DNA from: Sphaerisporangium cinnabarinum
Lineage (GTDB): Bacteria > Actinomycetota > Actinomycetes > Actinomycetales > Cellulomonadaceae
Length of the DNA: 64,000 bases
Direction of reading: 5' to 3'
NCBI GenBank assembly: GCA_003052455.1
Contig: QAPD01000069.1
Span: 1 to 64,000 of the forward strand
This document shows positions 1-64,000 of the stretch, one piece after another. Each line of letters begins with the position of its first letter. Within the stretch, counting starts at the first letter, position 1. A program made the position numbers and the translations under genes. Under the pieces are notes generated by a model. That model had not been told where the DNA came from. It ran no database searches and worked only from the letters and a program-made list of their open reading frames with translations.

Positions 1-833
1 GCCCCCGCCACGATGAACAGCACGTTCGAGGTGTCCACCTGGATGAACTCCTGGTGCGGATGCTTACGACCACCCTGCGGCGGCACCGACGCCGACGTGC
101 CCTCGATGATCTTCAACAACGCCTGCTGCACACCCTCACCCGACACGTCCCGCGTGATCGAGGGGTTCTCCGCCTTGCGCGCCACCTTGTCGATCTCGTC
201 GATGTAGATGATGCCCGTCTCAGCCTTCTTCACATCGAAGTCCGCCGCCTGCACCAGCTTCAACAAGATGTTCTCCACGTCCTCACCGACATACCCCGCC
301 TCGGTGAGCGCCGTCGCGTCCGCGATCGCAAAAGGCACGTTCAACATCCGCGCCAACGTCTGCGCCAGATACGTCTTGCCCGTCCCCGTCGGACCGATCA
401 ACAAGATGTTCGACTTCGCCAGCTCCACGAAGTCCGGGTCGTCGGCCGCGAGGGCCTCGCCCGCCTCCTCGGCGGCAGCGGCGGCACGGACGCGCTTGTA
501 GTGGTTGTGCACCGCGACGGCCAGCGCCCGCTTGGCGCCGTCCTGACCGACGACGTAGCGGCTGAGGTGCGCGAAGATCTCGTGCGGCGTGGGGAGCGGG
601 CCGCTGCCGGTGACGATGTCCTGCTCGGCGGACTCCGTCTCACGGTCCTCCTCGACCATCTCGAGGCAGAGGGCCACGCACTCGTCGCAGATGAAGACGC
701 CCGCGGGGCCCGCGATGAGCCGCTTCACCTGCCGCTGCGACTTGCCGCAGAACGAGCACGTGAGCGCGTCCGCCGCGCGGGGCCCGCGCTGCCCGCGCGC
801 GCCGCCGTCGTCGGTGCCGTCGGAGCGTGCCAC
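1..833 (-). CDS. clpX: ATP-dependent Clp protease ATP-binding subunit ClpX (3' end outside window)
   Basis: Reading leftwards, this encodes the AAA+ unfoldase that feeds tagged proteins to ClpP in the cytoplasm. The N-terminus carries the ClpX Cys4 zinc finger (CSFC, then CDEC about 25 residues on). The Walker A motif GPTGTGKT lies near 380-400, and the Walker B segment IIYIDEIDK is followed by the family's conserved [11 protein letters not shown] and by [13 protein letters not shown] at the window edge, so the C-terminal third is cut off. I chose the GTG at 833 because a GGAGG sits 6 nt upstream (840-844). About 20 residues rich in Gly and Arg precede the finger, slightly longer than in many homologues. 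Identity is certain from motifs; nothing unusual is seen in the catalytic residues. Confidence 0.97.
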
Positions 834-916
834 CAGGTGCCTCCAGTCGAGTCGGTTGCGGCCGATCGTAACCGTCGCCCACGACACCCCCGCACGCGCG
901 CGCCCGGGCGCGTCGG

Positions 917-2128
917 TCAGACGCGCGGGACGTCGTCCGCCGGGACGGTGTCGCCCGCGTCCTCGGTGAGGAGCTGGAGCCGGCTCGCGGTGCGGAACGC
1001 GTCCGGGCGGTCGGGGAGCGCGGTGCGGAACGTGGTGAGCGCGTGGGGCGACGTGACGACGAGCTCGACGTCCGCGTCGACCAGCACGTCGACGACCGCG
1101 ACGAACCGCTGCTGGGCCTCGCGGTCGACGCTCGTGAGCAGCGGGACGTCCGTGACGACCCACCGGGGGAAGCGCACGGACCAGTCGAGGTACTCCAGGG
1201 TCGACGTCGGCCGGCCTGCGAGGTCGTCGAACGCCACCCACAGCTCGCCCGCGCGCGCCGCCGCCACGGGGAACGTGCGCGACCCGGTGCGCACCGCCGT
1301 CGCCTCGTCCGCGCCCGGGCGGCGCAGGCCGCGGGCGCCGAGCTGCGCCGTCGTGCCGGGGCGGAGCCACGCGCCCGCGGCGAACCCGGCGCGACCGCGC
1401 CCGCCCAGCGTCCGGTAGTCCGTGGGCCCGGCGAGCTCGACGACGTCGAGGTGCGCCCGCAGGAGCGCGATCCCCGGCTCGGCGACGTGGTGCCACAGCG
1501 GGTTCGGCAGCAGCGTGCCGGGCTCGTAGTTCGACGTCGCGAGCACGACCACGCCCGTCGCGAACGCCCGGCGCAGGAGCCGGGTGAGCAGGGTCGCGTC
1601 GCCGGTGTCGTGGAGGTGGAGCTCGTCGAGGCAGAGCAGCGTCGTCCCGCGCAGGAGGCCGTCGATCGCGGAGTCGACGGCGCCGGGGCGTGGCTCCGGC
1701 GAGTTCTCCGACGGCCCGGGCGGCGTCGGCTCCGCGACCGGCGCGGTCGCCCGGGTGCGCCACCCGCGCGTCGGGCCACCCTGCCCGACGGCGGGCCGCG
1801 GCCCGGCGAGGGCGCTCACCCGCTGGGCGTGGATCGCCGCGTGCAGCGCGCGGAACAGGTCGTACACGTGGACCCGCGTGGCCGCGCCGGCGGGGAGCCC
1901 GGCCGCGACGGCCGCGTAGAACGCCCCCGCCAGCCACGACTTCCCGCGTCCCGCGGGGCCCCACACGTACAGCCCGCGGACGGGCCGCCGTCGGGCCCCG
2001 GCGAGCTCGTCGCCGAGCCGCACGAGCCGGTCGAGGAGCGCGGACTGGTCCGCGTCGAGCGCGAACCCCTCACGCGCGGCGGCCGCCTCGACCGCGCGTC
2101 GGACGCGGTCGAGGCGGCGGCTGGTCAC
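917..2128 (-). CDS. zapE: Cell division protein ZapE / AFG1-like P-loop ATPase
   Basis: A 403-residue AFG1/LACE1-family ATPase; in E. coli ZapE acts at the Z-ring, and in actinobacteria its role is less well defined. Walker A is GPAGRGKS at residues 57-64 and Walker B is [11 protein letters not shown] near residue 160, the family's diagnostic pair. The start is GTG at 2128. There is no Shine-Dalgarno, but TAGGCT lies exactly 6 nt before the GTG (2135-2140), which suggests a leaderless transcript and supports this start. A low-conservation insertion rich in Pro and Gly separates the two Walker motifs (around residues 115-150). The gene stands alone between clpX and the PadR pair, in the same direction as both. 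Confidence 0.92.
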
Positions 2129-2134
2129 CGGGTC

Positions 2135-2140
2135 AGCCTA
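2135..2140 (-). promoter_or_regulatory. Putative -10 box of zapE (leaderless arrangement)
   Basis: On the minus strand TAGGCT fits the actinobacterial TANNNT -10 consensus and ends 6 nt before the zapE GTG, so transcription would begin at or next to the start codon. No -35 element is clear. Confidence 0.5.
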
Positions 2141-3082
2141 GGCGCGGCGACCACGCAGGGTCTTGACCCAGACGTCGATGACGTCCCAGGCCGCGATGAC
2201 GACGGTCGCCGCGATGATCCCGTTCGAGAGCCACGTGAGCGAGTCGCCGCCCGTGACCTCGAGGAACGCGGGGTTCACGAGGCGGTCGGCGCTCGCGAGC
2301 CACACGACCACCCCGGCGAACAGGGCCCCGATGACCGTGTTGACGGCGGCGAGCCCGATGGTCCACCGGCCGCGCGCGTACACGAGGATCGTGAGGACGA
2401 TCTCGGCCGCGACGAGCGCGACGAGCACGCCGGTCCAGACGGGCCACAGGTCGGGGTGCAGCACGGGGACCGCGGTGCCGTCGGGGCCCCGGTAGGTCGC
2501 GACGTTCTGGAGGAGCAGCACGGCGGCGACCAGGACGAGCAGGCCGACCGACACGACCGTGTCGACGAGCGTGACCTCGCGGGGCGCGCGCTCGGTCGGG
2601 AGGCGGTCGACCGTCCAGGGGCCGGTGAGCTCGTCTTGGCTCCGCGGGGCGCCGTAGCGCTCCAGCAGGACGAAGACGAGGGTCGTCCAGAACGCGATCT
2701 GGAGGGCGACCGAGGCGGTCGTCCAGATGCCGCTCCAGATGGCCGACCCGACGGGGCCGCCGTCGACGAGGTCCGTCGTGAGCACGATCGCCCCGGGGAT
2801 GAGGGCGACCCAGAGCAGCACCTTGAGGAGGCGCAGCCAGTCGAGGTAGAGCGTCGGCCCGATGAGGTACAGCGGGCGACCGGCGAGGTCGGCCGCGAGG
2901 CGGTCGGGGTCGCCGAGGTCGTTGAGGACGTCGGTCTCGGCTCGGGCCGGGTCGGTGCCGGCCTCGACCTTGGCCTCGACCGCGTCGGCGACGGACGTGC
3001 GGAGCTCCTGCTCGAGGTCGGCGTGCTGGTTCGCGGGGACGCGGCGCAGCGTGGCGGCGACGTAGCGGTCGGTGAGCGTCAT
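2138..3082 (-). CDS. HAAS-type signalling/permease-prefix membrane protein
   Basis: A 314-residue protein with a short helical N-terminal domain (about residues 1-70, 'TDRYVAATLRRVPANQHADLEQEL') typical of HAAS/permease-prefix proteins that travel with PadR regulators. Several hydrophobic segments follow: roughly residues 85-110, 130-155, 185-205, 225-245, 255-280 and near the C-terminus. The ATG at 3082 was chosen because it overlaps the stop of the upstream padR gene by 4 nt (ATGA), a clear translational coupling. An open frame extends further upstream but runs through padR and has no coding character. The HAAS domain is thought to sense or transmit envelope state to PadR-controlled transporters; the exact role here is unknown. 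It is likely expressed and repressed together with padR. Confidence 0.8.
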   Translation of the reverse strand: MTLTDRYVAATLRRVPANQHADLEQELRTSVADAVEAKVEAGTDPARAETDVLNDLGDPDRLAADLAGRPLYLIGPTLYLDWLRLLKVLLWVALIPGAIVLTTDLVDGGPVGSAIWSGIWTTASVALQIAFWTTLVFVLLERYGAPRSQDELTGPWTVDRLPTERAPREVTLVDTVVSVGLLVLVAAVLLLQNVATYRGPDGTAVPVLHPDLWPVWTGVLVALVAAEIVLTILVYARGRWTIGLAAVNTVIGALFAGVVVWLASADRLVNPAFLEVTGGDSLTWLSNGIIAATVVIAAWDVIDVWVKTLRGRRA

Positions 3083-3423
3083 GACGTGCCTTCCTGGGAG
3101 TCGATGGTCTGGAGGCTCCGTGCGATCGCGAGCCACTCGTCGAGCAGGTCGCGGGCGAAGCGCTCGCCCGCGGGGGAGGTGCGGTAGAACTTGCGCGGCC
3201 GCGCCTCGTCGGTGTTCCACTCGCTCACGAGGAGGCCCTGCTTCTCGAGCCGGCGCAGGAGCGGGTAGAGCGTGTTGGCGTCGACGGGGACGCCCGCTGC
3301 GGCGAGCGCCTCGAGGAGCCCGTAGCCGTACCCGGGCGTGCGCAGCAGCAGCAGGCTCGCGACGACGACGGAGCCGCGGCGCACCTCCTGGCTGTGCCCG
3401 GCGTAGATCTCGGGATCGGTCAT
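3079..3423 (-). CDS. PadR family transcriptional regulator
   Basis: A 114-residue winged-helix repressor. The PadR signature is visible: 'GYGYGLLEALAAAG' recognition region, then 'NTLYPLLRRLEKQGLL' (wing and recognition helix) and the short C-terminal helix for dimerisation. It heads a two-gene operon with the HAAS membrane protein, the usual arrangement in which PadR represses its own operon. A TATGGT box ends 7 nt before the ATG, with TTGCTC 18 nt upstream of that box, and the GTGAGG just before the ATG is too close to be a good Shine-Dalgarno. The mRNA may therefore be leaderless. The inducer is unknown. Confidence 0.88.
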   Translation of the reverse strand: MTDPEIYAGHSQEVRRGSVVVASLLLLRTPGYGYGLLEALAAAGVPVDANTLYPLLRRLEKQGLLVSEWNTDEARPRKFYRTSPAGERFARDLLDEWLAIARSLQTIDSQEGTS

Positions 3424-3427
3424 GCCT

Positions 3428-3441
3428 CACACCATAGTGTG
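3428..3441 (-). promoter_or_regulatory. Inverted repeat over the padR -10 box (candidate PadR operator)
   Basis: CACAC-CATA-GTGTG is a perfect 5-bp-arm inverted repeat with a 4-nt spacer. It covers the proposed -10 TATGGT of the padR/HAAS operon (minus strand), the position expected for an autorepressor operator. It is not the classical ATGT-N8-ACAT PadR box, so assignment to PadR is an inference from position. Confidence 0.45.
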
Positions 3442-3491
3442 TGACGCACAGTATGAGCAAGAGACACATCATCGTGTCGACGAGAGAGCGC

Positions 3492-3510
3492 TAGACTGGA
3501 ATGGTTCCAG
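3492..3510 (+). promoter_or_regulatory. dtxR promoter -10 (TAGACT) with overlapping palindrome
   Basis: TAGACT at 3492-3497 is a good -10 and would start transcription about 35-40 nt before the dtxR GTG. Overlapping it at 3496-3510 is the perfect inverted repeat CTGGAA-TGG-TTCCAG. The palindrome does not resemble the 19-bp iron box, so the regulator that binds it, if any, is unknown. Confidence 0.45.
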
Positions 3511-3541
3511 AGAAGAGTGCGTACCTGCCGCGGGAGGCCGA

Positions 3542-4252
3542 GTGACCGACCTGATCGACACCACCGAGATGTACCTGAAGTCGATCTACGAGCTGCAGGA
3601 GGAGGGGATCCCCCCGCTGCGCGCGCGGATCGCCGAGCGCCTCGGGCACTCGGGGCCGACGGTCTCGCAGACCGTGGCGCGCATGGAGCGCGACGGCCTC
3701 GTCGTCGTCGGGGGGGACCGCCAGCTCGAGCTCACGGCCCTCGGCCAGCAGACGGCGGTGCGCGTCATGCGCAAGCACCGCCTCGCCGAGCGCCTGCTCA
3801 CCGACGTGATCAAGCTCGACTGGGAGCACGTCCACACCGAGGCCTGCCGCTGGGAGCACGTGATGAGCGACCTCGTCGAGCGGCGCCTCGTCGGGCTCCT
3901 CGACCACCCGGCGCACGACCCCTACGGCAACCCCATCCCGGGCCTGCGCGAGCTGGGCGAGGACCTGCCCGAGGTCGGCTACCTCCAGGGCGTGGTGTCC
4001 CTGCGGGCCCACCTCGTCGCGCGCGGCGCGGTGCCCGGCACGGAGGTGCGCGTCGTGCTCCAGCGCATCGCCGAGCCGATCCAGGTCGACGTCGAGCTGC
4101 TCGCCCGGTTCGCCGAGGCGGGCGTCTTGCCGCACCGGACCCTCGTGGTCACGGTGGGCGACGGCGTCGTCACCGTCTCGGGCGAGGGCGCCCTGACCGT
4201 CCTCGACCTGCCCGACGACGTCGCGCGGCACCTGTTCGTGACCGCGGACTGA
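3542..4252 (+). CDS. dtxR: Iron-dependent repressor, DtxR/IdeR family
   Basis: A 236-residue metal-activated repressor of iron uptake and storage genes. With the GTG start at 3542 (GGGAGG 4 nt upstream), residue numbers coincide with those of IdeR/DtxR. Met10, Cys102, Glu105 and His106 form the primary effector site, and His79, Glu83 and His98 the ancillary site. The helix-turn-helix segment 'LRARIAERLGHSGPTVSQTVARMERDGL' is nearly identical to IdeR. An SH3/FeoA-like C-terminal domain follows from about residue 140. It is convergent with sodA, so iron control and superoxide defence sit together, although no iron box is seen in the sodA promoter. All seven metal ligands are present, so iron rather than manganese sensing is expected. 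Confidence 0.95.
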   Translation: MTDLIDTTEMYLKSIYELQEEGIPPLRARIAERLGHSGPTVSQTVARMERDGLVVVGGDRQLELTALGQQTAVRVMRKHRLAERLLTDVIKLDWEHVHTEACRWEHVMSDLVERRLVGLLDHPAHDPYGNPIPGLRELGEDLPEVGYLQGVVSLRAHLVARGAVPGTEVRVVLQRIAEPIQVDVELLARFAEAGVLPHRTLVVTVGDGVVTVSGEGALTVLDLPDDVARHLFVTAD

Positions 4253-4281
4253 CGGGCCTGTGGCCCTGGGCGGCCGCTGAG

Positions 4282-4328
4282 AACGAGGTTGGTCCCGCTG
4301 TCCACCGGACAGCGGGACCAACTTCGTT
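4282..4328. terminator. Long bidirectional hairpin terminator between dtxR and sodA
   Basis: Two 22-nt arms (4282-4303 and 4307-4328) pair with a single G/T mismatch around a 3-nt loop, ACC. Both arms contain GGTCCCGCTGTCC or its complement. It lies between two convergent stop codons and would stop transcription from both sides. A 22-bp stem is unusually long for an intrinsic terminator, and there is no U tract. Confidence 0.85.
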
Positions 4329-4381
4329 CTGGTGGGGGAGCGGTGTCGTGCTCGCCGACCGGTGTCGTGCGGCGGGGGTCG

Positions 4382-5005
4382 TCAGGGGACGATGAGCCCG
4401 GCGGTCTGGGTCTTGGCGCGCTGGAGGCGGGCCTCGGCGTCGGACCAGTTGACGAGGTTCCACCAGGCGGTGACGTAGTCGGCGCGCACGTTCTGGTAGT
4501 CGAGGTAGTAGGCGTGCTCCCAGACGTCGAGCAGGACGATGGGGGTCAGGCCGAGGGTGAGGTTGCCCTGCTGGTCGTAGAGCTGGACGGTGATGAGCTT
4601 CTGCCCGATGGAGTCCCAGGCGAGGATGGCCCAGCCGGAGCCCTGGACGCCGGCGGCGACGGCGGCGAACTGCTTCTTGAAGGCGTCGAAGGAGCCGAAG
4701 TGCTCGTCGATCGCGGCGCCGATCTCGCCGGTGGGCTCGCCGCCGCCCTCGGGGGACAGGTTGGTCCAGAAGGCGGAGTGGTTGACGTGGCCGCCGAGGT
4801 TGAACGCGAGGTTCTTCTCGTGGAGGTTGATCGCGGCGAAGTCGCCGGACTCGCGGGCCTCGGCGAGCTTCTCCAGGGCGGTGTTCGCGCCGGTGACGTA
4901 GGCCTGGTGGTGCTTGGAGTGGTGCAGCTCCATGATCCGCCCGGAGATGTGCGGCTCGAGCGCACCGTAGTCGTAGGACAGCTCGGGGAGAGTGTAGACA
5001 GGCAT
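4382..5005 (-). CDS. sodA: Superoxide dismutase [Mn/Fe]
   Basis: A 207-residue cytoplasmic Fe/Mn superoxide dismutase. Metal ligands are visible: His in '[13 protein letters not shown]' (near 28), His in '[10 protein letters not shown]' (near 76), and Asp and His in the signature DVWEHAYY. Length is normal for the family. The ATG at 5005 is preceded by two GGAA-type purine tracts. The motif '[13 protein letters not shown]' and the Gln in '[12 protein letters not shown]' are compatible with a manganese or cambialistic enzyme, but metal choice cannot be settled from sequence alone. It is transcribed towards dtxR from its own promoter (see 5039-5069). Confidence 0.97.
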
Positions 5006-5038
5006 GGTTCCTCAGGTTCCTTCCGTCGGTATGCAGCC

Positions 5039-5069
5039 ACGCTAGGACCTCGACCACGGTTGAGGTCAA
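5039..5069 (-). promoter_or_regulatory. sodA promoter with a 22-bp palindrome
   Basis: On the minus strand a -35 TTGACC (5069-5064) and a -10 TAGCGT (5044-5039) are separated by 19 nt. A near-perfect 22-bp palindrome at 5046-5067 (GACCTC-R-ACC-GT-GGT-Y-GAGGTC, one mismatched pair) overlaps the -35 and fills the spacer. This is where a repressor would sit. It is not an obvious iron box, and the regulator is unknown. Confidence 0.5.
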
Positions 5070-5308
5070 GGAGGGCGCGCTGTGATCTTGCAGGTCGGAC
5101 GCGTCGTCCCGCTCGTCGAACGGCTGCGGGCGGCCGGCTGCGGGTGGCGGGCGGGCGGCGGGCGGGCGGCTCCGGCGAGCACGCGGTCCGCGACCGGGAC
5201 GGCCCCCTTCCGGTCGCTCGTCCCGTGCTCGACGGACGGTGGTGGGGGAGTTGGCTGGGTCCGGGAATTCGTGGGTGCCTGCGGTGCGCCGTGGGGCACG
5301 ATGGACGG

Positions 5309-5746
5309 ATGCCCGACGACGCCCGCCCCGGCCTGCGCGTGACGACCGCCCTGGTCGTCCCCGAGGCGGAGCTGTCGTGGCGGTTCTCGCGCTCGTCCGG
5401 CCCCGGCGGGCAAGGTGTCAACACGACGGACTCGCGCGTCGAGCTGTCGTGGGACGTCGCGCGGTCGGCGGTGCTCACGGAGACCCAGCGGGCGCGGATG
5501 CTCGACCGTCTGGGGCGGCGGGTCGTGGACGGCGTCGTCACCGTCGCGGCGTCGGAGCACCGGGAGCAGCGACGGAACCGGGAGGCGGCGCGCACCCGGC
5601 TCGCGGCGCTGCTGGCCGCCGCCGTCGCACCGCCCGGGCCGACCCGGCGGGCGACGCGGCCCACGCGTGGGTCCGTCGAGCGGCGGATCGCCGCCAAGAA
5701 GCGGCGGACCGACGTCAAGCGCCTGCGCCGCCCCCCGCACGACTGA
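5309..5746 (+). CDS. arfB: Alternative ribosome-rescue factor ArfB / RF-like peptidyl-tRNA hydrolase
   Basis: A 145-residue release-factor-like protein that hydrolyses peptidyl-tRNA on stalled ribosomes. The catalytic GGQ lies in 'SSGPGGQGVNTTDSRVEL' at about residues 30-47. A basic C-terminal tail ('RRIAAKKRRTDVKRLRR') fits the part that probes the empty mRNA channel. There is no codon-recognition domain, as expected for ArfB. CACGAT ends 6 nt before the ATG at 5309, so the message may be leaderless. The 303 bp upstream, between this gene and sodA, contain only the sodA promoter and this box; I see no further gene there. Confidence 0.93.
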   Translation: MPDDARPGLRVTTALVVPEAELSWRFSRSSGPGGQGVNTTDSRVELSWDVARSAVLTETQRARMLDRLGRRVVDGVVTVAASEHREQRRNREAARTRLAALLAAAVAPPGPTRRATRPTRGSVERRIAAKKRRTDVKRLRRPPHD

Positions 5747-5800
5747 CGGGGGCACGGCTCGCCGACCACGACCCTGCCCCCGGTCGAGCACGACCCTGCT

Positions 5801-5823
5801 GTCGTTCTCGACGCGAGAACGAC
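5801..5823. terminator. Hairpin terminator between convergent arfB and the glycolipid-binding-like gene
   Basis: GTCGTTCTCG-ACG-CGAGAACGAC is a perfect 10-bp stem with a 3-nt loop, lying between two convergent stop codons. It can act in both directions. Confidence 0.75.
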
Positions 5824-5845
5824 GGCGACCTCGTGGTCGGCGGGG

Positions 5846-6475
5846 TCAGAGGCGGCGCGCGAGCTCCGGGTAGTCCACGACGAGACCGTCGGCGTCGACG
5901 GTGAGGTCGGCCGTGAAGTCCCGCGTCGCGCTGGTGTACGTGACGACGCCCCGCCCGGTCGCGGGGTCGAGGGGCTCGCGGGCCGCGTAGACCTGGTCGC
6001 TGCGCAGGACGCGCAGCGACGGCACCTCGACCCAGGCCATGACGAGGTGCGTCTCGTGCGTCGGCGGGCGGTCGCCGAGCAGCCCGAGCCGCAGGATCGG
6101 CATCGTGTTCGTCACCGGGCAGAGCGCGATGTCGCAGTCCTGCGCCCCGTCGAGCGTGGCCGGGTCCGCCAACCCGGGCGCGGCGAGGCCCGACGGCGGC
6201 GTCCCCGTCTCGCGCGCGTCGGCCCGCCACGCGCCGTCGGGCGTCCGGACGAGGTCGAGGTGCCGCGACCAGCCGAGGCCCCGCACCGACACGTCCAGGT
6301 GCTCCGTGACCCAGCCCGGCCCGGTGCGCAGCGCCCACGCCGTCGCGTACGTCGTCGCGCGCGACGTGCCGAGCGCGGCCAGGCGATCGCCGCGCACGGT
6401 GACCGTCGCCGCCTCGAGGCGGTCCGGGTCGTCGTCCCAGCCGGTCCATGCGACGTGCCTCGTCCGTGGGCTCAC
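5846..6475 (-). CDS. Putative glycolipid-binding domain protein
   Basis: A 209-residue protein resembling the 'putative glycolipid-binding' family (PF06475-type). The features I recognise are 'HVAWTGWDDDPDRLEAATV' at the start, 'DLDLV-R-DG-W' type strands in the middle, 'IALCPVTNTMPILRLGL', and a C-terminal 'VTYTSATRDFTADLTVDADGLVVDYPEL'. Function in bacteria is not established. The GTG at 6475 avoids overlap with the divergent VOC gene and has CACACT 7 nt upstream, but no Shine-Dalgarno; a longer version starting inside the divergent gene is possible though unlikely. It has no signal peptide, so it is probably cytoplasmic. Confidence 0.7.
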   Translation of the reverse strand: MSPRTRHVAWTGWDDDPDRLEAATVTVRGDRLAALGTSRATTYATAWALRTGPGWVTEHLDVSVRGLGWSRHLDLVRTPDGAWRADARETGTPPSGLAAPGLADPATLDGAQDCDIALCPVTNTMPILRLGLLGDRPPTHETHLVMAWVEVPSLRVLRSDQVYAAREPLDPATGRGVVTYTSATRDFTADLTVDADGLVVDYPELARRL

Positions 6476-6536
6476 GCCGGTCAGTGTGGGCCGAAATGCC
6501 GGTGCCCGCGCGGCGAGCGCGTGGCAGGGTCGCGCC

Positions 6537-6971
6537 ATGACCTCTCGTATCTCCCACACCACGTTCGACGCGCGGGACGCCTACGCGCAGTCCGTCTTCT
6601 GGGCCCAGGTCCTCGGGTACACCGACGTGCCCGGCGACCCGAACCTCCCCGGCCACGAGGAGTGCATGATCGTCCCGCCGGCCGACGCGACCACGCCCGC
6701 CGAGAGCCGTGGGCACGTCCTGTTCGTCGAGGTGCCCGACGACAAGCAGCTGAAGAACCGCGTCCACCTCGACCTGCGGCCCACCGACGGGTCGCGCGAG
6801 GAGGAGGTCGAGCGCCTGCTCGCGCTCGGCGCGACCCAGGTCGCCGACCGCCGCACGCCCGACGGCGGCGGCTGGGTCGTCCTCGCCGACCCGGAGGGCA
6901 ACGAGTTCTGCATCCTGCGCAGCGACGCCCAGGTCGCGGCGGACGCGGCGCGCTGGGCGCCCGCACGCTGA
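6537..6971 (+). CDS. VOC (glyoxalase/bleomycin-resistance) family protein
   Basis: A 144-residue protein with the paired beta-alpha-beta-beta-beta fold of the vicinal oxygen chelate superfamily. N-terminal half: 'ISHTTFDARDAYAQSVFWAQVLGY', with 'HVLFVEVPDDKQLKNRVHLDLR' continuing the sheet. C-terminal strand: 'WVVLADPEGNEFCIL', the typical ending with a metal-ligand Glu. It matches the actinobacterial glyoxalase-like subgroup that binds small ligands; the substrate is unknown. ATG at 6537 has CAGGGT 6 nt upstream and may be leaderless. It is divergent from the glycolipid-binding-like gene, sharing a 61-bp intergenic region. Confidence 0.85.
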   Translation: MTSRISHTTFDARDAYAQSVFWAQVLGYTDVPGDPNLPGHEECMIVPPADATTPAESRGHVLFVEVPDDKQLKNRVHLDLRPTDGSREEEVERLLALGATQVADRRTPDGGGWVVLADPEGNEFCILRSDAQVAADAARWAPAR

Positions 6972-7115
6972 CGCGGGGCGGGCCGTCCTTCCCGCTCGCG
7001 AGGCGTCGTCCCCGAGGCCGCTGATCGCTTCCCGTGACGGGCGGTCGTCGCCGGGCGGTCCCGGTGCCGCACCCCGGCGCGTACCCTCGGGTCGTCGCAG
7101 GGGGAGGGTGGCCAC

Positions 7116-7646
7116 GTGGTCGGTCAGGTGTTCGTCGACGAGAGCAAGGCACGGGAGTACGTGCTCGTCGCGGCCGTCGTGCTGCCCGGCTCGATGAACA
7201 CGGCGCGACGGGTCGTCCGCGACCTCACGATGCCCCGCCAGCCACGCATCCACATGAAGAGGGAGAGCGACGCGCGTCGCCGGAAGATCCTCGAGGCGTT
7301 CGTCGGACTGGCCCCGGAGGTGACGGTCTACCGGGCGGGAAGCGCGTACAGGACGGAGCTCGAACGGCGCGAGAGGTGCCTGCGCGCCCTCGTCGAGGAC
7401 ATCGCCCGCGACCGGCGCACGCACCTGTGCCTCGAGCGGGACGAGAGCCTGGTCCAGCGCGACCGCAGGCACCTGATCGAGGCCACCCGAGCCGCGGGGT
7501 GCTCGGAGAGCCTGGCGTACCGGCACGAGAGCGCGACCGCCGAACCGCTGCTCGCGCTGCCCGACGCGATCGCCTGGGCGTGGGCGAGGGGCACCTCTTG
7601 GCGCCAGCGGTGCGAGCCCGTGGTGAGCCGGGTCGTCGATCTCTAG
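7116..7646 (+). CDS. DUF3800-like protein (RNase H-fold relative)
   Basis: A 176-residue orphan. The N-terminus 'VFVDESKAREYVLVAAVVLPG' and the C-terminal 'ALLALPDAIAWAWARG' mirror the conserved ends of DUF3800 proteins, in which an early Asp-Glu-Ser and a late Ala/Pro-Asp form an RNase H-like acidic site. The middle is basic and Arg-rich. DUF3800 proteins are often found near defence or mobile genes, but no such partner is seen here. GTG at 7116 has a good GGGGGAGGG Shine-Dalgarno about 7 nt upstream. Family assignment rests on these two motifs only. It could be a small nuclease or an inactive relative. Confidence 0.6.
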   Translation: MVGQVFVDESKAREYVLVAAVVLPGSMNTARRVVRDLTMPRQPRIHMKRESDARRRKILEAFVGLAPEVTVYRAGSAYRTELERRERCLRALVEDIARDRRTHLCLERDESLVQRDRRHLIEATRAAGCSESLAYRHESATAEPLLALPDAIAWAWARGTSWRQRCEPVVSRVVDL

Positions 7647-7650
7647 CACC

Positions 7651-7734
7651 GAGCCCGGACAGCGCGAGACCCGAGCGCCACGACCATCCGGACGGGTCTC
7701 GGGTCCACTTCCCGACGCTCAGCGCGACGGGCTC
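7651..7734. terminator. Nested inverted repeats between convergent genes
   Basis: Outer arms GAGCCCG (7651-7657) and CGGGCTC (7728-7734) enclose inner arms CGAGACCCG (7665-7673) and CGGGTCTCG (7693-7701). The whole is an 84-nt foldable element between the DUF3800-like gene and the LuxR-type gene, most simply a bidirectional terminator. Confidence 0.6.
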
Positions 7735-7776
7735 GTCCCAGGATAGTGGCGGGCGCCCCGGCGGGCAACGGTCTCG

Positions 7777-8388
7777 TCAGCGGTCGGTCATCCGGATCCA
7801 GCCGCGCTGCGCGGCCCGGACGCCGGCCTCGAACCGGCTGGTGGCACCGAGCCGCCCCATGAGGCCGGCGGCGTGACGGCGCACGGTGCGGGGCGAGACG
7901 CCCAGCCGGACGGCGACGGCGGTGTCGGTCTTGCCCTCGGCGAGCAGCCGCAGCAGTGTGTCCTCGCTCGGGGCGAGCGCGTCGCCGTCGGGCCGTGCGC
8001 GGTCCCACTCCGACTCGGCGAGGGCGCGGAGCGCGGCGACGGCGTCGCGGTCGGTCACGGCGCGCGTGCGGTCGGGGCGTGCCACGAGCACGACGGTGTC
8101 GTCGAGGGCGACGAGCGACACCGGCAGGGTGGTGGCGACCCGGCGCTCGACCGCGGGGGCGCCGCCCGCACCGCCAGCACCGCCGGCACCGCCCGCACCG
8201 CCGGCGCCGAGCGTCACGACGCGGAGGCGTGCGGCGTGGCGGGTGCGCTCGCGGACCCGGACCCACAGCGGCTCCGGACAGGTCTCGCTGCCGTCGTCGA
8301 GGACGAGGACGTCGTGCGCGCGGCGCAGCGCGAGGGCCCGCGCGGAACGGCGGGCCCCGAGGACCGGGTCCCGCTCCGTCGAGGTCAC
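7777..8388 (-). CDS. LuxR-type helix-turn-helix regulator beside the biosynthetic operon
   Basis: A 203-residue protein with a C-terminal LuxR/GerE HTH (about residues 135-195: 'LLAEGKTDTAVAVRLGVSPRTVRRHAAGLMGRLG'). There is no receiver domain. The N-terminal half looks like the PLD-like sensor region common in actinobacterial stand-alone LuxR proteins. A stretch of five Gly-Gly-Ala units (DNA near 8160-8215, 9-nt GC-rich repeats) splits it. The GTG at 8388 has TACAGT 8 nt upstream and no Shine-Dalgarno. It is divergent from the operon starting at 8617 and shares a 228-bp intergenic region, so it is the obvious candidate regulator of that operon. The signal it senses is unknown. Confidence 0.8.
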   Translation of the reverse strand: MTSTERDPVLGARRSARALALRRAHDVLVLDDGSETCPEPLWVRVRERTRHAARLRVVTLGAGGAGGAGGAGGAGGAPAVERRVATTLPVSLVALDDTVVLVARPDRTRAVTDRDAVAALRALAESEWDRARPDGDALAPSEDTLLRLLAEGKTDTAVAVRLGVSPRTVRRHAAGLMGRLGATSRFEAGVRAAQRGWIRMTDR

Positions 8389-8616
8389 GCCGTGTGACTG
8401 TAGTCGACCCCGGCAACGGTCCTGGGTCGTCCCGCGCTGCGGACCGATGTGACGGGTTGCGCGCAAGAGAAGGCTTTTGTCCTCTTCCGGCCAGCCGAAT
8501 TTGTTTACACCGCGAGCAACCGCTGCGAGGCTTCCCCCGGACCGCCGGGCGGGGTGCGTGCTGCCTGGTGTCCGCGTGCGCCGGGACGGTCCCGGCGCCG
8601 GCGAGCAGGGGGCGAC
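8389..8616 (+). promoter_or_regulatory. Divergent promoter region of the LuxR gene and the biosynthetic operon
   Basis: A 228-bp intergenic region with a distinctly less GC-rich patch around 8465-8515 (it contains TTTTGTCCTC and TTTGTTTACACC), which probably holds the operon promoter. TACAGT near 8400 on the minus strand is a candidate -10 for the LuxR gene. I do not see a clear palindromic operator. Confidence 0.45.
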
Positions 8617-10440
8617 GTGGGCGTGCTGCCGGACGACCGAACTCTCGTGGACCTCGTCCGCGACCACGTGCGCGAGCGCCCGGACCACGCCGCGGTCGTC
8701 GTCGTGCCGGAGGTGGGGGAGCGACGGACGCTCACCTACGCCGAGCTCGACGCGCAGGCGGCGGCGCTCGCGGGGCGGCTCGCGGCCCGGCACGAGCCGG
8801 GCGACCGGGCCCTGGTCCTCTACTCCGCCACCGCGTCGTTCGTCGTCGGGCTCCTCGCGTGCTTCTCCGCCGGGCTGGTCCCCGTCCCGTCGCCCCTCCC
8901 GGGCGGGCAGGCGTACCAGCGCGAGCGCGTGCGGGGCATGCTCGCGGACTGCGACGCCGCGGTGGTGCTCGTCGACCCGACCGCCGCGACCGAGACGACG
9001 GAGTGGGCCGCGCCGCTGCGGAGGGCCGACGGCGGCCCGGTCGTCGTCACCGTGGTCGACGGCGCGGCGGACGGCCCGGCGCGGCGGGACCGCCCCGGTC
9101 CGCAGGACGTCGCGTTCCTCCAGTACACCTCCGGGTCCACGAGCAGCCCCAAGGGCGTCGTGGTCACGCACGCGAACGTGCTGCACCACCACGACGCCTT
9201 CACGACGACGCTCGGCCTCGTCCCGGACGACGTCTTCTGCAGCTGGCTCCCCGGGTACCACGACTTCGGGCTCGTCGGGATGCTCCTGGTGCCGCTGGGC
9301 CTCGGGGCGACGGCGGTCGTCGTGCCCTCGACGTCGTTCCTCAAGCGCCCGGTCCGCTGGCTCTCCGCCATCACCGAGACGGGGGCGACCGTCACGGCGT
9401 CGCCGAACTTCGGCTACGACCAGTGCGCGCGGCGCGTGCGCGACGACCAGCTCGCCGAGCTCGACCTGTCCCGCCTGCGCTGGGCCCTCGGGGGTGCCGA
9501 GCCGGTCGATCCCGCCGTCCTCGACGCGTTCACGCGCCGGTTCGAGCCCGTGGGCTTCCGCGGGTCCGCGCACGGCCCCGGGTACGGCCTCGCGGAGGCG
9601 ACGCTGACCGCCACGTACCCCGACAGGCGGCTCCCGCTCGTCGTCACGGCGGACGAGGCTGCGCTCGCCGACGGCCGCCTGGTCGTGACGGCGGAGGCGT
9701 CGTACCTGTCCGCGCTCCCCGACGCCACGGCGGCGGCCGGCGGCCCCGGCGTGCGCCTCGTGTGCTGCGGCGTGCCGAGCGGGGTGGAGCTGCGGGTCGT
9801 GGACGGCGAGGGCGCCACCCTGCCGGACGGCGCGGTCGGCGAGGTCTGGCTGCGCGGCGGCAGCGTCGCGGCCGGGTACTGGGGCGACGCGTCGGCGGCC
9901 GCGACGGCGGAGACCTTCGGCGCCGTCGCCGCGGACGGCACGGGACCGTGGCTGCGGACCGGTGACCTGGGGGCGATGCACGACGGCCAGCTCGTCGTCA
10001 CGGGCCGCATCAAGGAGCTCCTCATCGTCGCGGGGCGCAACCTCTACCCGTACGACCTGGAGCGCGAGCTGCGCCGCCTGCACCCCGGGGCCGAGGGCCG
10101 CCCGGGTGCGGTGTTCGAGGCGGACGGCCGGCCCGGCACGCTGTGCGCGGTCCAGGAGTTCCGCCCCACGCCGGGCGCCCGGGCGGGCGGGGCGGCGAGC
10201 GCCGAGGAGGAGCTGGACGCCGTCGTCCGGCAGATGGCGGCCCACCTCGCGACGGTCTCGGGCGCCACGGTGCACGACGTCGTCCTCGTGCGTCCCGGCC
10301 AGGTGCCGCGGACCACGAGCGGCAAGATCCAGCGCGGCCGGGCGCGCGAGCTGCACGGTCGGGGCGACCTGGCCGCGCTCCACTCCCTGCGCGCGGCCCG
10401 GGACCGCGCGCACCCCGAGCTCGCAGGGACCCGATCATGA
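8617..10440 (+). CDS. Fatty-acyl-AMP ligase (FAAL/FadD32-like)
   Basis: A 607-residue ANL-superfamily adenylating enzyme, the first gene of the biosynthetic operon. It activates a carboxylic acid as acyl-AMP and hands it to a carrier protein. Motifs: 'LQYTSGSTSSPKGVVVTHANV' (A3 loop, near residue 170), 'GYGLAEATLTATYP', 'RTGDLGAMHDGQL', 'GRIKELLIVAGRNLYPYDLE' and C-terminal 'PRTTSGKIQRGRARELH' with the catalytic Lys. The insertion between the A5-like motif and the TGD motif ('VVTADEAALADGRLVVTAEAS...') is typical of FAALs that load ACPs rather than CoA. GTG at 8617 has AGGGGGCG upstream. Its stop overlaps the ACP start (ATGA), so the adjacent ACP is the natural acceptor. Confidence 0.92.
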   Translation: MGVLPDDRTLVDLVRDHVRERPDHAAVVVVPEVGERRTLTYAELDAQAAALAGRLAARHEPGDRALVLYSATASFVVGLLACFSAGLVPVPSPLPGGQAYQRERVRGMLADCDAAVVLVDPTAATETTEWAAPLRRADGGPVVVTVVDGAADGPARRDRPGPQDVAFLQYTSGSTSSPKGVVVTHANVLHHHDAFTTTLGLVPDDVFCSWLPGYHDFGLVGMLLVPLGLGATAVVVPSTSFLKRPVRWLSAITETGATVTASPNFGYDQCARRVRDDQLAELDLSRLRWALGGAEPVDPAVLDAFTRRFEPVGFRGSAHGPGYGLAEATLTATYPDRRLPLVVTADEAALADGRLVVTAEASYLSALPDATAAAGGPGVRLVCCGVPSGVELRVVDGEGATLPDGAVGEVWLRGGSVAAGYWGDASAAATAETFGAVAADGTGPWLRTGDLGAMHDGQLVVTGRIKELLIVAGRNLYPYDLERELRRLHPGAEGRPGAVFEADGRPGTLCAVQEFRPTPGARAGGAASAEEELDAVVRQMAAHLATVSGATVHDVVLVRPGQVPRTTSGKIQRGRARELHGRGDLAALHSLRAARDRAHPELAGTRS

Positions 10441-10703
10441 CCGCACCCCGCCACGACCCCTTCGACGACCTCGTGCTGCGCCACGTCGCCACCGCGCTCG
10501 GCGTCGCCACCACCGACGTGGACCCGGGGGCCGACCTCGCCGGGCTCGGCCTCGGCTCGGTCCAGGTGCTGGCGCTGCTCGGCGACCTGGAGGACGCCCT
10601 CGGCGTCGACCTCGACCCGGAGGCCGTCGTCGACAACCCGACGCCCCGCGCGCTCGCGGCGCACCTGCGCAGCGTCGTCGACGTCCCCGGGACGGCGGCA
10701 TGA
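10437..10703 (+). CDS. Acyl carrier protein (ACP1)
   Basis: An 88-residue free-standing carrier protein. The phosphopantetheine Ser is Ser41 in 'LGLGSVQVLALLGDLEDAL'. The usual four-helix pattern and acidic helix II are visible. It overlaps the FAAL stop and the KASIII-like start by 4 nt each, so it is very likely the carrier for the FAAL-activated chain. Ser41 would be modified by the Sfp-type transferase at 21871. Confidence 0.92.
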   Translation: MTAPRHDPFDDLVLRHVATALGVATTDVDPGADLAGLGLGSVQVLALLGDLEDALGVDLDPEAVVDNPTPRALAAHLRSVVDVPGTAA

Positions 10704-11719
10704 CGACCCTCGTCGACGTCGGCGCGCACGTGCCCGCGACGCGCGTGCCGATCCGCGACCTCGCCGACGAGCTGGGCCTCGACCACCTCGAGCTCGGCGT
10801 GTTCGAGCGGTTCTTCGGGCTGCGCGAGGTGTGCACGGCGCCGGGGCAGACCCTCACCGACCTGCTCGTCGCCGCGGCGCGCGCGGTGCCCGGTCTCGCG
10901 GGCAACGAGCACCGCGTGCGGTACGTGCTCGGGGCGCGGACCATCGCGACGGTCGCACCGGTCGGGGCGAACCCCCTGCACGACGCCGCGGCGCGCCTCG
11001 GCCTGGACCACGCGGTCGTGTGGACGCTCACCCAGCACGCGTGCGCGTCGGCGCTGCTCGCGGTCGACCTCGCGGGGCGCCTCCTCGCGTCGGACGGCGA
11101 CCCGGACGCGCTGGCGCTCGTGCTCACGGGCGAGAAGGCGTTCAGCCCGGGCTCCCGGCTCATCGAGGGCACGACGATCATGGGCGAGGGTACGGCGGCG
11201 TGCCTCGTCGCGGCGTCGGGCCCGTCTGTCGGTGGGTCGGTGCGCACGCCGGGCAGCCCCGTCCTCGCGTACGCGACCCGCACGCTGGGCGAGTATCACC
11301 AGGTGCCGCTGCCCGAGGACCTGGCGGGCCCGTTCGGCGTCGCGTACACCGAGGTGCTCGCCGAGGTCGTGCTCGAGGCCGTCGAGCGCGCGGGCCTCAC
11401 GCTGGACGACCTCGCGCTCGTCCTGCCGCACAACGTCAACCGCGTGTCGTGGCGGCGGCTGTGCGCGCGTCTCGGCCTCCCGCTCGCGCGCGTCCGGCTC
11501 GACGACGTCCCGGTGACCGGCCACTGCTTCGGGGCGGACTCGTTCATCGGCTACGCCGCCGCGCGCACCGAGGGTCGGCTGCGTCCCGGCGACCCGTTCC
11601 TCATGGTCGCCGTCGGGCTGGGCGCCACGTTCTCCGCCATGGTCCTGCGCCACGAGGGCTCCGACAGCTCCGAGGGCTCCGAGGGCGACTCGGTCCACGA
11701 CACGAAGGAGCAGGCATGA
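10700..11719 (+). CDS. KASIII (FabH)-like enzyme with a Cys-His-His site
   Basis: A 339-residue thiolase-fold enzyme of the 3-oxoacyl-ACP synthase III type. The nucleophile is Cys115 ('LTQHACASAL'), and His244 falls in 'VLPHNVNRVS'. The residue that is Asn274 in E. coli FabH ('GN..SAS') is replaced by His275 in 'VTGHCFGADSF'. A Cys-His-His set is found in KASI/II and is unusual for KASIII. The enzyme may therefore elongate, or act as an acyltransferase, rather than do canonical KASIII priming. The last 15 or so residues are a Ser/Glu/Asp-rich tail ('DSSEGSEGDS'). The gene overlaps ACP1 and the ATP-grasp gene by 4 nt each. Confidence 0.85.
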   Translation: MTTLVDVGAHVPATRVPIRDLADELGLDHLELGVFERFFGLREVCTAPGQTLTDLLVAAARAVPGLAGNEHRVRYVLGARTIATVAPVGANPLHDAAARLGLDHAVVWTLTQHACASALLAVDLAGRLLASDGDPDALALVLTGEKAFSPGSRLIEGTTIMGEGTAACLVAASGPSVGGSVRTPGSPVLAYATRTLGEYHQVPLPEDLAGPFGVAYTEVLAEVVLEAVERAGLTLDDLALVLPHNVNRVSWRRLCARLGLPLARVRLDDVPVTGHCFGADSFIGYAAARTEGRLRPGDPFLMVAVGLGATFSAMVLRHEGSDSSEGSEGDSVHDTKEQA

Positions 11720-13164
11720 CGGTCGAGCAGGTGACGGGGACCGCCCCGCACGCGTCGGCGGCGGTCGGCCGCGAGCCGTTCCTCGCGCGCGCCAAGCGCG
11801 CGCTCGCGGGCACGCCTGACGCGCCGCTCGTGCTGCTGGGGAACTTCGAGGTCGAGGACGCGTGGGCGGTCGGCGAGGTCGGCCTGCCCACGGTCGGCGG
11901 CGCGTCGGCGACGGCCGCCCTCGTCCACCGCATGGACGAGCTCGCGCTGCTCCTCGCCGGCCCGCGCGACCACGTGGTGCTCAAGGCCGTGCCGGACCCC
12001 GACCACCTCGCGCACCTGGACGCGCTCGGCGTCGGGCTGCCCACGGTGCACGTCGCCGGGTCGAGCGACCCCCTGCGCACGGTGACGCTCGACGCCCTCG
12101 ACTCGCCCGCGCTGCTCGCGCGCCTCGGGGAGCTCGCGGCGGACGGCGTCCGGCTCCTCGCGCACGGGACGTCGTCGGCCGAGGAGGACCTCGCGACGGC
12201 GACGGGCCTGCGCTCGGTGCTCCCCGACGCGGCGACGACCAAGACCGTCAACAGCAAGGTCTACAGCCGCGGCCTGTGCGACGAGCTGGGCGTCGAGCAA
12301 GCGCGCGGCTGGGCGTGCCGGACCGTCGAGGACTTCGAGCGCGCGTGCGCCGAGGCCGCGCGGCTCGTCGCGGACGGCGCGACCGTCGGCGTCAAGGACG
12401 CGTACGGCGTCTCCGGCAAGGGGATCCTCGTCGTCGACGACCCGCGCCGGCTCGACCAGCTCGTGCGCATGGTTGCGCGCCGGGCCGCGCGCTCGGGCGA
12501 CGACCGCCTCGCCGTCGTGGTGGAGGTCTGGGCCGACAAGGCGACGGACCTCAACTACCACTTCACCGTCGCGCGCGACGGCTCGGTCACGTTCGACTTC
12601 GTCAAGGAGGCGATCACGGAGGGCGGCGTCCACAAGGGCCACCGGATCCCGTCGCGCCTGCCCGCGGACCAGGTCGACGCGCTGGCCGAGCTGTCCGGGC
12701 GCCTCGGCGCGCGTCTCGCGGCCGACGGCTTCCACGGCCTCGTCGGGGTCGACGCGCTCGTGCGCACGGACGGTCGGCTCCTGCCCGTCCTCGAGATCAA
12801 CGCGCGCAGCAACATGTCGACGTACACCGTCCCGCTCCAGGAGCGGTTCCAGCCGGACGGGTGGGTCGCGCTCGCGCGCCAGTACCCGCTGGTGCTCGAC
12901 GCTCCGCTCCCGTTCGCGGCGCTCCACGACCTCCTCGGGGACCTGCTGCCAGGCGCCCCCGGCGAGGCGGGCCTCGTCGTCCAGGGGACGGGCACCGTCA
13001 ACGCGGGTGCGCCGGGCCCGACGCCGGGCGCCACGTTCGCGGGCCGCCTCCACGGCCTCCTCGTCGCGCCCGACGACGAGACCCTGACCCGCCTCGACCG
13101 CGCCGTGACGGAGCGGCTGGCCTCGCGGCCCTCCGCCCGCCCCACCGAAGGAGACGCCCGATGA
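11716..13164 (+). CDS. ATP-grasp ligase (BtrJ-like, amino acid to ACP)
   Basis: A 482-residue ATP-grasp protein. The central 'GVKDAYGVSGKGILVV' is the ATP-clamping strand-loop with Lys, and 'LPVLEINARSNMSTY' supplies the Glu-x-Asn metal ligands. Its placement next to a PLP decarboxylase of the BtrK type and an ACP matches butirosin synthesis, where BtrJ ligates glutamate to the ACP BtrI. By analogy this protein would thioesterify an amino acid onto ACP2; glutamate is the default guess, but the substrate cannot be read from sequence. ATG at 11716 has AAGGAG 7 nt upstream. The first 60 residues lack recognisable motifs. Some ATP-grasp enzymes make amides instead, so the bond type is inferred from context. 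Confidence 0.82.
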   Translation: MTVEQVTGTAPHASAAVGREPFLARAKRALAGTPDAPLVLLGNFEVEDAWAVGEVGLPTVGGASATAALVHRMDELALLLAGPRDHVVLKAVPDPDHLAHLDALGVGLPTVHVAGSSDPLRTVTLDALDSPALLARLGELAADGVRLLAHGTSSAEEDLATATGLRSVLPDAATTKTVNSKVYSRGLCDELGVEQARGWACRTVEDFERACAEAARLVADGATVGVKDAYGVSGKGILVVDDPRRLDQLVRMVARRAARSGDDRLAVVVEVWADKATDLNYHFTVARDGSVTFDFVKEAITEGGVHKGHRIPSRLPADQVDALAELSGRLGARLAADGFHGLVGVDALVRTDGRLLPVLEINARSNMSTYTVPLQERFQPDGWVALARQYPLVLDAPLPFAALHDLLGDLLPGAPGEAGLVVQGTGTVNAGAPGPTPGATFAGRLHGLLVAPDDETLTRLDRAVTERLASRPSARPTEGDAR

Positions 13165-14480
13165 CCACGACGCCGACCCGGCCGACGACGCCCGGGAGCG
13201 CGGACCTCGCCGCGGTCGCGGAGCGGTACGGGACCCCCGTGTACGTGTACGACGGCGACGTGCTCGCCGCGAACTACCGGGCGCTGCGCGAGCGGCTGCA
13301 CCCCGCGCTGGGGATCTTCTACTCGCTCAAGGCGAATCCCAACGTCAGCGTCTGCGGGCTGCTGCACGCGCTCGGCGCGAACGCCGAGGTGTCGTCGCTC
13401 GCCGAGCTGCGCACCGCGCTCGCCGCGGGCGTCGCGCCGCAGGACGTGCTGTTCCTCGGCCCCGGCAAGAGCCGGGACGAGCTCGTCTCGTGCCTCAACT
13501 CGGGCGTGCGCGCGATCATCGTGGAGTCGCTCCCCGAGCTCGCGCTCGTGGACGAGCTCGCGCAGGCGGTGGGACGGCCCGCGCGCGTCGTGCTGCGCGT
13601 CAACCCGTCGTTCTCCGTGAAGGGCTCCGGGCTCACGATGGGCGGCAAGCCGCGCCAGTTCGGGATCGACGAGCAGCAGCTCCTCGACGCGCCCGACCTG
13701 TGCGCCGGGCTCACCGCGGCCCGCGTCGTGGGCGTCCAGGTGTACCTGGGGACGCGCATCCTCGACGAGGGCACGATCGTCGAGAACACGACGCGGATCT
13801 TCGACCTCGCCGAGCGGCTCGCGGAGCGCCTGCGGTTCCCGCTGGAGCTCGTCGACGTCGGCGGGGGCCTGGGCGTCGCGTACTTCGAGCGTGAGCGCGA
13901 CCTCGACGTCGAGGTCCTCACCGCGGCGCTCAACCCCGTCGTCGAGGCGTTCGTGCAGCGCCACCCCCGGACCGACCTCGTCATGGAGCTCGGCCGCTAC
14001 CTCGTGGCGCTGTGCGGCACGTACGTCGCGCGCGTGCGGTACGTGAAGGAGTCCATGGGCGAGCGGTTCGCCGTGGCCGACGGCGGCACGAACCACCACA
14101 TGGCGGCCGTCGGCATCGGGTCGTTCGTCAAGCGCAACTTCCCCATGCGCCGCGTCGGGCCCGCCTCGACCGCCGAGGACGTCGCGTGGAACGTCACCGG
14201 TCCCCTGTGCACCCCCAACGACACGATCGGCAAGGCCGTGGCGCTCCCGGCCGACCTCGCGCCGGGCGACCTCGTCGCCGTGGAACGCTCCGGCGCGTAC
14301 GGCGCGACGGCGTCGCCGGTGCACTTCCTCAGCCACGGGTACCCGGCCGAGGTCCTCACGCTGGGCGACGAGACGTTCCTCGTCCGGCACGCGGACACGC
14401 CGGACGACCTCCTCGCGCGCCAGGTGTTCCACGACCTCGGCGCGCGGGTCGAGCCCGTCGCCGCCGGCGCCGTCCCCTGA
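13161..14480 (+). CDS. PLP-dependent decarboxylase, DapDC/OrnDC fold (BtrK-like)
   Basis: A 439-residue fold-type III decarboxylase. The PLP lysine is Lys57 in 'GIFYSLKANPNVS'. Further motifs are 'GANAEVSSLAELRTAL', 'VDVGGGLGV' (phosphate binding), 'MELGRYLVA' and 'GPLCTPNDTIGKAV', the last carrying the Cys and Asp of the dimer active site. The family includes diaminopimelate and ornithine decarboxylases. BtrK (butirosin) and VinO (vicenistatin) are members that act on carrier-bound amino acids. Context (ATP-grasp ligase upstream, ACP downstream) favours an ACP-bound substrate; from glutamate the product would be 4-aminobutyryl-ACP. It overlaps the ATP-grasp stop by 4 nt. A free-lysA role is unlikely because it lies inside this operon. 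Confidence 0.88.
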   Translation: MTTTPTRPTTPGSADLAAVAERYGTPVYVYDGDVLAANYRALRERLHPALGIFYSLKANPNVSVCGLLHALGANAEVSSLAELRTALAAGVAPQDVLFLGPGKSRDELVSCLNSGVRAIIVESLPELALVDELAQAVGRPARVVLRVNPSFSVKGSGLTMGGKPRQFGIDEQQLLDAPDLCAGLTAARVVGVQVYLGTRILDEGTIVENTTRIFDLAERLAERLRFPLELVDVGGGLGVAYFERERDLDVEVLTAALNPVVEAFVQRHPRTDLVMELGRYLVALCGTYVARVRYVKESMGERFAVADGGTNHHMAAVGIGSFVKRNFPMRRVGPASTAEDVAWNVTGPLCTPNDTIGKAVALPADLAPGDLVAVERSGAYGATASPVHFLSHGYPAEVLTLGDETFLVRHADTPDDLLARQVFHDLGARVEPVAAGAVP

Positions 14481-14550
14481 CCCGCTGCCCGTCCGCCGTC
14501 GTCCAGCCACCGCCCGCCTCGCGGGCCGATCCACCACCGGAGGAACCATC

Positions 14551-14835
14551 GTGAGCACCAGCATCGAGCCGCAGGAGGCCCTCGGCCGCGAGCGCGTCGT
14601 GGGGGCCGTCGTCGAGGCGCTGTCGAGCGTCCTCGGGCGACCGCTGCCCGACGTGACCGCCACGACGCGCCTGTTCGACGACCTCGACCTCGACTCCACG
14701 AGCGTCCTCGGCCTGCTCATGGCCCTCGAGGACTCCCTCGACATGGAGGTCGACCCGGAGTCGCTCGAGCAGCACCACCTCGAGACGGTCGGCTCGCTGA
14801 CGGACTTCGTCGTCGAGCACTCGACCCGGAACTGA
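14551..14835 (+). CDS. Acyl carrier protein (ACP2, BtrI-like)
   Basis: A 94-residue carrier protein with the phosphopantetheine Ser at Ser49 ('DDLDLDSTSVLGLLMALED'). A strong GGAGGA lies 6 nt before the GTG at 14551. The 70-nt gap upstream is the longest in the first half of the operon, so this gene has its own efficient ribosome entry. Position directly after the ligase and decarboxylase makes it the likely carrier for the amino-acyl unit. Confidence 0.9.
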   Translation: MSTSIEPQEALGRERVVGAVVEALSSVLGRPLPDVTATTRLFDDLDLDSTSVLGLLMALEDSLDMEVDPESLEQHHLETVGSLTDFVVEHSTRN

Positions 14836-14836
14836 C

Positions 14837-15820
14837 GTGCCGTCCGGGGGCAGCGGCGCCGGAGCCTCGCGGGGGTGCTGGCCGCGCGGGGACGGGCTGC
14901 GGGTGCGGGCGGTCGTGGACGTCCCGGTCGACGACCTCGCGCCCGTCGGGGACGGGACGCGGCGGTCGGTCGCGGAGGACCTGCGGTACGTCTACGGCGA
15001 GGACCAGCCGACGGACTGGCTCGAGGACGGGCCGGGCCGCGACTACCCGACGATGATCCGCGCCGCGCGCGCGGCCCTCGGCGGGCGCGGTCTGCTCGAC
15101 GACGTGCGCCTCGTCGTGCTCGTCGTGACGACGCCCGACCTCCAGCACGAGCGGCTCCTCGGCGGGTTCGTCGCGGACCTGTTCGACGGCGGCCCGTTCA
15201 CCTTCTGCGTCACGGAGCAGGGGCTCGCGGGCCCGTTCACCGCGCTGCGGCTCGCGGGCGAGCTGCTCGCCGACGGCGGGTGGGACGGGGGGCCGGGCGT
15301 CGGGTCGGTCGGCGGGTCGGGCGATGCAGCGCGGGGTGGGACGGCCGTCGTGCTCGTCCTCGAGCAGTGCACGCTCCCGCCCACGGAGACGCGCGTCCCG
15401 GCGCGGGACCGCGTGGTGGCGCTCGTCGTCGGGCGCGACGGCGTGGGGCGGCCCGTCGAGGAGCTGTCGGTCGTGCGCGCCCCACGGGGTCCGCGACCCG
15501 CGGGTCGCGGCGCCTCGGCGGGGGCGTCCGACGCGCCCCGCGAGATGGGCTCGGACGTCCGGCGCGTCGTCCTCGGCGTCGACGTGGACCCGGCCGACGT
15601 GCCCGTGCTCGACGGCGACGTCGTGCGGCACGCCGACCCCGGGGCCGCGGCGACGGGCGTCTGGGAGGTGCTCGCGGACGACGACGCCCCGGACGCGCCC
15701 GTCGTGCTGCACGAGCGGTGCGTCGAGCTCGGCTACCGCTGCTCGCTCGCCCTCGGTCCGTGGTCGGCCACGACGTCCCGCGAGACCGACGGCCGCGCCC
15801 GCGCGGGGGTGCTCGCATGA
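14837..15820 (+). CDS. Thiolase-fold-like protein without catalytic Cys (hypothetical)
   Basis: A 327-residue protein I cannot assign firmly. The stretch 'FTFCVTEQGLAGPFTALRLAGELLADGG' followed by 'TAVVLVLEQCTLPP' looks like the nucleophile-elbow helix and following strand of ketosynthases and thiolases, but Cys is replaced at the elbow (TEQGLAG). A second domain from about residue 200 ('VRRVVLGVDVDPADVP...') has the pattern of the other half of the fold. It may be a non-catalytic partner of the KASIII-like enzyme. The GTG start lies 1 nt after the ACP2 stop. A Gly-rich linker around residues 150-170 is not conserved-looking. Confidence 0.5.
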   Translation: MPSGGSGAGASRGCWPRGDGLRVRAVVDVPVDDLAPVGDGTRRSVAEDLRYVYGEDQPTDWLEDGPGRDYPTMIRAARAALGGRGLLDDVRLVVLVVTTPDLQHERLLGGFVADLFDGGPFTFCVTEQGLAGPFTALRLAGELLADGGWDGGPGVGSVGGSGDAARGGTAVVLVLEQCTLPPTETRVPARDRVVALVVGRDGVGRPVEELSVVRAPRGPRPAGRGASAGASDAPREMGSDVRRVVLGVDVDPADVPVLDGDVVRHADPGAAATGVWEVLADDDAPDAPVVLHERCVELGYRCSLALGPWSATTSRETDGRARAGVLA

Positions 15821-16632
15821 GCGCGGGGGTCGACGCGCGGGGCGCGGTGGCCGAGGGCGCCGTGAGCACTGCAGCGGCCGGTGCGGGCGTCGCGACGGCG
15901 GACGGGGCCGGGGGAGCGGCGGCGGTGGCCGGGATCCCGGGGGACCGCGGAACCGCCGGGGTCGCCGGGGTGCGCGACGTCGCCCGCGAGCAGGGCGCGG
16001 TCGCGGCGCTCGTCGCGCTCGCCGCGGTGCTGCCGGTCGCGGTGCTGCCGGGCGAGTGCGTCCTGCTGCCCGACGCCGTCGCCTCGCCGCCCGGGTCGGT
16101 GCTGCTGGGCGAGGTGCTGTCGGACGCGGGCCCGCTGCTCGCGTGGCGCGCGGCGTCCGAGGCGGTGGACGACCGGCGCGCCCGTGCCGCGGACGCCGCG
16201 TGGCGCGTCGGCGTGGCGTGGGTGCGGACGGGCCTGTGCGAACGGTTGACCGACCGTGCCGTCGACCGGCTCCGCGGCCGGAGCATCGGCGGCACGGCGA
16301 CGGTGAACCTGCCGCCGGTGCGCCTCGTCCTCGCAGACGCGGCGCTCGCGCACCTGGAGGCGCAGGCCCTGCTGGCGCGCGTGACCGCGGAACCCGGGGA
16401 GCTGGCGGAGCGCCGGGAGCCGGCGGACGTCGGGCCGGTCTCCGCGACGACGCTGGCGCGCGTCACCACGGTGCTCGACCGCGCGTCGCGGGCCGTCCAC
16501 AACCTGTTCGGCGCCTCGGGGTTCGTCGACGGCGAGGCGGCCCGGCTGGCCCGCACGATCGACCTGCTCGGCCACGCGAGCGGCACGCTGCCGCCCGGGG
16601 CCACCGGCTGCGGGGAAGGGGAGGACATATGA
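15817..16632 (+). CDS. Acyl-CoA dehydrogenase C-terminal-domain-like protein
   Basis: A 271-residue protein. The segment from about residue 105 to 265 resembles the C-terminal four-helix domain of acyl-CoA dehydrogenases ('AWVRTGLCERLTDRAVDRLRGRSIGG', then 'LADAALAHLEAQALLARV', and 'VHNLFGASGFVDG', where FAD contacts are usual). The substrate/FAD beta-domain is missing. The first 60 residues are Ala/Gly-rich and featureless. It directly precedes, and overlaps by 4 nt, a second ACAD-like gene whose product could supply the missing parts. Together they may form a heteromeric flavoprotein, though decay to a structural role is also possible. Confidence 0.6.
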   Translation: MSAGVDARGAVAEGAVSTAAAGAGVATADGAGGAAAVAGIPGDRGTAGVAGVRDVAREQGAVAALVALAAVLPVAVLPGECVLLPDAVASPPGSVLLGEVLSDAGPLLAWRAASEAVDDRRARAADAAWRVGVAWVRTGLCERLTDRAVDRLRGRSIGGTATVNLPPVRLVLADAALAHLEAQALLARVTAEPGELAERREPADVGPVSATTLARVTTVLDRASRAVHNLFGASGFVDGEAARLARTIDLLGHASGTLPPGATGCGEGEDI

Positions 16633-17777
16633 CCACCGTCGATCTCGGCGCGCTGCGGGACCACCTGCGGCCCGTCGCCGCCGCGCTCCGCGAGCGCGCG
16701 CTCGCGGTCGACACCGACCCGGGAGCCCTGCACGCGCTCCTCGACTCCGGCGTGCTGCCCTACCGGCAGCTCGGCGGCTTCCCGCCCGGCTACCTTGACG
16801 ACCCACTCCGCGTGCGGGGCGTGCCCGTGCTCGTGCGCACGTGCGTCGAGCGCGCCGTCGTCGCGGAGACGCTCGCGTGGGGAGACGCGTCCGTCGTCGT
16901 CGGGGCGCCGGGGCCGTCGATGTCCGGGGTCGTCGTGGACGACCTCGCGGACGACGAGCAGCGCGACCGCTTCTACCGGCACGTCGCGCAGCCGCGCACC
17001 TGGACGTTCTTCGGGCTCACCGAGCCCGACCGCGGCTCGGACGCCGCCGCGCTCGAGACCGCGGTGGTCGCGGGAGGCGTCCTGCGCGGCCACAAGAAGT
17101 ACGTCGGCAACGTCGCCCGCGCGAGCCTCGGCGTCGTGTTCGCGCGGCACCGCCCGGGTCCGCTCGGGGTCGGGGTCTACCTCGTCGACACCGCGCGCCC
17201 GGGCTTCGACGCCGCCCCGCTCGTGACGACGGGCATGCGGGCCGTGCAGCTCGGCGAGGTGCGGCTGCGCGACGTGCCGCTCCGCCCGGAGGACACCCTG
17301 GGCCGGCACCTCTCGCCGTCGCGCCGCGGGCTCCTCGGCGCGGTCCGCACGTTCAACCGGCTGCGTCCCGTCGTCGCGGCGCTGGCCGTGGGGGTCACGC
17401 AGGCGGCGCTGGACTACGTGCGGACCGAGCGGTCGTCGTTCACGGCCGACGAGCGCGGGCTGCTCGAGACGTTCGACGACCGTCTCCACGCGGCCCGGGC
17501 CCTCGTGCTCCAGGCGGCGCGCGGCGCCGACGCCGACCCGGCGGACGGGACGCTGCCCGCGGCGGCGAAGGCCACGGCGCTGGACCTCGCGGACGAGGTC
17601 ACCCGCACGGTGCCCGCTCTGCTCGGCCCCGGTGCGCGCTGGGAGCACCCGTACCTCGACAAGCTCGTCCGGGACGTGCCCGGGCTGGAGATGATGGAGG
17701 GCACGCGGACCGTCCAGCGGCTCACGCTCGCCCAGGGCTGGCTGCAGGGCAGGGCACGGCATGCCGAGCTGGTCTAG
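16629..17777 (+). CDS. Acyl-CoA dehydrogenase family flavoprotein
   Basis: A 382-residue ACAD-family protein. The middle domain shows 'TFFGLTEPDRGSDAAALET' (the T-E-P-x-x-G-S-D FAD/substrate motif) and 'LRGHKKYVGNVARAS' in place of the usual G-x-K-x-x-x-x-N. The C-terminal helical domain has 'RPVVAALAVGVTQAALDYV' and ends 'MMEGTRTVQRLTLAQGWL', close to the usual 'E-G-T/A-x-x-x-Q' site. In natural-product operons such enzymes desaturate carrier-bound acyl chains or act as N- or C-oxidases. Here the substrate may be the ACP2-bound amino acyl unit or the fatty chain. It overlaps the previous gene by 4 nt and the MATE gene by 17 nt. Confidence 0.85.
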   Translation: MTTVDLGALRDHLRPVAAALRERALAVDTDPGALHALLDSGVLPYRQLGGFPPGYLDDPLRVRGVPVLVRTCVERAVVAETLAWGDASVVVGAPGPSMSGVVVDDLADDEQRDRFYRHVAQPRTWTFFGLTEPDRGSDAAALETAVVAGGVLRGHKKYVGNVARASLGVVFARHRPGPLGVGVYLVDTARPGFDAAPLVTTGMRAVQLGEVRLRDVPLRPEDTLGRHLSPSRRGLLGAVRTFNRLRPVVAALAVGVTQAALDYVRTERSSFTADERGLLETFDDRLHAARALVLQAARGADADPADGTLPAAAKATALDLADEVTRTVPALLGPGARWEHPYLDKLVRDVPGLEMMEGTRTVQRLTLAQGWLQGRARHAELV

Positions 17778-19296
17778 GGCTGCCGGAAGGGCGCCGGCCT
17801 TGCCCGCACCCGGGACTGATCCGCACGCCGCCGCGCCGCTGGACGGGGCGGGCGGCTCGGATGCTGCCGGAGGCTCGCGCGCGGTGGGCGCCCCGACGGA
17901 CGCGTCGGTCCCGTCGGTCCCGTCGGTCGCGGAGCTGCGTCGTCGCGTCCTGCGGCTCGCGGGCCCGATCTGCGCCGCGCTCGTCGTCGGAGCCCTCGCG
18001 CAGCTCGTCGTGGCGGCGCTGCTCGGCCACATGGGCGACGACGCCCTGTACGTGCGCGCGCTGTTCATCCCCGTGACGTTCCTCGTCCTCGCGGTCCAGG
18101 AAGGCCTCGACGTCTCGACGCAGGTCGGGTTCGCGCGCCTGCGCGGCGCGCGCGACGGGGACGACGCGCCGACGTCCGCGACGACGGCGCTCCTGGGCCG
18201 GTTCGTGGGCGCGGGCGCCGCGGTGCTCGGCGCCGTGGCGCTGCTCGTCGTCCTCGCCGCCCCGGCGCTCGCGACCGTGCTCTCGGTGCCGGGCCCGCTC
18301 GTCGCGGAGTTCGTGGCGTTCGCGCGCTGGACGGTGCTCGCGAGCGTCCTGTCCGTGCCGACGGCGGTGGCGGCCGCCGCGCTGCGCGGCTGGGGCCGCA
18401 CGGGCGCGTCGGCGACCGTCGCGCTGCTCGTCGCAGGGCTCCAGGTGCTCGTCGTGTGGCTCGTCGGGCTGGTCGGCGGGTTCGGCGTCCTCGCCGTCCC
18501 GGTCGCGATCGCCGGGTCGACCCTCGTGGGCGCGGGCGTCGCGTGGGCCCTCCTCGTGCGCGCGCGCCTCCTCCCGGCTCCGGGACGGCTGATGCCCGGC
18601 GTCGCGCGACCGGGCGCGGCGGACCACCGGGGCGTCGACGTGCGCGCGCTCCTCCTCGGCGTCGGTCTGCCAGTCGGCCTGTCCTATCTCCTGCTCACCG
18701 CGACCAACCTCGTCATGGTGTGGGTGCTCGGGCCGTCGGGGACCGCCGTCGTCGCCGGGTTCGGCGGCGCCGCGACGGTCCAGACGCTCGTCGTCGTGCC
18801 GGCCATCGGCCTCGCGGCCGCGGTGAGCATCGTCATGAACCAGCAGTGGGGTGCGGGCGAGCTCCGCCTCCTGCCGCGCACGTTCCGCGCCGGGACGGTC
18901 GTGGTCGCGGGGACGTACGTCGTCGTGGGCGGCCTCGTCCTCGCGGCGGCGCCCCTCCTCGCGGGGCAGCTCTCCGCCGACCCGGAGGTCGCCGCGCAGG
19001 CGGCGCTGTACCTGCGGGTCGTCGGGCCGTCGTACGCGGGCGTCGGCCTCGTGCTGTACCTCGTGACGCTGCTCGAGCAGCTCGGCTACGGGCGCGTCGC
19101 CGTGACGCTCAACGTGCTCTACCACGCGGTGTCGCTCGGGGTCGGCGGGGCGCTCGCGCGGTCGGGCGGCGGGCCCATCGCGCTGTACGCGACGATCGCG
19201 GTGACGAACGTCGTCGGGCTGGCCGTCCTGCTCCCTGTCGCGGTGCACCTCGTGCGACGACGCGCGGGCGGCCGGGTGGGGCAGGGCACGCCGTGA
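17761..19296 (+). CDS. MATE family efflux transporter
   Basis: A 511-residue membrane protein. After a Ser/Ala/Gly-rich cytoplasmic N-terminus of about 55 residues there are 12 predicted membrane segments in two homologous halves, each starting with 'GPICAALVVGALAQLVVAALLGHMG'- or 'GLPVGLSYLLLTATNLVMVWVLG'-type helices, the MATE pattern. It uses ion gradients to export small molecules and is the most likely exporter or self-resistance component for the operon product. ATG at 17761 overlaps the ACAD gene by 17 nt with a weak AGGGC upstream. Confidence 0.9.
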   Translation: MPSWSRAAGRAPALPAPGTDPHAAAPLDGAGGSDAAGGSRAVGAPTDASVPSVPSVAELRRRVLRLAGPICAALVVGALAQLVVAALLGHMGDDALYVRALFIPVTFLVLAVQEGLDVSTQVGFARLRGARDGDDAPTSATTALLGRFVGAGAAVLGAVALLVVLAAPALATVLSVPGPLVAEFVAFARWTVLASVLSVPTAVAAAALRGWGRTGASATVALLVAGLQVLVVWLVGLVGGFGVLAVPVAIAGSTLVGAGVAWALLVRARLLPAPGRLMPGVARPGAADHRGVDVRALLLGVGLPVGLSYLLLTATNLVMVWVLGPSGTAVVAGFGGAATVQTLVVVPAIGLAAAVSIVMNQQWGAGELRLLPRTFRAGTVVVAGTYVVVGGLVLAAAPLLAGQLSADPEVAAQAALYLRVVGPSYAGVGLVLYLVTLLEQLGYGRVAVTLNVLYHAVSLGVGGALARSGGGPIALYATIAVTNVVGLAVLLPVAVHLVRRRAGGRVGQGTP

Positions 19297-21179
19297 CGGC
19301 CGGAGCGGCGGTCGCGCACGCCGGGGAGCCCGGGCCGGGAACGGCTGCGGCAGGCGGCGCGGGCCGCGACCCGGTGCTGAGCGTCGTCGTCATGCACCAC
19401 CCGGCGCGGGGCGACGTGTCGGGCCTCGTACGCGCGTGCGCGCCGCTGCACGTCCGCGTCGTCGAGGACCCCGACCCGGACGGTCCGCCCAGCCCGCTGC
19501 GCACCGCCAAGCGCGCCTGGGCCGCCGTCGCGCCGGGTGCGACGCACCACCTCGTGCTCCAGGACGACGTCACGCCCGTCGCGGGCTTCGCCGCACTCGT
19601 CCGGCGGGCGGTGCGCGCCCGGCCGCGGCACGCCGTGGCGCTGTACTCGAACTGGAACAGCCCGCGCAACGCCTACCTCGTGCGCGCCGCCGCGGCCGCG
19701 GGCCAGGCCTGGGCGCCGCTGGGCCACGACGAGTGGGTGCCGACCCTCGGCCTCGTGCTCCCCGCCGACGGCGCCCGACGCCTCGCCGCGCACCTCGCGA
19801 CCCTGCCCGACGACGCGCGCGACGACGACGAGGCCGTCGTGACGTTCTGCGCACGCGAGGGGTACCCGGTCGTCGCGACGCTGCCGCACCTGCTCGAGCA
19901 CGGCGACGGCCCCAGCCTCGCGGGCAACGACGCGCACGGCGCCCGCCACGCCACCGTCCCGGCGGGCGACGTCGTCGACCCGGACGCGTGGGACCGTCCG
20001 GGGCCGGAGCGCACGCCACCGCGCACGCCCGCGACCCTGCGGCCGGTCGCCGTGACGCTCGACCGGTCGCGCTGCACGCTGCGCGTCCTGCGTCCGGCGG
20101 TGGGCGAGCCGCTCGAGCACCCGTTCGGGTGGGGCTGGGACGCGTGGGCGGGGTGGCTCGGCGTCGACCCGGCGGTCGTCGCGCACGACGTCGCGGCGCT
20201 CGCCGCCGGGGTCTGCCCGGAGCTCGGGGGTGTCGCCCCCGCGGCGCTCGTCGAGCTCGGCGCGGCGTGCTGGCTGCTCGGGTCCGACGTCGCGCGCACG
20301 GACTGGCCACCGCCCGCCGGCGCGGGGACGACGGCGCACCGCGTGGCCGCGGTCCGGACGTGGGTGCTCGCGGGGCTGCTCCCCGCCGACCGCCCCGAGG
20401 GTCGGGTGGACGAGCTCGTCGCGTTCGGTCTCGACGCGCTCGCCGCAGGCGCGGCGTGGGCGACCACGGCGCGGGACGCCACGGTGGGCGGCGCGTCCCC
20501 TGCGGGGCCTGCCCGGCCCGATCCGGCCGTTCTCGACGACCGACCCGACCTGGCCGCAGGCGACGACCGTCGCGGCCCGACCGCTTGCGACGACAGTCCC
20601 CACCCGGCCGCTCGCGACGACCGGCTCGACCCGGCCGCGCTCGACGCGGTGCGGCTCCTGGCCGAGCGGGACGCGGCCGTCGTCTGCCGCGCGGCCGGTC
20701 CCGCGGTGCCGGTCCGGGTCGTCGTGCACGACTGCGTGACGTGCGGCGCGCAGGCCGCGCACGCCGTCGCCGACCTCGCCGCGCACGCCGACCTCGACGG
20801 CGCGGCCGAGCACGCCGTGGCGACCGCCGTCGAGCGGGACGCCACGGGCACCCGGGCGACGGTCGAGGTCCTCGCGTGCGAGCGCCTGGAGGCGCGGGGG
20901 TTCCTCGGCCTGGTGCCGGGCGGACGGCACGTCTCGCGCGGGCTGTGGGCGGCTCACCGCGCGTCGGCCACGGGCGAGGAGCGGATCGACGCCGCCGACC
21001 TCCTCGTGGCGCTGGTGGACGAGGCGTCCGGCCTCCCCGTCGTGGCCCGGGCGGTGGGCGAGCCGCTCGGCCGCCCGAGCCGCGCGCTGCTCGGGCTCCA
21101 GCACGCGACGGGTGCCGCGCAGGAGTACGCCGACCGGTACGCCGCGGCGCGGTCCGCGCGCGCGGCGGAGCTGCTGTGA
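19293..21179 (+). CDS. Glycosyltransferase-like protein with unknown C-terminal domains
   Basis: A 628-residue protein inside the biosynthetic operon. Residues about 30-215 look like a GT-A-type glycosyltransferase of the kind that handles 'HHLVLQDDVTPVAGF' (DxD-like), 'VALYSNWNSPRNAYL' and 'DDDEAVVTFCAREGYPVVATLPHLLEH'. Residues 220-410 form an uncharacterised domain ('HPFGWGWDAWAGWLGVD'). A linker of four 9-residue repeats (see 20535-20642) leads to a C-terminal domain with 'VHDCVTCGAQAAHAVADLAAHADLDGAAEHAVATA'. I do not recognise the second and third domains. GTG at 19293 overlaps the MATE stop. A sugar transfer step in product tailoring is possible but unproven. Confidence 0.55.
   Translation: MTAGAAVAHAGEPGPGTAAAGGAGRDPVLSVVVMHHPARGDVSGLVRACAPLHVRVVEDPDPDGPPSPLRTAKRAWAAVAPGATHHLVLQDDVTPVAGFAALVRRAVRARPRHAVALYSNWNSPRNAYLVRAAAAAGQAWAPLGHDEWVPTLGLVLPADGARRLAAHLATLPDDARDDDEAVVTFCAREGYPVVATLPHLLEHGDGPSLAGNDAHGARHATVPAGDVVDPDAWDRPGPERTPPRTPATLRPVAVTLDRSRCTLRVLRPAVGEPLEHPFGWGWDAWAGWLGVDPAVVAHDVAALAAGVCPELGGVAPAALVELGAACWLLGSDVARTDWPPPAGAGTTAHRVAAVRTWVLAGLLPADRPEGRVDELVAFGLDALAAGAAWATTARDATVGGASPAGPARPDPAVLDDRPDLAAGDDRRGPTACDDSPHPAARDDRLDPAALDAVRLLAERDAAVVCRAAGPAVPVRVVVHDCVTCGAQAAHAVADLAAHADLDGAAEHAVATAVERDATGTRATVEVLACERLEARGFLGLVPGGRHVSRGLWAAHRASATGEERIDAADLLVALVDEASGLPVVARAVGEPLGRPSRALLGLQHATGAAQEYADRYAAARSARAAELL
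20535..20642 (+). repeat. Four 27-nt tandem repeats within the glycosyltransferase-like gene
   Basis: Units begin at 20535, 20562, 20589 and 20616, each opening with GACGAC. They encode DDRPDLAAG, DDRRGPTAC, DDSPHPAAR and DDRLDPAAL. The repeats are in frame and diverged, so copy-number change would leave the protein readable. They probably form an extended acidic/basic linker. Confidence 0.85.
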
Positions 21180-21874
21180 GCGGCGGCCCGGCAGGGGGGT
21201 GGCGGTGGCGCGGGGACGCGCTGCTGCTCGACCTCGACGGCACGCTCGTCGACTCGTCCGCCGCGATCGAGCGCCACACGCTCGCGTGGGCCGCGCGCCT
21301 CGGGCTGGACGGCGCGGCCGTCGTCGCCGCGTCCCACGGGCGGCGTGACGTCGAGGTCGTCCGCCTCGTCGCGCCGGGCGCCGACGTCGCGCGCGAGGTC
21401 GCGTGGCTGCACCGCCTCTCGTGCGACGACACGGAGGGCGTCGTCGCCGTGCCGGGCGCGGCCGACCTGCTGGCCGGGCTGGACCCGCGCACGTGGACCG
21501 TCGTGACGTCGGCGGCGCGTGAGGTGGCGCTCGCGCGCCTCACGGCGGCCGGGCTGCCGGTGCCGGGGCGCCTCGTGTGCTCGGAGGACGTGACGCGCGG
21601 GAAGCCCGACCCCGAGGGTTTCCGCGCCGGGGCCGGGCTGCTCGGCGTCGACGCGCGGCGGTGCCTCGTGCTGGAGGACTCGGCGGCGGGCGTGGCGGCG
21701 GGCCGCGGGGCGACGGCGGCGGTGCTCGCCGTCGGGCCGGAGCCCGTGCCGGGGGCGCACCACCGCGTGCCGGACCTGCGGCCGGTGGCGGCACAGCCGC
21801 TGCGCGACGGGCTGGAGGTCGTCGTGCGGGTCGACCGCGCTCTGCCGGTGGCCGGGCTGGAGGTCGTGGCGTGA
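21176..21874 (+). CDS. HAD-superfamily hydrolase (beta-phosphoglucomutase-like subgroup)
   Basis: A 232-residue HAD hydrolase. Motif I is 'LLLDLDGTLVDSS' (nucleophile Asp), motif II 'TVVTSAAREVALARL' (Thr/Ser), and motifs III/IV are 'GKPDPEGFRAGAGLLG' with 'CLVLEDSAAGVAAG'. The helical cap between motifs I and II marks subclass I (GPP/sugar-phosphatase type, e.g. DOG phosphatases). In an operon with a glycosyltransferase-like gene it may remove a phosphate from a sugar or pathway intermediate. GTG at 21176 overlaps the previous stop by 4 nt. Confidence 0.88.
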   Translation: MSGGPAGGWRWRGDALLLDLDGTLVDSSAAIERHTLAWAARLGLDGAAVVAASHGRRDVEVVRLVAPGADVAREVAWLHRLSCDDTEGVVAVPGAADLLAGLDPRTWTVVTSAAREVALARLTAAGLPVPGRLVCSEDVTRGKPDPEGFRAGAGLLGVDARRCLVLEDSAAGVAAGRGATAAVLAVGPEPVPGAHHRVPDLRPVAAQPLRDGLEVVVRVDRALPVAGLEVVA

Positions 21875-22575
21875 GCGGTGCCCTCGAGGTCGAGGTCTGG
21901 TCCGTCGACACGACGGTCCCCGTGCCGGGCGGAGCGACCCTCCTCGGCCCGGCCGAGCGCGCGCGGTCCGCGCGGTTCGTGTCCGGCGTCGACGCGTCCC
22001 GCTACGTGCACGCCCACGTCGCCGCACGGACGATCCTCGCGCGCCGCACGGGGCTCTCACCGGCGGACGTCCGGTGGGAGGTGGGGCCGCACGGGAAGCC
22101 GGGACCCGTCGTCGGGCAGCGGTGGAACCTCAGCCGGAGCGGGGGGCACGCGCTCGTCGCGCTCGCCGTCGCCGACGTGGGCGTCGACGTGCAGGTGCGC
22201 GACCCCCGCGTCGACGTGGCCCGCGTCGCGGCGCGCTACCTCGCCCCCGCTGGCCGGACCGCGGGAGCCGCCGACGACTGGCGGCGCCTCGCGCGCCTGG
22301 AGGCGTGCGCCAAGGCGGTCGGCGGGCGCCTGCTCGACGTGCTCGGGCTCGACGTCACCACCCCCGGGCTCGTGCGGGCCGACGGCGGCGCGTGGTGCGG
22401 GCACGAGTGGTGGGTGACCGACGTGCCGGCCCCGGGCGGCGCCGTCGCCGCGTGCGCGACGCCCGGTGCGCGCCCGCACGCGTGCCGCGTCCGGACGTGG
22501 CCGGGTGAGCAGCGCGACCGCCCCCGCACGGTCCGGGTCCCGCAGCCGGCCGCCGTGGTGGAGGGGGTCCGATGA
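21871..22575 (+). CDS. Sfp-type 4'-phosphopantetheinyl transferase (variant motifs)
   Basis: A 234-residue PPTase that should convert ACP1 and ACP2 from apo to holo form using CoA. P1-like 'VGPHGKPGP', P2 'WNLSRSGGHALVALA' and 'VGVDVQVRDPRVD', and P3 'WRRLARLEACAKAVGG' are recognisable. Compared with Sfp, the FNLSHS His is Arg, the metal-ligand Glu of GVDIE is Gln, and the Lys of W..KE is Leu. The first Asp and the last Glu are retained. Family membership is clear from layout and operon position, but activity may be altered. GTG at 21871 overlaps the HAD stop. Confidence 0.85.
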   Translation: MSGALEVEVWSVDTTVPVPGGATLLGPAERARSARFVSGVDASRYVHAHVAARTILARRTGLSPADVRWEVGPHGKPGPVVGQRWNLSRSGGHALVALAVADVGVDVQVRDPRVDVARVAARYLAPAGRTAGAADDWRRLARLEACAKAVGGRLLDVLGLDVTTPGLVRADGGAWCGHEWWVTDVPAPGGAVAACATPGARPHACRVRTWPGEQRDRPRTVRVPQPAAVVEGVR

Positions 22576-24014
22576 GGGTCGTGCACCGGGTCGGGGTCCG
22601 TGGCCCGACGGGCGAGGGGCCCGCCACGTGGGGACAGACCGCCATCCGGCGGGCGCTCGCCGCGCTCGTGCCGCAGGACCACCAGTTCAACCTCGTCTGG
22701 GGCGGTCCGCTCGATCGTCCGCTGCCCGTCGCCGCGGCGGTCGAGGTCGTGCGGGCGCTCGTCGAGCGGCACGACTCCCTGCGGACCCGGATCCACGCAC
22801 GGGGCGGCGACTTCGTCCAGGAGCTCTGCGGCGCCGGGGAGGTGGAGGTCGTCGAGGAGCGGGTCGACGACCTCGACGCCGTCGCCGTGCGCGGCGCACG
22901 GATGCGCCACGAGCTCTGGGGCCGGGCGTTCGACTACGCGACGGACTTGCCCGTGCGCGCCGGTCTCGTGACCGTCGACGGCGCGGTGCACCACACGGTG
23001 CTCGTCGTCGCGCACACCGCCCTCGACGGGTGGGGCCTGCCCGTGCTCGACGCCGACCTCACGGCCCTCGCCGCGGGGACCGCCCCGCCGGAGCGGACCG
23101 CGTGGACGCCGCTAGACGAGGCGGCCTGGCAGACGTCGGACGAGGGCCGACGGCACGACGCCGCCGCCCGCGCGCGCACCCTGCGCACGATGCGGGCGGC
23201 GCCCGTCGAGGTCTTCCCGCGGGGGAGCCCCGACGGCGGGACCACCGGCGGCGGGAGCACCGCCCGCGAGGGCGCAGGAGACGAGGGGACGGAGGGCGGG
23301 GGCGCGGGAGGCACGGTCGCCGCCGCGCGGCCGCGCTACCGGCAGACCGTCCTGCGGTCGATGCGGCTCGGTCCCGCCGCCGAGCTCGTCGCCGCGCGGT
23401 GGCGCACGAGCACGTCCTCGGTGCTGCTCGCGGCGTCGTGCCGGGCGCTGGCCGCCGCCGCGGGCCGGGACGACCTCGCGCTCCAGGTCATGGTGAGCAA
23501 CCGGTTCCGGCCGGCGCTCGCGGACGCCGTCGTGACGACCGCGATGGAGGGGTTGCTCCACGTCGACGGTCTCGACGCCCCGTTCGAGGAGGTCGGGCCG
23601 CGCGTCTGGCGGGCCGCGATGACGGCGTACCGCTCGGCCTGCTACGACAAGGATCTGCTCCGGCGCGAGGCCGCCGCCGACCCGACGACCGCGCACGACG
23701 GGACCTGCTGGTACAACGACCGGCGTGGCACCGGGCCCGACCGGACGTTGCGGGCGCGGCCCACGCGGTGGCGGCGGCTGGCGCGCGCCGACGCGTCCGA
23801 CGAGCAGGGCGGCGTCACGCTCACGCTGCACCTCGTGGACGCCCCGGACGGCGGCGTCGACGTGGTGCTGACGGCGGACGCCGGGCGCCTCGACGACACG
23901 ACCGCGGAGTCCGTGGTGCGGGACGTCGAGCGCACGGTCCTGGCGGCCTCCCGGGCCCCGACCTCCTCGGCGCCTCGACGCGACCCTCGGGCCGCCGCCC
24001 CCCGCACTCCGTGA
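22572..24014 (+). CDS. Free-standing NRPS condensation-domain protein
   Basis: A 480-residue protein of the condensation-domain/chloramphenicol-acetyltransferase superfamily. The catalytic motif is 'VVAHTALDGWG' (H-x-x-x-D-G; the first His of HHxxxDG is Ala, which is common). Further cues are 'RHDSLRTRIH' in the N-terminal lobe, 'LQVMVSNRFRP' and the C-terminal 'WYNDRRG'. A Gly/Thr-rich linker of about 35 residues (near 220-255) separates the lobes. No adenylation or carrier domain is attached, so it must act on carrier proteins in trans: probably ACP1-fatty acyl as donor and an amine such as the ACP2-bound omega-amino acyl group as acceptor. ATG at 22572 overlaps the PPTase stop. It is the last gene of the operon. 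Confidence 0.85.
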   Translation: MRVVHRVGVRGPTGEGPATWGQTAIRRALAALVPQDHQFNLVWGGPLDRPLPVAAAVEVVRALVERHDSLRTRIHARGGDFVQELCGAGEVEVVEERVDDLDAVAVRGARMRHELWGRAFDYATDLPVRAGLVTVDGAVHHTVLVVAHTALDGWGLPVLDADLTALAAGTAPPERTAWTPLDEAAWQTSDEGRRHDAAARARTLRTMRAAPVEVFPRGSPDGGTTGGGSTAREGAGDEGTEGGGAGGTVAAARPRYRQTVLRSMRLGPAAELVAARWRTSTSSVLLAASCRALAAAAGRDDLALQVMVSNRFRPALADAVVTTAMEGLLHVDGLDAPFEEVGPRVWRAAMTAYRSACYDKDLLRREAAADPTTAHDGTCWYNDRRGTGPDRTLRARPTRWRRLARADASDEQGGVTLTLHLVDAPDGGVDVVLTADAGRLDDTTAESVVRDVERTVLAASRAPTSSAPRRDPRAAAPRTP

Positions 24015-24161
24015 CGGCGTACCGAGGGGCTCGCCCGCGCGTCGGGCGGTGTGACGTCCGCAACGTGGTGCGGCTGAGGTGGCGCCAGCGCGTGCGAGGA
24101 GTGCTGGACCCTGGGAGTGTTCACGTCCGCAGGGGGAAACCGACGTATCGGAGGAGAACTC

Positions 24162-24425
24162 ATGGGTTGGATCGCGTACATCGTCCTCGGTCTCGTGGCC
24201 GGTCTCATCGCCCGTGCCGTCCTGCCGGGCAAGCAGACCGGATCGGTGATCATCACGATCCTGCTGGGCATCCTGGGCGCGCTGCTCGGTGGGTGGCTCG
24301 GCTCGGTGTTCTTCGGGACCTCGCTGGGCGACCTGGGCGACTTCCGCACCTGGCTCCTCGCCATCCTGGGCTCGCTCATCACGCTCGGCGTGTACGGTGC
24401 GGTCACCCGGAACAACCGGGGCTGA
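24162..24425 (+). CDS. GlsB/YeaQ/YmgE family stress-response membrane protein
   Basis: An 87-residue membrane protein with three hydrophobic segments: 'WIAYIVLGLVAGLIARAVLPG', 'IITILLGILGALLGGWLGSVFF' and 'WLLAILGSLITLGVYGAV'. This is the transglycosylase-associated (GlsB-like) family, linked to envelope stress but without known activity. A strong GGAGGAG precedes the ATG at 24162. The 147 bp upstream separate it from the biosynthetic operon and contain a weak hairpin (CGCCCG/CGGGCG, 24032-24048), perhaps the operon terminator. Confidence 0.92.
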   Translation: MGWIAYIVLGLVAGLIARAVLPGKQTGSVIITILLGILGALLGGWLGSVFFGTSLGDLGDFRTWLLAILGSLITLGVYGAVTRNNRG

Positions 24426-24470
24426 CCGTGCGCACGGCGCACCGTCGGTGACGTCGGGGACGGGAGCGTC

Positions 24471-24818
24471 GTGGGGAGCACTGGCACCGGGGGAGTCCGC
24501 GTCGAGGACGGTGGCCGTCGCTGGGTGATGTGGGGCCAGATCGACTTCGCGGTCACCCACGAGGTCAAGGCACGGCTCGCCGCCACGATCGACGGCCGTC
24601 CCAAGACGGTCGACCTCTCGGCCGTGACGTTCATGGACTCGTCCGGCCTGCACCTGCTCCTCATGAAGGTGACCGAGGAGTCGCGACCGCGGCTCCTCGG
24701 TGTCCCGCCCCAGGTGCTCGAGATCCTGGAGTTCAGCCACGCGCTCGACCTCGTCGAGATCGTCGGCCCCGACGAGGTGCCCCCGCCCGACGAACCGGCC
24801 GGCGCGCTGGCCGGCTGA
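24471..24818 (+). CDS. STAS-domain protein (anti-sigma factor antagonist-like)
   Basis: A 115-residue protein with a SpoIIAA-type STAS fold. '[20 protein letters not shown]' contains the Ser pair that is the phosphorylation site in anti-anti-sigma factors. The N-terminus '[22 protein letters not shown]' fits strands 1-2. The C-terminal 15 residues are a Pro/Glu-rich tail. It would be switched by a kinase and a phosphatase; a SpoIIE-type phosphatase lies 3 kb away (27918), although no anti-sigma kinase is in the window. GTG at 24471 has GGGAG upstream. Confidence 0.85.
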
Positions 24819-24843
24819 CCGACCGCCCGCAGCGCGCGACGTG

Positions 24844-25758
24844 CTATCCCAGCGCGTCGCGCGCCGCGCGTGCGACAGCCGTCGCGAGCCGGTCGAGCGA
24901 GGCGGAGTGCAGCCGCCACTGCTGCCAGTGCTGCGGAACCTCCATCGCCCGCGCGTCGTCGAAGCCGACGAGGCGCCCGGCCCGCTCGGCACGGGCGCTC
25001 TGCAGGTCGGGCAGCATCCCCCAGCCCATGCCGAGCTCGACGGCCCGGCGGAACTCGTTCGAGGCGGGGACGTAGTGGCGCGGCGGCTCGAGCGCTGTGC
25101 CCGCCTCCTCCGCCCGGAGCCGCAGGTAGCGCTCCTGGAGGTCGTCCTTGCGGTCGAACGCGAGGACGGGCGCCCGGGACAGCGCCGCGGCCGTCGGGCC
25201 GTCCGGGAACCAGCGCTCGACGAACGCCGGGCTCGCGCAGGGTCGGTACCGCATCCGGCCCAGGAGGGTCGACCGGCAGCCCGGCACCGCGTCCGCGACC
25301 GACGTCACCGCAGCCACCGCCGTCCCGTCGCGCAGGAGCCCGATCGAGTGCTCCTCGTCCTCGCGCAGCACCTCCAGCCGTGCCCATCCCGCCGCCTCGG
25401 CCAGGGCGGGCAGCGCCCACGTCGTGAGGGCGTCCCCGGAGACGACGAGCGTGATCTCCGGCAGCGCGGCCGGGTCGCCCGCGTCCTCCGCGCTCCGCCG
25501 GACGCCCAGCTCCGCGAGCACGTCCGCCTGCTGCAGCGCGAGATGGCGTGCGTGGCGCACGAGCACCCGCCCGGGCGCGGTCAGCTCGGCGGGCTTGCCC
25601 CGCCGCACGAGCACCTGGCCGACGGCGGACTCCAGCGCGCGCATGCGCTGGCTCACGGCCGACGGCGTGACACCGAGACGGCGCGCCGCGGCGTCGAACG
25701 TGCCGGTCGCGGCGATCGCCTCGAGCGCGCGAAGCTGGTCGGGCTGCAGGTCCACCAT
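24844..25758 (-). CDS. lysG: LysR-type regulator LysG/ArgP
   Basis: A 304-residue LTTR of the ArgP/LysG type. The N-terminal HTH is '[50 protein letters not shown]'. The effector domain follows with '[16 protein letters not shown]'. In Corynebacterium LysG activates the divergent lysE exporter when lysine, arginine or histidine accumulates. The divergent partner here is indeed lysE, with a 69-bp shared promoter. TAAGAT ends 6 nt before the ATG, so this mRNA is probably leaderless. Confidence 0.93.
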
Positions 25759-25827
25759 GAGCGGATCTTACGGTTCTGCAGAATCTGTCGCTGTACTTCA
25801 CGCGTGCACGGTCCTTACCGTCGAGGG
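25759..25827. promoter_or_regulatory. Divergent lysG/lysE promoter with two leaderless -10 boxes
   Basis: In 69 bp there are two outward boxes: TAAGAT on the minus strand ending 6 nt before lysG ATG, and TACCGT (25816-25821) on the plus strand ending 6 nt before lysE GTG. The centre ('TTCTGCAGAATC', a near-palindrome at about 25775-25786) is the probable LysG binding site. Confidence 0.6.
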
Positions 25828-26481
25828 GTGCTCGCTCTCCTCGCGCCCCTCGCCGCCGGCCTCGCCGCCGGGCTGTCCCTCATCGTCGCGATCGGTGCGC
25901 AGAACGCGTTCGTGCTGCGTCAAGGGCTCCGGCGCGAGCACGTGCTGCCCGTCGTCCTCGTCTGCGCGCTCTCGGACCTCGTGCTCATCGCGGCCGGGAC
26001 GGCCGGCCTCGGCGCGCTCGTGACGGGTGCGCCCGTGCTCCTCACCGTCGTGCGGTGGGGTGGCGCCGCGTTCCTCCTGACGCTCGCGGCGCTCGCCGCC
26101 CGACGCGCGCTGCGCCCCGGCGGCCTCGACCCGGCGGCGGGCGCGGGGGCGACGTCGGCGCGGTCGGCGGTGGGCACGTCGCTCGCCCTCACGTGGCTCA
26201 ACCCGCACGTGTACCTCGACACCGTCCTGCTGCTGGGGTCGCTCGCCGCGGGCTACGCCGCCGCCCACGCGGGCGGGGCGACGGTCGGGGGCGCCGACGC
26301 CGCCCGGTGGCTGTTCGGTGCCGGGGCGATGGTGGCGAGCGTCGTCTGGTTCACCGCGCTCGGCTTCGGGGCGCGGCTGCTCGCGCCGGTCTTCGCCCGA
26401 CCCGGGGCGTGGCGGGTGCTCGACGGCGCGATCGCCCTGGTCATGGCGACGATCGGCGTGTCCCTGCTGCTGGGCGGCTGA
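25828..26481 (+). CDS. lysE: LysE family amino-acid exporter
   Basis: A 217-residue exporter of basic amino acids. Hydrophobic helices start with '[27 protein letters not shown]', the LysE signature containing the conserved GAQNAFV, and '[19 protein letters not shown]' has the N-P-H/K-x-Y motif. Six membrane segments are expected. Start GTG at 25828 is supported by the leaderless-type TACCGT box and by length. Regulation by the divergent lysG is inferred from the conserved gene pair. Confidence 0.94.
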
Positions 26482-26533
26482 ACGGTCGGGGTGCAGGCCG
26501 CGGCACGGCGCACGAGGCGGTGGGGCGACGGCG

Positions 26534-26929
26534 TCAGGGCGTGGGGTCGAGCTGGTAGAACGTGCGGATGCGCTGCTGGGTCGCCGGGTCGATGCGGCGG
26601 CGAGGGCTCGTCGAGCCGCCGGCGTGCACCGCGATCCACGAGCGCAGGACCGTCGGCTGGACGTCGACGACGCGCGCGAACTCGTCGACGGTCGGCCACG
26701 TGGGCTGCGGCGTGCGGACGCGCGGCCCGCTCGCGGCGAGGTGCAGGTCGTCGCCCCAGGCCATGGCCTCGGCGGTCGACGGGAAGCCCCCGATGCGGCC
26801 CGGCGTCGGGTACGGCTTCTCGAGGCACCACTCCGTGCCGCGCGCGACGATGCGGTACGTGCCCTCGGGCGCGTGCGCCTCGTACTCGTCCGGTCCGGTG
26901 TTCCCCCAGTTCAGCCCCATGGGCCACAT
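26534..26929 (-). CDS. Hypothetical protein with C-terminal HTH-like segment
   Basis: A 131-residue protein I do not recognise. The N-terminal half ('GTYRIVARGTEWCLEKPYPTPGRIGGFPSTAEAMAWGDDL') looks like a small beta-rich domain. The C-terminal half ('TVDEFARVVDVQPTVLRSWIAVHAGG', then basic 'SPRRRID') could form a helix-turn-helix. Two starts are possible: ATG at 26929, or ATG at 26920, which has CTGAGG 9 nt upstream. An 18-bp palindrome lies 59-76 nt upstream of the longer start (26988-27005). It is convergent with lysE. Confidence 0.55.
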   Translation of the reverse strand: MWPMGLNWGNTGPDEYEAHAPEGTYRIVARGTEWCLEKPYPTPGRIGGFPSTAEAMAWGDDLHLAASGPRVRTPQPTWPTVDEFARVVDVQPTVLRSWIAVHAGGSTSPRRRIDPATQQRIRTFYQLDPTP

Positions 26930-26987
26930 CCTCAGCGGAAAGCGCTGTCAGCGGAAGGGACCTAGGTCAACTTCACCCGCTGCTGCT

Positions 26988-27005
26988 ACTGGACGCTTGT
27001 CCAGT
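26988..27005. promoter_or_regulatory. 18-bp palindrome ACTGGAC-N4-GTCCAGT (copy 1)
   Basis: A perfect 7-bp-arm inverted repeat with spacer GCTT. A second copy with extended arms is at 51349-51368. Repeat structure and position upstream of a minus-strand gene fit a TetR-type operator. No tetR gene is in the window. Confidence 0.5.
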
Positions 27006-27026
27006 TCGCGTCTAGCGTGAGGAGCA

Positions 27027-27067
27027 GCCGGTGCCGCATCTCTGCCCCCTGCTGGTGCGGCACCGGC
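27027..27067 (-). terminator. Hairpin terminator downstream of the APH-type gene
   Basis: GCCGGTGCCGCA (27027-27038) pairs perfectly with TGCGGCACCGGC (27056-27067): a 12-bp stem with a 17-nt loop, beginning 11 nt past the stop of the gene at 27078. Confidence 0.7.
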
Positions 27068-27077
27068 AACCACCCCC

Positions 27078-27815
27078 TCACCCCCGCGGCAGCCTCTCGG
27101 CGTCCCGGCGGTAGAGCGCGGCGTGCTCCCGCAGGTCGTCGCGGCCCGTCGTCCGGGCGCGCTCCTCGGTCCAGTCCGCGAGGTCGAGCAGGCGCTCGCG
27201 CATCGTCCGGAGCACGACGGCGGCCCCCGGCGCCGCGTCCGGCCCGTACGCCTCCAGCAGATGGGCCAGCCGCTCCTCGGGACGCACGTCCGCGGGCGCC
27301 GGCATGTCCTCGCACCAGCCGCACATCCGGTAGGCCAGGTAGGCGAGGTCCCACGCGCGCGGCCCGGGCGCCGCCATGTCGACGTCGATGAACCCGACGA
27401 CCTGGTCGCCGTCGTGCACCATGTTGTAGGGCGCGACGTCGTTGAGGCACACGACCTCCGCCGGCTCGCGCACCGGCGAGCGCCACACCGCGGCCGGGGG
27501 AGCGAAACCGACCGAGGCGTCGTGCACCCGGCGCAGCATCCCCGCCGCCTGCTCGCGCGCCGCGGGCGTCCACACCCAGTCGGGGACGGGCCAGCCGCCC
27601 GTCTCGCCGGGGATCCAGCCGAGCACCTCGCGGCCCTGCTCGTCGAGCCCGAGCGGCGCGGGCACGAACGACACGCCCTGCGCGCGCACCCAGGCCAGCA
27701 GCGCCTGGACGGTCGGCGTCCACGGGCCCGCCGAGCGCCGCACGGTGTCCCCGCGCCGCACGACGTCGTTCACGTTGCCGCCGGTGAGCTCCTGCTCGGT
27801 CGTCGTGTCCTCCAT
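27078..27815 (-). CDS. APH-family phosphotransferase
   Basis: A 245-residue protein of the aminoglycoside phosphotransferase/choline kinase fold. Brenner-type motif: 'VVCLNDVAPYNMVHDGDQVVGFIDVDMAAPGPRAWDLAYLAY', where 'LNDVAPYN' replaces the usual HGDLHxGN (His to Asn) and 'IDVDMAAPG' is the metal-binding IDFD/E-like motif. The His replacement is common in actinobacterial members of unknown substrate. CAGGAT lies 7 nt before the ATG at 27815. No resistance role can be claimed from sequence. It is divergent from the SpoIIE-type gene. Confidence 0.82.
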   Translation of the reverse strand: MEDTTTEQELTGGNVNDVVRRGDTVRRSAGPWTPTVQALLAWVRAQGVSFVPAPLGLDEQGREVLGWIPGETGGWPVPDWVWTPAAREQAAGMLRRVHDASVGFAPPAAVWRSPVREPAEVVCLNDVAPYNMVHDGDQVVGFIDVDMAAPGPRAWDLAYLAYRMCGWCEDMPAPADVRPEERLAHLLEAYGPDAAPGAAVVLRTMRERLLDLADWTEERARTTGRDDLREHAALYRRDAERLPRG

Positions 27816-27917
27816 GGCCCCGATCCTGCTCGGTGGACCGAGCCGGGCACAGCGATTAACGGTCTCCGACGAGCGCCCAGGCGCCGGGCGGACGACGCAG
27901 CCCACTACGATGCGGAG

Positions 27918-29666
27918 GTGAACGCGGACGCGAGCTGGTTTGACGAGGCGACGTCGGGCAGCGACGTCGGTCGCCTCGCTCGCGAGGTCGCGTGGGCGGA
28001 CACCCCGCTGGGGGAGCCAGAGACCTGGCCGGTCGCCCTCCGCCACGCGGTGCGGCTGTGCTTCTCCACCCGGTTCCCCGCGATGCTCGTGTGGGGTCCG
28101 GAGCTGACGCTCCTCTACAACGACGGTTACCGGGACCTCCTCGGCACCGACAAGCACCCGAGCGCGCTCGGGGCGCCGGTCCGTGCGGTGTGGCCGGAGA
28201 TCTGGGACGACATCGAGCCGCTGTTCGACGCGGTGCTCACCGAGGGCCGCGCCACCTGGAGCGAGGACATGCCCCTCGTGATGAACCGCTCCGGCTTCGA
28301 CGAGGAGACCTACTTCACCTTCTCCTACAGTCCCCTCGTCGACGACGACGGACAGATCGCTGGCGTCCTCGACATCGTGACGGAGACGACCCGGGAGGTC
28401 GTGAACCAGCGCCGCCTGCTCACGCTCGGGGAGCTGCACGCCGTCCTGCCGACGACGGCGGGCAGCCTCGCCGCGTTCGCCCGGCCGGTGGTCGAGGTGC
28501 TCGCCCGCAGCGCCGACGTCGCACGCGTCGCGTTCTACGCCATCGACGGTCCGCGCCCGCGCGTGCTCCTGGAGGCGGGCCACGCGGCCGACGCGACGGA
28601 GGCCGACGCCGTCGGGCGCACGCTCAGCACGGGGCAGCGCGAGGTCGCGGCGGGCCGCGTGGTGAAGCCCCTGCGGGACGCGAGCCCGCGGGGCGCCGCG
28701 GGCGTGCTGGTCCTCCAGGCGGCGCCCGGCCGCCCGTGGGACGACGACTACGCGCGCTACCTCACCGGTCTCGCCACGACCATCGGTGCGGCGCTGCGCG
28801 ACGCCGCGCGGATGCGCACGACCCTGGACGAGCTGCGCCGTCGGGCGGAGCGGTCGGAGGAGGAGACGGCGCGCGCCCGCGAGCTCGCGCTCGTGCTCCA
28901 GCAGGCGGTGCTCACCGAGCCGCCGCAGCCCGAGGACCTCGAGGTCGCGGTGCACTACCAGCCCGCGACCCACGACCGCGACATCGGCGGTGACTGGTAC
29001 GACGCGTTCGTGGCGTCCGACGGCGTGACGACCCTGGTCATCGGCGACGTCGTCGGGCACGACCTGGGCGCCGCCGCGACGATGGGCCAGCTGCGCGGCC
29101 TGGTGCGCGCCATCGGCTACGACAGCGGCGCGACCCCGGCCCGCCTCCTCGAGCGCGTCGACGCCGCGATCGACGGCCTCGCCCTGGGGATCAACGCCGT
29201 GGCGACCGCCGTCGTCGCCCGCATCGAGCAGAGCGACGACGAGCGCTCCCGCGGCGTGCGGACCGTCCGCTGGTCCAGCGCGGGCCACCTGCCCCCGGTC
29301 GTCGTCCGCGCGGACGGCGCGGTCGAGGTGCTCACCGTGCGCAACGACCTCCCGCTCGGCCTGCGCCCGGGCGCGGGCCGGCACGACCACACCGTCGAGC
29401 TCGGCACCGACGACACCCTCGTCCTGTACACGGACGGGCTGGTGGAGCGCCGCGGGCACAGCATCCGGGACGACGTCGCGGCGCTCGCCGACGCGCTGCG
29501 GGGCCTGGCGGGCGCGAGCCTCGACGACGTGGTGCGGACGGCGCTCTCCCAGGTCCTCCCCGGCGACGCCGAAGACGACGTCGCGCTCGTCGCGCTCCGC
29601 ACCGGACCGCAGGCGGCGGCCGTGCGCCGCGACGCGTCGGGCGCGCCGGTGGCCGTCGCGGTCTGA
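27918..29666 (+). CDS. PAS-GAF-SpoIIE protein phosphatase
   Basis: A 582-residue signalling protein. A PAS domain covers about residues 45-155 ('FPAMLVWGPELTLLYNDGYRDLLG'), a GAF-like domain 170-300, a short coiled-coil linker ('TLDELRRRAERSEEETARARELALVLQQ'), and a PP2C/SpoIIE catalytic domain about 320-565. Metal ligands are visible in 'DIGGDWYDAF' and 'IGDVVGHDLGAAATMGQLRG', then 'LVLYTDGLVERRG' and 'DDVALVALR'. It would dephosphorylate an anti-anti-sigma protein such as the STAS protein at 24471 in response to a PAS/GAF signal. GTG at 27918 is preceded by TACGAT at exactly 6 nt and no Shine-Dalgarno, so it is probably leaderless. Confidence 0.93.
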   Translation: MNADASWFDEATSGSDVGRLAREVAWADTPLGEPETWPVALRHAVRLCFSTRFPAMLVWGPELTLLYNDGYRDLLGTDKHPSALGAPVRAVWPEIWDDIEPLFDAVLTEGRATWSEDMPLVMNRSGFDEETYFTFSYSPLVDDDGQIAGVLDIVTETTREVVNQRRLLTLGELHAVLPTTAGSLAAFARPVVEVLARSADVARVAFYAIDGPRPRVLLEAGHAADATEADAVGRTLSTGQREVAAGRVVKPLRDASPRGAAGVLVLQAAPGRPWDDDYARYLTGLATTIGAALRDAARMRTTLDELRRRAERSEEETARARELALVLQQAVLTEPPQPEDLEVAVHYQPATHDRDIGGDWYDAFVASDGVTTLVIGDVVGHDLGAAATMGQLRGLVRAIGYDSGATPARLLERVDAAIDGLALGINAVATAVVARIEQSDDERSRGVRTVRWSSAGHLPPVVVRADGAVEVLTVRNDLPLGLRPGAGRHDHTVELGTDDTLVLYTDGLVERRGHSIRDDVAALADALRGLAGASLDDVVRTALSQVLPGDAEDDVALVALRTGPQAAAVRRDASGAPVAVAV

Positions 29667-29678
29667 CGTCCGCCGCGG

Positions 29679-30188
29679 TCAGGGCGTGACGTCGACGCGT
29701 GCGGACGGCGGCGCGGCGCACCCGACCGTCGGGTCGACCTCGCACACCGTGGGGGCGTGCCGGAGGCTCACCGAGACCTCGGTCTCGCCGGAGGGCACGT
29801 CGTCGGGGACCGGGAACGTGCCGTCCGCGGCACCGTCGTCACCGGGCTCGAGGATCCCGAGGGACGCGCTGTACCGGCCGGTGGCGGGATCGCTCGCGGG
29901 TCCCCGGGCCGTGATCAGCACCTCGTAGCGCGCGCGGTCCGGCAGGTCGTGCTCGCACCCTGTGCCCCCGCTGCTGCTCGGCACCTCGACACGCAGGTCG
30001 TCGCCCGGGGCGACGCGCTGCGGCGTCACCACCGGGTCGCCGGGCTGGCAGTACGCCGTCCGCTCGTCAGCCCCGAGCGCGCAGCCGGACGCGACGGTCA
30101 CGACGACGACCAGCCCGGAGAGCGCTCGGCGGGGGACCCGACCGCGCCCTCCGGGCGACGCCGTCACGGCTGCGCGTCGTCGACCCAC
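29679..30188 (-). CDS. Putative lipoprotein, function unknown
   Basis: A 169-residue protein with a lipoprotein signal: basic n-region, hydrophobic 'LSGLVVVVTVASGC', the Cys being the lipidation site. The mature part contains paired Cys residues ('CEHDLPDR', 'VCEVDPTVGC') and looks like a small beta-sandwich ('VAPGDDLRVEVPSSSGG'), suggesting a surface-attached domain. Start GTG at 30188 directly follows the MBL stop; an in-frame GTG at 30167 would give a shorter signal peptide and is equally possible, neither having a clear Shine-Dalgarno. It is convergent with the SpoIIE gene, 12 bp apart. Confidence 0.65.
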   Translation of the reverse strand: MGRRRAAVTASPGGRGRVPRRALSGLVVVVTVASGCALGADERTAYCQPGDPVVTPQRVAPGDDLRVEVPSSSGGTGCEHDLPDRARYEVLITARGPASDPATGRYSASLGILEPGDDGAADGTFPVPDDVPSGETEVSVSLRHAPTVCEVDPTVGCAAPPSARVDVTP

Positions 30189-30189
30189 G

Positions 30190-31047
30190 TCAGGTGAGGT
30201 GGTCGTAGTCGCCGCGGACCCACGCGGCGTGCCGCTGCGCGGAGCGGAGCACGACCGCGCGGGCGTCGGCGGGGATCACGCCCTCGAAGTTGTTGTAGAG
30301 CCGCTCGAACGGGCGCCGCGCCACGCGCTCGGCGACGCGCAGCACGACGGCCGCCGAGAGCGGGATGCGGTTGGGGTAGGACCGCATGAAGCTCACCGAC
30401 GTGCGGTCGGGGTTGGCGAAGATCGTGTCGCCCGAGAGCAGCACGCCCCGACCGTCGGCGCCGGCGGCCCAGTGCACGACGGCGCTCCCGGGGAAGTGGC
30501 CGCCCGGCTGCGAGAGCACGACGCCCGGCAGCACCTCCCGCTCGCCGGTCCACGTCTCGACGACCCGGTCCGGCCGCGCGACCCAGTGCGCGTCCGCCTC
30601 GGCGACGAGCACGGGGACGTCGCCGAGCGCACGGCTCCACTCGACCTGCACGCCGAACATGTGGGGGTGGCTCGCGGCGATCGCGACGACCGGGCCGAGC
30701 GCGCGCACCTGCTCGACGGCGGCGTCGTCCACGTAGCCGGGCGGGTCCCACAGGAGGGTGCCCGCCGGGGTGCGCACGATCTTGGCCTGCTGCCCGATGC
30801 CGACGCTGGGCTCGCTCGTCAGGCCGAACAGGTCCGGCTCGAGCTCCTCCAGGACGAGGCGTTCGCCCGCCGCGGCGAGCTCGGCGAGCGTGGTCCACGC
30901 CTGGCCCGTCGCGGGCACCCACTGGCGCTCGTCGGCGCAGATCGCGCACACCGCCGGTCGCTCGGCGTGCTCGACCGCGCACGTGCGGCAGATCCACCAG
31001 CCCGCGTCCGGGGTCGGGTCGGGGGAGGGCGCGGGCGTCGTCGTCAT
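30190..31047 (-). CDS. MBL-fold metallo-hydrolase with N-terminal zinc ribbon
   Basis: A 285-residue protein. Residues about 18-40 form a zinc-ribbon/rubredoxin-like knuckle (CRTC and CAIC). The rest is a metallo-beta-lactamase fold with 'AIAASHPHMFG' (degenerate H-x-H-x-D: HPHMFG), 'QPGGHFPGSAVVHW' and 'VLLSGDTIFANPD'. Because the HxHxDH motif is changed, metal occupancy may differ from classical glyoxalase II. The same architecture occurs in other actinobacteria, often annotated only as MBL-fold hydrolase. It may form a transcription unit with the lipoprotein that follows 2 nt after its stop. Confidence 0.82.
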   Translation of the reverse strand: MTTTPAPSPDPTPDAGWWICRTCAVEHAERPAVCAICADERQWVPATGQAWTTLAELAAAGERLVLEELEPDLFGLTSEPSVGIGQQAKIVRTPAGTLLWDPPGYVDDAAVEQVRALGPVVAIAASHPHMFGVQVEWSRALGDVPVLVAEADAHWVARPDRVVETWTGEREVLPGVVLSQPGGHFPGSAVVHWAAGADGRGVLLSGDTIFANPDRTSVSFMRSYPNRIPLSAAVVLRVAERVARRPFERLYNNFEGVIPADARAVVLRSAQRHAAWVRGDYDHLT

Positions 31048-31102
31048 GGCACAGGTCTACCGTGCCCCGCCGACACGCGTCTCCTGAGAGACTGTCGCCC
31101 CC

Positions 31103-31621
31103 ATGATCTCCACGCTCCTCGTCGCGCACCCCTGGATGTCGCCGCTCGCGCTCGCGGCCCTCGTCGTCGTCGGCCCGTTCGTGGGCGCGTGGCTCGTCGG
31201 GCGCCGCCGGCTCACCGGCGCGCTGCTCGCGCTGTCCCTCGTGCCGCTGCTCCTGCTGACGCTCGTGCCGGTCGACCGCGAGCTGTACGCCGTCTGCACG
31301 GTGAGCTGGGTGCTGCCGACGCCGGCCCGGGTCGAGCTGTTCGCGAACGTCGTGCTGTTCGTGCCGCCGGTCCTCCTCGCGGCGCTGCTGCTCCGCCGGC
31401 CGCTCGTCGCGCTGCTGGGCGGGGTCGTCGCGTCGGCGCTCGTCGAGGTGTTCCAGGCGCTCGTCCCGGCGCTGGGCCGGTCGTGCGACACGAACGACTG
31501 GCTCTCCAACTCGATCGGCGCGCTCGTCGGCGCGGGGATCGCCGTCGTCGCGCTGGGTCTCGCCGCGCGGCGGTCGCGCACGACGGACGTCGACCGCGTG
31601 CCCGCGACCCGCGCGTCCTGA
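31103..31621 (+). CDS. VanZ-like family membrane protein
   Basis: A 172-residue membrane protein with about four hydrophobic helices. 'ELFANVVLFVPPVLLAALL' and 'ALVEVFQALVPALGRSCDTNDWLSNSIGALVGA' contain the conserved E..Q...P.R..D..D...N..G pattern of VanZ-like proteins. The family is named for teicoplanin resistance, but most members have no proven function, and no other vancomycin-resistance gene is here. GAGACT lies 9 nt before the ATG at 31103. The C-terminal 20 residues are basic and probably cytoplasmic. Confidence 0.88.
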   Translation: MISTLLVAHPWMSPLALAALVVVGPFVGAWLVGRRRLTGALLALSLVPLLLLTLVPVDRELYAVCTVSWVLPTPARVELFANVVLFVPPVLLAALLLRRPLVALLGGVVASALVEVFQALVPALGRSCDTNDWLSNSIGALVGAGIAVVALGLAARRSRTTDVDRVPATRAS

Positions 31622-31687
31622 CGGTCGCGGCCGAGCGCCCGGTCGGGCCCGGGCGCCCGGGCGCAGGACCTGAGGACGGACACGGTG

Positions 31688-31726
31688 TGGGAACGCTTCC
31701 ACGGAGCGTGCTCCCCGGGTTAGCGT
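31688..31726 (+). promoter_or_regulatory. lacI-type gene promoter with overlapping operator
   Basis: TGGGAACGCTTCCA (31688-31701) is close to the CelR/LacI-family operator TGGGAGCGCTCCCA. It overlaps a -35-like TTCCAC (31697-31702), 18 nt before a -10 TAGCGT (31721-31726). This position suggests autorepression by the LacI-family protein encoded downstream. Confidence 0.6.
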
Positions 31727-31781
31727 GGTGGTCCGGGCGCGTCGCCCGTCACCGCCGACAGGACCACGCCGGGAGTACGCC

Positions 31782-32753
31782 ATGCCGACCACCACGCTCG
31801 ACGACGTCGCGGCCGCCGCGCGCGTGTCGCGGTCGACGGCGTCGCGCGTCGTGCGCGGGACAGGCCCCGTCTCGGACGAGGCGCGCCGCGCCGTGCTCGC
31901 CGCGGTCGACGAGCTGGGCTACGTGCCGCACCCGGGAGCACGTGCGCTCGCGAGCGGTCGGGGCGAGCGCGTCGTGGTCGCGGTCGGGTCGCCGTCGGCG
32001 GACCTGCTCGCCGACCCCTACGTCGCGCGCGTCGTCGCGGCGGCGAGCCGCACCGCGGACACCCAGGGCGTCGGGGTGGCCCTGCGCTGGCTCGGCCGCG
32101 ACCCGCAGGAGGAGCTGCGCCGCCTCGCGCGCGACCCCGGCGTGGGCGGCGTGCTGCTCGTCGACTACTCGGCGGACGTGCTCGCGAGCGTCCCGCGCGA
32201 GCTCGTCCCGCGCGTCGCGGCGATCGGCCCCGCGGACGGCCGCGTCCCCTCCTACGACGTCGACGCCGCCGCCGGGATCGCCGCGCTCGTCGAGCACGTG
32301 CTCGCGGACGGGCGGCGCGACGTCGTCATGCTCACGGGGCCGGGCTGGCTGCCCGGGTCGCGGCGTGCCGTCGAGGCCTACGAGAGCGTGGTCCGGGCGG
32401 CCGGGGTCCCCGCGCGCGTCGTCGCGGCCGACCTCTCGTGGTTCGCCGGCGCGGAGGCCGCGCGCGAGGCGCGACGGCGCTGGCCCGGGATCGACGCCCT
32501 CGTCGCGATGAGCGACACGCTCGCCGTGGGCGCGATGCGCGCGCTCGCGGAGGACGGCGTCCGCGTGCCCGACGACGTCGCGGTCACCGGGTTCGACGAC
32601 CAGCCGTTCGCCGAGCAGGCCGGTCCCGGCCTGACGACCGCCACGCACCCGGTGGAGCGCATCGCGGCCGCCGCGACCGCGGCCCTGCTCGGACGGCGGC
32701 ACGACGACGAGCGGACGTTCCCGTCCGTCGTCGTGCGGCGCACGAGCGCCTGA
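31782..32753 (+). CDS. LacI family transcriptional regulator
   Basis: A 323-residue repressor. The N-terminal HTH 'TTLDDVAAAARVSRSTASRVVRGTGPVSDEAR' and hinge are typical. The periplasmic-binding-protein-like domain follows ('VVVAVGSPSADLLADPYVARVV', 'VGGVLLVDYSADVLAS', 'DDVAVTGFDDQPFAEQAGPGLTTATHP'). LacI proteins sense sugars. There is no adjacent sugar operon, so it may act elsewhere on CelR-like sites such as the one in its own promoter. ATG at 31782 has GGGAG upstream. It is convergent with the GT2 gene. Confidence 0.92.
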   Translation: MPTTTLDDVAAAARVSRSTASRVVRGTGPVSDEARRAVLAAVDELGYVPHPGARALASGRGERVVVAVGSPSADLLADPYVARVVAAASRTADTQGVGVALRWLGRDPQEELRRLARDPGVGGVLLVDYSADVLASVPRELVPRVAAIGPADGRVPSYDVDAAAGIAALVEHVLADGRRDVVMLTGPGWLPGSRRAVEAYESVVRAAGVPARVVAADLSWFAGAEAAREARRRWPGIDALVAMSDTLAVGAMRALAEDGVRVPDDVAVTGFDDQPFAEQAGPGLTTATHPVERIAAAATAALLGRRHDDERTFPSVVVRRTSA

Positions 32754-32777
32754 CCCGGCCGCCGGGACGGTCCGGCC

Positions 32778-33524
32778 TCAGGCGGGGAGGTCGTGCGCGA
32801 GCAGGTCCTCGCGCAGGTGCCGGGCGTACCCGCCGGGCGTGCGCCCGACGAGGCGCGCCGACGTCAGGACCTCGGCGGACGCGTCGGCGACGACGCGCGC
32901 CCCCGCGGCCCGGGTGCGCTCCACGAGCCCCACGTCCTCGTGCTCGGCGACGGGCGCGAACCCGCCCGCGGCGTCGTGGGCCGTGAGGCGGACGCCCAGG
33001 TTGGCGCCGTGCACGTGCCCGTTCGCGTGGCCCGGCCGGTGCGTCGCGAGCCACGCGCGCGCCCGGTCCGGCGAGAGCGCGGCCAGCTCGGGACGGACCG
33101 TCCCGACCACGACGTCCGCCCCGGCGTCGGCCAGGTCGAGCTGACGGGTCAGCCAGTGCTCGGGCACCGCGGAGTCGGCGTCGGTGCACGCGAGCCACGT
33201 GCGGGCGGCGGCACGCTCCCGGCGCACCGCGAGGGCAGCGACCCCCGCGCGCACGCCTGCCCGACGCGCGCGCCCGACGTTGCCGTGCGCGACCTCCACC
33301 ACGCGCACGCCCGCGGCCCGGGCGACGCGCGCGCTGCCGTCGGTGCAGCCGTCGAGCACGACGACGACCGCGATCCGCACCCCCGGGCGGTCCCGCGCGA
33401 CGGCGGCCGTCGCACGCCCGAGCGCCGCCAGGCAGCGGGGCAGCAGCTCTTCCTCGTCGCGGGCGGGGACGACCACGACGACGCGCTCGATCGTGCCTGC
33501 CGACCCGCTCCCCGGGGCGCTCAC
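32778..33524 (-). CDS. Glycosyltransferase family 2
   Basis: A 248-residue GT2 enzyme. 'RVVVVVPARDEEELLPRCLAAL' (nucleotide-binding start), 'VVLDGCTDGSARVARAAGVRVVEV', 'LACTDADSAVPEHWL' (DxD metal motif as DAD) and 'GGFAPVAEHEDVGLVERTRAAG' (ED acceptor-site motif) are visible. There are no membrane segments, so it is cytoplasmic. The GTG at 33524 overlaps the preceding stop by 4 nt. It is the last gene of a three-gene operon with the ACAD-like and PIG-L/methyltransferase genes. Confidence 0.9.
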   Translation of the reverse strand: MSAPGSGSAGTIERVVVVVPARDEEELLPRCLAALGRATAAVARDRPGVRIAVVVVLDGCTDGSARVARAAGVRVVEVAHGNVGRARRAGVRAGVAALAVRRERAAARTWLACTDADSAVPEHWLTRQLDLADAGADVVVGTVRPELAALSPDRARAWLATHRPGHANGHVHGANLGVRLTAHDAAGGFAPVAEHEDVGLVERTRAAGARVVADASAEVLTSARLVGRTPGGYARHLREDLLAHDLPA

Positions 33525-34930
33525 AGCAGCCCCGTCGCGCGCGCGACCGAGACCGCCGGACGGCGGACGAGCACGTCGAGGACGAAGTCCTCCTCCACGT
33601 GGTGCGCGAGCCGGTCGAGCTCCGGGCGGGCGGCGAGGCGCGCGTGCACCTCGTCGCCGCCGAGCGGGTACTCGACGACGTCGTGCCGCCAGTGGCACGC
33701 GACGAGCACGCCGTCGTCGGCGAGCGACGCCGTCGCCCGGTCCAGCGCGCGGTCGAGGTCGTCGCGACCGTAGTAGTAGAGGACCTCCGAGAGCACGACG
33801 AGGTCGAACGTGCCGTCGGGCCACTCGTCCGGGGTGTCGAGACGCAGCAGCTCGACCTCCGGCCCGAGGCGGCGCCGCGCCTGCGCCAGCGGCGCCTCGG
33901 CGACGTCCACGCCGACCACGCGGTCGCAGCGCGCGGCGAGCTCGGCCGTGAGCACGCCCGTCGAGCACCCGAGCTCGAGCGCGGCCCGGAACCGCGGCCG
34001 CGGGAGGCTCGCGAGGAGGACGGCCCGCTTGCGCTGCTCGTACCAGCGCGTCTCGAACCCCCACGGGTCGCGTCGGCCCGCGTAGAAGCGCTCGAAGAAC
34101 CCCGCGCCGAGGCTCGAGCCCGGGTCTGCGGGCTCCTTCGCGACCCGGCGGCCCGACGCGTCGACGAGCACCTCGACGCCGCGGCCCGCGTGCCGGAGCA
34201 TCTCCGGGCCGAGCGTCGCCTCGTCGCCGGGTGCCGCGGACAGCGGCTCGACCTGCGTCACGTGGGCGGCGAGGGCGCGCCGCTTGGCCTCCCTGGCCCC
34301 CGCGGCCAGCGGCAGCGCGCGCAGGGTCGGCCACGGCACCGCGTCGTCGCCCGGGTCCGCCCAGTGCCACAGCCACACGGGGTACTCCAGGAGGCGCAGA
34401 CCGAGGCGGTCGGCGACCTCCGCCGCCACCTCGCCCGCGATCCGGTGGTCGCGGTGCCCGTCGCCGCGCCACGGCGCGCACAGCACCACCGACGACGGCG
34501 GCACGTCCTCGCCGCTCGGCCCGGCGAGCACGTCGTCCACCACGTCGCCGAGCACGCGGGCGAGGTCGTCGCGGTGCTCGCGCAGACCGCCGTCGGGCAG
34601 GCCGGGCAGCACGACCCGGGCCGCGGGCGCCAGGACGGCCACCGCGTCGGCCACCTCCGCGCGGCGGACGGCGCGGAGCCGCTCGGGGGAGATCGTCGTC
34701 GAGCCCGCGTGCGACGCCTCGCCGTCCGTCGCGACCACCACGGTCACCGCGGCGCCGCGGCCGGCCAGCTCGTGCACGAGCCCCGCCGCGCCGAACGACT
34801 CGTCGTCGGGGTGCGCGGCGAGCACCACGAGGTGCGCGACCTCGCCCACGTCGAGGCGCGGGACGTCCAGGATCCCGGCGCGCACCCACGCGTCCTCCGA
34901 CGTGCCGGGCTCGCGGTGGTCGAACGTCAC
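33521..34930 (-). CDS. PIG-L deacetylase fused to SAM methyltransferase
   Basis: A 469-residue two-domain protein. N-terminal domain (about 1-230): PIG-L/LmbE zinc deacetylase with 'LVVLAAHPDDESFGAAGLVHEL' (AHPDDE) and 'GDGHRDHRIAGE' (zinc His). C-terminal domain (about 270-469): class I methyltransferase with 'AALELGCSTGVLTAELAARC' (SAM loop) and 'FDLVVLSEVLYYYG'. PIG-L enzymes remove N-acetyl groups from sugars such as GlcNAc, so the fusion probably deacetylates and then methylates a sugar- or amine-containing compound. GTG at 34930 overlaps the ACAD-like stop by 4 nt; an adjacent GTG at 34933 is an alternative. Confidence 0.9.
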   Translation of the reverse strand: MTFDHREPGTSEDAWVRAGILDVPRLDVGEVAHLVVLAAHPDDESFGAAGLVHELAGRGAAVTVVVATDGEASHAGSTTISPERLRAVRRAEVADAVAVLAPAARVVLPGLPDGGLREHRDDLARVLGDVVDDVLAGPSGEDVPPSSVVLCAPWRGDGHRDHRIAGEVAAEVADRLGLRLLEYPVWLWHWADPGDDAVPWPTLRALPLAAGAREAKRRALAAHVTQVEPLSAAPGDEATLGPEMLRHAGRGVEVLVDASGRRVAKEPADPGSSLGAGFFERFYAGRRDPWGFETRWYEQRKRAVLLASLPRPRFRAALELGCSTGVLTAELAARCDRVVGVDVAEAPLAQARRRLGPEVELLRLDTPDEWPDGTFDLVVLSEVLYYYGRDDLDRALDRATASLADDGVLVACHWRHDVVEYPLGGDEVHARLAARPELDRLAHHVEEDFVLDVLVRRPAVSVARATGLL

Positions 34931-36018
34931 CACGCCGTCGTCCCGTGCGCGAGGAGGGCGCGGCCGAGCGACGCGTCGTCGCGCTCCGCGTGGTGCTGGC
35001 GCACGTACAGACCGAGGTCCGCGACGCGCCGCGCGAACCGCTCGTCCGTGGTCAGCGGGCCCGGGCCGAGCGCGTGGGCGCAGCGCCGCTGCACCTCCTC
35101 GACGACCTCCGCGACGACGCCGCGCACGCGGCGCGCCAGCAGGGAGGCGTCCGGGCCGTCCACGCCCGCATCGACGGCGCTCGCGGCCTCGGCGAGGACC
35201 GCCCGGCCGGCGGCGAGCGCGCGGTCCGTCGCACCGAGGTGCGCGAGCGCGAGCTGGTCGGGCTCGCGCGCCGCGAGCGCGTCGCGCTGCGTCCGCGCCA
35301 GCCCGACGGCGCCACCCCACCAGCATGCCGCGACGCCGATCCCGCCCCACGCGAACCCCGGCCGCTCCAGGTACCAGCCGGGCGCCCCGACCGGCACGGC
35401 CGGGACGTCGTCGAACCGGACCGCGGCGCTCACGACCTGGGCGAGCCCGCGCGCGACCCACGGCCCGTCGGCGGGGACGACGCCCGGCGCCCGCAGCGCG
35501 ACCGCGAACAGCCGCCGACCGGCGTCGGTCCACGCCGTGACGAGCGCGTGCGAGAGGTCGGCGGCGAGGGAGCACCACGGCTTCGTCCCCGAGAGGACCC
35601 ACGCGCCGTCGCGCTCGTGCGCCTCCAGCCGGACGCCGGGACCCTCCGCCGCGTACACGCCCCACGTGCTGTCCGGACCCGCCCCGACGGCGTCGAGCGC
35701 CACGGGGACCGGGACCTGCCCGAGGATCGCGAGGGCGTCGAGGTGCGGCTCGACGACGCGCGCGGCGCCCACGTCCGTCGCGGCGAGCGAGGCGAGCGCG
35801 CCCCAGAGCTCGGCGGTCCGCCCGTCGCCGGGGAACGGCGCCCGGGCGCCGATCGTCCGCGCGTGGTCGAGGAGGGCCGTGACGTCGGTCCCGGCCGCGT
35901 CGATCGCGGCGAGCTCGTCGGGCCCGACGAGCGCGGGTCGGTCGGCGAGCGGGGTCGACGGCGGGCCCAGGTACAGCGGGACGAGGCCGGGGGTGGTGGG
36001 TCGAGCGAGGTCGGGCAT
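34927..36018 (-). CDS. Acyl-CoA dehydrogenase-like protein
   Basis: A 363-residue ACAD-fold protein, first gene of the operon. 'DGAWVLSGTKPWCSLAADLSHALVTAW' is the ACAD middle-domain G-x-K-x-x-C/S pattern, and 'FAWGGIGVAACWWGGAVGLARTQRDAL' starts the C-terminal helical domain. The usual catalytic Glu region is not clear, so activity is uncertain. Co-occurrence with a PIG-L/methyltransferase fusion and a GT2 suggests a role in modifying a cell-envelope or small-molecule glycoconjugate. ATG at 36018 has GGGAG 8 nt upstream. The 174 bp up to 36192 hold no gene that I can see. Confidence 0.75.
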   Translation of the reverse strand: MPDLARPTTPGLVPLYLGPPSTPLADRPALVGPDELAAIDAAGTDVTALLDHARTIGARAPFPGDGRTAELWGALASLAATDVGAARVVEPHLDALAILGQVPVPVALDAVGAGPDSTWGVYAAEGPGVRLEAHERDGAWVLSGTKPWCSLAADLSHALVTAWTDAGRRLFAVALRAPGVVPADGPWVARGLAQVVSAAVRFDDVPAVPVGAPGWYLERPGFAWGGIGVAACWWGGAVGLARTQRDALAAREPDQLALAHLGATDRALAAGRAVLAEAASAVDAGVDGPDASLLARRVRGVVAEVVEEVQRRCAHALGPGPLTTDERFARRVADLGLYVRQHHAERDDASLGRALLAHGTTAW

Positions 36019-36192
36019 GTCGCGGCTCCCGAGGGTCGAGGGCGGGCCTCGTCTCGACCCGCCACGACCGTAACCGCGGGGGCGTCGCCGGGCGCGCCCA
36101 GCCCCGGGTCGGGCCGTGTGGGAAGACGAACAGGGCGCGACGGCGCCGCCGCCGGCGCCGCAGGCGCAGGGGAGCCGGGGGCGCCGGCGTGG

Positions 36193-37359
36193 TCAGTCGC
36201 GCCGCGGCGTCGTGCCCGGGCCGGTGCCCTCGTCGTCCGCGCTCGTGCGCCCGGTCTCGTGAGCGTCCGTGTCCGTGTCGGCGTCCGACGACCGGCCGTG
36301 CGACTCGCGGAGGGCGCGCGCCTGCTCGACGGCCTCCTCGCGCTTGGCGGCCTTCTTGTCGCTCGCGCGCGTGTCGCGCGGCGGGAGCTGGATGCGCTCC
36401 TCCGCGGGCATGCCGCTCTGCAGCTCGCGGCTGCGCTCGACCTCCGCGTCGAGCTCGGCGCCGAGCAGGAGCGCGAGGTTCGTCAGCCAGAGCCACAGGA
36501 GGAAGATGATGACGCCCGCGAGGGTGCCGTAGGTCGCGCCGTAGTTGCTCAGCCCGCTGCCGAGGTACAGGCCGAACGCCGCCGAGGCGACGACCCAGAC
36601 GAGGATCGCCAGGACCGCGCCCGGGCTGACCCAGCGGAACTTGGGCTGCTTGATGTTCGGCGTGAGGTGGTAGAGCAGCGCGACGAGGATCACGACGAGC
36701 AGGAGCGCGACCGGCCACTTCGCGACCTGCCAGACGGCGATCGCGGTGTCCCCGAGGCCGACGAGCTCGCCCACCTGGCGCGCGATCGGCCCGGACAGGA
36801 CGAGGCTCCCGACGACCAGGCCCGCGAGCAGCACGGTGATGACGGTGACGCCCAGCATGACGGGGCGCAGCTTCCAGATCGGGCGCCCCTCCTCGATCTC
36901 GTAGATGCGGTTCATCGACCGCGAGAACGCGCCCACGTAGCCGGACGCCGACCACAGGGCCAGCACGACACCGATGACGAGCGCGAACCCGGCCTTGTCC
37001 GTGTCGGCGGCGTTCTCCACCAGCGGCTTGATCATGTCGAGCGTGGTCTGGGGCACGACGCCCTCGACGCTCTTGAGCACCGACTCGACGGCCTTCTCGC
37101 CGTCGCCCACGAGCCCGAGGATCGACACGAGCGCCAGGAGGGCAGGGGCCGAGGCGAGCACCGCGTAGTACGTCAGCGCGGCCGCGAGGTCGGTGCACTG
37201 GTCGTCCATGAACTCGCGCACCGCGCCCTTGACGGCGAAGCCCCACGACGGCTTGCGCAGGTCCGTGGGGGAGTCGGGCTTGTGGTCGGCGTCGGGGGCG
37301 GGCCGCGACTCCTCGTCCCGTGCGGTGCCGGACGTGTGACGTCCGCTTCTGTCGGTCAT
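36193..37359 (-). CDS. YihY/BrkB family membrane protein
   Basis: A 388-residue inner-membrane protein. About six membrane helices occupy residues 60-320 ('CTDLAAALTYYAVLASAPALLALVSILGLVG', 'GFALVIGVVLALWSASGYVGAFSRSMNRIYEIEEGRP', 'VTVITVLLAGLVVGSLVLSG', 'WPVALLLVVILVALLYHLTPN', 'AILVWVVASAAFGLYLG', 'LAGVIIFLLWLWLTNLALLLGAELDAEVER'). The last segment is the BrkB/YihY signature. The long charged C-terminal tail is cytoplasmic. Often misnamed RNase BN; the function is unresolved. ATG at 37359 has GAGGAGG 6 nt upstream. Confidence 0.92.
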   Translation of the reverse strand: MTDRSGRHTSGTARDEESRPAPDADHKPDSPTDLRKPSWGFAVKGAVREFMDDQCTDLAAALTYYAVLASAPALLALVSILGLVGDGEKAVESVLKSVEGVVPQTTLDMIKPLVENAADTDKAGFALVIGVVLALWSASGYVGAFSRSMNRIYEIEEGRPIWKLRPVMLGVTVITVLLAGLVVGSLVLSGPIARQVGELVGLGDTAIAVWQVAKWPVALLLVVILVALLYHLTPNIKQPKFRWVSPGAVLAILVWVVASAAFGLYLGSGLSNYGATYGTLAGVIIFLLWLWLTNLALLLGAELDAEVERSRELQSGMPAEERIQLPPRDTRASDKKAAKREEAVEQARALRESHGRSSDADTDTDAHETGRTSADDEGTGPGTTPRRD

Positions 37360-37493
37360 GGCGGCCTCCTCGGTGGGCGTCGCCTCGGCGCACGACGCTC
37401 GCGTCGGTGGACGGCCTCACGGCTCGTCCCGGACGAGCACCACGCTCCGTGCGCCGGGCTCCACCCGCAAGCGGAGGGGCCCGGGGCCGGTGG

Positions 37494-38450
37494 CTACTCG
37501 AGCCCGAGGTCCTGCTGCGCGGCGTGCAGGGCGTCGGCGGACGCGCGGAGCTGGCGCTCCTCGGCCGCGGACATCGTGAGGTCGAGGACCTGCTGGACGC
37601 CGCCGGACGCGACGACGCTCGGCACGGAGAACGCGACGCCGCCGATCCCGCGGTAGTCGTCGTGCACGGTGCCGACGGGCAGCACGGCGTGCTGGTCGCT
37701 GACGACCGCCTCGACGATCCGCGCACCGGCGAGCCCGATCGCGTAGTTCGTGGCGCCCTTGCCCTCGATGACCCGGTACGCGGCCTGGCGCACGTGGTCG
37801 GTGATCTCGTCGAGCTCGCCGTGCGTGAAGTGGTGGCCGTCGGGCGAGACCCAGTCGAGGATCGGCACCGGCCCGATGCGCGCCTGCGACCACAGCGCGA
37901 ACCCGGTGTCCCCGTGCTCGCCCACGATGTCGGCGTGCACGCTCGTCGTCGCGACCTGCGCCTTGTCGGCGATCAGGCGCCGCAGCCGGGAGGTGTCGAG
38001 CACCGTGCCGGACGAGAAGACGCGGGACGTCGGCAGGCCGCTGATCTGCTGCGCAGCCACGGTCAGAACGTCGCACGGGTTGGTGACGATGCAGTAGACG
38101 GCGTCCGGCGCGTGCTCCAGGAGCTGCGGCAGCAGCGTCTCGAGGATCCGGACGTTCGTGCCGGCGAGGTCGAGCCGGCTCTGGCCCGGGTCCTGCTTGG
38201 CGCCGGCCGTGATGACGACGACGTGCGACCCCTCCACGACCGACGGGTCCGCGCCGCCGACGACCTCGCTCGCCCCCGTGAACTGCGTGCCGTGCGCGAG
38301 GTCGAGCACCTCGGCCTCGACCTTCGCGCGGTTGATGTCGTAGAGCGCCACCGTCCGTGCGGAACGGCGGATCAGCGCGGCGTACGCCAGGCTGGTCCCC
38401 ACGCTCCCGGCGCCCACCACCGTGACCTTCGAGCTCTCGACGCGTGTCAT
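37494..38450 (-). CDS. ldh: L-lactate dehydrogenase
   Basis: A 318-residue NAD-dependent L-lactate dehydrogenase. 'KVTVVGAGSVGTSLAYA' is the NAD-binding loop, Asp in 'VALYDIN' binds the ribose, 'DPGQSRLDL' holds the mobile-loop Arg (preceded by Gln, diagnostic for LDH rather than malate dehydrogenase), and 'DIVGEHGDTGF' holds the catalytic His. TAGCGT ends exactly 6 nt before the ATG at 38450, so the message is probably leaderless. It reduces pyruvate at the end of fermentation, consistent with a facultative lifestyle. Confidence 0.96.
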   Translation of the reverse strand: MTRVESSKVTVVGAGSVGTSLAYAALIRRSARTVALYDINRAKVEAEVLDLAHGTQFTGASEVVGGADPSVVEGSHVVVITAGAKQDPGQSRLDLAGTNVRILETLLPQLLEHAPDAVYCIVTNPCDVLTVAAQQISGLPTSRVFSSGTVLDTSRLRRLIADKAQVATTSVHADIVGEHGDTGFALWSQARIGPVPILDWVSPDGHHFTHGELDEITDHVRQAAYRVIEGKGATNYAIGLAGARIVEAVVSDQHAVLPVGTVHDDYRGIGGVAFSVPSVVASGGVQQVLDLTMSAAEERQLRASADALHAAQQDLGLE

Positions 38451-38608
38451 GGGACCACGCTACGCACGGGCTGCCGACGCGGCGCGCGGACGACCGGGCG
38501 CACAGCCGAGGAGCGGCGTGGCAGGGCCTGGGGCATCATCGGCAGTGTTCGCCGGGCCGGCCGGGGAGGCCGGACCACCAGGTCGGGCAGCGCGAGACGA
38601 GGACGGTC

Positions 38609-38983
38609 ATGAGACCTCTGCGGTCCCGGGTCGCGGTGGTCGCCGCGGTGGGTGTGGTCCTGGTGTCGGTGGGGTCGTGCTCGGCCGACGAGGAGCCGAG
38701 CTTCTGCGACACCGCCCGGTCCTACACGGAGACCGTCAGGGCCAGCACGGAGTCGCTCACGCGCGACGAGGCCGCGGACGCGTTCGCGCAGGACGCGGAG
38801 GCGATGCGCGAGGTCACCGCGCCCGACGAGCTCAGCGCGGACTGGGACCGCGTGACGACGACGGCTTCGGGCGTCGCGGAATCCCCCGCCGACGGCGGCG
38901 ACGGGACCGAGCTCCTGCTCGACGACGACTACCAGGCCTCGTTCACGGCCGTCACCGAGCACGTCGAGGACAGCTGCGGCTGA
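38609..38983 (+). CDS. Small putative lipoprotein
   Basis: A 124-residue secreted protein. Basic n-region, hydrophobic 'VAVVAAVGVVLVSVGSC' with lipobox-like VGSC. The mature part is acidic and helical ('DTARSYTETVRASTESLTRDEAADAFAQDAEAM') and ends with a Cys near the C-terminus ('VEDSCG'). No family is recognised. ATG at 38609 follows a GAGGA-type purine run. It is convergent with the methyltransferase gene. Confidence 0.75.
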   Translation: MRPLRSRVAVVAAVGVVLVSVGSCSADEEPSFCDTARSYTETVRASTESLTRDEAADAFAQDAEAMREVTAPDELSADWDRVTTTASGVAESPADGGDGTELLLDDDYQASFTAVTEHVEDSCG

Positions 38984-38989
38984 GGGGGC

Positions 38990-39778
38990 TCATCGCGGCG
39001 AGTCAGGCCACCCCGACGGCATGCGGGCTGCTCGGGACTCGGGGACCGGTGCACAGACGATCAACCAGGACATGTAGTGCTCGACGACTCGTCCTCCGAG
39101 GTTCGCGACGGCCGCTGCGACCTCGTCGACCTCGTCCCGGCTCCAGTCGCTGAACGTGCTGAAGAGCCCGTGGACCTGCTCGGGGTCGAGCTCGATGCTC
39201 CAGCGGTACTCACCGATGTCCTCGACGGTGAACAGCCCGGAGGCAGTCAGCCGTGCTGCGGTCGACCTGACGTCCTCCGGGTTTCCGGCGCGGGGCGGCC
39301 TGCTCCGCCGCGCGACGATCCGCGCGACCCGGTCGCGGAACGGGGTCGGTTCCGCCGCGGGGTCGCCGAAGACGTGTCGCCAGACGAGGAACCGTCCGGC
39401 TGGCATCAGGGCGTGATGGAGCCGGGGCAGGAGCGCGTCGAGGTCCATCCAGTGGATGGAGGTGGCGGCGACCGCCAGGTCGAACGCGGCTCGCCCGAGC
39501 TCGGCGTCCTCGGCCCGCGCGACGACCACCTCCGCCGTCGGGTGACGGGCCGCGAGCACGGCGGCCAGCTGCGTGCCCGGTTCGACGGCGACCACGTCGA
39601 CTCCCTCAGCGAGCAGCGGCCCGGTCGCCTCCCCGGTGCCTGCGCCGAGGTCGACCGCTCGCCGGCCTGGCGCGACCAGGCCCGTCCGGTGCACCCGCTC
39701 CCACAGCTCGGCCGGGTACGGCGGACGGGCGGACCCGTAGGAGTCCGCCAGCGCGTCGAAGTGCATGGGGTCCCCCAT
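38990..39778 (-). CDS. Class I SAM-dependent methyltransferase
   Basis: A 262-residue methyltransferase (UbiE/BioC-like). 'FDALADSYGSARPPYPAELWERV' is the typical start, 'RAVDLGAGTGEATGPLLAEG' the SAM-binding loop, 'VVAVEPG' motif II, and 'AVAATSIHWMDLD' post-II. The substrate is unknown. TAGGGT ends exactly 6 nt before the ATG at 39778, which decides this start over an in-frame ATG five codons downstream. Confidence 0.9.
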   Translation of the reverse strand: MGDPMHFDALADSYGSARPPYPAELWERVHRTGLVAPGRRAVDLGAGTGEATGPLLAEGVDVVAVEPGTQLAAVLAARHPTAEVVVARAEDAELGRAAFDLAVAATSIHWMDLDALLPRLHHALMPAGRFLVWRHVFGDPAAEPTPFRDRVARIVARRSRPPRAGNPEDVRSTAARLTASGLFTVEDIGEYRWSIELDPEQVHGLFSTFSDWSRDEVDEVAAAVANLGGRVVEHYMSWLIVCAPVPESRAARMPSGWPDSPR

Positions 39779-39936
39779 GGTCCGACCCTACGACGGCGGT
39801 GGCAGCGCAGCGGGAGGGTGAGGCTCTGGCCCGACGCCGTCGACCGGCGCAAGCGGTTCGACCACCTCGGTCCCAGGGGCGGTGCTGCTCAACCTCTCGG
39901 CGGGCTCGTGCGTTGTCGTGGGTGGAAGGAGGGCCG

Positions 39937-40497
39937 ATGGCCGAGGTGCGGGTGGAGCAGGGGGCCGGGTCGGGCGGCGTCGAGGTCGAGGCGTCGCTCC
40001 CGCTCGCGGTGGGCGAACGGTCGTCGTCGGTCGAGTTCGAGGCGTTCGTGCGCGACTCGGCGAGAGCGCTGGCCACGACGGCCTACCTGCTGGTCGGCGA
40101 GCGGCACCGGGCCGAGGAGCTGACGCAGCAGGCGTACGAGCGCGTGTGGCGGGCGTGGCCGCGGGCACGCCAGGACCCGCTGCCGTACGCGCGACGCGTG
40201 CTGGTGAACCTCCGGGTCGACCACTGGCGCCGACGGCGGCGCGAACGGCTCGTGGACGTCGTGCCCGAGCGCGCGCACGCGGCGGGTGACGACGCCGTGG
40301 TCCTGCGCGACGAGCTCGTGCGGGCGTTGATGACCCTGCTGCCACGTCAGCGCCGGGTCGTCGTGCTGCGTCACCTGCTGGACCTGTCGGTCGAGCAGGT
40401 GAGCGTCGAGCTGGGCGTCACGCCTGGCACCGTCAAGGCCTCGGCGTCGCGCGGGTTGGCCGCGCTGCGCGTCGTGCTGGGAGAGGAGCACCCGTGA
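39937..40497 (+). CDS. SigE-family ECF RNA polymerase sigma factor
   Basis: A 186-residue ECF sigma factor of the actinobacterial SigE-like subgroup. Region 2: 'FEAFVRDSARALATTAYLLVGERHRAEELTQQAYERVWRAW', with 'DPLPYARRVLVNLRVDHWRRRRRERL'. Region 4: 'ALMTLLPRQRRVVVLRHLLDLSVEQVSVELGVTPGTVKASASRGLAALR'. The first 30 residues are variable. The strong GGAAGGAGGG precedes the ATG at 39937. Its stop overlaps the next gene by 4 nt, so sigma and partner are co-translated. Confidence 0.93.
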   Translation: MAEVRVEQGAGSGGVEVEASLPLAVGERSSSVEFEAFVRDSARALATTAYLLVGERHRAEELTQQAYERVWRAWPRARQDPLPYARRVLVNLRVDHWRRRRRERLVDVVPERAHAAGDDAVVLRDELVRALMTLLPRQRRVVVLRHLLDLSVEQVSVELGVTPGTVKASASRGLAALRVVLGEEHP

Positions 40498-41180
40498 ACG
40501 ACGACGACCTCGCCGCCGCGCTGCGCGACCGGTTGCGCGCCGCGCCGTTCGACCCCGACCTCGACCCGGCTGAGGTCCTGACCCGCGCGCGGCGGGCCCG
40601 CACGCGCCGTCGTCTCGGTGCCGTCGCCGGGTCCGCGGTGGCGTTGGTCGCCGTGGTGGCGTTCGTGGTCCCGGCCGCGCTCGGGACGGCGGGCACCGAG
40701 CCCAGCACCCGGCTGGACCGGCTCGTGCCGGCAGGCCCGAGCGACTCGCCGCACACCGACCCCACGACCGGCGCGCCGGAACCGTCCACGCTCGCGCGCG
40801 ACACGAACGGCGTCCGGGTCTGCGCGAGCTACGTGGCGCGGTCGGACGGGAGCACGGTGACCCAGTACCAGCCCGACGGCACGACGTACGAGATCGGCGG
40901 GCACGAGGGCTGGTGGAACGCGATCCCGGCCGACACCGACGGCGGCTATCTCCCCGTCGAGGAATGGCCCCAGCAGATCCTCGACCACCCTGCGACCGCC
41001 ACCGTCGAGACCGTCAGCGGCACCGTTCTGGAGTCGTTCGACCGGCGCACCTGCGCCCCGGGCGAGGGTTACGTGCCCCCGCCACCCGAGACGCTGCCCC
41101 CCGACGCGATCGTCGTCCTGGACACCCGGACCGGCGAGGTCCTGGCCGAGCAGGCGCTCAACACCCCCACCACGCCGTAG
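40494..41180 (+). CDS. Sigma-factor partner, putative single-pass anti-sigma protein
   Basis: A 228-residue protein coupled to the sigma gene by a GTGA overlap. A cytoplasmic N-terminal segment of about 40 residues ('DDLAAALRDRLRAAPFDPDLDPAEVLTRARRARTRR') leads to one membrane helix ('LGAVAGSAVALVAVVAFVVPAAL') and an extracytoplasmic domain of about 160 residues with a Cys pair ('VRVCASYV', 'DRRTCAPG'). This is the layout of an anti-sigma factor or sensor, but no ZAS zinc motif is present. The last 60 nt of the gene occur again, diverged, at 42493-42556. Confidence 0.78.
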   Translation: MNDDDLAAALRDRLRAAPFDPDLDPAEVLTRARRARTRRRLGAVAGSAVALVAVVAFVVPAALGTAGTEPSTRLDRLVPAGPSDSPHTDPTTGAPEPSTLARDTNGVRVCASYVARSDGSTVTQYQPDGTTYEIGGHEGWWNAIPADTDGGYLPVEEWPQQILDHPATATVETVSGTVLESFDRRTCAPGEGYVPPPPETLPPDAIVVLDTRTGEVLAEQALNTPTTP

Positions 41181-41186
41181 ACCGAC
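41127..41186 (+). repeat. Diverged direct repeat, left copy (3' end of sigma-partner gene)
   Basis: Contains CGGACCGGCGAGGTCCTGG (41127-41145) and CCACGCCGTAGACCGAC (41170-41186). The right copy (42493-42556) matches 18/19 and 17/17 over these two blocks, in the same order and nearly the same spacing. The two copies bracket a 1.3-kb islet. Confidence 0.85.
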
Positions 41187-41432
41187 GTCGGGGGCAAGCG
41201 AGGTCCGACCCGTGACGTCAGGACGGCCCGTCGTCTGCTTTCACCCGGTGCACTTTCAGCGGTTCGGCCCGCGGATGGGCTATGGTCCCCGTGCACCTTC
41301 GCTGGTTGTGAGCTTGCTGTGAGCCAGGCTGGGGCCTGCCCGTAGGGGGTGTGGGTTTCGGTTGCCGGTGCGCGCTGGTGCGTGCCGTGACGGACGGCTG
41401 GTTCACGAGGGCGTCGAGAAAAATCAGCGGGA

Positions 41433-42089
41433 GTGCCCTTGGCAGAGATCAATCTTCAAGACCTGTTCGCGGACGACCTGCTTTCCCGCGGCTTCCGATT
41501 GGATGGGCGTGTGTTTCGCCGCGAACCGGATGTGCCGAGCGGAATCACCATGAGCGTGTGGCTCAACCCCGAGAACCGACTGAAGCGTGTGCGGACGGTG
41601 ACCGTAGATTGCTGGCAGGGGAGTGAGCCGCTGGGAAACTGGTTGTACGGATTTGACCAGGCACGAGCTGTGTCGGAGATCGAGCGCGGCGGTCCTTGGG
41701 CCTCATTCGAGTACGGGGAGGCAGTTACCGGTTGGCCGAGCGTGATCGTTGACGACTTCAGAAGGGTCACGCTCCCGTTCATCGATGCGTGCAGTTCTGT
41801 GGAGGCACTGTGCGCGCTGTTGCTGGAGTCCAAGATCCCTCCGTCGAACATGCGAAGGGCGCCGCTCGGGTGGGTCCAGGATGTCTGGGACATCTCGAAA
41901 AGAGCTGAGCTCCCAGAATTCGGCTCCCGTGCGCTCGATCTCGCCGCACGCCTGAGGCTCAGCGCGCAGGATTATGCGGACGCGAAGTGGTGGTTGGAGT
42001 CTCAGGGGTTGGATACGGACATCGCGCATCCACCACAGCGAACGGTTCGTCGGCTCCCGTGGCGACGGCGCTCCCGCAGCGGCTCCTGA
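41433..42089 (+). CDS. Orphan lower-GC hypothetical protein
   Basis: A 218-residue protein without a family I recognise. Codon choice is clearly different from its neighbours: many codons end in A or T (GAT, CGT, TTC/TTT, AAG CGT GTG), where neighbouring genes end in G or C almost without exception. The sequence is soluble-looking with aromatic-rich segments ('EPLGNWLYGFDQARAVSEIERGGPWASFEYG', 'GWVQDVWDISKRAELPEF', 'DAKWWLESQGL') and a very basic C-terminus ('RRLPWRRRSRSGS'). GTG at 41433 lies right on a GGGAG; the TTG at 41439 has that GGGAG 5 nt upstream and may be the true start. It lies between two copies of the neighbouring gene's 3' end, consistent with insertion by transfer. Confidence 0.65.
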   Translation: MPLAEINLQDLFADDLLSRGFRLDGRVFRREPDVPSGITMSVWLNPENRLKRVRTVTVDCWQGSEPLGNWLYGFDQARAVSEIERGGPWASFEYGEAVTGWPSVIVDDFRRVTLPFIDACSSVEALCALLLESKIPPSNMRRAPLGWVQDVWDISKRAELPEFGSRALDLAARLRLSAQDYADAKWWLESQGLDTDIAHPPQRTVRRLPWRRRSRSGS

Positions 42090-42492
42090 GGAGCGAGCGC
42101 CGAACACTCCTGCCCATGGCCTCGTATCCGACTCTGCTCGGCAGGAGGTTTGTCTGTGTGCAGCATGATGTGGCGCGGGGGTCACTTTCGAGGTGAAGAC
42201 GGGCACGCCCCGCTGCGCTTTGTGCAGCGCGCGCGAAAGCTGCATGGATCACCAAGCACCTCGGTGTCAAGAGAATGCTGATGAGGGTGTGAGGTTCCCA
42301 AGTATGACAAGCCAGGCGCCGCGGTCTCGGCCCCGGCCAGCGTTGGAGAACGTCGTCCAGGTGCGCCGCGGCCTGGCCCTGTGCCACGAGGCTCACCAGT
42401 CCCGGGCTCGTCGCGCGAGCGAGCGGTCCTGCCGCTCGGGCGTGGCGAGTGGCGCTCCGTGTCGGACGACGGTGTGCATCAGGAGCGGCGCG
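42090..42492. other. Gene-free, lower-GC remainder of the islet
   Basis: About 400 bp with no convincing gene on either strand. Short frames such as 'AWITKHLGVKRMLMRV' ending near 42290 look like the tail of a decayed reading frame, and the base composition stays mixed until about 42310 before returning to the chromosomal level. I see no inverted terminal repeats or transposase motifs. Confidence 0.5.
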
Positions 42493-42556
42493 CGGACCGG
42501 TGAGGTCCTGGTCGGCCGAGCACCGGCTCCACACGCGCGCCACGCCGTAGACCGAC
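42493..42556 (+). repeat. Diverged direct repeat, right copy
   Basis: CGGACCGGTGAGGTCCTGG (42493-42511) and CCACGCCGTAGACCGAC (42540-42556) repeat the end of the sigma-partner gene, including its stop-codon context (GCCGTAGAC). The copy is frameshifted between the two blocks and no longer coding. It marks the right edge of the islet. Confidence 0.85.
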
Positions 42557-42611
42557 ACCCGCGCGCCGATCCTTCCGGGACGACACTCGACCTCTGCCAG
42601 ACTCCTCAGGC

Positions 42612-43172
42612 ATGGACGACGGACGAGCCTGGACGTGGGGCTTTCGCGCTGCGCGCCCGGCCGTCGAGCTGTTCGCGATCGCGACCGTCCTGCTCTGCGT
42701 CGCCGGCGCGCTGCCCGGCCTGGTCGTCGCCGCGGCGGTGACGGAGTACCACGACGAGGCGCCCCGTGCGGCAGCGGCGTCACCGGAGCTCCTCGCGGAA
42801 GTGCAGCAGCTCGCCACGTTCGTGGGTGGTGTCGGGGCGGTCCTCGCCCTGGGGTGCGGGGTCCTCGGCTGGCGCCTGGTCCGGGGCTGGGCCCGCGGCT
42901 CGTCCGACGTCGAGGCGCCCCGGGCCGTCGCGACAGCGGCGACCCTGAGCGCCGCCGCGATCGTGGGGGCGTTCTTCACCGCTGCGACGGGGTCGGGCGT
43001 GGCCGAGGTGTGTGCGTCCGGGGCTGCTCTGCTCGTCGTCACGTCGCTCGCGGTGCTCGGGTCCACGCAGCACGGCGCGCGCCGGCTGGCTGATCGGGCG
43101 GCGGCAGGGCACGCGGACGACGCTCGGGCCCCACGGGTGGGCCGTCGACGGCCGGTCCGTGCTCGGAGGTGA
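42612..43172 (+). CDS. Hypothetical membrane protein
   Basis: A 186-residue protein with four hydrophobic segments ('VELFAIATVLLCVAGALPGLVVAAAV', 'QQLATFVGGVGAVLALGCGVLGW', 'AVATAATLSAAAIVGAFFTAATG', 'VCASGAALLVVTSLAVLGS') and a basic cytoplasmic tail. No family is recognised. CAGACT lies 8 nt before the ATG at 42612. Its stop (TGA) directly abuts the stop of the convergent gene (TCA), forming TGATCA with no base between. Confidence 0.7.
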   Translation: MDDGRAWTWGFRAARPAVELFAIATVLLCVAGALPGLVVAAAVTEYHDEAPRAAAASPELLAEVQQLATFVGGVGAVLALGCGVLGWRLVRGWARGSSDVEAPRAVATAATLSAAAIVGAFFTAATGSGVAEVCASGAALLVVTSLAVLGSTQHGARRLADRAAAGHADDARAPRVGRRRPVRARR

Positions 43173-43658
43173 TCAGAGCGTCCAGCCCACCCGGGCTTCC
43201 ATCGGGCCGCCGCACGCTTCCGACCCTCCGACGCGGACCCAGTCGACGGACTTCTCGGTCTCGGCGAGGACTGCTCCGGTCTCGTCGAGGGCGCGCAGCC
43301 CGACCGGGTCGGTCTGCGAGAAGACCGTGAAGGACCAGGTGTCACCCTCCCGCGAGGTCGCGATGGCCGGCTCCTGCGCGTCGGGACCTGTCGGCAGCGG
43401 TGGTTGCCACCCGGCGTCTCCGCCATCGCGCACCTGAAGATGGTGCACCTCCTCGGTGTCGCCGGTCAGCACCACCTCGAGGAGATCGGCGTACGCGATC
43501 GCGGGGCAGACCTCGGCGCCGCCGGAGAGCCGCGAGACGAGGAGCGCCACGACGACCAGCGCCCCGACGACCACGAGGCTCGTCCCCGCCCAGACGGGCA
43601 GGCGCACGCGCCGAGGTCTCGTCGGCCGGTGCGCCCGGTCGACGTCCTGCTCCTCCAT
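43173..43658 (-). CDS. Hypothetical single-pass membrane protein
   Basis: A 161-residue protein. A short basic N-terminus is followed by one membrane helix ('LPVWAGTSLVVVGALVVVALLVSRLSG') and an extracytoplasmic domain of about 110 residues with two Cys ('AEVCPAIAYADL', 'GSEACGGPMEARVGWTL'), likely a disulfide. No family is recognised. ATG at 43658 has GAGGGGGG about 7 nt upstream; a longer open frame upstream lacks a ribosome site. Confidence 0.7.
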   Translation of the reverse strand: MEEQDVDRAHRPTRPRRVRLPVWAGTSLVVVGALVVVALLVSRLSGGAEVCPAIAYADLLEVVLTGDTEEVHHLQVRDGGDAGWQPPLPTGPDAQEPAIATSREGDTWSFTVFSQTDPVGLRALDETGAVLAETEKSVDWVRVGGSEACGGPMEARVGWTL

Positions 43659-44030
43659 GAGTGCCCCCCTCGTCGCGGACCGGTCCCGGTACCGTGCACG
43701 TCGCGGTCGACGACCCTGGCCGCGCGCGACACCGAGGATCATCATGGCCGATCTGCCGCCCGGTCAGGCGGTCCGCACCCGTCCCCGCAGGCCCGCGTCT
43801 CCTCGCGGAGGTCGGGTGCGGCGGCGTCGACCCCACCCGGTTCGCCCGTCGCGGGTGATGCCGCGCCTCGCTCGTCGTCCGTACGGTCGAGCCGATGCCC
43901 TCCGCCGCGCCGACCTGCTGCGCGCCGGTCGGCGACGACGTCGCACCCGCCCACCGCACCTCGGCAGGTCCGCACCCGAGGCGGGCCACGGCGTCGGTCC
44001 GCACGGCCCAGGACAGACGGGAGAGAGTGG
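43659..44030. other. Intergenic region, no gene seen
   Basis: A 372-bp stretch between a minus-strand membrane-protein gene and the sulfatase. Frames that are open here read as Arg/Pro-rich shadow translation. TACGGT at 43882-43887 is a possible -10 for the sulfatase, which would give a 5' leader of about 135 nt. Confidence 0.45.
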
Positions 44031-46370
44031 ATGAGCACCGAGCCCCGCCGGACGGTCGTCGGACCGCCCCTGCCCACGGAGCGGTCGTTGCCGTTCCCGC
44101 CCCGCCGCTCCGGCAGCGTCGCGGGCCGGACGATCCAGGAGTCGACGTACTCCCCGCGCCCGCCGGAACGCCACCTGCCCCCGGGCACGCCGAACGTCGT
44201 CGTGATCCTCATCGACGACGCGGGGCCCGCGCTCCCGACGACGCTCGGGGGCGCCGTCCGCACCCCGACGCTCGACCGGGTGCGCGCGAACGGCATCGGG
44301 TACAACCGCTTCCACACGACCGCGATGTGCTCGCCGACGCGCGCGTCCCTGCTCACCGGGCGCAACCACCACCGCGTGGGCAACGGCCAGATCGCGGAGC
44401 TCGCGAACGACTGGGACGGCTACTCGGGGCACATCCCGAAGAGCAGCGCGACGATCGCGGAGGTGCTGCGCCAGTACGGGTACGCGACCGGCGCGTGGGG
44501 CAAATGGCACAACACCCCGGCGGAGGAGACGACGACGGCCGGCCCGTTCGACCGCTGGCCCACGGGGTACGGGTTCGAGTACTTCTACGGCTTCCTCGCG
44601 GGCGAGGCATCGCAGTACGAGCCGCACCTCGTGCGCAACACGACCCCGACCCTGCCGCCGAGGACCCCGGAGGAGGGGTACCACCTCAGCGAGGACATCG
44701 CCGACGACGCCATGCGGTGGCTGCGCGACCACAAGGCGAACGCGCCGGACAAGCCGTTCTTCGTCTACTGGGCCACCGGCGCGCTGCACGGGCCGCACCA
44801 CGTCATGAAGGAGTGGGCGGACAAGTACGCCGGGGCGTTCGACGACGGGTGGGACGTCTACCGGGAGCGGGCGCTCGCGGGCGCGAAGGCTGCGGGCTGG
44901 GTGCCCGACGACGCGGAGCTCACCCCGCGCCCGGAGAGCCTCGCCGGCTGGGACGACATCCCCGACGACCAGAAGGCGTTCCAGGCGCGGCTCATGGAGG
45001 TGGCCGCAGGGTTCGGCGAGCACGCGGACGTCCAGGCCGGGCGCCTGCTCGACGAGGTGGAGCGGCTGGGCTACGGGGACGACACGATCGTCGTCTACGT
45101 CTGGGGCGACAACGGCTCGTCCGGGGAGGGGCAGAACGGGACGATCAGCGAGCTGCTCGCCCAGAACGGCATCCCCTCGACGGTCGAGCAGCACATCGCC
45201 GCCCTGGAGGAGCTCGGGGGCCTCGACGCGCTCGGCACGCCCGCGACGGACAACCAGTACCACGCCGCGTGGGCGTGGGCCGGGTCGTCGCCGTACCAGG
45301 GCATGAAGCTCCTCGCGTCCCACCTCGGCGGCACGCGGAACCCGATGTTCGTCAGCTGGCCGGGGCACATCGAGCCGGACCCCGTGCCGCGGACGCAGTT
45401 CCACCACGTCGTCGACCTCGTGCCGACGATCTACGAGATCCTCGGCATCTCCCACCCGGAGACCGTGAACGGCGTCCCGCAGGACCCGATCGACGGGACG
45501 AGCCTCGCGTACTCCATCGACGACGCCGGGGCCGAGGGCCGCCGTCGGACGCAGTACTTCGAGATCATGGGCAGCCGGTCGATCTACTCCGACGGCTGGA
45601 TGGCCTCGGCGACCGGGCCGCGGCTCCCATGGGTGCAGGGGATGCCGCCGGGGATCCGGACCTGGACCCCGGACGAGGACCCCTGGGAGCTGTACCACCT
45701 CGACGAGGACTGGAGCCAGGCGCACGACCTCGCCGCGGAGCACCCCGAGAAGCTCGCCGAGCTCAGGGAGCTCTTCGCGATCGAGGCGGCCCGCAACGAC
45801 GTCCTGCCCGTGGGTGGTGGTCTCTGGGTCGTCGCCATGCACCCTGAGGACCGGATCAGCCCGCCGTACACGGAGTGGGAGCTGTCGGGCGACACGGTGC
45901 GCGTCCCGGAGTTCTGCGCGCCCGCGCTCGGCAACCGTCCCAACCGGGTGGAGATCCGGCTCTCCGTCCCCGACGCCGCGGACGGCGTGCTCTACAAGCT
46001 CGGCGGAGCGGGCGGCGGGCTGACCTGCTTCCTGCTCGACGGCGTCCTCACCTACGAGTACAACCTCTTCCTCGTCCAGCGGACCGTGGTGCGGTCGGCC
46101 GCGCCGCTCGCGGCTGGCGACCACACGGTCGAGATCGTCACGACGTACGTCGAGCCGCGGCCGGGCGGCCCGCTCGACGTCGTGCTGCGGGTGGACGGCG
46201 AGGAGGTCGGTTCCGGCACGGTGCCCGTGAGCGCGCCCCTGCTGTTCTCCGCGAACGACTGCCTCGACGTCGGGCGCGCGTACGGGGGTGCGGTGTCGCG
46301 CGCGTACGCGGACCGGATGCCGTTCGCGCTGAACGGGCGCATCGACGGCGTGCACGTCGCGTACCTGTGA
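44031..46370 (+). CDS. Type I sulfatase (arylsulfatase family)
   Basis: A 779-residue sulfatase. The formylglycine motif is 'MCSPTRASLLTGR' (C-x-P-x-R then T-G-R), so Cys is converted by a formylglycine-generating enzyme. Metal ligands: Asp-Asp in 'VVVILIDDAGPALP', with Asp and Asn in 'VVYVWGDNGSSGEGQNG'. 'GKWHNTPAEE' holds the active-site Lys and His, and 'HGPHHVMKEWADKY' is typical of the large arylsulfatase group. A C-terminal beta-rich domain of about 160 residues ('NRVEIRLSVPDAADGVLYKLGG') resembles the extra domain of Pseudomonas-type alkyl/aryl sulfatases. There is no signal peptide, so it is cytoplasmic. ATG at 44031 follows GGGAGAGAG. A weak hairpin (46395-46410) lies downstream. No formylglycine-generating enzyme gene is in the window. 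Confidence 0.93.
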   Translation: MSTEPRRTVVGPPLPTERSLPFPPRRSGSVAGRTIQESTYSPRPPERHLPPGTPNVVVILIDDAGPALPTTLGGAVRTPTLDRVRANGIGYNRFHTTAMCSPTRASLLTGRNHHRVGNGQIAELANDWDGYSGHIPKSSATIAEVLRQYGYATGAWGKWHNTPAEETTTAGPFDRWPTGYGFEYFYGFLAGEASQYEPHLVRNTTPTLPPRTPEEGYHLSEDIADDAMRWLRDHKANAPDKPFFVYWATGALHGPHHVMKEWADKYAGAFDDGWDVYRERALAGAKAAGWVPDDAELTPRPESLAGWDDIPDDQKAFQARLMEVAAGFGEHADVQAGRLLDEVERLGYGDDTIVVYVWGDNGSSGEGQNGTISELLAQNGIPSTVEQHIAALEELGGLDALGTPATDNQYHAAWAWAGSSPYQGMKLLASHLGGTRNPMFVSWPGHIEPDPVPRTQFHHVVDLVPTIYEILGISHPETVNGVPQDPIDGTSLAYSIDDAGAEGRRRTQYFEIMGSRSIYSDGWMASATGPRLPWVQGMPPGIRTWTPDEDPWELYHLDEDWSQAHDLAAEHPEKLAELRELFAIEAARNDVLPVGGGLWVVAMHPEDRISPPYTEWELSGDTVRVPEFCAPALGNRPNRVEIRLSVPDAADGVLYKLGGAGGGLTCFLLDGVLTYEYNLFLVQRTVVRSAAPLAAGDHTVEIVTTYVEPRPGGPLDVVLRVDGEEVGSGTVPVSAPLLFSANDCLDVGRAYGGAVSRAYADRMPFALNGRIDGVHVAYL

Positions 46371-46473
46371 CGCGACTTCACACTTCCCGGGTGAGGACGC
46401 GGGCGCGTCCGAGGGCGAGCCTGGGGGACGGAGCCCGTGCGCCGCGCGGGACGGACGCGGGGAGGACGCGACG

Positions 46474-46950
46474 ATGACGCAGGAACTCAGCGACGGGCCC
46501 GGTGGCGGGCTCGACGACCTCCGGGAGAGCGGGCCCGTCGACTTCCTCGTCGTCGAGCTCCCGACGGACCGCGCGACGGGTGACGCCGCGTTCCCCTACC
46601 TCGTCGACCTCGTGGACCGCGGCATCATCCGCGTGCTCGACCTCGTGGTCGTGCGCCGCGAGGACGACGGCGGCGTGACGGCCGTCGGGCTCGAGGAGCT
46701 CGACGACGGGTCGACGGAGCTCGCGGTGTTCGAGGGCGCGCGGTCGGGGCTGCTCGACGACGACGACCTCGCGCAGGCGGTGGACGCCGTCGAGCCCGGC
46801 ATGACGGCCGTCGTGCTGGTGTACGAGAACGTCTGGGCGGCGCCCTTCGCGACCGCGCTGCGTCGCAACGGCGCCCAGCTCGTCGCGAGCGGGCGCATCC
46901 CGGTCCAGGCGCTCATCGCGTCGCTGGACGCCACCGAGCCGGTCGGCTGA
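46474..46950 (+). CDS. DUF6325 family protein
   Basis: A 158-residue soluble acidic protein. 'GPVDFLVVELPTDRATGDAAFPYLVDLVDRGIIRVLDLVVVRREDDG' and 'DLAQAVDAVEPGMTAVVLVYENVWAAPFATALRRNGAQLVASGRIP' match the DUF6325 (DUF1269-related) pattern known to me from streptomycetes, where the gene is followed by a SHOCT-domain gene as here. Function is unknown, but stress conditions are suspected for the family. Strong GGGGAGG about 8 nt before the ATG at 46474. Confidence 0.82.
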   Translation: MTQELSDGPGGGLDDLRESGPVDFLVVELPTDRATGDAAFPYLVDLVDRGIIRVLDLVVVRREDDGGVTAVGLEELDDGSTELAVFEGARSGLLDDDDLAQAVDAVEPGMTAVVLVYENVWAAPFATALRRNGAQLVASGRIPVQALIASLDATEPVG

Positions 46951-46973
46951 CCGGCGCCAGGAAGGAGACCACC

Positions 46974-47285
46974 GTGCCAGGACTGCTCCGCGGCGTCGCC
47001 CGCACCGCCGTCGTCGCCGGGACGGCGACCGCCGTCTCGAACCGCGTCTCGCGCCGCCAGGCGGGCCGGTGGGCCGCCCAGGAGGCGGCCCAGGAACCGC
47101 AGTATGCGCCCCCGCCGCAGCAGCCGCAGTACGCGGCCCCGCCGCCGCAGTACGACGCGCCGGCACCTGCCCCGACGGCCACCGACGCGCGCATCGAGCA
47201 GCTCACGCAGCTCGCCGCGCTCCGCGACCAGGGCGTGCTCACCCCGGCCGAGTTCGAGGCCCAGAAGGCCCGCATCCTCGCCTGA
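46974..47285 (+). CDS. SHOCT-domain protein
   Basis: A 103-residue protein. The N-terminus 'LLRGVARTAVVAGTATAVSNRVSRRQAGRW' is a single helix that could lie on the membrane. A Pro/Gln/Tyr repeat linker (PPQQPQYAAPPPQY) leads to a C-terminal SHOCT domain: 'IEQLTQLAALRDQGVLTPAEFEAQKARIL'. The pair DUF6325-SHOCT is conserved, suggesting a complex. GTG at 46974 has GGAAGGAGA upstream, 24 nt after the previous stop. Confidence 0.88.
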   Translation: MPGLLRGVARTAVVAGTATAVSNRVSRRQAGRWAAQEAAQEPQYAPPPQQPQYAAPPPQYDAPAPAPTATDARIEQLTQLAALRDQGVLTPAEFEAQKARILA

Positions 47286-47334
47286 CACGGTCGGCCGGCC
47301 CTCGCGCGGGCCGACCCGGCACGGAAGGACGAGC

Positions 47335-48003
47335 ATGACCCGGACCCGCACCGCCGACCCGGGGCGTCGTCTGCGGCGTGAGGCGTGGGGGTTCGCGGCC
47401 GGGTCGCTGTGCTTCCTCGTCGGCGCGCTCCCGCCGTACGCGGGCGCGGTGGGCGCCGTGGCCACCGGGGTGACGTTCGTCGTCGGCTCGGTCTTCTTCA
47501 CGGCCGCGGCGTTCGTCCAGCTCGGCCTGAGCGGGCGGCGCCCGCCCCGCGCGGGCACGCCGCCCGCCGACCGCTGGGACTGGTGGTCCGCGGCCGTGCA
47601 GCTCGTCGGGACGCTGTGCTTCAACGTGAGCACGACGGCGGCCCTCGTCGCGGCCGTGAAGGACCCGGCGGCGCTGTGGGCGGGGTGGAGGCCCGACGCC
47701 TACGGCTCGGTCGCGTTCCTCGTGTCGTCGGCGCTCGCGGTCCTCGCGACGCGCGACCGGGGCCACCTGTGGGACACCGACGCGCGCACGTGGCACGGCA
47801 CGTGGCTGAACATGATCGGCTCCGTCGCGTTCGCCGCGTCCGCCGTCGGGGCGTACGTCGACCCGTCCACGGGGACGTACGTGAGCGCGTGGTGGGACGA
47901 CGCCGGGACGCTCCTCGGCGCCGTCTGCTTCCTCGCCGCCGCGCTGCTCTCGCGCCGGGTGGCCGGCGCCCCGGCCCGTACCGACGCCGTCCCGGCCGTG
48001 TGA
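47335..48003 (+). CDS. YrhK-like membrane protein
   Basis: A 222-residue membrane protein with six hydrophobic segments. Repeated elements 'EAWGFAAGSLCFLVGALPPY', 'WWSAAVQLVGTLCFNVSTTAAL', 'TWLNMIGSVAFAASAVGAYV' and 'AGTLLGAVCFLAAALLSRR' share the pattern G-S/T-x-C/A-F of YrhK-type domains, here about twofold repeated. Function is unknown. ATG at 47335 has GGAAGGA 7 nt upstream. It is probably co-transcribed with the two preceding genes and is convergent with the sialidase gene. Confidence 0.75.
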   Translation: MTRTRTADPGRRLRREAWGFAAGSLCFLVGALPPYAGAVGAVATGVTFVVGSVFFTAAAFVQLGLSGRRPPRAGTPPADRWDWWSAAVQLVGTLCFNVSTTAALVAAVKDPAALWAGWRPDAYGSVAFLVSSALAVLATRDRGHLWDTDARTWHGTWLNMIGSVAFAASAVGAYVDPSTGTYVSAWWDDAGTLLGAVCFLAAALLSRRVAGAPARTDAVPAV

Positions 48004-48006
48004 CGC

Positions 48007-48036
48007 CCCCGCGTCACCCGGCCGGGTGCTCCGGGG
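48007..48036. terminator. GC-rich hairpin between convergent YrhK-like and sialidase genes
   Basis: Outer CCCCCG/CGGGGG and inner ACCC/GGGT (48016-48027, ACCCGGCCGGGT) can fold in the 34 bp between two stops. It is short of a U tract but well placed for bidirectional termination. Confidence 0.45.
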
Positions 48037-48037
48037 G

Positions 48038-50254
48038 TCAGGAGCAGTCGGTCGCCGCGTAGTCGGCGTCCACGGCCGCCGCGGCCGTCCCGGCGCTCGC
48101 GCTCCCGGCGTCGACCGACGCCGCGCGGACCGCGAACGACTGGTACGCCGCCCGGCCCGGCTGGACGTCCGCCACCGTGCGCTCGCCGTACGGCGTGCGC
48201 AGCGTGACGTCGGCGGGCGCGTCACCGGTGTTGCGCGCCGTGACCGCGACGTAGGCGCCGCCGGCGAGGCAGCGGCTCGTCGCCTGGACCGCGAGGGCGG
48301 CCGGGGCGGTCGGGAGCTCGACCGTCGGACCGTCGAGCTCGACGACCGTCACGCTCGACCCGGAGGTCGAGGTCCACGTCGTGTCGGGCGTGAACGACCC
48401 GCGGTCGAGGTCGGCCTGCGTGACGACGTGGTACGCGAAGGTGCACGTGTACGACCCCTCGGCCGGCAGGTTCCGGTACCGGCAGTTCTGCGCGGCGTTC
48501 GCGGGGTCGAGCCCGGACAGGTTGCCCGTCGGGACCACCTGGGTCGCGGCCGTCGAGAGGTTGCGCACGTCGAACGTGAAGCTCAGGCGGTCGCCCACGG
48601 CGTACGTCTCGCGCGGGTTCGCGTGCGTGCCGCGCACGCTGATGTTCCCGGGCGCCCCGAAGTACACGCCCGGACCCTCGTGCTCGACGGTGGTGACGGT
48701 CGTGCCGGAGGTCGACGTCCACGTCGTGCGCGGGGCGAAGAAGCCCGCGTCGAGGTCGGCCTGCGTGATCGTGTGCCGGGCGGACGTGCACGTGTACGCC
48801 GCGCGCGCCCCGAGGTTGCGGTAGCGGCAGTTCGGCGCGCCCTGCGCGGGGTCGAACCGCTCGAGGTCCCCCGTCGGGGAGACGGTCGTCACGGCGTCGG
48901 ACAGGTTGGTCACCGTGAAGGAGTAGGTGACGACGTCGCCGACCCTCCAGCCGCCGGCCGGCGTCGCGCTCGTGACGCTCGCCGCGGTGACCTCGACCTC
49001 GCCGGGCGTGCTGCTCGGGGCCGCGAGGAGCCAGTCGTGGTCGAGCTTGGCGAACCGGATGCCGCCCCCGCCGCCGCCCGGCTCGTAGAGCAGGCCGACG
49101 GTCCCGTCCGCGAGCGTGGCGAGCGTCGAGTACGCCATGCCGCCCGGCTGGAAGACGCGCGCGACGGGCCACGTCTCGCCGTCGTCGTAGCTGACGCGGA
49201 CGGTGCCGTTGACGCGCCCGGTCTGCGACGCGGCGTTCGAGAAGAGGAGCACCTTCGCCTCGGCCGACCCCTGCGGCGCGTTCGGGTAGGCGCGCACGAT
49301 CGAGGCGTTGTTCGTCGGGTCGGGCAGCTCGGTGTCGAGCGTGACCGGCCCGTACGTCACGCCGCCGTCGGTCGAGTACGCGACCTTGCGGTACTTCGAC
49401 CCGGCGGAGTCGCGCGAGTTGAGCATGACGCGCCCGTCCGAGAGCTCGACGGTCTTGTTCTCGTCCATGCCCGTGCCGACAGGCTGCCCGACCTGCCACG
49501 TGGCGCCGTGGTCGTCGGAGTAGACGGACACGGCCTGGAACTGCCCGGACCCGTTGATGATCGTGTACTGCTGCACGAGCCGTCCCGCGTGGGGGCCGTA
49601 CCGGAGCTGGATCCCCTGGCCCGACGCGGCGAAGCGCGAGCGCCACCCGAGGTCCGCGGTGACGTCGGCGGTGATGGTGCGGTGGGTCCACGTGCGTCCG
49701 TCGTCGGTGGAGGCGGAGACGTTGGCGTGGATGACGTCGCGCGCGGTCGGGTCGACGCCCGGCCGGGAGCCGCCGAAGCCCTGGTCGTACGACTTCACGT
49801 GGAAGCTGAAGATCGTCCCCGTCTCCCGGTCGACGACGTAGCTCGGGTCGGAGTAGCCCTCGATCGGCGCGGTGGTCTTCCCGGCGGCGACGACCTCCTG
49901 CGGCCCCCACGTGACGCCGTCGTCGGTGGAGCGGCGCTGGAGGATCGAGTTCGGCCCGGGGGAGTCGGCCGCGGTGGGGCGACCGTCGTACGAGGCGAGG
50001 ACGTCGCCGTTGGGCGCCACGGTGAGCGCGGGGATGCGGTAGTTGGGGAAGCCGCCCTGGCCGTTCGTCGCGAGCTGTTGCTCGGCGTACGAGCCCGGGC
50101 CACCGGTCGCGGGCGCGAGGTCGAAGTCGGGGGCGAGGGTCGTGTGGTGGGCCGACGCCGTCGTGACGGGGGCGACGACGCCGCCCACCGCGAGCGTGAG
50201 CGCTGCGGCGAGGGTCACCGCGCGGTGCGCGGGTCTGCGGAGGTGTCCGATCAT
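48038..50254 (-). CDS. Secreted exo-alpha-sialidase (GH33)
   Basis: A 738-residue secreted sialidase that releases terminal sialic acid. Signal peptide about residues 1-35, ending ASA. The catalytic six-bladed propeller, residues about 50-380, has 'NYRIPALTV' (FRIP/YRIP Arg), 'ASYDGRPTAAD' (catalytic Asp) and five Asp-boxes (STDDGVTW, STDDGRTW, SDDHGATW, STDGGVTY, SYDDGETW). Two DUF11-like beta-sandwich repeats of about 115 residues follow, each with 'NCRYRNL' and 'TWTSTSG', then a C-terminal domain with 'SRCLAGGAYVAV'. GGAAGGA precedes the ATG at 50254. An operator-like site shared with the nan promoter is 83 nt upstream. There is no sorting signal, so the enzyme is freely secreted. Confidence 0.94.
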   Translation of the reverse strand: MIGHLRRPAHRAVTLAAALTLAVGGVVAPVTTASAHHTTLAPDFDLAPATGGPGSYAEQQLATNGQGGFPNYRIPALTVAPNGDVLASYDGRPTAADSPGPNSILQRRSTDDGVTWGPQEVVAAGKTTAPIEGYSDPSYVVDRETGTIFSFHVKSYDQGFGGSRPGVDPTARDVIHANVSASTDDGRTWTHRTITADVTADLGWRSRFAASGQGIQLRYGPHAGRLVQQYTIINGSGQFQAVSVYSDDHGATWQVGQPVGTGMDENKTVELSDGRVMLNSRDSAGSKYRKVAYSTDGGVTYGPVTLDTELPDPTNNASIVRAYPNAPQGSAEAKVLLFSNAASQTGRVNGTVRVSYDDGETWPVARVFQPGGMAYSTLATLADGTVGLLYEPGGGGGGIRFAKLDHDWLLAAPSSTPGEVEVTAASVTSATPAGGWRVGDVVTYSFTVTNLSDAVTTVSPTGDLERFDPAQGAPNCRYRNLGARAAYTCTSARHTITQADLDAGFFAPRTTWTSTSGTTVTTVEHEGPGVYFGAPGNISVRGTHANPRETYAVGDRLSFTFDVRNLSTAATQVVPTGNLSGLDPANAAQNCRYRNLPAEGSYTCTFAYHVVTQADLDRGSFTPDTTWTSTSGSSVTVVELDGPTVELPTAPAALAVQATSRCLAGGAYVAVTARNTGDAPADVTLRTPYGERTVADVQPGRAAYQSFAVRAASVDAGSASAGTAAAAVDADYAATDCS

Positions 50255-50336
50255 GCCGTTCCTTCCGGTCGGTGCTCGGCGCGGGCGGACGGTCACGGAG
50301 GAACGCGGCGACGCTGCCGAGAACGCTTGAACAGAT

Positions 50337-50355
50337 GATGTCAGATGTCTGACGT
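50337..50355 (-). promoter_or_regulatory. NanR-type operator in the sialidase promoter
   Basis: GATGTCAGATGTCTGACGT; the core GTCAGA-N2-TCTGAC is a perfect inverted repeat. Read on the minus strand it matches the site at 55139-55157 in 18 of 19 positions. Shared presence upstream of the sialidase and of the regulator/transporter promoters suggests it is the binding site of the GntR-type regulator. Confidence 0.7.
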
Positions 50356-50407
50356 CAGGAAGGTAGCCCGGCGGGTCGGCAGGGTCAAGGGCGGCGCGCG
50401 GACAGCA

Positions 50408-50450
50408 CGACGCCCGCCGGTCGCGCGAGGTGCGCGGCCGACGGGCGTCG
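50408..50450 (-). terminator. Hairpin terminator of the LAETG-protein gene
   Basis: Arms of 19 nt (CGACGCCCGCCGG... and ...CGACGGGCGTCG) pair with two G/T-type mismatches around a short loop, starting 25 nt past the stop of the gene at 50475. It separates that gene from the sialidase promoter. Confidence 0.65.
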
Positions 50451-50474
50451 GTGCAGGGAGAGCTCTGCGGCGGC

Positions 50475-51146
50475 TCAGCCGCGGCGGGCCCGGCGGGACA
50501 CGAGGACGATCGCGGTGCCCGCGGCGGCGAGGACGGCGGCGATCCCGGCGTACAGGGCCGCGCTCACGCCGGTCTCCGCGAGGCCCGGGTTCGCCGCGGA
50601 GGCGCTGACCGTGCTCGAGACCGGGACGACGCCGGCCGGGTCGCCCAGCCCGGGCGGGTTCGTCGCGCAGTCGGGCGACGCCGGCGGGTAGACGGTCGTC
50701 ACGACGACGTGGGGGTTGACCTCGAAGCGCACGTCGACGGAGGGGCGCACCCAGTCGTACTCGTCGCCCTCGACCCACCGGCCGTCCTCGAGGCGCCAGC
50801 CCGGCCAGTCGACCCCGCGGCCCGCGTCGTCGACGACGGCGCCCGGCCACAGGAGGCGGCCCGAGAGCGGGAGCCCGCTCTGCACGACGCTCTCCCCGTC
50901 GGGGTTGATCCACGTGACCGTCGCGGTGTCGTGGTCGGTGCCCTCCACCTCGATCGCGTAGTCGAGGTACGCGGCGTCGCTCTCGCACACGGGCGCGAGC
51001 GTCGTGAGGCGCATCGACGGCTCGGTCGGCACGTAGGTGTCGCCCTCCGCCGCGTGAGCAGGCCCCGCGAGGAGCGCGGCGGTGGCGGCGAGAGCGGCGG
51101 CGGCGGTGGCCCGCCCGGCGGCGCGGCGCCCGGTCGAGGTGCTCAT
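50475..51146 (-). CDS. Sortase-anchored surface protein (LAETG)
   Basis: A 223-residue exported protein. Signal peptide (about 1-32: 'RATAAAALAATAALLAGPAHA'). The mature domain of about 150 residues contains 'YDWVRPSVDVRFEVNPHVVVTTVYPPASPDCAT' and two Cys residues (VCES, DCAT). The C-terminus is a cell-wall sorting signal: LAETG, then the hydrophobic 'VSAALYAGIAAVLAAAGTAIVLV', then RRARRG. LAxTG is the motif used by class E sortases of high-GC Gram-positives. I see no known ligand-binding fold; its place within the sialic-acid locus suggests a surface role there, but that is only context. ATG at 51146. Confidence 0.85.
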   Translation of the reverse strand: MSTSTGRRAAGRATAAAALAATAALLAGPAHAAEGDTYVPTEPSMRLTTLAPVCESDAAYLDYAIEVEGTDHDTATVTWINPDGESVVQSGLPLSGRLLWPGAVVDDAGRGVDWPGWRLEDGRWVEGDEYDWVRPSVDVRFEVNPHVVVTTVYPPASPDCATNPPGLGDPAGVVPVSSTVSASAANPGLAETGVSAALYAGIAAVLAAAGTAIVLVSRRARRG

Positions 51147-51348
51147 GGTGGTTCCCGTCGGGTCGTGGTCGGTCGGGTCTCGGCGGGCGTCGTCCACGGG
51201 CGCCGCCGTACCCCCGCGGACCAGCGGGACCGGAGCAGCAGGGGCACGGGCGTGTCGGACACGAGAGGCGGCACCGCCGTCGTCGCCGATGCCCGCACCT
51301 GCAGGGGGCTGTGGTGCGGGCATCGGCTGGCCCTCAACCTAGACACCC

Positions 51349-51368
51349 AACTGGACAGGCGTCCAGTT
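51349..51368. promoter_or_regulatory. 20-bp palindrome AACTGGAC-N4-GTCCAGTT (copy 2)
   Basis: A perfect 8-bp-arm inverted repeat with spacer AGGC, the same motif as at 26988-27005 (arms ACTGGAC/GTCCAGT). It lies about 200 bp upstream of the LAETG-protein gene and 49 bp beyond the end of nagB, so it could be an operator for the former or a terminator hairpin for the latter. Confidence 0.5.
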
Positions 51369-51416
51369 CTTGAGCGGGTGAAGTCCGGGTGGGTTCGACC
51401 TGACCTGGACGTCGGG

Positions 51417-52199
51417 TCAGAGGCCCTGCCAGTCGGGCTTGGACGCGTACGTCTGGCGGTAGTAGTCGCCCAGCTGCAGGCGCGAGGCCGCCGCGTCGTC
51501 GACCAGGACCGTGGCGTGGGGGTGCGTCTGCATGATCGTCGCGGGCCACATCGCGCTGATCGGACCCTCCACGAGCTGGTGCACCGCCTCGGCCTTGCCC
51601 TTGCCCGTGGCCAGCAGCACCAGGTGCCGCGCCGACATGATCGTGGCCAGACCCTGCGTCAGACAGTGCTGCGGCACCCGCTCCACGTCGTCACCGAAGA
51701 ACCGCGCGTTGTCCTCGCGCGTCTGCGCCGTCAACGTCTTGATCCGCGTGCGCGACGCCAGCGACGAGCCCGGCTCGTTGAACGCGATGTGCCCGTCCGT
51801 GCCGATCCCGAGGATCTGCAGGTCCACACCCCCCGCCCCCGCGATCGCGTCCTCATAGGCCGCGCACGCCGCCACCAGGTCCTCGGCGTTGCCGTCCGGG
51901 CCCTGCACCGCACCCGGGGCGAAGTCCACCCGCGAGGCGATCTCGGTCTCGATCACGTTGCGGTACCGCTCCGGATGATCGACCGGCAACCCCACGTACT
52001 CGTCCAGCATGAACGCCCGCACCCCCGCGAACGACAACCCGTCCTGCACATGACGACGCACCAGCTCGTCGTACACCTTCAACGGCGACGACCCCGTCGC
52101 CAACCCCAGCACCGCCCCCGGCCCCGGCCGCACCACCGCCTCCACGGCATCCGCAGCCAGCACCGCCAACCGCTCCGCCGGAGCGATCACGACCTCCAT
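51417..52199 (-). CDS. nagB: Glucosamine-6-phosphate deaminase
   Basis: A 260-residue enzyme that converts glucosamine-6-phosphate to fructose-6-phosphate and ammonia, the last step of sialic-acid and GlcNAc catabolism. 'LGLATGSSPLKVYDEL' (phosphate loop), 'FMLDEYVGLP' (catalytic Asp), 'GIGTDGHIAFNEPGSSL' (Asp, His and Glu of the active site) and 'ALLLATGKGKAEAV'-type segment. Its ATG shares one base with the preceding stop (TGATG). It is the last gene of the nanR-oxidoreductase-nagB operon. The partner nagA (deacetylase) is not in the window. Confidence 0.96.
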   Translation of the reverse strand: MEVVIAPAERLAVLAADAVEAVVRPGPGAVLGLATGSSPLKVYDELVRRHVQDGLSFAGVRAFMLDEYVGLPVDHPERYRNVIETEIASRVDFAPGAVQGPDGNAEDLVAACAAYEDAIAGAGGVDLQILGIGTDGHIAFNEPGSSLASRTRIKTLTAQTREDNARFFGDDVERVPQHCLTQGLATIMSARHLVLLATGKGKAEAVHQLVEGPISAMWPATIMQTHPHATVLVDDAAASRLQLGDYYRQTYASKPDWQGL

Positions 52200-53281
52200 C
52201 AGACCCTCGCCTCCTCGCGCACCGTCCGGTGCTCCACCGCGACGACGTCGCCCGTCTCGACCGAGCGGTACGCCGCGTCGATCACGGCGAGCGACGCGCG
52301 CGCCTCCTCGATCCCGTAGTCCGGCGGTCGGCCGGCCAGCACCGCCCCGACCACGTGCCGCAGGTACGCCGCCGCGGCGACCTGGCCCGCGTCGGCGGCG
52401 ATCGCCGTGCGCCCGTCCGCGCCGAACCGCGCGACGGCCGGGGCGTCGTCGTCCGCGACGGCGTGGCCGTGCGACCCGAGCAGCCGGACCGACGACGTGG
52501 TGGGCGTGCCGCCGGGCGCGAACGGGACGCGCCCGAGCGTGACGGTCGCGGTCACGCCGCGCTCCAGCTCGAGCGTGACGACCGCCGTGTCCTCGACCCC
52601 GGCCTCGCGGTGCGGCTCCAGGAAGAGCGACCCCGCGAACGCGTGCACCTCGAGGGTCCGCAGGCCCGTGAGGTGGTGCGCCGCGTCCGCGCAGTAGCCG
52701 AGGAAGTTCAGCAGCTCGCCGCCCCCCGAGAGGGCGCGGTCCACGACCAGCTCCGGACGCTCGACCGACGTCGCGAAGTGCGCCCCCGAGGCGAGGAGCT
52801 CGAGGTCCAGGTGGCGCGGCAGGCCCACGTGGCCGGCGTCGACCCACGCGCGCAGGCGGCGCAGCGCGGGCGCGTGCGTGCGGTTCACGACGGCGCACGT
52901 CCGGCCCGTTCGGGCGGCGACCGCGACGAGGTGGTCGGCGTCGGCGAGGGTCGTCGCGACGGGCTTGTCGACGAGCACGTCGAGGCCCGCCTCCAGCAGC
53001 GCGGCCGCGAGGCGGGCGTGCCGGGTCGGCTCGGCGCACACGACGACGAGGTCCACCGCGCCGCCCAGGGCCCCCGCGATCTCCGTCACGTCGGCGACCT
53101 CGGCGTACGGCACCCCGGCGCGCTCGGCGACGGCGCGCGAGTCGTCGCGCACCCAGCCGGGCGCGTCCGCCTCCTCGACGACGCCGACGAGCTCGACGCG
53201 GTCGTCGGCGCCGAGGATGCGCAGGTAGTCGGCTGCGTGGCGCACGGCCGACGCGAACGCGACGCGCAGGGTCGTGCTCAT
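52199..53281 (-). CDS. Gfo/Idh/MocA family oxidoreductase (second of pair)
   Basis: A 360-residue NAD(P)-dependent sugar dehydrogenase-type protein. The Rossmann start 'LRVAFASAVRHAADYLRIL' lacks the usual GxGxxG and reads FASAVRHA. 'VLVDKPVATTLADAD' is the Lys-Pro motif (DKP instead of EKP), 'GGGELLNFLGYCADAAHHLTG' the catalytic-domain His region. In a sialic-acid locus the NanOx/YjhC group of this family turns 2,7-anhydro-Neu5Ac into Neu5Ac, so a similar sugar redox task is plausible. It overlaps its neighbour by 4 nt at each end or nearly so. Substrate unknown. Confidence 0.85.
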   Translation of the reverse strand: MSTTLRVAFASAVRHAADYLRILGADDRVELVGVVEEADAPGWVRDDSRAVAERAGVPYAEVADVTEIAGALGGAVDLVVVCAEPTRHARLAAALLEAGLDVLVDKPVATTLADADHLVAVAARTGRTCAVVNRTHAPALRRLRAWVDAGHVGLPRHLDLELLASGAHFATSVERPELVVDRALSGGGELLNFLGYCADAAHHLTGLRTLEVHAFAGSLFLEPHREAGVEDTAVVTLELERGVTATVTLGRVPFAPGGTPTTSSVRLLGSHGHAVADDDAPAVARFGADGRTAIAADAGQVAAAAYLRHVVGAVLAGRPPDYGIEEARASLAVIDAAYRSVETGDVVAVEHRTVREEARV

Positions 53282-54345
53282 GCCGCCACCCCCGCGGTCG
53301 CGTAGCCGGGGACGTCGGCGACGCGCTCGCGCCGCCCGGAGACGAGCGAGCGCTGCGCCGCGAGCGCGGTCGCGAGCGCCGCCCGCACCTGCGGCGTCGT
53401 GACGACGGGCGCCGCGTCGCCGCGCACGACGTCGAGCCAGTGCGCGAGCTGGAGCCCCAGCGCGCCCTCGACGGAGACGGGCGGGGCGGTCGTGGCGTCG
53501 GAGTGCAGGCCGTCCTCCTCGGTGGTCGAGTGCGCGAGCGTCCCCTCGGTCCCCACGAGCACGACCCGCCGCACGAGCTCGCCGCGGCGGCGCAGCGCGT
53601 AGCAGAGCTCGAGCGTCGCGAGCGCGCCCGACGCCGTGCGGAGCTGCACGTGGAACGAGTCGGGCGACTCCATGTCGGGCGAGAACGTGCGGAAGCCGCG
53701 CGCGAAGACCTCGACCGGCTCGTCGTCGAGCAACCACGTCGCGGCGTCCATGATGTGGGTCCCGTTGTGCACAGGGTGCCCGCCCGAGAGCTCCGGGTCG
53801 AGCTGCCAGCCGCGCCACCCGGCGGGCCACGCGTGGCCCGTGTACCAGGAGATGTGCGCGAGCCGCGGGGTGCCGATCTCGCCCCGGCGGGCCGCGGCGG
53901 CGAGCGCCGTCACGGCGGGCTGGAAGCGCACGGTCTGCCCGACGACGAGCGTCGTGCCCCGGCCCTCGGTCGCCGCGACCATGGCGTCGAGCTCGGGCAG
54001 CGACAGCGCCGCCGGCTTCTCGACCTGGACGTGCTTGCCGGCCTCGCCCGCGGCGATCGTGTCGCGCGCGTGCGTCGGGGTCGCGGTGACGACGTCCACG
54101 GCGTGCACGGCGTCGTCCGCGAGGGCGTCGTCGAGGGACGTGGTCGCCCGGGCGCCGGGGACGAGCGCCGCGAGCGCGCGGGTGCGCTCGAGGTCGTGCC
54201 CGACGACCCAGCGCACGTCCGCGCCGTCGAGCGCCGCGAGCGCGGTGAGGTGCTCGCGGGCGAACGCCCCGATGCCCACGACGGCGATCCCGACGGGGCG
54301 GCGGCTCGACGGTCGCCCGGCCGGGGGGAGGTGCTGGGGTCTCAC
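53278..54345 (-). CDS. Gfo/Idh/MocA family oxidoreductase (first of pair)
   Basis: A 355-residue NAD(P)-dependent oxidoreductase. 'GIAVVGIGAFAREHLTALAAL' (GxGxxG-type Rossmann loop), 'KHVQVEKPAALSLPELDAM' (EKP motif with catalytic Lys), 'GGHPVHNGTHIMDAATWLL' (G-G-x-x-x-x-N-G-x-H-x-x-D, catalytic His and Asp) and 'ISWYTGHAWPAGWRGW', rich in Trp as in sugar-binding members. Overlaps the GntR stop (GTGA) and the next oxidoreductase (ATGA). Both are candidates for converting modified or anhydro sialic acids released by the sialidase or taken up by the ABC system. Confidence 0.88.
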   Translation of the reverse strand: MRPQHLPPAGRPSSRRPVGIAVVGIGAFAREHLTALAALDGADVRWVVGHDLERTRALAALVPGARATTSLDDALADDAVHAVDVVTATPTHARDTIAAGEAGKHVQVEKPAALSLPELDAMVAATEGRGTTLVVGQTVRFQPAVTALAAAARRGEIGTPRLAHISWYTGHAWPAGWRGWQLDPELSGGHPVHNGTHIMDAATWLLDDEPVEVFARGFRTFSPDMESPDSFHVQLRTASGALATLELCYALRRRGELVRRVVLVGTEGTLAHSTTEEDGLHSDATTAPPVSVEGALGLQLAHWLDVVRGDAAPVVTTPQVRAALATALAAQRSLVSGRRERVADVPGYATAGVAA

Positions 54346-55097
54346 GCCGTCGTCACCCCGAGGGCCCGGTCGATCGGCTGGTAGTGCGAGGCGACGGCGT
54401 CGCGGAACGCCTCGACGTCGCCGGCCTCGGCGGCGTCGAGCATCGCGCCGTGCGCGCGCGCGGTCTGGTCGAGGTCGGCGGCGACGGAGAGCCCGAGCTT
54501 GGGGATCACGGCGGTGTGCACGTCCCAGAACGCGGCGACGAGCTGCCCGACGAGCGAGTTGTCGAGCCGCGCGAGCAGGCCGGTGTGGAACGCCCGGTCC
54601 TGGGTGGGGAACGACAGGCCCTGCGACGCCGCGGCGACCATCTCGTCGACGAGGGCGTGCAGGTCCGGGTTCGACGTGCCGGCGAGGCTCGCGACGATGC
54701 GCTCGGCCATGGCGAGGTCGAGGGCCTGGCGCACCTCGACGACGTCGCGCAGCGCCCGCAGGTCGTCGCCGGGGGAGAGCACGCCGCGGAAGACGAGCGC
54801 CTCGACGAGCGCGTCGAGCGACATGCTGCCGACGAACGTGCCGTGCCCGTGCCGGACCTCGACGATGTCGAGGGTCGACAGGGTGCGGATCGCCTCGCGC
54901 ACGCTCGACCGGGAGACGCCGAGGTGCTCGCACAGCTCGGCCTCGGTGGGGAGCGGGTCCCCCGGGCGCAGCCCCTCGCCGAGGATGAAGTCCTTGATCC
55001 GGTCGGCGGTGGTGGTCCGCCGCGGTGCGGTCGCACCGGTGCTGCCGGCTCTGGAGGCGTCGAGCGTCGCGAAGCTCCTCCGCCGTGGTGTCGCCAT
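54342..55097 (-). CDS. nanR: GntR/FadR-type regulator, putative NanR
   Basis: A 251-residue regulator. Winged helix: 'RIKDFILGEGLRPGDPLPTEAELCEHLGVSRSSVREAIRTLSTLDIVEVRHGHGTFV'. The C-terminal FCD helical domain includes 'RDVVEVRQALDLAMAERIVASL' and 'DRAFHTGLLARLDNSLVGQLV' (metal-binding Asp/His positions). It heads the operon with two oxidoreductases and nagB and is divergent from the transporter operon. The likely operator at 55139-55157 lies between both starts. By analogy with NanR it would be released by N-acetylneuraminate or ManNAc-6-phosphate. I chose ATG 55097 (AAGGGG upstream) over an in-frame ATG at 55139, which lies within the operator. Confidence 0.88.
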   Translation of the reverse strand: MATPRRRSFATLDASRAGSTGATAPRRTTTADRIKDFILGEGLRPGDPLPTEAELCEHLGVSRSSVREAIRTLSTLDIVEVRHGHGTFVGSMSLDALVEALVFRGVLSPGDDLRALRDVVEVRQALDLAMAERIVASLAGTSNPDLHALVDEMVAAASQGLSFPTQDRAFHTGLLARLDNSLVGQLVAAFWDVHTAVIPKLGLSVAADLDQTARAHGAMLDAAEAGDVEAFRDAVASHYQPIDRALGVTTA

Positions 55098-55138
55098 CTT
55101 GACCCCTTCGGTTTCTGGTCCTAGTGTCATGCTACACA

Positions 55139-55157
55139 ACGTCAGACATCAGACATC
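55139..55157 (+). promoter_or_regulatory. NanR-type operator in the nanR/transporter divergent promoter
   Basis: ACGTCAGACATCAGACATC matches the minus-strand site at 50337-50355 in 18 of 19 positions. It lies 42 nt upstream of the nanR start and 41 nt upstream of the binding-protein start, so one bound dimer could control both directions. Confidence 0.7.
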
Positions 55158-55197
55158 TTCTCTCCGGAAGAGTGTCGGTCTCATGTCAGGAGAACCA

Positions 55198-56802
55198 ATG
55201 AAGCTTCACGTCAGCTCACCTCCCCGTCGCCGGGGAGTCGCTGCGGTCGCCGCGGGCGTCGTGCTCGCGCTCGGCCTCGCAGCGTGCTCGGGTGGCGACG
55301 CCGCGCAGGACGACCCGACCGAGGGCACCGCCGCCCAGGGCGAGATCGACCAGGACGCCGTGATCGAGGCGGGCATCTCGTACTCCCTCTCCGGTGGCTT
55401 CGACCCGATGATCACCACCGGTGCCGTGACAGTAGCCGCGAACTGGCACGTCTTCGAGGGGCTCACCGAGCTCGACCCCGCGACGCGCGAGGTCTACGCG
55501 GCGCTCGGCACCGAGCTCCCGGCGCAGGTCGACGACACCCACTACGAGGTGGACATCCGCGAGGGCGCGGTCTTCCACGACGGCACCCCCGTCACCGTCG
55601 ACGACGTCGTCTTCAGCTTCGAGCGCGTGCTCGACCCGGCGAGCGAGTCGCTCTACGCCGGCTTCATCGACTTCATCGAGTCCGTCACCCCGGTCGACGA
55701 CGACACGGTCTCGATCAACCTCAAGTACCCGTTCAGCCTCGTCCCCGAGCGCGTGTCGGTCGTCAAGATCGTCCCGAAGGCGCTCGTCGAGTCCGACTAC
55801 GAGGCGTTCAACGCCCTCCCCGTCGGGACCGGCCCGTTCAAGATGACCCAGGCGACGCCCGACGACAAGATCACGTTCGAGCGGTTCGACGACTACAACG
55901 GCCGTCGCCCCGCGCTGGCCGCCGGTCTCGTGTGGAACCTGCTGTCCGACCCGGCCGCGCGCGTCACCGCGATGAGCTCCGGCACGGTCAGCGCGATCGA
56001 GGACGTCCCCTACATCGACGTCCCGACGCTCGAGGGCGCCGTGGACGTGGAGTCGGTCCAGTCGTTCGGCACGCTCTTCATGATGTTCAACACCGACCTG
56101 CCCCCGTTCGACGACGTCCGCGTGCGCCAGGCGTTCTTCTACGCCCTCGACATGGACAAGATCATCGACAACGGGCTCCTCGGCAACGGCGCCGCGGCCA
56201 CGAGCTTCCTGCCGCAGAGCCACCCGAACTACCACGAGGCGTCGACCGTCTACTCCTACGACCCGGAGAAGGCCAAGTCCCTCCTCGCCGAGGCCGGTGT
56301 GAGCGACCTGTCCATCACCCTCATGACGACGGACACCGGCTGGGTCGCGGACATCGCCCCGCTCATCAAGGAGAACCTCGACGCGATCGGCGTCGACACG
56401 ACGCTCGACATCGGCCAGTCCGGCGGCCAGTACACCAAGGTCGACAACGGTGACCTGCAGGTCATGGTGGCGCCCGGCGACCCGTCCGTCTTCGGCAACG
56501 ACCCCGACCTGCTCATGCGCTGGTGGTACGGCGACAACGTCTGGTCGCAGTCGCGCTACCGCTGGAACGACGACCCGAAGTTCGCCGAGCTCCAGTCGAT
56601 CCTCGACGCCGCCGTCCGCACGTCGGGCGACGAGCAGCAGGAGCTGTGGGACCAGGCGTTCGACCTGATCTCCACCGAGGTGCCGCTGTACCCGCTGCTG
56701 CACCGCAAGCTCCCCACCGCCTGGGACGGCGAGAGCCTCTCGGGCTTCAAGCCGCTGCCGATCACCGGGCTGTCGTTCCTCGACGCCGGCCTCGTCAAGT
56801 AG
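55198..56802 (+). CDS. ABC transporter substrate-binding lipoprotein (SiaE/DppA-like)
   Basis: A 534-residue SBP family 5 (peptide/nickel-type) protein. Signal and lipobox 'VVLALGLAACSGG' with Cys30. Domain cues: 'YSLSGGFDPMITTGAVTVAANWHVFEGLTEL', 'VDDVVFSFERVLDP', 'GTGPFKMTQATPDDKITFERFDDYNG', 'VRVRQAFFYALDMDKII' type segment. In Corynebacterium and Haemophilus ducreyi transporters of this peptide family import sialic acid (SiaE, SatA). The next genes and nanA/nanK/nanE make that the best guess here. ATG at 55198 has AGGAG 7 nt upstream. A strong hairpin follows the gene (56834-56875). Confidence 0.9.
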   Translation: MKLHVSSPPRRRGVAAVAAGVVLALGLAACSGGDAAQDDPTEGTAAQGEIDQDAVIEAGISYSLSGGFDPMITTGAVTVAANWHVFEGLTELDPATREVYAALGTELPAQVDDTHYEVDIREGAVFHDGTPVTVDDVVFSFERVLDPASESLYAGFIDFIESVTPVDDDTVSINLKYPFSLVPERVSVVKIVPKALVESDYEAFNALPVGTGPFKMTQATPDDKITFERFDDYNGRRPALAAGLVWNLLSDPAARVTAMSSGTVSAIEDVPYIDVPTLEGAVDVESVQSFGTLFMMFNTDLPPFDDVRVRQAFFYALDMDKIIDNGLLGNGAAATSFLPQSHPNYHEASTVYSYDPEKAKSLLAEAGVSDLSITLMTTDTGWVADIAPLIKENLDAIGVDTTLDIGQSGGQYTKVDNGDLQVMVAPGDPSVFGNDPDLLMRWWYGDNVWSQSRYRWNDDPKFAELQSILDAAVRTSGDEQQELWDQAFDLISTEVPLYPLLHRKLPTAWDGESLSGFKPLPITGLSFLDAGLVK

Positions 56803-56833
56803 CAAGCCGGCTCGACGCCGGCGCCGACCGACC

Positions 56834-56875
56834 CCGGGTCCCCTCGCCCCGCCCCCTTCGGGCGAGGGGGCCCGG
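56834..56875 (+). terminator. Intercistronic hairpin after the binding-protein gene
   Basis: CCGGGTCCCCTCGCCC (56834-56849) pairs with GGGCGAGGGGGCCCGG (56860-56875) over 16 bp with one mismatch and a 10-nt loop. Placed between the binding-protein and permease genes of one operon, it probably acts as a partial terminator or mRNA stabiliser that keeps binding protein in excess. Confidence 0.8.
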
Positions 56876-56940
56876 CACCCGCACGGCACCCAGAACGGAC
56901 AGACCATGCACCGCACCCCCGACGCACCAGGAGGCCGACC

Positions 56941-57897
56941 GTGAGCGCACTGCTGCGGCTCGTCGGACGCCGCCTCCTGCAGCTGCCGATCATGATCCTC
57001 GGCATCACGTTCCTCGTGTTCCTCGTGATGTCGTTCTCGCAGGTCGACCCCGCGATCCAGGCACTCGGCGAGGGCGCCTCGGTCGAGGCGCGCGAGGCGT
57101 ACCGCGAGGCCAACGGGCTCAACGACCCGCTCCTCGTCCGGTACGTCGCGTTCCTCGGCGGCCTCCTGCACGGGGACCTCGGCACGTTCAGCGCACGCCA
57201 GGTGCCCGTCGCCGACGAGGTCGCGCGCGCCCTGCCGATCACCCTGCAGCTCACGCTCATGGGCCTCGTCATCGCCGTCGTCGCCGCGCTCGTCATGGGC
57301 ATCCTCGCGGCGCTCTACCGCGACCGCTGGCCCGACAAGGCGATCCGCGTCGTGTCCGTCGCGTCCCTCGCGACGCCGTCGTTCTGGCTCGCCGTGCTGC
57401 TCATCCAGGTCGTCACCCTGAGCGCCGGGTGGCTGCCCGCGAGCGGGCCCCTGCCCGACCCGTCCGAGGACCTCGGCGGCTACCTCGCGCGCATGGCGCT
57501 GCCCGCGCTCGCGCTCGCGATCCCCGTCGTCGGCCAGCTCACGCGCGTCGTGCGCACGTCCGTCGTCGAGGAGCTCGACAAGGACTACGTCCGCACCGCG
57601 ATCGGCGCCGGCATCCCGCGCCACGTCGTCGTCGGGCGCAACGTGCTGCGCAACGCGCTCATCACCCCGATCACGGTCCTCGGCCTGCGCGTCGGCTACC
57701 TCATCGGCGGCGCCGTCGTCATCGAGATCATCTTCGCGCTGCCCGGCATGGGCACGCTCATCCTCAACGGCGTCACCAACAACGAGCCCAACCTCGTGCA
57801 GGGCGTGACCCTCACCGTGGCGCTCGCGTTCGTGCTCATCAACATCGTGGTCGACATGCTCTACGTGCTCGTCAACCCGCGGATCAGGACGGTGTGA
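56941..57897 (+). CDS. ABC transporter permease (DppB/SiaF-like)
   Basis: A 318-residue inner-membrane permease. Six membrane helices are expected: N-terminal 'LLQLPIMILGITFLVFLVMSFSQVDP', then after a 70-residue periplasmic loop the core. 'EELDKDYVRTAIGAGIPRHVVVGRNVLRNALIT' is the EAA loop that contacts the ATPase. The C-terminus 'VEIIFALPGMGTLILNGVTNNEPN' is typical of DppB/OppB. GTG at 56941 has AGGAGGCC upstream. It pairs with the downstream fused permease. Confidence 0.93.
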   Translation: MSALLRLVGRRLLQLPIMILGITFLVFLVMSFSQVDPAIQALGEGASVEAREAYREANGLNDPLLVRYVAFLGGLLHGDLGTFSARQVPVADEVARALPITLQLTLMGLVIAVVAALVMGILAALYRDRWPDKAIRVVSVASLATPSFWLAVLLIQVVTLSAGWLPASGPLPDPSEDLGGYLARMALPALALAIPVVGQLTRVVRTSVVEELDKDYVRTAIGAGIPRHVVVGRNVLRNALITPITVLGLRVGYLIGGAVVIEIIFALPGMGTLILNGVTNNEPNLVQGVTLTVALAFVLINIVVDMLYVLVNPRIRTV

Positions 57898-57898
57898 C

Positions 57899-59998
57899 GT
57901 GCGCCGACAGCTCACCGAACGACTCTCGACCCCCGGGCTGCGCCTGCGCGCGCTGCCCCTCGGGTCCAAGATCTCCCTCGCGTTCGTGCTCCTCGTGGCG
58001 CTCGCGGCGGTCTTCGCGCCGCTCGTCGCGAGCCACGACCCGCTCGCCACCGGCACCCCCGTCCAGCCCCCGGGCGCGGAGAGCTGGTTCGGCACGGACC
58101 GGCAGGGCCGCGACATCTTCTCCCGCGTCGTCTACGGCGCGCGGTACTCGCTCGTCATCGGCCTCGGGGCCACCGCGATCGCGCTCGCCGCGGCCGCCGT
58201 GCTCGGCGCCGTCGCCGCGACGGCCCGCAAGAGCGTCTCCGAGACCCTCATGCGCGTGCTCGACATCATCATGTCGTTCCCCGGCATCGCGCTGGCCGCC
58301 GTGTTCGTCTCGGTCTTCGGCCGCTCGCTGCCCGTGCTCGTGCTGACGATCGCGTTCCTCTACACGCCGCAGCTCACGCGCGTCGTGCGGGCCAACATCC
58401 TCGACCAGTACGGCGAGGACTACGTCGCCGCGACCCGGGTCATGGGCGCGCGCACGGCCTGGATCCTCGCGAAGCACGTCGCGCGCAACTGCGCGGCGCC
58501 CGTGCTGGTGTTCACCACGGTGCTCGTGGCCGACGCGATCGTCTTCGAGGCGTCGCTGTCCTTCATCCAGGCGGGCGTGCCCGACCCGGAGCCCTCGTGG
58601 GGCAACATCATCGCCGCGGGCCGCGACCTCGTCATGGGCGGCTACTGGTGGGCGACGTTCTTCCCCGGCCTGGCCATCATGCTCACCGTCCTGTGCCTCA
58701 ACATCCTGTCCGAGGGCATGACGGACGCTATGGTCGCCGCCCCGCGGGCGACGCGCGCCACCCCGGCGAAGGCCGTCGCGACCGACTCCGACGACGCGGC
58801 CGTCGCCGCGGAGCTCACCGCGATGGACGCCGACGAGCCGGTCGAGACGGCGGACGAGGCACGCCTCGCCGAGTCCGAGCCGGTCGTGCCGGACGTCGAG
58901 CCGGAGGTCGCGCACGTCGGGCGGGCCGTGCCCCTCGCCACGCGCCTCGCCACGCTGCGCGCGGCCGAGTCGGCCCGCACCGACCGTCCCGTGTACCACG
59001 GCGACGCCGAGCCCCTGCTCGAGGTGCGCAACCTGTCCATCCGGTTCCCGCGCCACGGCGACGTCGCGGTCGTGGACGACGTCTCGTTCTCGGTCCGCCC
59101 GGGCGAGACGATGGCGCTGGTCGGCGAGTCCGGCTGCGGCAAGTCGATCACGTCGCTCGCCGTCATGGGCCTGCTGGACCCTTCGGCGCAGATCAGCGGC
59201 GAGATCCGCTACGGCGGCAAGGACCTGCTCGCGATGGGCAACCGCGAGCGCGCGTCGCTGCGCGGCACCGAGATCGCGATGATCTACCAGGACGCGTTGA
59301 GCTCGCTCAACCCGTCGATGCTCATCCGTGCGCAGATGAAGCAGCTCACGCGCCGCGGCGGGACCCGCACGGCCGAGGAGCTCCTCGAGCTCGTGGGCCT
59401 CGACCCGGAGCGCACGCTCAAGAGCTACCCCCACGAGCTCTCGGGCGGGCAGCGCCAGCGCGTGCTCATCGCCATGGCCCTCACGCGCGACCCGAAGCTG
59501 GTCATCGCGGACGAGCCGACGACGGCGCTCGACGTCACCGTCCAGGCCCAGGTCGTCGCGCTGCTCGACGAGCTGCGCGTCAAGCTCGGCTTCGCGATGG
59601 TGTTCGTCAGCCACGACCTCGCGCTCGTCGCGCAGATCGCGCACCGCATCACGGTCATGTACGCGGGCCAGGTCGTCGAGCAGGCGCCGACGAGCGAGCT
59701 GCTCACCGACCCCCGCCACGAGTACACGCAGGGCCTGCTCGGCGCGGTGCTCTCGATCGAGCAGCGCTCCACGCGCCTGCACCAGATCCCCGGCACCGTC
59801 CCGTCGCCGCGCGACTTCCCGACGGGCGACCGGTTCGCGCCGCGCTCGTCGCGCCCCGACCGCGGCCTCGACGTGCGGCCCGTGCTGCGCGCCGTGGACG
59901 CCGACGGGCAGCACCTCGTCGCGATGCCGCCGGACGAGCCGGTCGGCGCCGTCGCGGGCGGTGGCCCCGCCCCGATCACCACCGGAGGGACGCGATGA
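57899..59998 (+). CDS. Fused ABC permease-ATPase (SiaG-like)
   Basis: A 699-residue fusion. Residues 1-275: DppC/OppC permease with 'WFGTDRQGRDIFSRVVYGARYSL' (conserved start of the core) and EAA loop 'EDYVAATRVMGARTAWILAKHVARNC'. Residues about 280-370: acidic, Ala/Glu-rich linker. Residues 375-640: DppD-type ATPase with Walker A 'GESGCGKSITS', Q-loop 'YQDALSSLNPSM', signature 'ELSGGQRQRVLIA', Walker B 'LVIADEPTTALDV' and H-loop 'VSHDLALV'. The C-terminus has the oligopeptide-type extension but lacks the Cys residues of its Fe-S form. The same fusion occurs in Corynebacterium SiaG. It starts 1 nt after the previous stop. Confidence 0.93.
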   Translation: MRRQLTERLSTPGLRLRALPLGSKISLAFVLLVALAAVFAPLVASHDPLATGTPVQPPGAESWFGTDRQGRDIFSRVVYGARYSLVIGLGATAIALAAAAVLGAVAATARKSVSETLMRVLDIIMSFPGIALAAVFVSVFGRSLPVLVLTIAFLYTPQLTRVVRANILDQYGEDYVAATRVMGARTAWILAKHVARNCAAPVLVFTTVLVADAIVFEASLSFIQAGVPDPEPSWGNIIAAGRDLVMGGYWWATFFPGLAIMLTVLCLNILSEGMTDAMVAAPRATRATPAKAVATDSDDAAVAAELTAMDADEPVETADEARLAESEPVVPDVEPEVAHVGRAVPLATRLATLRAAESARTDRPVYHGDAEPLLEVRNLSIRFPRHGDVAVVDDVSFSVRPGETMALVGESGCGKSITSLAVMGLLDPSAQISGEIRYGGKDLLAMGNRERASLRGTEIAMIYQDALSSLNPSMLIRAQMKQLTRRGGTRTAEELLELVGLDPERTLKSYPHELSGGQRQRVLIAMALTRDPKLVIADEPTTALDVTVQAQVVALLDELRVKLGFAMVFVSHDLALVAQIAHRITVMYAGQVVEQAPTSELLTDPRHEYTQGLLGAVLSIEQRSTRLHQIPGTVPSPRDFPTGDRFAPRSSRPDRGLDVRPVLRAVDADGQHLVAMPPDEPVGAVAGGGPAPITTGGTR

Positions 59999-60837
59999 GC
60001 GCCACCGACCAGACCCCGCCCGCCGCGGACCGGGGGTCCGCGACCGACCACGACACCCCCGTCGTCGAGCTGCGCGGCGTGCACGTCGTCTTCAAGGCCC
60101 GCACGGGCACGCTGTTCAAGGCCAACCGCGTGCACGCCGTGAACGACGTCAGCGTCGCGGTGCGCCGCGGCAGCACGCTCGGGATCGTCGGCGAGTCCGG
60201 CTCGGGCAAGTCGACCATGGCGAAGGTGCTCGTCGGGCTGCAGGCCCCGACGTCCGGCGAGATCCGCTTCCGCGGCCAGCCGGTCGACACGTACACGACG
60301 CGCGTGCGGCGCGAGGTCGGGCGGGTCGTGTCCGTCGTCTTCCAGGACCCGGCCACCGCGCTCAACGCGCGCATGCGGGTCCGGGACGCGCTGCGCGACC
60401 CGCTCGACGTGCACCGCGTCGGCGACGCCGCGTCGCGCGAGGCGCGCGTCCGCGAGCTCGTGCACCTCGTCGGGCTGCCCGAGTCGGCGCTCGACGCGCT
60501 GCCCGGCCAGCTCTCCGGCGGGCAGCGGCAGCGCGTCGCGATCGCGCGCGCCCTCGCGCTCTCGCCCGACGTGATCGTCGCCGACGAGCCGACGTCCGCG
60601 CTCGACGTGTCCGTGCGGGCCCAGATCCTCAACCTGCTCGCCGACCTCAAGGCCACGCTCGACCTGGGGATGGTCTTCATCTCGCACGACATCCAGACGG
60701 TGCGCCACGTCTCCGACGAGATCGTCGTCATGCAGGGCGGCCGCATCGTCGAGTCGGGCCCCGCCGCGCGCGTGCTCGACGACCCCCAGGACGACTACAC
60801 CCGCACGCTGCTCGCGGCGGCGCCCGCCCTCCTGTGA
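59995..60837 (+). CDS. ABC transporter ATP-binding protein (DppF/SiaI-like)
   Basis: A 280-residue ATPase. Walker A 'GESGSGKSTMA', Q-loop 'VFQDPATALNARMRVRDAL', signature 'LSGGQRQRVAIARALA', Walker B 'DVIVADEPTSALDV' and H-loop 'ISHDIQTVRHV'. It pairs with the ATPase half of the preceding fusion. ATG at 59995 overlaps the fusion's stop by 4 nt. Confidence 0.94.
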   Translation: MSATDQTPPAADRGSATDHDTPVVELRGVHVVFKARTGTLFKANRVHAVNDVSVAVRRGSTLGIVGESGSGKSTMAKVLVGLQAPTSGEIRFRGQPVDTYTTRVRREVGRVVSVVFQDPATALNARMRVRDALRDPLDVHRVGDAASREARVRELVHLVGLPESALDALPGQLSGGQRQRVAIARALALSPDVIVADEPTSALDVSVRAQILNLLADLKATLDLGMVFISHDIQTVRHVSDEIVVMQGGRIVESGPAARVLDDPQDDYTRTLLAAAPALL

Positions 60838-60911
60838 GCGGCGCCGCGCCCCTCGCGACGCGGGGCACCACCCAGACCGAACCACCGCTGAACCCAGAAC
60901 CGGAGCTCCTC

Positions 60912-61835
60912 GTGACCACCCCCTTCCGCGGGATCGTCCCGCCCGTCCTCACCCCGCTCACGACCGAGGGCGAGGTCGACGTCGCGTCCCTCGAGCGTCT
61001 CGTGGACCACCTCGTCACCGAGGGCGTGCACGGCCTGTTCGTGCTCGGGTCGACCGGCGAGGTCGCCTACCTCACCGACGCGCAGCGCGACGTCGTCGTG
61101 CGGACCGTCGTGCGCGTGGCCGCCGGCCGCGTGCCCGTCATGGGCGGCGCCATCGACCTGACGACGGCGCGCGTCGTCGAGCAGGCGAAGGCGCTCGTGG
61201 CCGGCGGGGTGGACGCGGTCGTCGCGACGGCCCCCGTCTACGCGCTCAACGACCTCGACGAGATCGAGCGCCACCTGCGCGCCGTCGCGGCCGCCGTCGA
61301 CGTGCCGCTGTTCGCGTACGACATCCCGGTGCGCGTGCGGACGAAGCTGCCCGCGGACCTGCTCGTCCGGCTCGGCGCCGAGGGTGTGCTCGCGGGCGTC
61401 AAGGACTCGTCGGGCGACGACGTCGCGTTCCGCCGCCTCGTCGCCGCCAACGCGGCGGCCGGCTCGCCCCTCGTGCTCTTCACGGGGCACGAGGTCGTGG
61501 TCGACGGGATGCTGCTGCTCGGCGCCGACGGCGTCGTGCCCGGCCTCGCGAACGTCGACGCGGGCGGCTACGTGCGCCTGTGGGACCTCGCCCAGGCCGG
61601 GAAGTGGGACGATGCCCGGGTGGAGCAGGACCGTATCGCCGCGCTGTTCGAGATCGTGTTCCAGGCACGCGGCCGCTCGGGCGACGCCGCGGGCGTCGGG
61701 GCGTTCAAGGTGTCCGCGCAGCGCCAGGGGCTCATCGAGACCGCGACGCTCGCGTACCCCGTCGAGCCGCTCGCGGACGACGTCGTCGCGCGCGTCGAGG
61801 AGATCACGCGCGCCGCGGGGCTCCTGCGTGGCTGA
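60912..61835 (+). CDS. nanA: N-acetylneuraminate lyase (DapA superfamily)
   Basis: A 307-residue class I aldolase. Schiff-base Lys164 in 'GVLAGVKDSSGDD' and Tyr136 in 'PLFAYDIPV' match the NAL pair (Tyr137/Lys165 in E. coli). The carboxylate-binding loop reads GSTGE (46-50), as in N-acetylneuraminate lyases, whereas dihydrodipicolinate synthases usually have GTTGE. With ROK kinase and NanE directly downstream, cleavage of sialic acid to ManNAc and pyruvate is the best call, although other DapA-family keto-acid aldolases cannot be excluded by sequence alone. GTG at 60912 with GGAG upstream. Confidence 0.87.
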   Translation: MTTPFRGIVPPVLTPLTTEGEVDVASLERLVDHLVTEGVHGLFVLGSTGEVAYLTDAQRDVVVRTVVRVAAGRVPVMGGAIDLTTARVVEQAKALVAGGVDAVVATAPVYALNDLDEIERHLRAVAAAVDVPLFAYDIPVRVRTKLPADLLVRLGAEGVLAGVKDSSGDDVAFRRLVAANAAAGSPLVLFTGHEVVVDGMLLLGADGVVPGLANVDAGGYVRLWDLAQAGKWDDARVEQDRIAALFEIVFQARGRSGDAAGVGAFKVSAQRQGLIETATLAYPVEPLADDVVARVEEITRAAGLLRG

Positions 61836-62829
61836 CGCCTCCCCGGTCGCCGCGGCGCCGACGGTCGTCGTCGGCGTCGACCTCGGCGGCACCAAGACGG
61901 CCGCGGCGACCGTCGCGGCCGACGGGACCCTCGGTCCCGTGCTCGCCGTGCCGACCCCGGCCGCGGGCGGCCCCGACGCGGTGCTCGACGCCGTCGCCGG
62001 GGTCGTGCGCGAGGTCGTCGCCGCGCTGCCGGGCGCGGCGCGCCTGCGCGCGCTCGGGGTCGGCACGGCCGGCGTGGTCGACGTCGGTCGCGGCGTGATC
62101 GTGTCCGCGACCGACACCCTGCCCGGCTGGCCCGGGACCGACGTCGCGGGGGGCCTGCGCCGCCGGCTCGCCGACCTCGCGGAGATCCCCGACCTGCCCG
62201 TGTTCGTCGAGAACGACGTCGACGCGCACGCCGTCGGCGAGGTGTGGCGCGGCGCCGCCGCGGGCGCGCGCAGCGCGCTGCTCGTCGCCGTCGGGACCGG
62301 CGTGGGGGGCGCCGTCGTGCTCGACGGGCGTCCCCTGCGCGGCGCGCACCACGTCGCGGGGGAGCTGGGGCACGTGCCCGTCCCCGGCGCCGAGCTGCTG
62401 CGCTGCCCGTGCGGACGCACCGGCCACCTGGAGGCCATCGGGGCGGGCCCGGCCGTCCACCGCCGCTACCTCGCGCTCGGCGGGGACGCGACCAGCCCCG
62501 ACACGCGCGACGTCGTCGCCCGGGCCGACGCGGGCGACGAGCTCGCGGCCTCGGTCGTGCGCGACGCCGCCCGGGCCGTGGGCCGCGCCGTCGCCGGGGT
62601 CGTCACCGTGCTCGACCCGGAGGTGGTCGTCGTCGGCGGCGGCATGGCCGGCGCGGGCGACCTGTGGTGGTCCGCGCTCGAGGACGCGCTGCGCGCGGAG
62701 GTCGTCGACGTGCTCGCCGACCTGCCGCTGCGGCCCGCCGCGCTCGGGAACGTCGCGGCGGTCGTCGGCGCGGCGCGCGGCGCGTGGAACCTGCTCGACG
62801 ACCGCACGACCGACGGAGGAGCGCGATGA
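61828..62829 (+). CDS. nanK: ROK-family kinase, putative N-acetylmannosamine kinase
   Basis: A 333-residue ROK kinase. 'VGVDLGGTKTAAATV' (phosphate loop), 'GVGTAGVVDVGRGVIVSATDTLPGW', 'VENDVDAHAVGEVW' (catalytic Asp in E/N-D), 'GELGHVPVPGAELLRCPCGRTGHLEAI' (zinc site; the last Cys of C-x-C-x4-C is His here). Position between nanA and nanE identifies it as the kinase for ManNAc. GTG at 61828 overlaps nanA by 8 nt. Confidence 0.9.
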   Translation: MADASPVAAAPTVVVGVDLGGTKTAAATVAADGTLGPVLAVPTPAAGGPDAVLDAVAGVVREVVAALPGAARLRALGVGTAGVVDVGRGVIVSATDTLPGWPGTDVAGGLRRRLADLAEIPDLPVFVENDVDAHAVGEVWRGAAAGARSALLVAVGTGVGGAVVLDGRPLRGAHHVAGELGHVPVPGAELLRCPCGRTGHLEAIGAGPAVHRRYLALGGDATSPDTRDVVARADAGDELAASVVRDAARAVGRAVAGVVTVLDPEVVVVGGGMAGAGDLWWSALEDALRAEVVDVLADLPLRPAALGNVAAVVGAARGAWNLLDDRTTDGGAR

Positions 62830-63545
62830 TGAGCGCGGAGCAGCACGACCGGACCCGCTGGACGCGCGAGCGCGTCCTCGACGCGATGCGCGGACGCCTC
62901 ACGGTGTCCTGCCAGGCCTACCCCGGCGAGCCCCTGCGCGACCCGCGCACCACGGCGCAGATGGCGCGCGCCGTCGTCGCCGGGGGCGCGGCCGCCGTCC
63001 GCGTGCAGGGCCTGGACGACGTCGCGGCCGTCGTCGCGGCGGTCGACGTGCCCGTCGTCGGGCTGTGGAAGGACGGCGACGGCGGGGTCTTCATCACCCC
63101 GACCCTCCGGCACGCCGTCGCGGTCGCGGACGCCGGCGCGCACGTCGTCGCGCTCGACGGCACGCGTCGGCCGCGCCCCGACGGGCTCACGCTCGCCGAG
63201 ACCGTGGCGCGCCTGCGCGAGACGACCGACGCGCTCGTCATGGCGGACTGCGGGTCGCTCGACGACGCGCTCGCCGCCCAGGACGCGGGCGTCGACCTGC
63301 TCGGCACGACCCTCTCCGGCTACACCGGCGAGCGGCCCCGGACCGACGGCCCGGACCTCGCGCTCGTCGACGAGATGGTCGCCGCCTGCACCCTCCCGGT
63401 CGTGGTCGAGGGTCGCGTGCACACCCCCGCCCAGGCCGCCGAGGCGATGGCGCACGGCGCGTTCGCCGTGTGCGTGGGCACCGCGATCACCCACCCCACG
63501 ACCCTCACGTCCTGGTTCGTCGACGCCGTGGCGGCGCCCGCCTGA
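62826..63545 (+). CDS. nanE: N-acetylmannosamine-6-phosphate 2-epimerase
   Basis: A 239-residue TIM-barrel epimerase turning ManNAc-6-P into GlcNAc-6-P. 'LTVSCQAYPGEPLRD', 'VPVVGLWKDGDGGVFITPT' (catalytic Lys region), 'DALVMADCGSLDDAL' (Asp), 'LLGTTLSGYTG' and 'PVVVEGRVHTPAQAAEAM' are diagnostic. A second ATG (62829) is one codon downstream. GlcNAc-6-P would next need NagA, which is not in the window, then NagB (51417). A possible 8-bp hairpin (63556-63563 with 63589-63596) follows the stop. Confidence 0.94.
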   Translation: MMSAEQHDRTRWTRERVLDAMRGRLTVSCQAYPGEPLRDPRTTAQMARAVVAGGAAAVRVQGLDDVAAVVAAVDVPVVGLWKDGDGGVFITPTLRHAVAVADAGAHVVALDGTRRPRPDGLTLAETVARLRETTDALVMADCGSLDDALAAQDAGVDLLGTTLSGYTGERPRTDGPDLALVDEMVAACTLPVVVEGRVHTPAQAAEAMAHGAFAVCVGTAITHPTTLTSWFVDAVAAPA

Positions 63546-63729
63546 CGCGGTGCGTGCCGAGCGACCCGTCCCCGTGCCTCCGCCGGTGCGCTCGGCGCTG
63601 TCGGGCTCCACAGCGGCGACGAGCGCGCCCGCTGGGTCGGGTGTCTGCTCGCCGACGGCCGCGCCCTGCGCGACCGCGTCGGCGCCACCGCACCCGCGAT
63701 GTGGGGCGACCGCGAGGACCGGCGCCCGG
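63546..63729. other. Intergenic region, possible gene remnant
   Basis: 184 bp between nanE and the hydrolase gene. On the plus strand a frame reading 'VGLHSGDERARWVGCLLADGRALRDRVGATAPAMWGD' has coding-like composition but no start or context, so it may be a decayed gene fragment. A GCCGAGCG/CGCTCGGC hairpin near 63556-63596 may terminate the nan operon. Confidence 0.4.
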
Positions 63730-64000
63730 CTACGCCTGTCGTCTGCTGTCGGCGCGTCCGATCGGATCGGTGCTGGTCGTGAGTGCGGCGCGGGCGGCCG
63801 GCCAGCTGTTCTCGTCGACGTGCAGGGCGGTCCGAAGGTAGGCAGTGCTCATCCGCTGAACGACGGCGACCCGTTCCGGATTCTCGTCGGTGGTCTCGGC
63901 GACCTCGTATCCGACGATTCCCCCGAGCGAGTGCTCTGCACCGTAGAAGGTGAGGAGGTCGGTGGCGCCGGGGCTGTAGGTGTAGGCGTCGGTGAACCAG
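63730..64000 (-). CDS. Alpha/beta-hydrolase, C-terminal part (5' end outside window)
   Basis: The last 89 codons of a gene entering from the right. The sequence 'WFTDAYTYSPGATDLLTFYGAEHSLGGIVGYEVAETTDENPERVAVVQRM' is typical of the C-terminal end of actinobacterial alpha/beta-hydrolases of the chlorophyllase/dienelactone-hydrolase type, with the catalytic His in 'GAEHSLGG'. The stop codon is TAG at 63732-63730. Codon use is slightly less biased than in the nan genes. The substrate is unknown. Confidence 0.75.
   Translation of the reverse strand, partial: WFTDAYTYSPGATDLLTFYGAEHSLGGIVGYEVAETTDENPERVAVVQRMSTAYLRTALHVDENSWPAARAALTTSTDPIGRADSRRQA

Follow-up and report, generated by a model that had tools for sequence, protein, structure and literature searches.

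The window, a stretch of 64,000 nucleotides forming the start of contig QAPD01000069.1, comes from a genome whose nearest named genus is Cellulosimicrobium. Positions 8617–24014 carry 14 genes, all on the plus strand; ten of the 13 junctions are 4-nt overlaps and the remaining three measure +70, +1, and −17 nt, in agreement with the initial annotation, which described 14 genes running in one direction and mostly overlapping by 4 nt. The LuxR-type regulator that it included lies instead outside this set, on the minus strand (7777–8388, GerE 9.6e-10); it is divergent and probably associated. All 14 genes were found in the same order and on one strand in each of the nine relative regions fetched (eight from the same genus and one from a sister genus of the family), which argues against a chance arrangement. 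Among the eight named Cellulosimicrobium loci, whose stretches run for about 10 kb beyond the match unless the contig ends first, four contain all 14 genes, three (L027, L028, and L030) lack the condensation (C) domain alone, and L031 shows seven of the 14. An order-wide search (E ≤ 1e-20) retrieved only the source genome out of 347, a figure that says little about the genus, since its known members were evidently scarce in this sample or absent from it.

The first gene (8617–10440) encodes a fatty acyl-AMP ligase (FAAL; AMP-binding 7.3e-68, with a weak DIP2-like C-terminal match, 0.0028), whose best NCBIfam match is a fatty-acid-AMP ligase at 375 bits, against a model cut-off of 775. It is the sole AMP-binding match among the 14 genes, where no VinN-type A domain was found. 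The gene of a carrier protein, ACP1 (10437–10703, PP-binding 1.6e-15), follows directly at its 3′ end, so that ACP1 is the probable partner of the FAAL. The second carrier, ACP2 (14551–14835, PP-binding 6e-10), stands free beside a decarboxylase gene, with which it is colinear in the relatives; its PDB matches are ordinary ACPs, and it is a putative amino-acyl carrier. The FAAL and the two carrier proteins previously proposed are therefore all present.

The enzyme encoded at 11716–13164 (PreATP-grasp 4e-16) is a putative ATP-grasp amino acid:ACP ligase, likened to BtrJ through this domain and its proposed role. A single-sequence search of the PDB retrieved nothing for it, and a profile search found PGM1 (5.7e-7). 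The next gene (13161–14480) encodes a PLP decarboxylase of the Orn/Arg type, whose best solved relative is BtrK (4e-98, 332 bits), followed by a DAP decarboxylase at 167 bits; its best NCBIfam models, an exosortase-associated decarboxylase and LysA, both score under their cut-offs. The motif GP[LIVM]C[TS]PxD occurs in 72 of 75 orthologues and GPxCES in none of the 75 (motif counts for this enzyme, for G7, and for the acyl-CoA dehydrogenases leave out L026–L033 and short ORFs). Judged by its sequence, the protein is BtrK-like and would act on an ACP-bound amino acid.

Two further genes code for KASIII-type proteins. KS3 (10700–11719, ACP_syn_III_C) finds FabH first in the PDB (3e-11), then ChlB3, DpsC, and CerJ, among others; its residues C115, H244, and H275 are invariant in 25 of 25 aligned sequences, and where FabH has its catalytic Asn, the same 25 have His. 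G7 (14837–15820) has no Pfam family. Its profile retrieves FabH from the PDB (2.9e-5), and its AlphaFold model (pLDDT 81.5) is matched by Foldseek to ChlB3 (6e-9, probability 1.00, TM 0.51); when G7 and KS3 are compared directly by profile, the match is weak (probability 26.6, E 7e-4), below those of G7 to PDB sequences and folds. None of 24 aligned G7 sequences has Cys in the nucleophile column. G7 is thus predicted, from profile and model, to be a degenerate KASIII fold lacking the catalytic Cys, and the pair to consist of same-fold subunits of which one carries it. The alignments are chosen subsets in the case of A3, A4, and A6 (24, 25, and 8 rows), and A2 holds six of the nine sequences of A1. 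PqsBC is a two-subunit KASIII, and KS3/G7 resemble it, by fold and residues alone, in combining a Cys subunit with a same-fold Cys-less partner; they may likewise act as a heteromer.

Downstream, a protein with only the C-terminal acyl-CoA dehydrogenase (ACAD) domain (15817–16632, Acyl-CoA_dh_1 2.4e-5) precedes a full ACAD (16629–17777, Acyl-CoA_dh_M 1e-14, Acyl-CoA_dh_1 2e-14), and the two may also form a heteromer. The presence of these domains agrees with the earlier suggestion that ACAD-like enzymes could add a double bond. The motif EG[TS]xxxQ is found in 63 of 67 ACAD orthologues, and the full ACAD is a putative N-acyl-beta-alanyl-ACP desaturase that may have the role of BolQ. A predicted MATE-family exporter (17761–19296, MatE 5.9e-26) is followed by G11 (19293–21179), the second gene with no Pfam match, with a putative glycosyltransferase-like domain and a C-terminal domain without assigned family. 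HHLVLQDD is kept in all eight aligned G11 sequences; the top Foldseek matches of its model are mostly glycosyltransferases, a hint only, since mean pLDDT is 59.8 and no match reaches E ≤ 0.001 (best 1.2e-3). The last three genes encode a HAD-family hydrolase (21176–21874, Hydrolase 3.5e-14), a probable Sfp-type phosphopantetheinyl transferase (PPTase; 21871–22575, weak ACPS match at 0.07, 3e-8 for the L035 equivalent), and a stand-alone C domain (22572–24014, Condensation 8e-13). The exporter and the PPTase, the latter with its weak match, thus agree with the initial annotation.

The C domain is the only match of its kind in the source genome (E ≤ 0.001), and the same search retrieved no modular NRPS. 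It reads AHTALDG in place of HHxxxDG: the first His is lost, and His148, Asp152, and the Gly are kept; in the alignment, Asp is present in eight of eight sequences and the second His in seven of eight. VibH-type condensation enzymes are stand-alone, and the C domain resembles them, by layout alone, in being free of linked A or PCP domains. It had been proposed to join the lipid to the amino unit; this step is more likely the task of the KASIII pair (or of the FAAL), and a final transfer is the more plausible role of the C domain.

A genome scan yielded 99 confirmed ATP-grasp relatives. In 55 of the 72 actinobacterial loci outside Cellulosimicrobium, a core of five genes (KASIII, ATP-grasp, decarboxylase, ACP2, and KASIII-like) is colinear, and 46 of these 55 also have an ACAD, whereas FAAL and ACP1 form the variable part. 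The FAAL-ACP-KASIII grouping of the initial annotation must be revised: the genes are there, but the KASIII heads the conserved block, and we assign it to the amino-acyl side.

In the AFC-BC11 pathway of the Burkholderia cepacia complex, N-acylation is performed by the FAAL itself, and it is a KASIII that sets the chain free, so the order of steps may differ from the one we favor. In this operon, correspondingly, the FAAL would acylate beta-alanyl-ACP2 at its amine, and the role of a shuttle or release acyltransferase would be left to the KASIII pair. The in vitro data for AFC-BC11 and the presence of a FAAL speak for this possibility; nevertheless, ACP1 looks like the FAAL partner, a C domain is already available for release, and the KASIII pair often occurs without a strong FAAL match (only 14 of the 72 outside loci exceed 150 bits), and we consider it unlikely.

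As for the amino acid, a methylaspartate mutase, an enzyme that makes an aspartate homologue, accompanies 10 of the 72 outside loci; no match to it was found in the source genome. In the ATP-grasp tree these 10 loci form one group (100/99), and a 100/100 branch unites them with L063 and the group of the window, apart from the 55 rows that remain. The tree has 75 rows and leaves out the near-duplicates L026–L033, L024 (called ORF above 700 aa), and six of the outside loci, in which no decarboxylase was matched. The mutase suggests that the substrate is of the aspartate type and not glutamate.

The core also occurs beside peptide synthetases. The ATP-grasp enzyme replaces the A-domain loader in loci with a Dpr-type NRPS, too, and in S. 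nigrescens HEK616 the core adjoins an NRPS whose predicted order, obtained with signature positions and code meanings that we take to be correct, fits the enamidonin/autucedine lipopeptides, which carry N-acyl-dehydro-beta-alanine. One module of this NRPS shows no A domain by motif, and the locus stretch contains PALP only, an ornithine-cyclodeaminase gene not being found in it; the literature covered contained no report of HEK616 as a producer, and the link of its cassette to enamidonin is thus a prediction from sequence. Streptoaminal/5aTHQ was rejected as the HEK616 product: the stm cluster, which according to the available part of the review PMC12187902 has nine genes, among them an aminotransferase and two KS/CLF sets, is a different locus. 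MetRS-cupin systems, considered as a match, have a different gene set according to the available part of PMC2922099. The genomes mined in PMC12689991, in its accessible portion, come from Streptomyces and Micrococcus rather than from Cellulosimicrobium.

The mutase and the HEK616 locus both bear on the butirosin logic proposed initially, in which the ATP-grasp enzyme would load L-glutamate, the decarboxylase would yield 4-aminobutyryl-ACP2, and the C domain would join an N-acyl-GABA or 4-aminocrotonyl amide. Butirosin has an aminoglycoside acceptor and a Glu substrate; its BtrI, BtrJ, and BtrK share with the operon an ACP, an ATP-grasp enzyme, and a BtrK-like decarboxylase, whereas the KASIII pair, ACADs, and FAAL belong to the operon. 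The decarboxylase is indeed nearest to BtrK, named in the PDB L-glutamyl-[BtrI ACP] decarboxylase. However, BolN of the bolagladin pathway is also described as BtrK-like and its proposed substrate is aspartyl, so that this similarity leaves the substrate unfixed; the mutase in the neighboring clade and the relatives in loci fitting dehydro-beta-alanine lipopeptides favor an aspartate-type unit. A beta-alanyl unit from Asp is therefore more likely than a 4-aminobutyryl unit from Glu, the choice in this operon being made by analogy; the BtrK-like decarboxylase of the earlier proposal stands, and the glutamate-based reading as a whole appears quite improbable.

The KASIII pair might instead form a C–C bond: decarboxylative condensation with malonyl-ACP, of the PqsBC or FabH kind, would give a beta-keto product, which may cyclize. 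The best solved relatives of KS3, the condensing FabH enzymes, speak for this and against KS3 as an N-acyltransferase; its Cys and His are kept, and a two-subunit form would resemble PqsBC, although PqsC appears among the matches of the G7 profile only at E 0.55. On the other side, His at the Asn position in 25 of 25 sequences, ChlB3 (filed as an acyltransferase) as top non-FabH match of KS3 and top fold match of G7, and the core beside an NRPS fitting N-acyl-dehydro-beta-alanine lipopeptides make a condensing role very unlikely.

Our preferred reading, to which we give a probability of about 0.57, is an NRPS-free route of seven steps by which the operon would make a lipid amide with an N-acyl-dehydro-beta-alanyl (enamide) group. 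The PPTase would arm ACP1 and ACP2; the FAAL would load a fatty acid on ACP1; the ATP-grasp enzyme would couple the beta-carboxyl of L-aspartate to ACP2, and the BtrK-like enzyme would remove the alpha-carboxyl to give beta-alanyl-ACP2. KS3 (Cys-His-His) with Cys-less G7 would then move the fatty acyl group onto the free amine, the full and truncated ACADs would desaturate the beta-alanyl part to N-acyl-dehydro-beta-alanyl-ACP2, and the C domain would hand this group over to an amine in solution. Preparing or decorating the acceptor may be the task of the glycosyltransferase-like protein and the HAD hydrolase, and the MATE protein would export the product. What we observed are the gene content and synteny, the family membership, the conserved residues, and the cassette beside an enamidonin-like NRPS; from these we infer the substrate, the acyl transfer in this operon, the two heteromers, the acceptor, and the product released at the end.

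Related pathways offer precedents for several of these steps. In bolagladin (Burkholderia gladioli) and AFC-BC11, aspartate is turned into the dehydro-beta-alanine unit through a BtrK-like decarboxylation, an N-acylation, and a desaturation by an ACAD. For AFC-BC11, loading of Asp (there by an A-domain enzyme) and its ACP-bound decarboxylation were shown in vitro, and deletion of BolQ, the bolagladin ACAD, gave the beta-alanine analogue; by analogy, the third, fourth, and sixth steps could proceed likewise. The timing of the double bond is reported differently: desaturation follows acylation according to the bolagladin authors, whereas the olenamidonin authors place acylation on dehydro-beta-alanyl-ACP, and in the enamidonin type the KASIII OleH/AutS is proposed to join an acyl-CoA with it. 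The bolagladin genes bolC/N/O/M/P/Q resemble the operon in a BtrK-like decarboxylase, a free ACP, two KASIII homologues, and an ACAD, but bolagladin has a tetramodular NRPS, where the operon has none, and its KASIII nucleophiles are Ser and Thr, in contrast to Cys (KS3) and none (G7). The afc cluster, also without a modular NRPS, shares the FAAL, a free carrier protein, a PLP decarboxylase, KASIII-like proteins, a BolQ-like dehydrogenase, and a glycosyltransferase-type gene; it differs in that three dehydro-beta-alanines follow one another, Lys (in the form of its CoA ester) is the acceptor, and there is no C domain. Loading in both Burkholderia pathways relies on a VinN-type A domain rather than an ATP-grasp enzyme, a point against our proposal, as is the missing first His of the C domain. 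The Streptomyces autucedine, enamidonin, and olenamidonin systems are alike in the KASIII proposed as N-acylating enzyme and through the cassette beside the matching NRPS of HEK616, a likeness that runs via predicted NRPS order; NRPS and Dpr genes are missing from the operon, and relative to the autucedine type it adds the FAAL, ACP1, the stand-alone C domain, and the MATE, glycosyltransferase-like, and HAD genes.

The best reading thus ties the core cassette to N-acyl-dehydro-beta-alanine, a known unit, and sees the FAAL/C-domain operon as its NRPS-free variant. The earlier statement that no characterized product with this set is known holds for the 14 genes in the literature searched, where we found no exact product, but the core has its link to that unit. 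That literature likewise yielded no description of NRPS-free FAAL/C-domain operons or of mutase clusters, the latter not being a target of the search. More tentatively, the operon could represent a class of NRPS-free lipids: an ATP-grasp enzyme and a Cys-His-His KASIII/pseudo-KASIII heterodimer serving as amide synthase would build a fatty enamide, N-acyl-dehydro-beta-alanine, wholly on two free carriers, and the stand-alone C domain would release it, with an amine that is soluble and perhaps glycosylated as acceptor.

In summary, the product of the operon is probably a small fatty amide, made of a fatty acid and an aspartate-derived dehydro-beta-alanine, and the cassette looks like that of certain lipopeptide antibiotics without the usual peptide-building machine; among these, the olenamidonins inhibited two enterococci at 1.56–6.25 µg/mL and left the other three bacteria tested unaffected. 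These data tie a widespread actinobacterial cassette to a specific chemical unit and make the order of steps directly testable, as regards both the enzyme that forms the amide, be it the KASIII pair, the FAAL, or the C domain, and the timing of the double bond. Moreover, they add two contexts in which the cassette occurs: NRPS-free FAAL/C-domain operons, and methylaspartate-mutase clusters, for which alpha-methyl-dehydro-beta-alanine is predicted.

The GC-frame ORF scan, together with a simple gene caller, placed 14 plus-strand genes at 8617-24014, in the order FAAL, ACP1, KS3 (a KASIII, 10700-11719), ATP-grasp ligase, decarboxylase, ACP2, G7 (a degenerate KASIII-like protein, 14837-15820), truncated acyl-CoA dehydrogenase (ACAD), ACAD, MATE, G11 (a putative glycosyltransferase-like protein, 19293-21179), HAD, PPTase, and C domain. 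Ten of the 13 junctions are 4-nt overlaps, the others being decarboxylase-ACP2 (+70 nt), ACP2-G7 (+1), and ACAD-MATE (-17). The operon recognized in the initial annotation is real and conserved, all 14 genes lying on one strand and in the same order in each of the nine regions fetched from relatives. Domain scans confirmed most of the functions read there from motifs; the LuxR-type regulator is probably the GerE-type gene at 7777-8388, which is real but not an operon member: it lies upstream of the FAAL gene and is transcribed divergently from it, on the minus strand. ATP-grasp matches (E <= 0.001) were retrieved from 14 of the 121 genomes of the family, and strong ones from 10 (the window genome itself, eight of its genus, and one from another genus); two same-genus genomes among the 121 gave no match. 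The closest named match in the GTDB contig scan was that of Cellulosimicrobium funkei (94%).

Scanning GTDB contigs with the ATP-grasp alignment yielded 99 confirmed relatives, of which we retained the best 80, 8 from Cellulosimicrobium and 72 from elsewhere. The counts of loci below refer to these 72 outside loci, all chosen by ATP-grasp; since several run into contig ends, the gene counts should be read as minimum values. A same-strand, colinear block of KASIII, ATP-grasp, decarboxylase, ACP2, and G7 occurs in 55 of the 72, with the ACAD also in place in 46 of those 55. Best hits were obtained in at least 67 loci for KASIII, 66 for the decarboxylase, 64 for ACP2, 57 for the ACAD, 55 for G7, 45 for the truncated ACAD, 40 for FAAL-like proteins (only 14 of these 40 above 150 bits), 33 for the PPTase, 21 for C-domain-like proteins, 15 for ACP1, 10 for MATE, and 6 for G11, and in none for HAD. 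The closest layout outside the genus is that of locus L063, where the FAAL was detected by tblastn alone (48%). This colinearity and these counts place the KASIII in the amino-acyl module, and not with FAAL and ACP1 as previously proposed; FAAL, ACP1, MATE, C domain, G11, and HAD make up the variable part. In five Amycolatopsis stretches (L042, L047, L051, L052, and L075), the ATP-grasp gene was the only cassette gene detected, adjoining KS/CLF, KR, PALP, OCD, MbtH, and MMPL genes; the ligase may be used on its own elsewhere. The examined stretch of Sinosporangium album (L095) carries ATP-grasp, ACP, KASIII, and ACAD homologs, with no BtrK-like decarboxylase detected.

The best match to the decarboxylase is BtrK (4e-98; 332 bits), the next protein reaching half that score. 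A GPLCTPxD-type motif occurs in 72 of 75 orthologs and the GPxCES form in none of the 75; the best NCBIfam model, an exosortase-associated decarboxylase, scored under its cut-off. In KS3, Cys115, His244, and His275, the last occupying the FabH Asn position, are invariant in 25 of 25 aligned sequences, and by motif they are found in 72, 74, and 74 of 76 orthologs, respectively. Among solved proteins it is closest to FabH enzymes and then to ChlB3, which is filed as an acyltransferase. As the closest ones are condensing enzymes, decarboxylative condensation by the KASIII, forming a C-C bond, gains slightly in weight at the expense of the amide reading set out below, and we still consider it improbable. 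G7 has no Pfam match; its profile matches FabH (2.9e-5) and ChlB3, and in a Foldseek search its model (pLDDT 81.5) retrieved ChlB3, OleA, CerJ, and FabH, at a probability of 1.00 and a TM of about 0.5. Its direct comparison with KS3 is weak (probability 26.6), and a Cys is present at the nucleophile column in 0 of 24 rows. The EG[TS]xxxQ motif is found in 63 of 67 ACAD orthologs and in 2 of 55 truncated ones. We infer two putative heteromers, KS3/G7 and ACAD/truncated ACAD.

For bolagladin, it is proposed that aspartate is loaded on BolC and decarboxylated by the BtrK-like BolN, then N-acylated by one of two KASIII homologs and finally converted to dehydro-beta-alanine through desaturation by BolQ. 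Mutants lacking bolN no longer made the compound, and those lacking bolQ made the beta-alanine analogs. For AFC-BC11, in vitro reconstitution of aspartate loading and ACP-bound decarboxylation is reported, with the amine acylated by the FAAL and the chain released by a KASIII-like protein.

A methylaspartate mutase is encoded in 10 of the 72 outside loci (L034-L038, L040, L043, L044, L050, and L054), which form one group (100/99) in the ATP-grasp tree (75 rows). A 100/100 branch separates this group, the window group, and L063 from the remaining 55 rows; the tree being midpoint-rooted, with L063 on a long branch, a sister relation between mutase and window groups is unproven. Since methylaspartate is an aspartate homolog, substrates of the aspartate type are indicated for this part of the tree. 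No mutase match was obtained in the window genome, leaving plain aspartate as the likely substrate, judging from the relatives. In L034-L038, L040, and L043, the cassette adjoins genes for the mutase and for an FMN glutamate-synthase-like protein. Seven mutase loci also encode MbtH together with a B12-binding subunit, and an NRPS protein is encoded in six; L035 further has a class II tRNA-synthetase-like protein, and its NRPS reads C-A-T-TE. The predicted products of the mutase loci are alpha-methyl-dehydro-beta-alanine peptides.

PALP-family and ornithine-cyclodeaminase-family genes (counted from family clusters annotated through representatives) occur in 21 and 19 of the 72 loci, respectively; by analogy with the SbnA/SbnB pair, they suggest a supply of 2,3-diaminopropionate (Dpr). 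In Streptomyces nigrescens HEK616 (L103/L106), the cassette is followed by PALP and then by an NRPS reading C-A-T-E-C-T / C-A-T-C-A-T-TE by motif; no ornithine-cyclodeaminase gene was found in the examined stretch. We take its A-domain codes to be Dpr-like (DVW..ADD), Gly-like, and Phe-like. If the A-less module also takes Dpr, the predicted order equals that of the enamidonin backbone after cyclic permutation, which would fit an enamidonin/autucedine-type lipopeptide. The streptoaminal cluster of HEK616 is a different locus. The A-domain scan covered 31 stretches, 19 with a readable NRPS A domain (12 HEK616-type loci, L106, from the same genome as L103, and six mutase loci); D[VI]W..ADD comes first in 10 of the 12, the other two being L071, which gave a Gly/Phe protein, and L046, whose code was misread. 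Enamidonins and autucedines are treated as related lipopeptides in a 2025 review; for the published aut cluster, PMC11204786 cites the accession range WP_194276129-WP_194276149. In S. olivaceus, deletion of a DtxR-family gene turned on the cluster of the related olenamidonins; the window harbors a DtxR/IdeR-type metal repressor gene (3542-4252, +) beside an iron/manganese superoxide dismutase gene (4382-5005, -), perhaps a coincidence.

The stand-alone C-domain gene is the sole C-domain match in the window genome, and thus no NRPS is there to receive the starter. Its motif reads AHTALDG; among eight aligned relatives, Asp152 is conserved in all and the second His in seven. The enzyme would catalyze transfer to a free amine. 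G11 carries an HHLVLQDD motif, conserved in 8 of 8, and glycosyltransferases make up most of the best matches of its low-confidence model, although none reaches significance at 0.001. In the window, as in L023-L025, it has a C-terminal extension, for which no family was found, absent from the shorter homologs in L039, L055, L056, and L064. Our guess is that the acceptor is what HAD and G11 work on.

The initial annotation knew of no characterized product with this gene set. No paper on the 14-gene set was found in open-licence PubMed Central, searched with queries that did not name the exact set; the amino-acyl half, however, is an instance of a cassette that analogy and one matching NRPS locus link to N-acyl-dehydro-beta-alanine lipopeptides. 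In our opinion the operon most likely makes an NRPS-free N-acyl-dehydro-beta-alanyl lipid amide, to which we assign a probability of roughly 0.57; the novelty lies in a setting that lacks an NRPS and combines FAAL and ACP1 with a stand-alone C domain.
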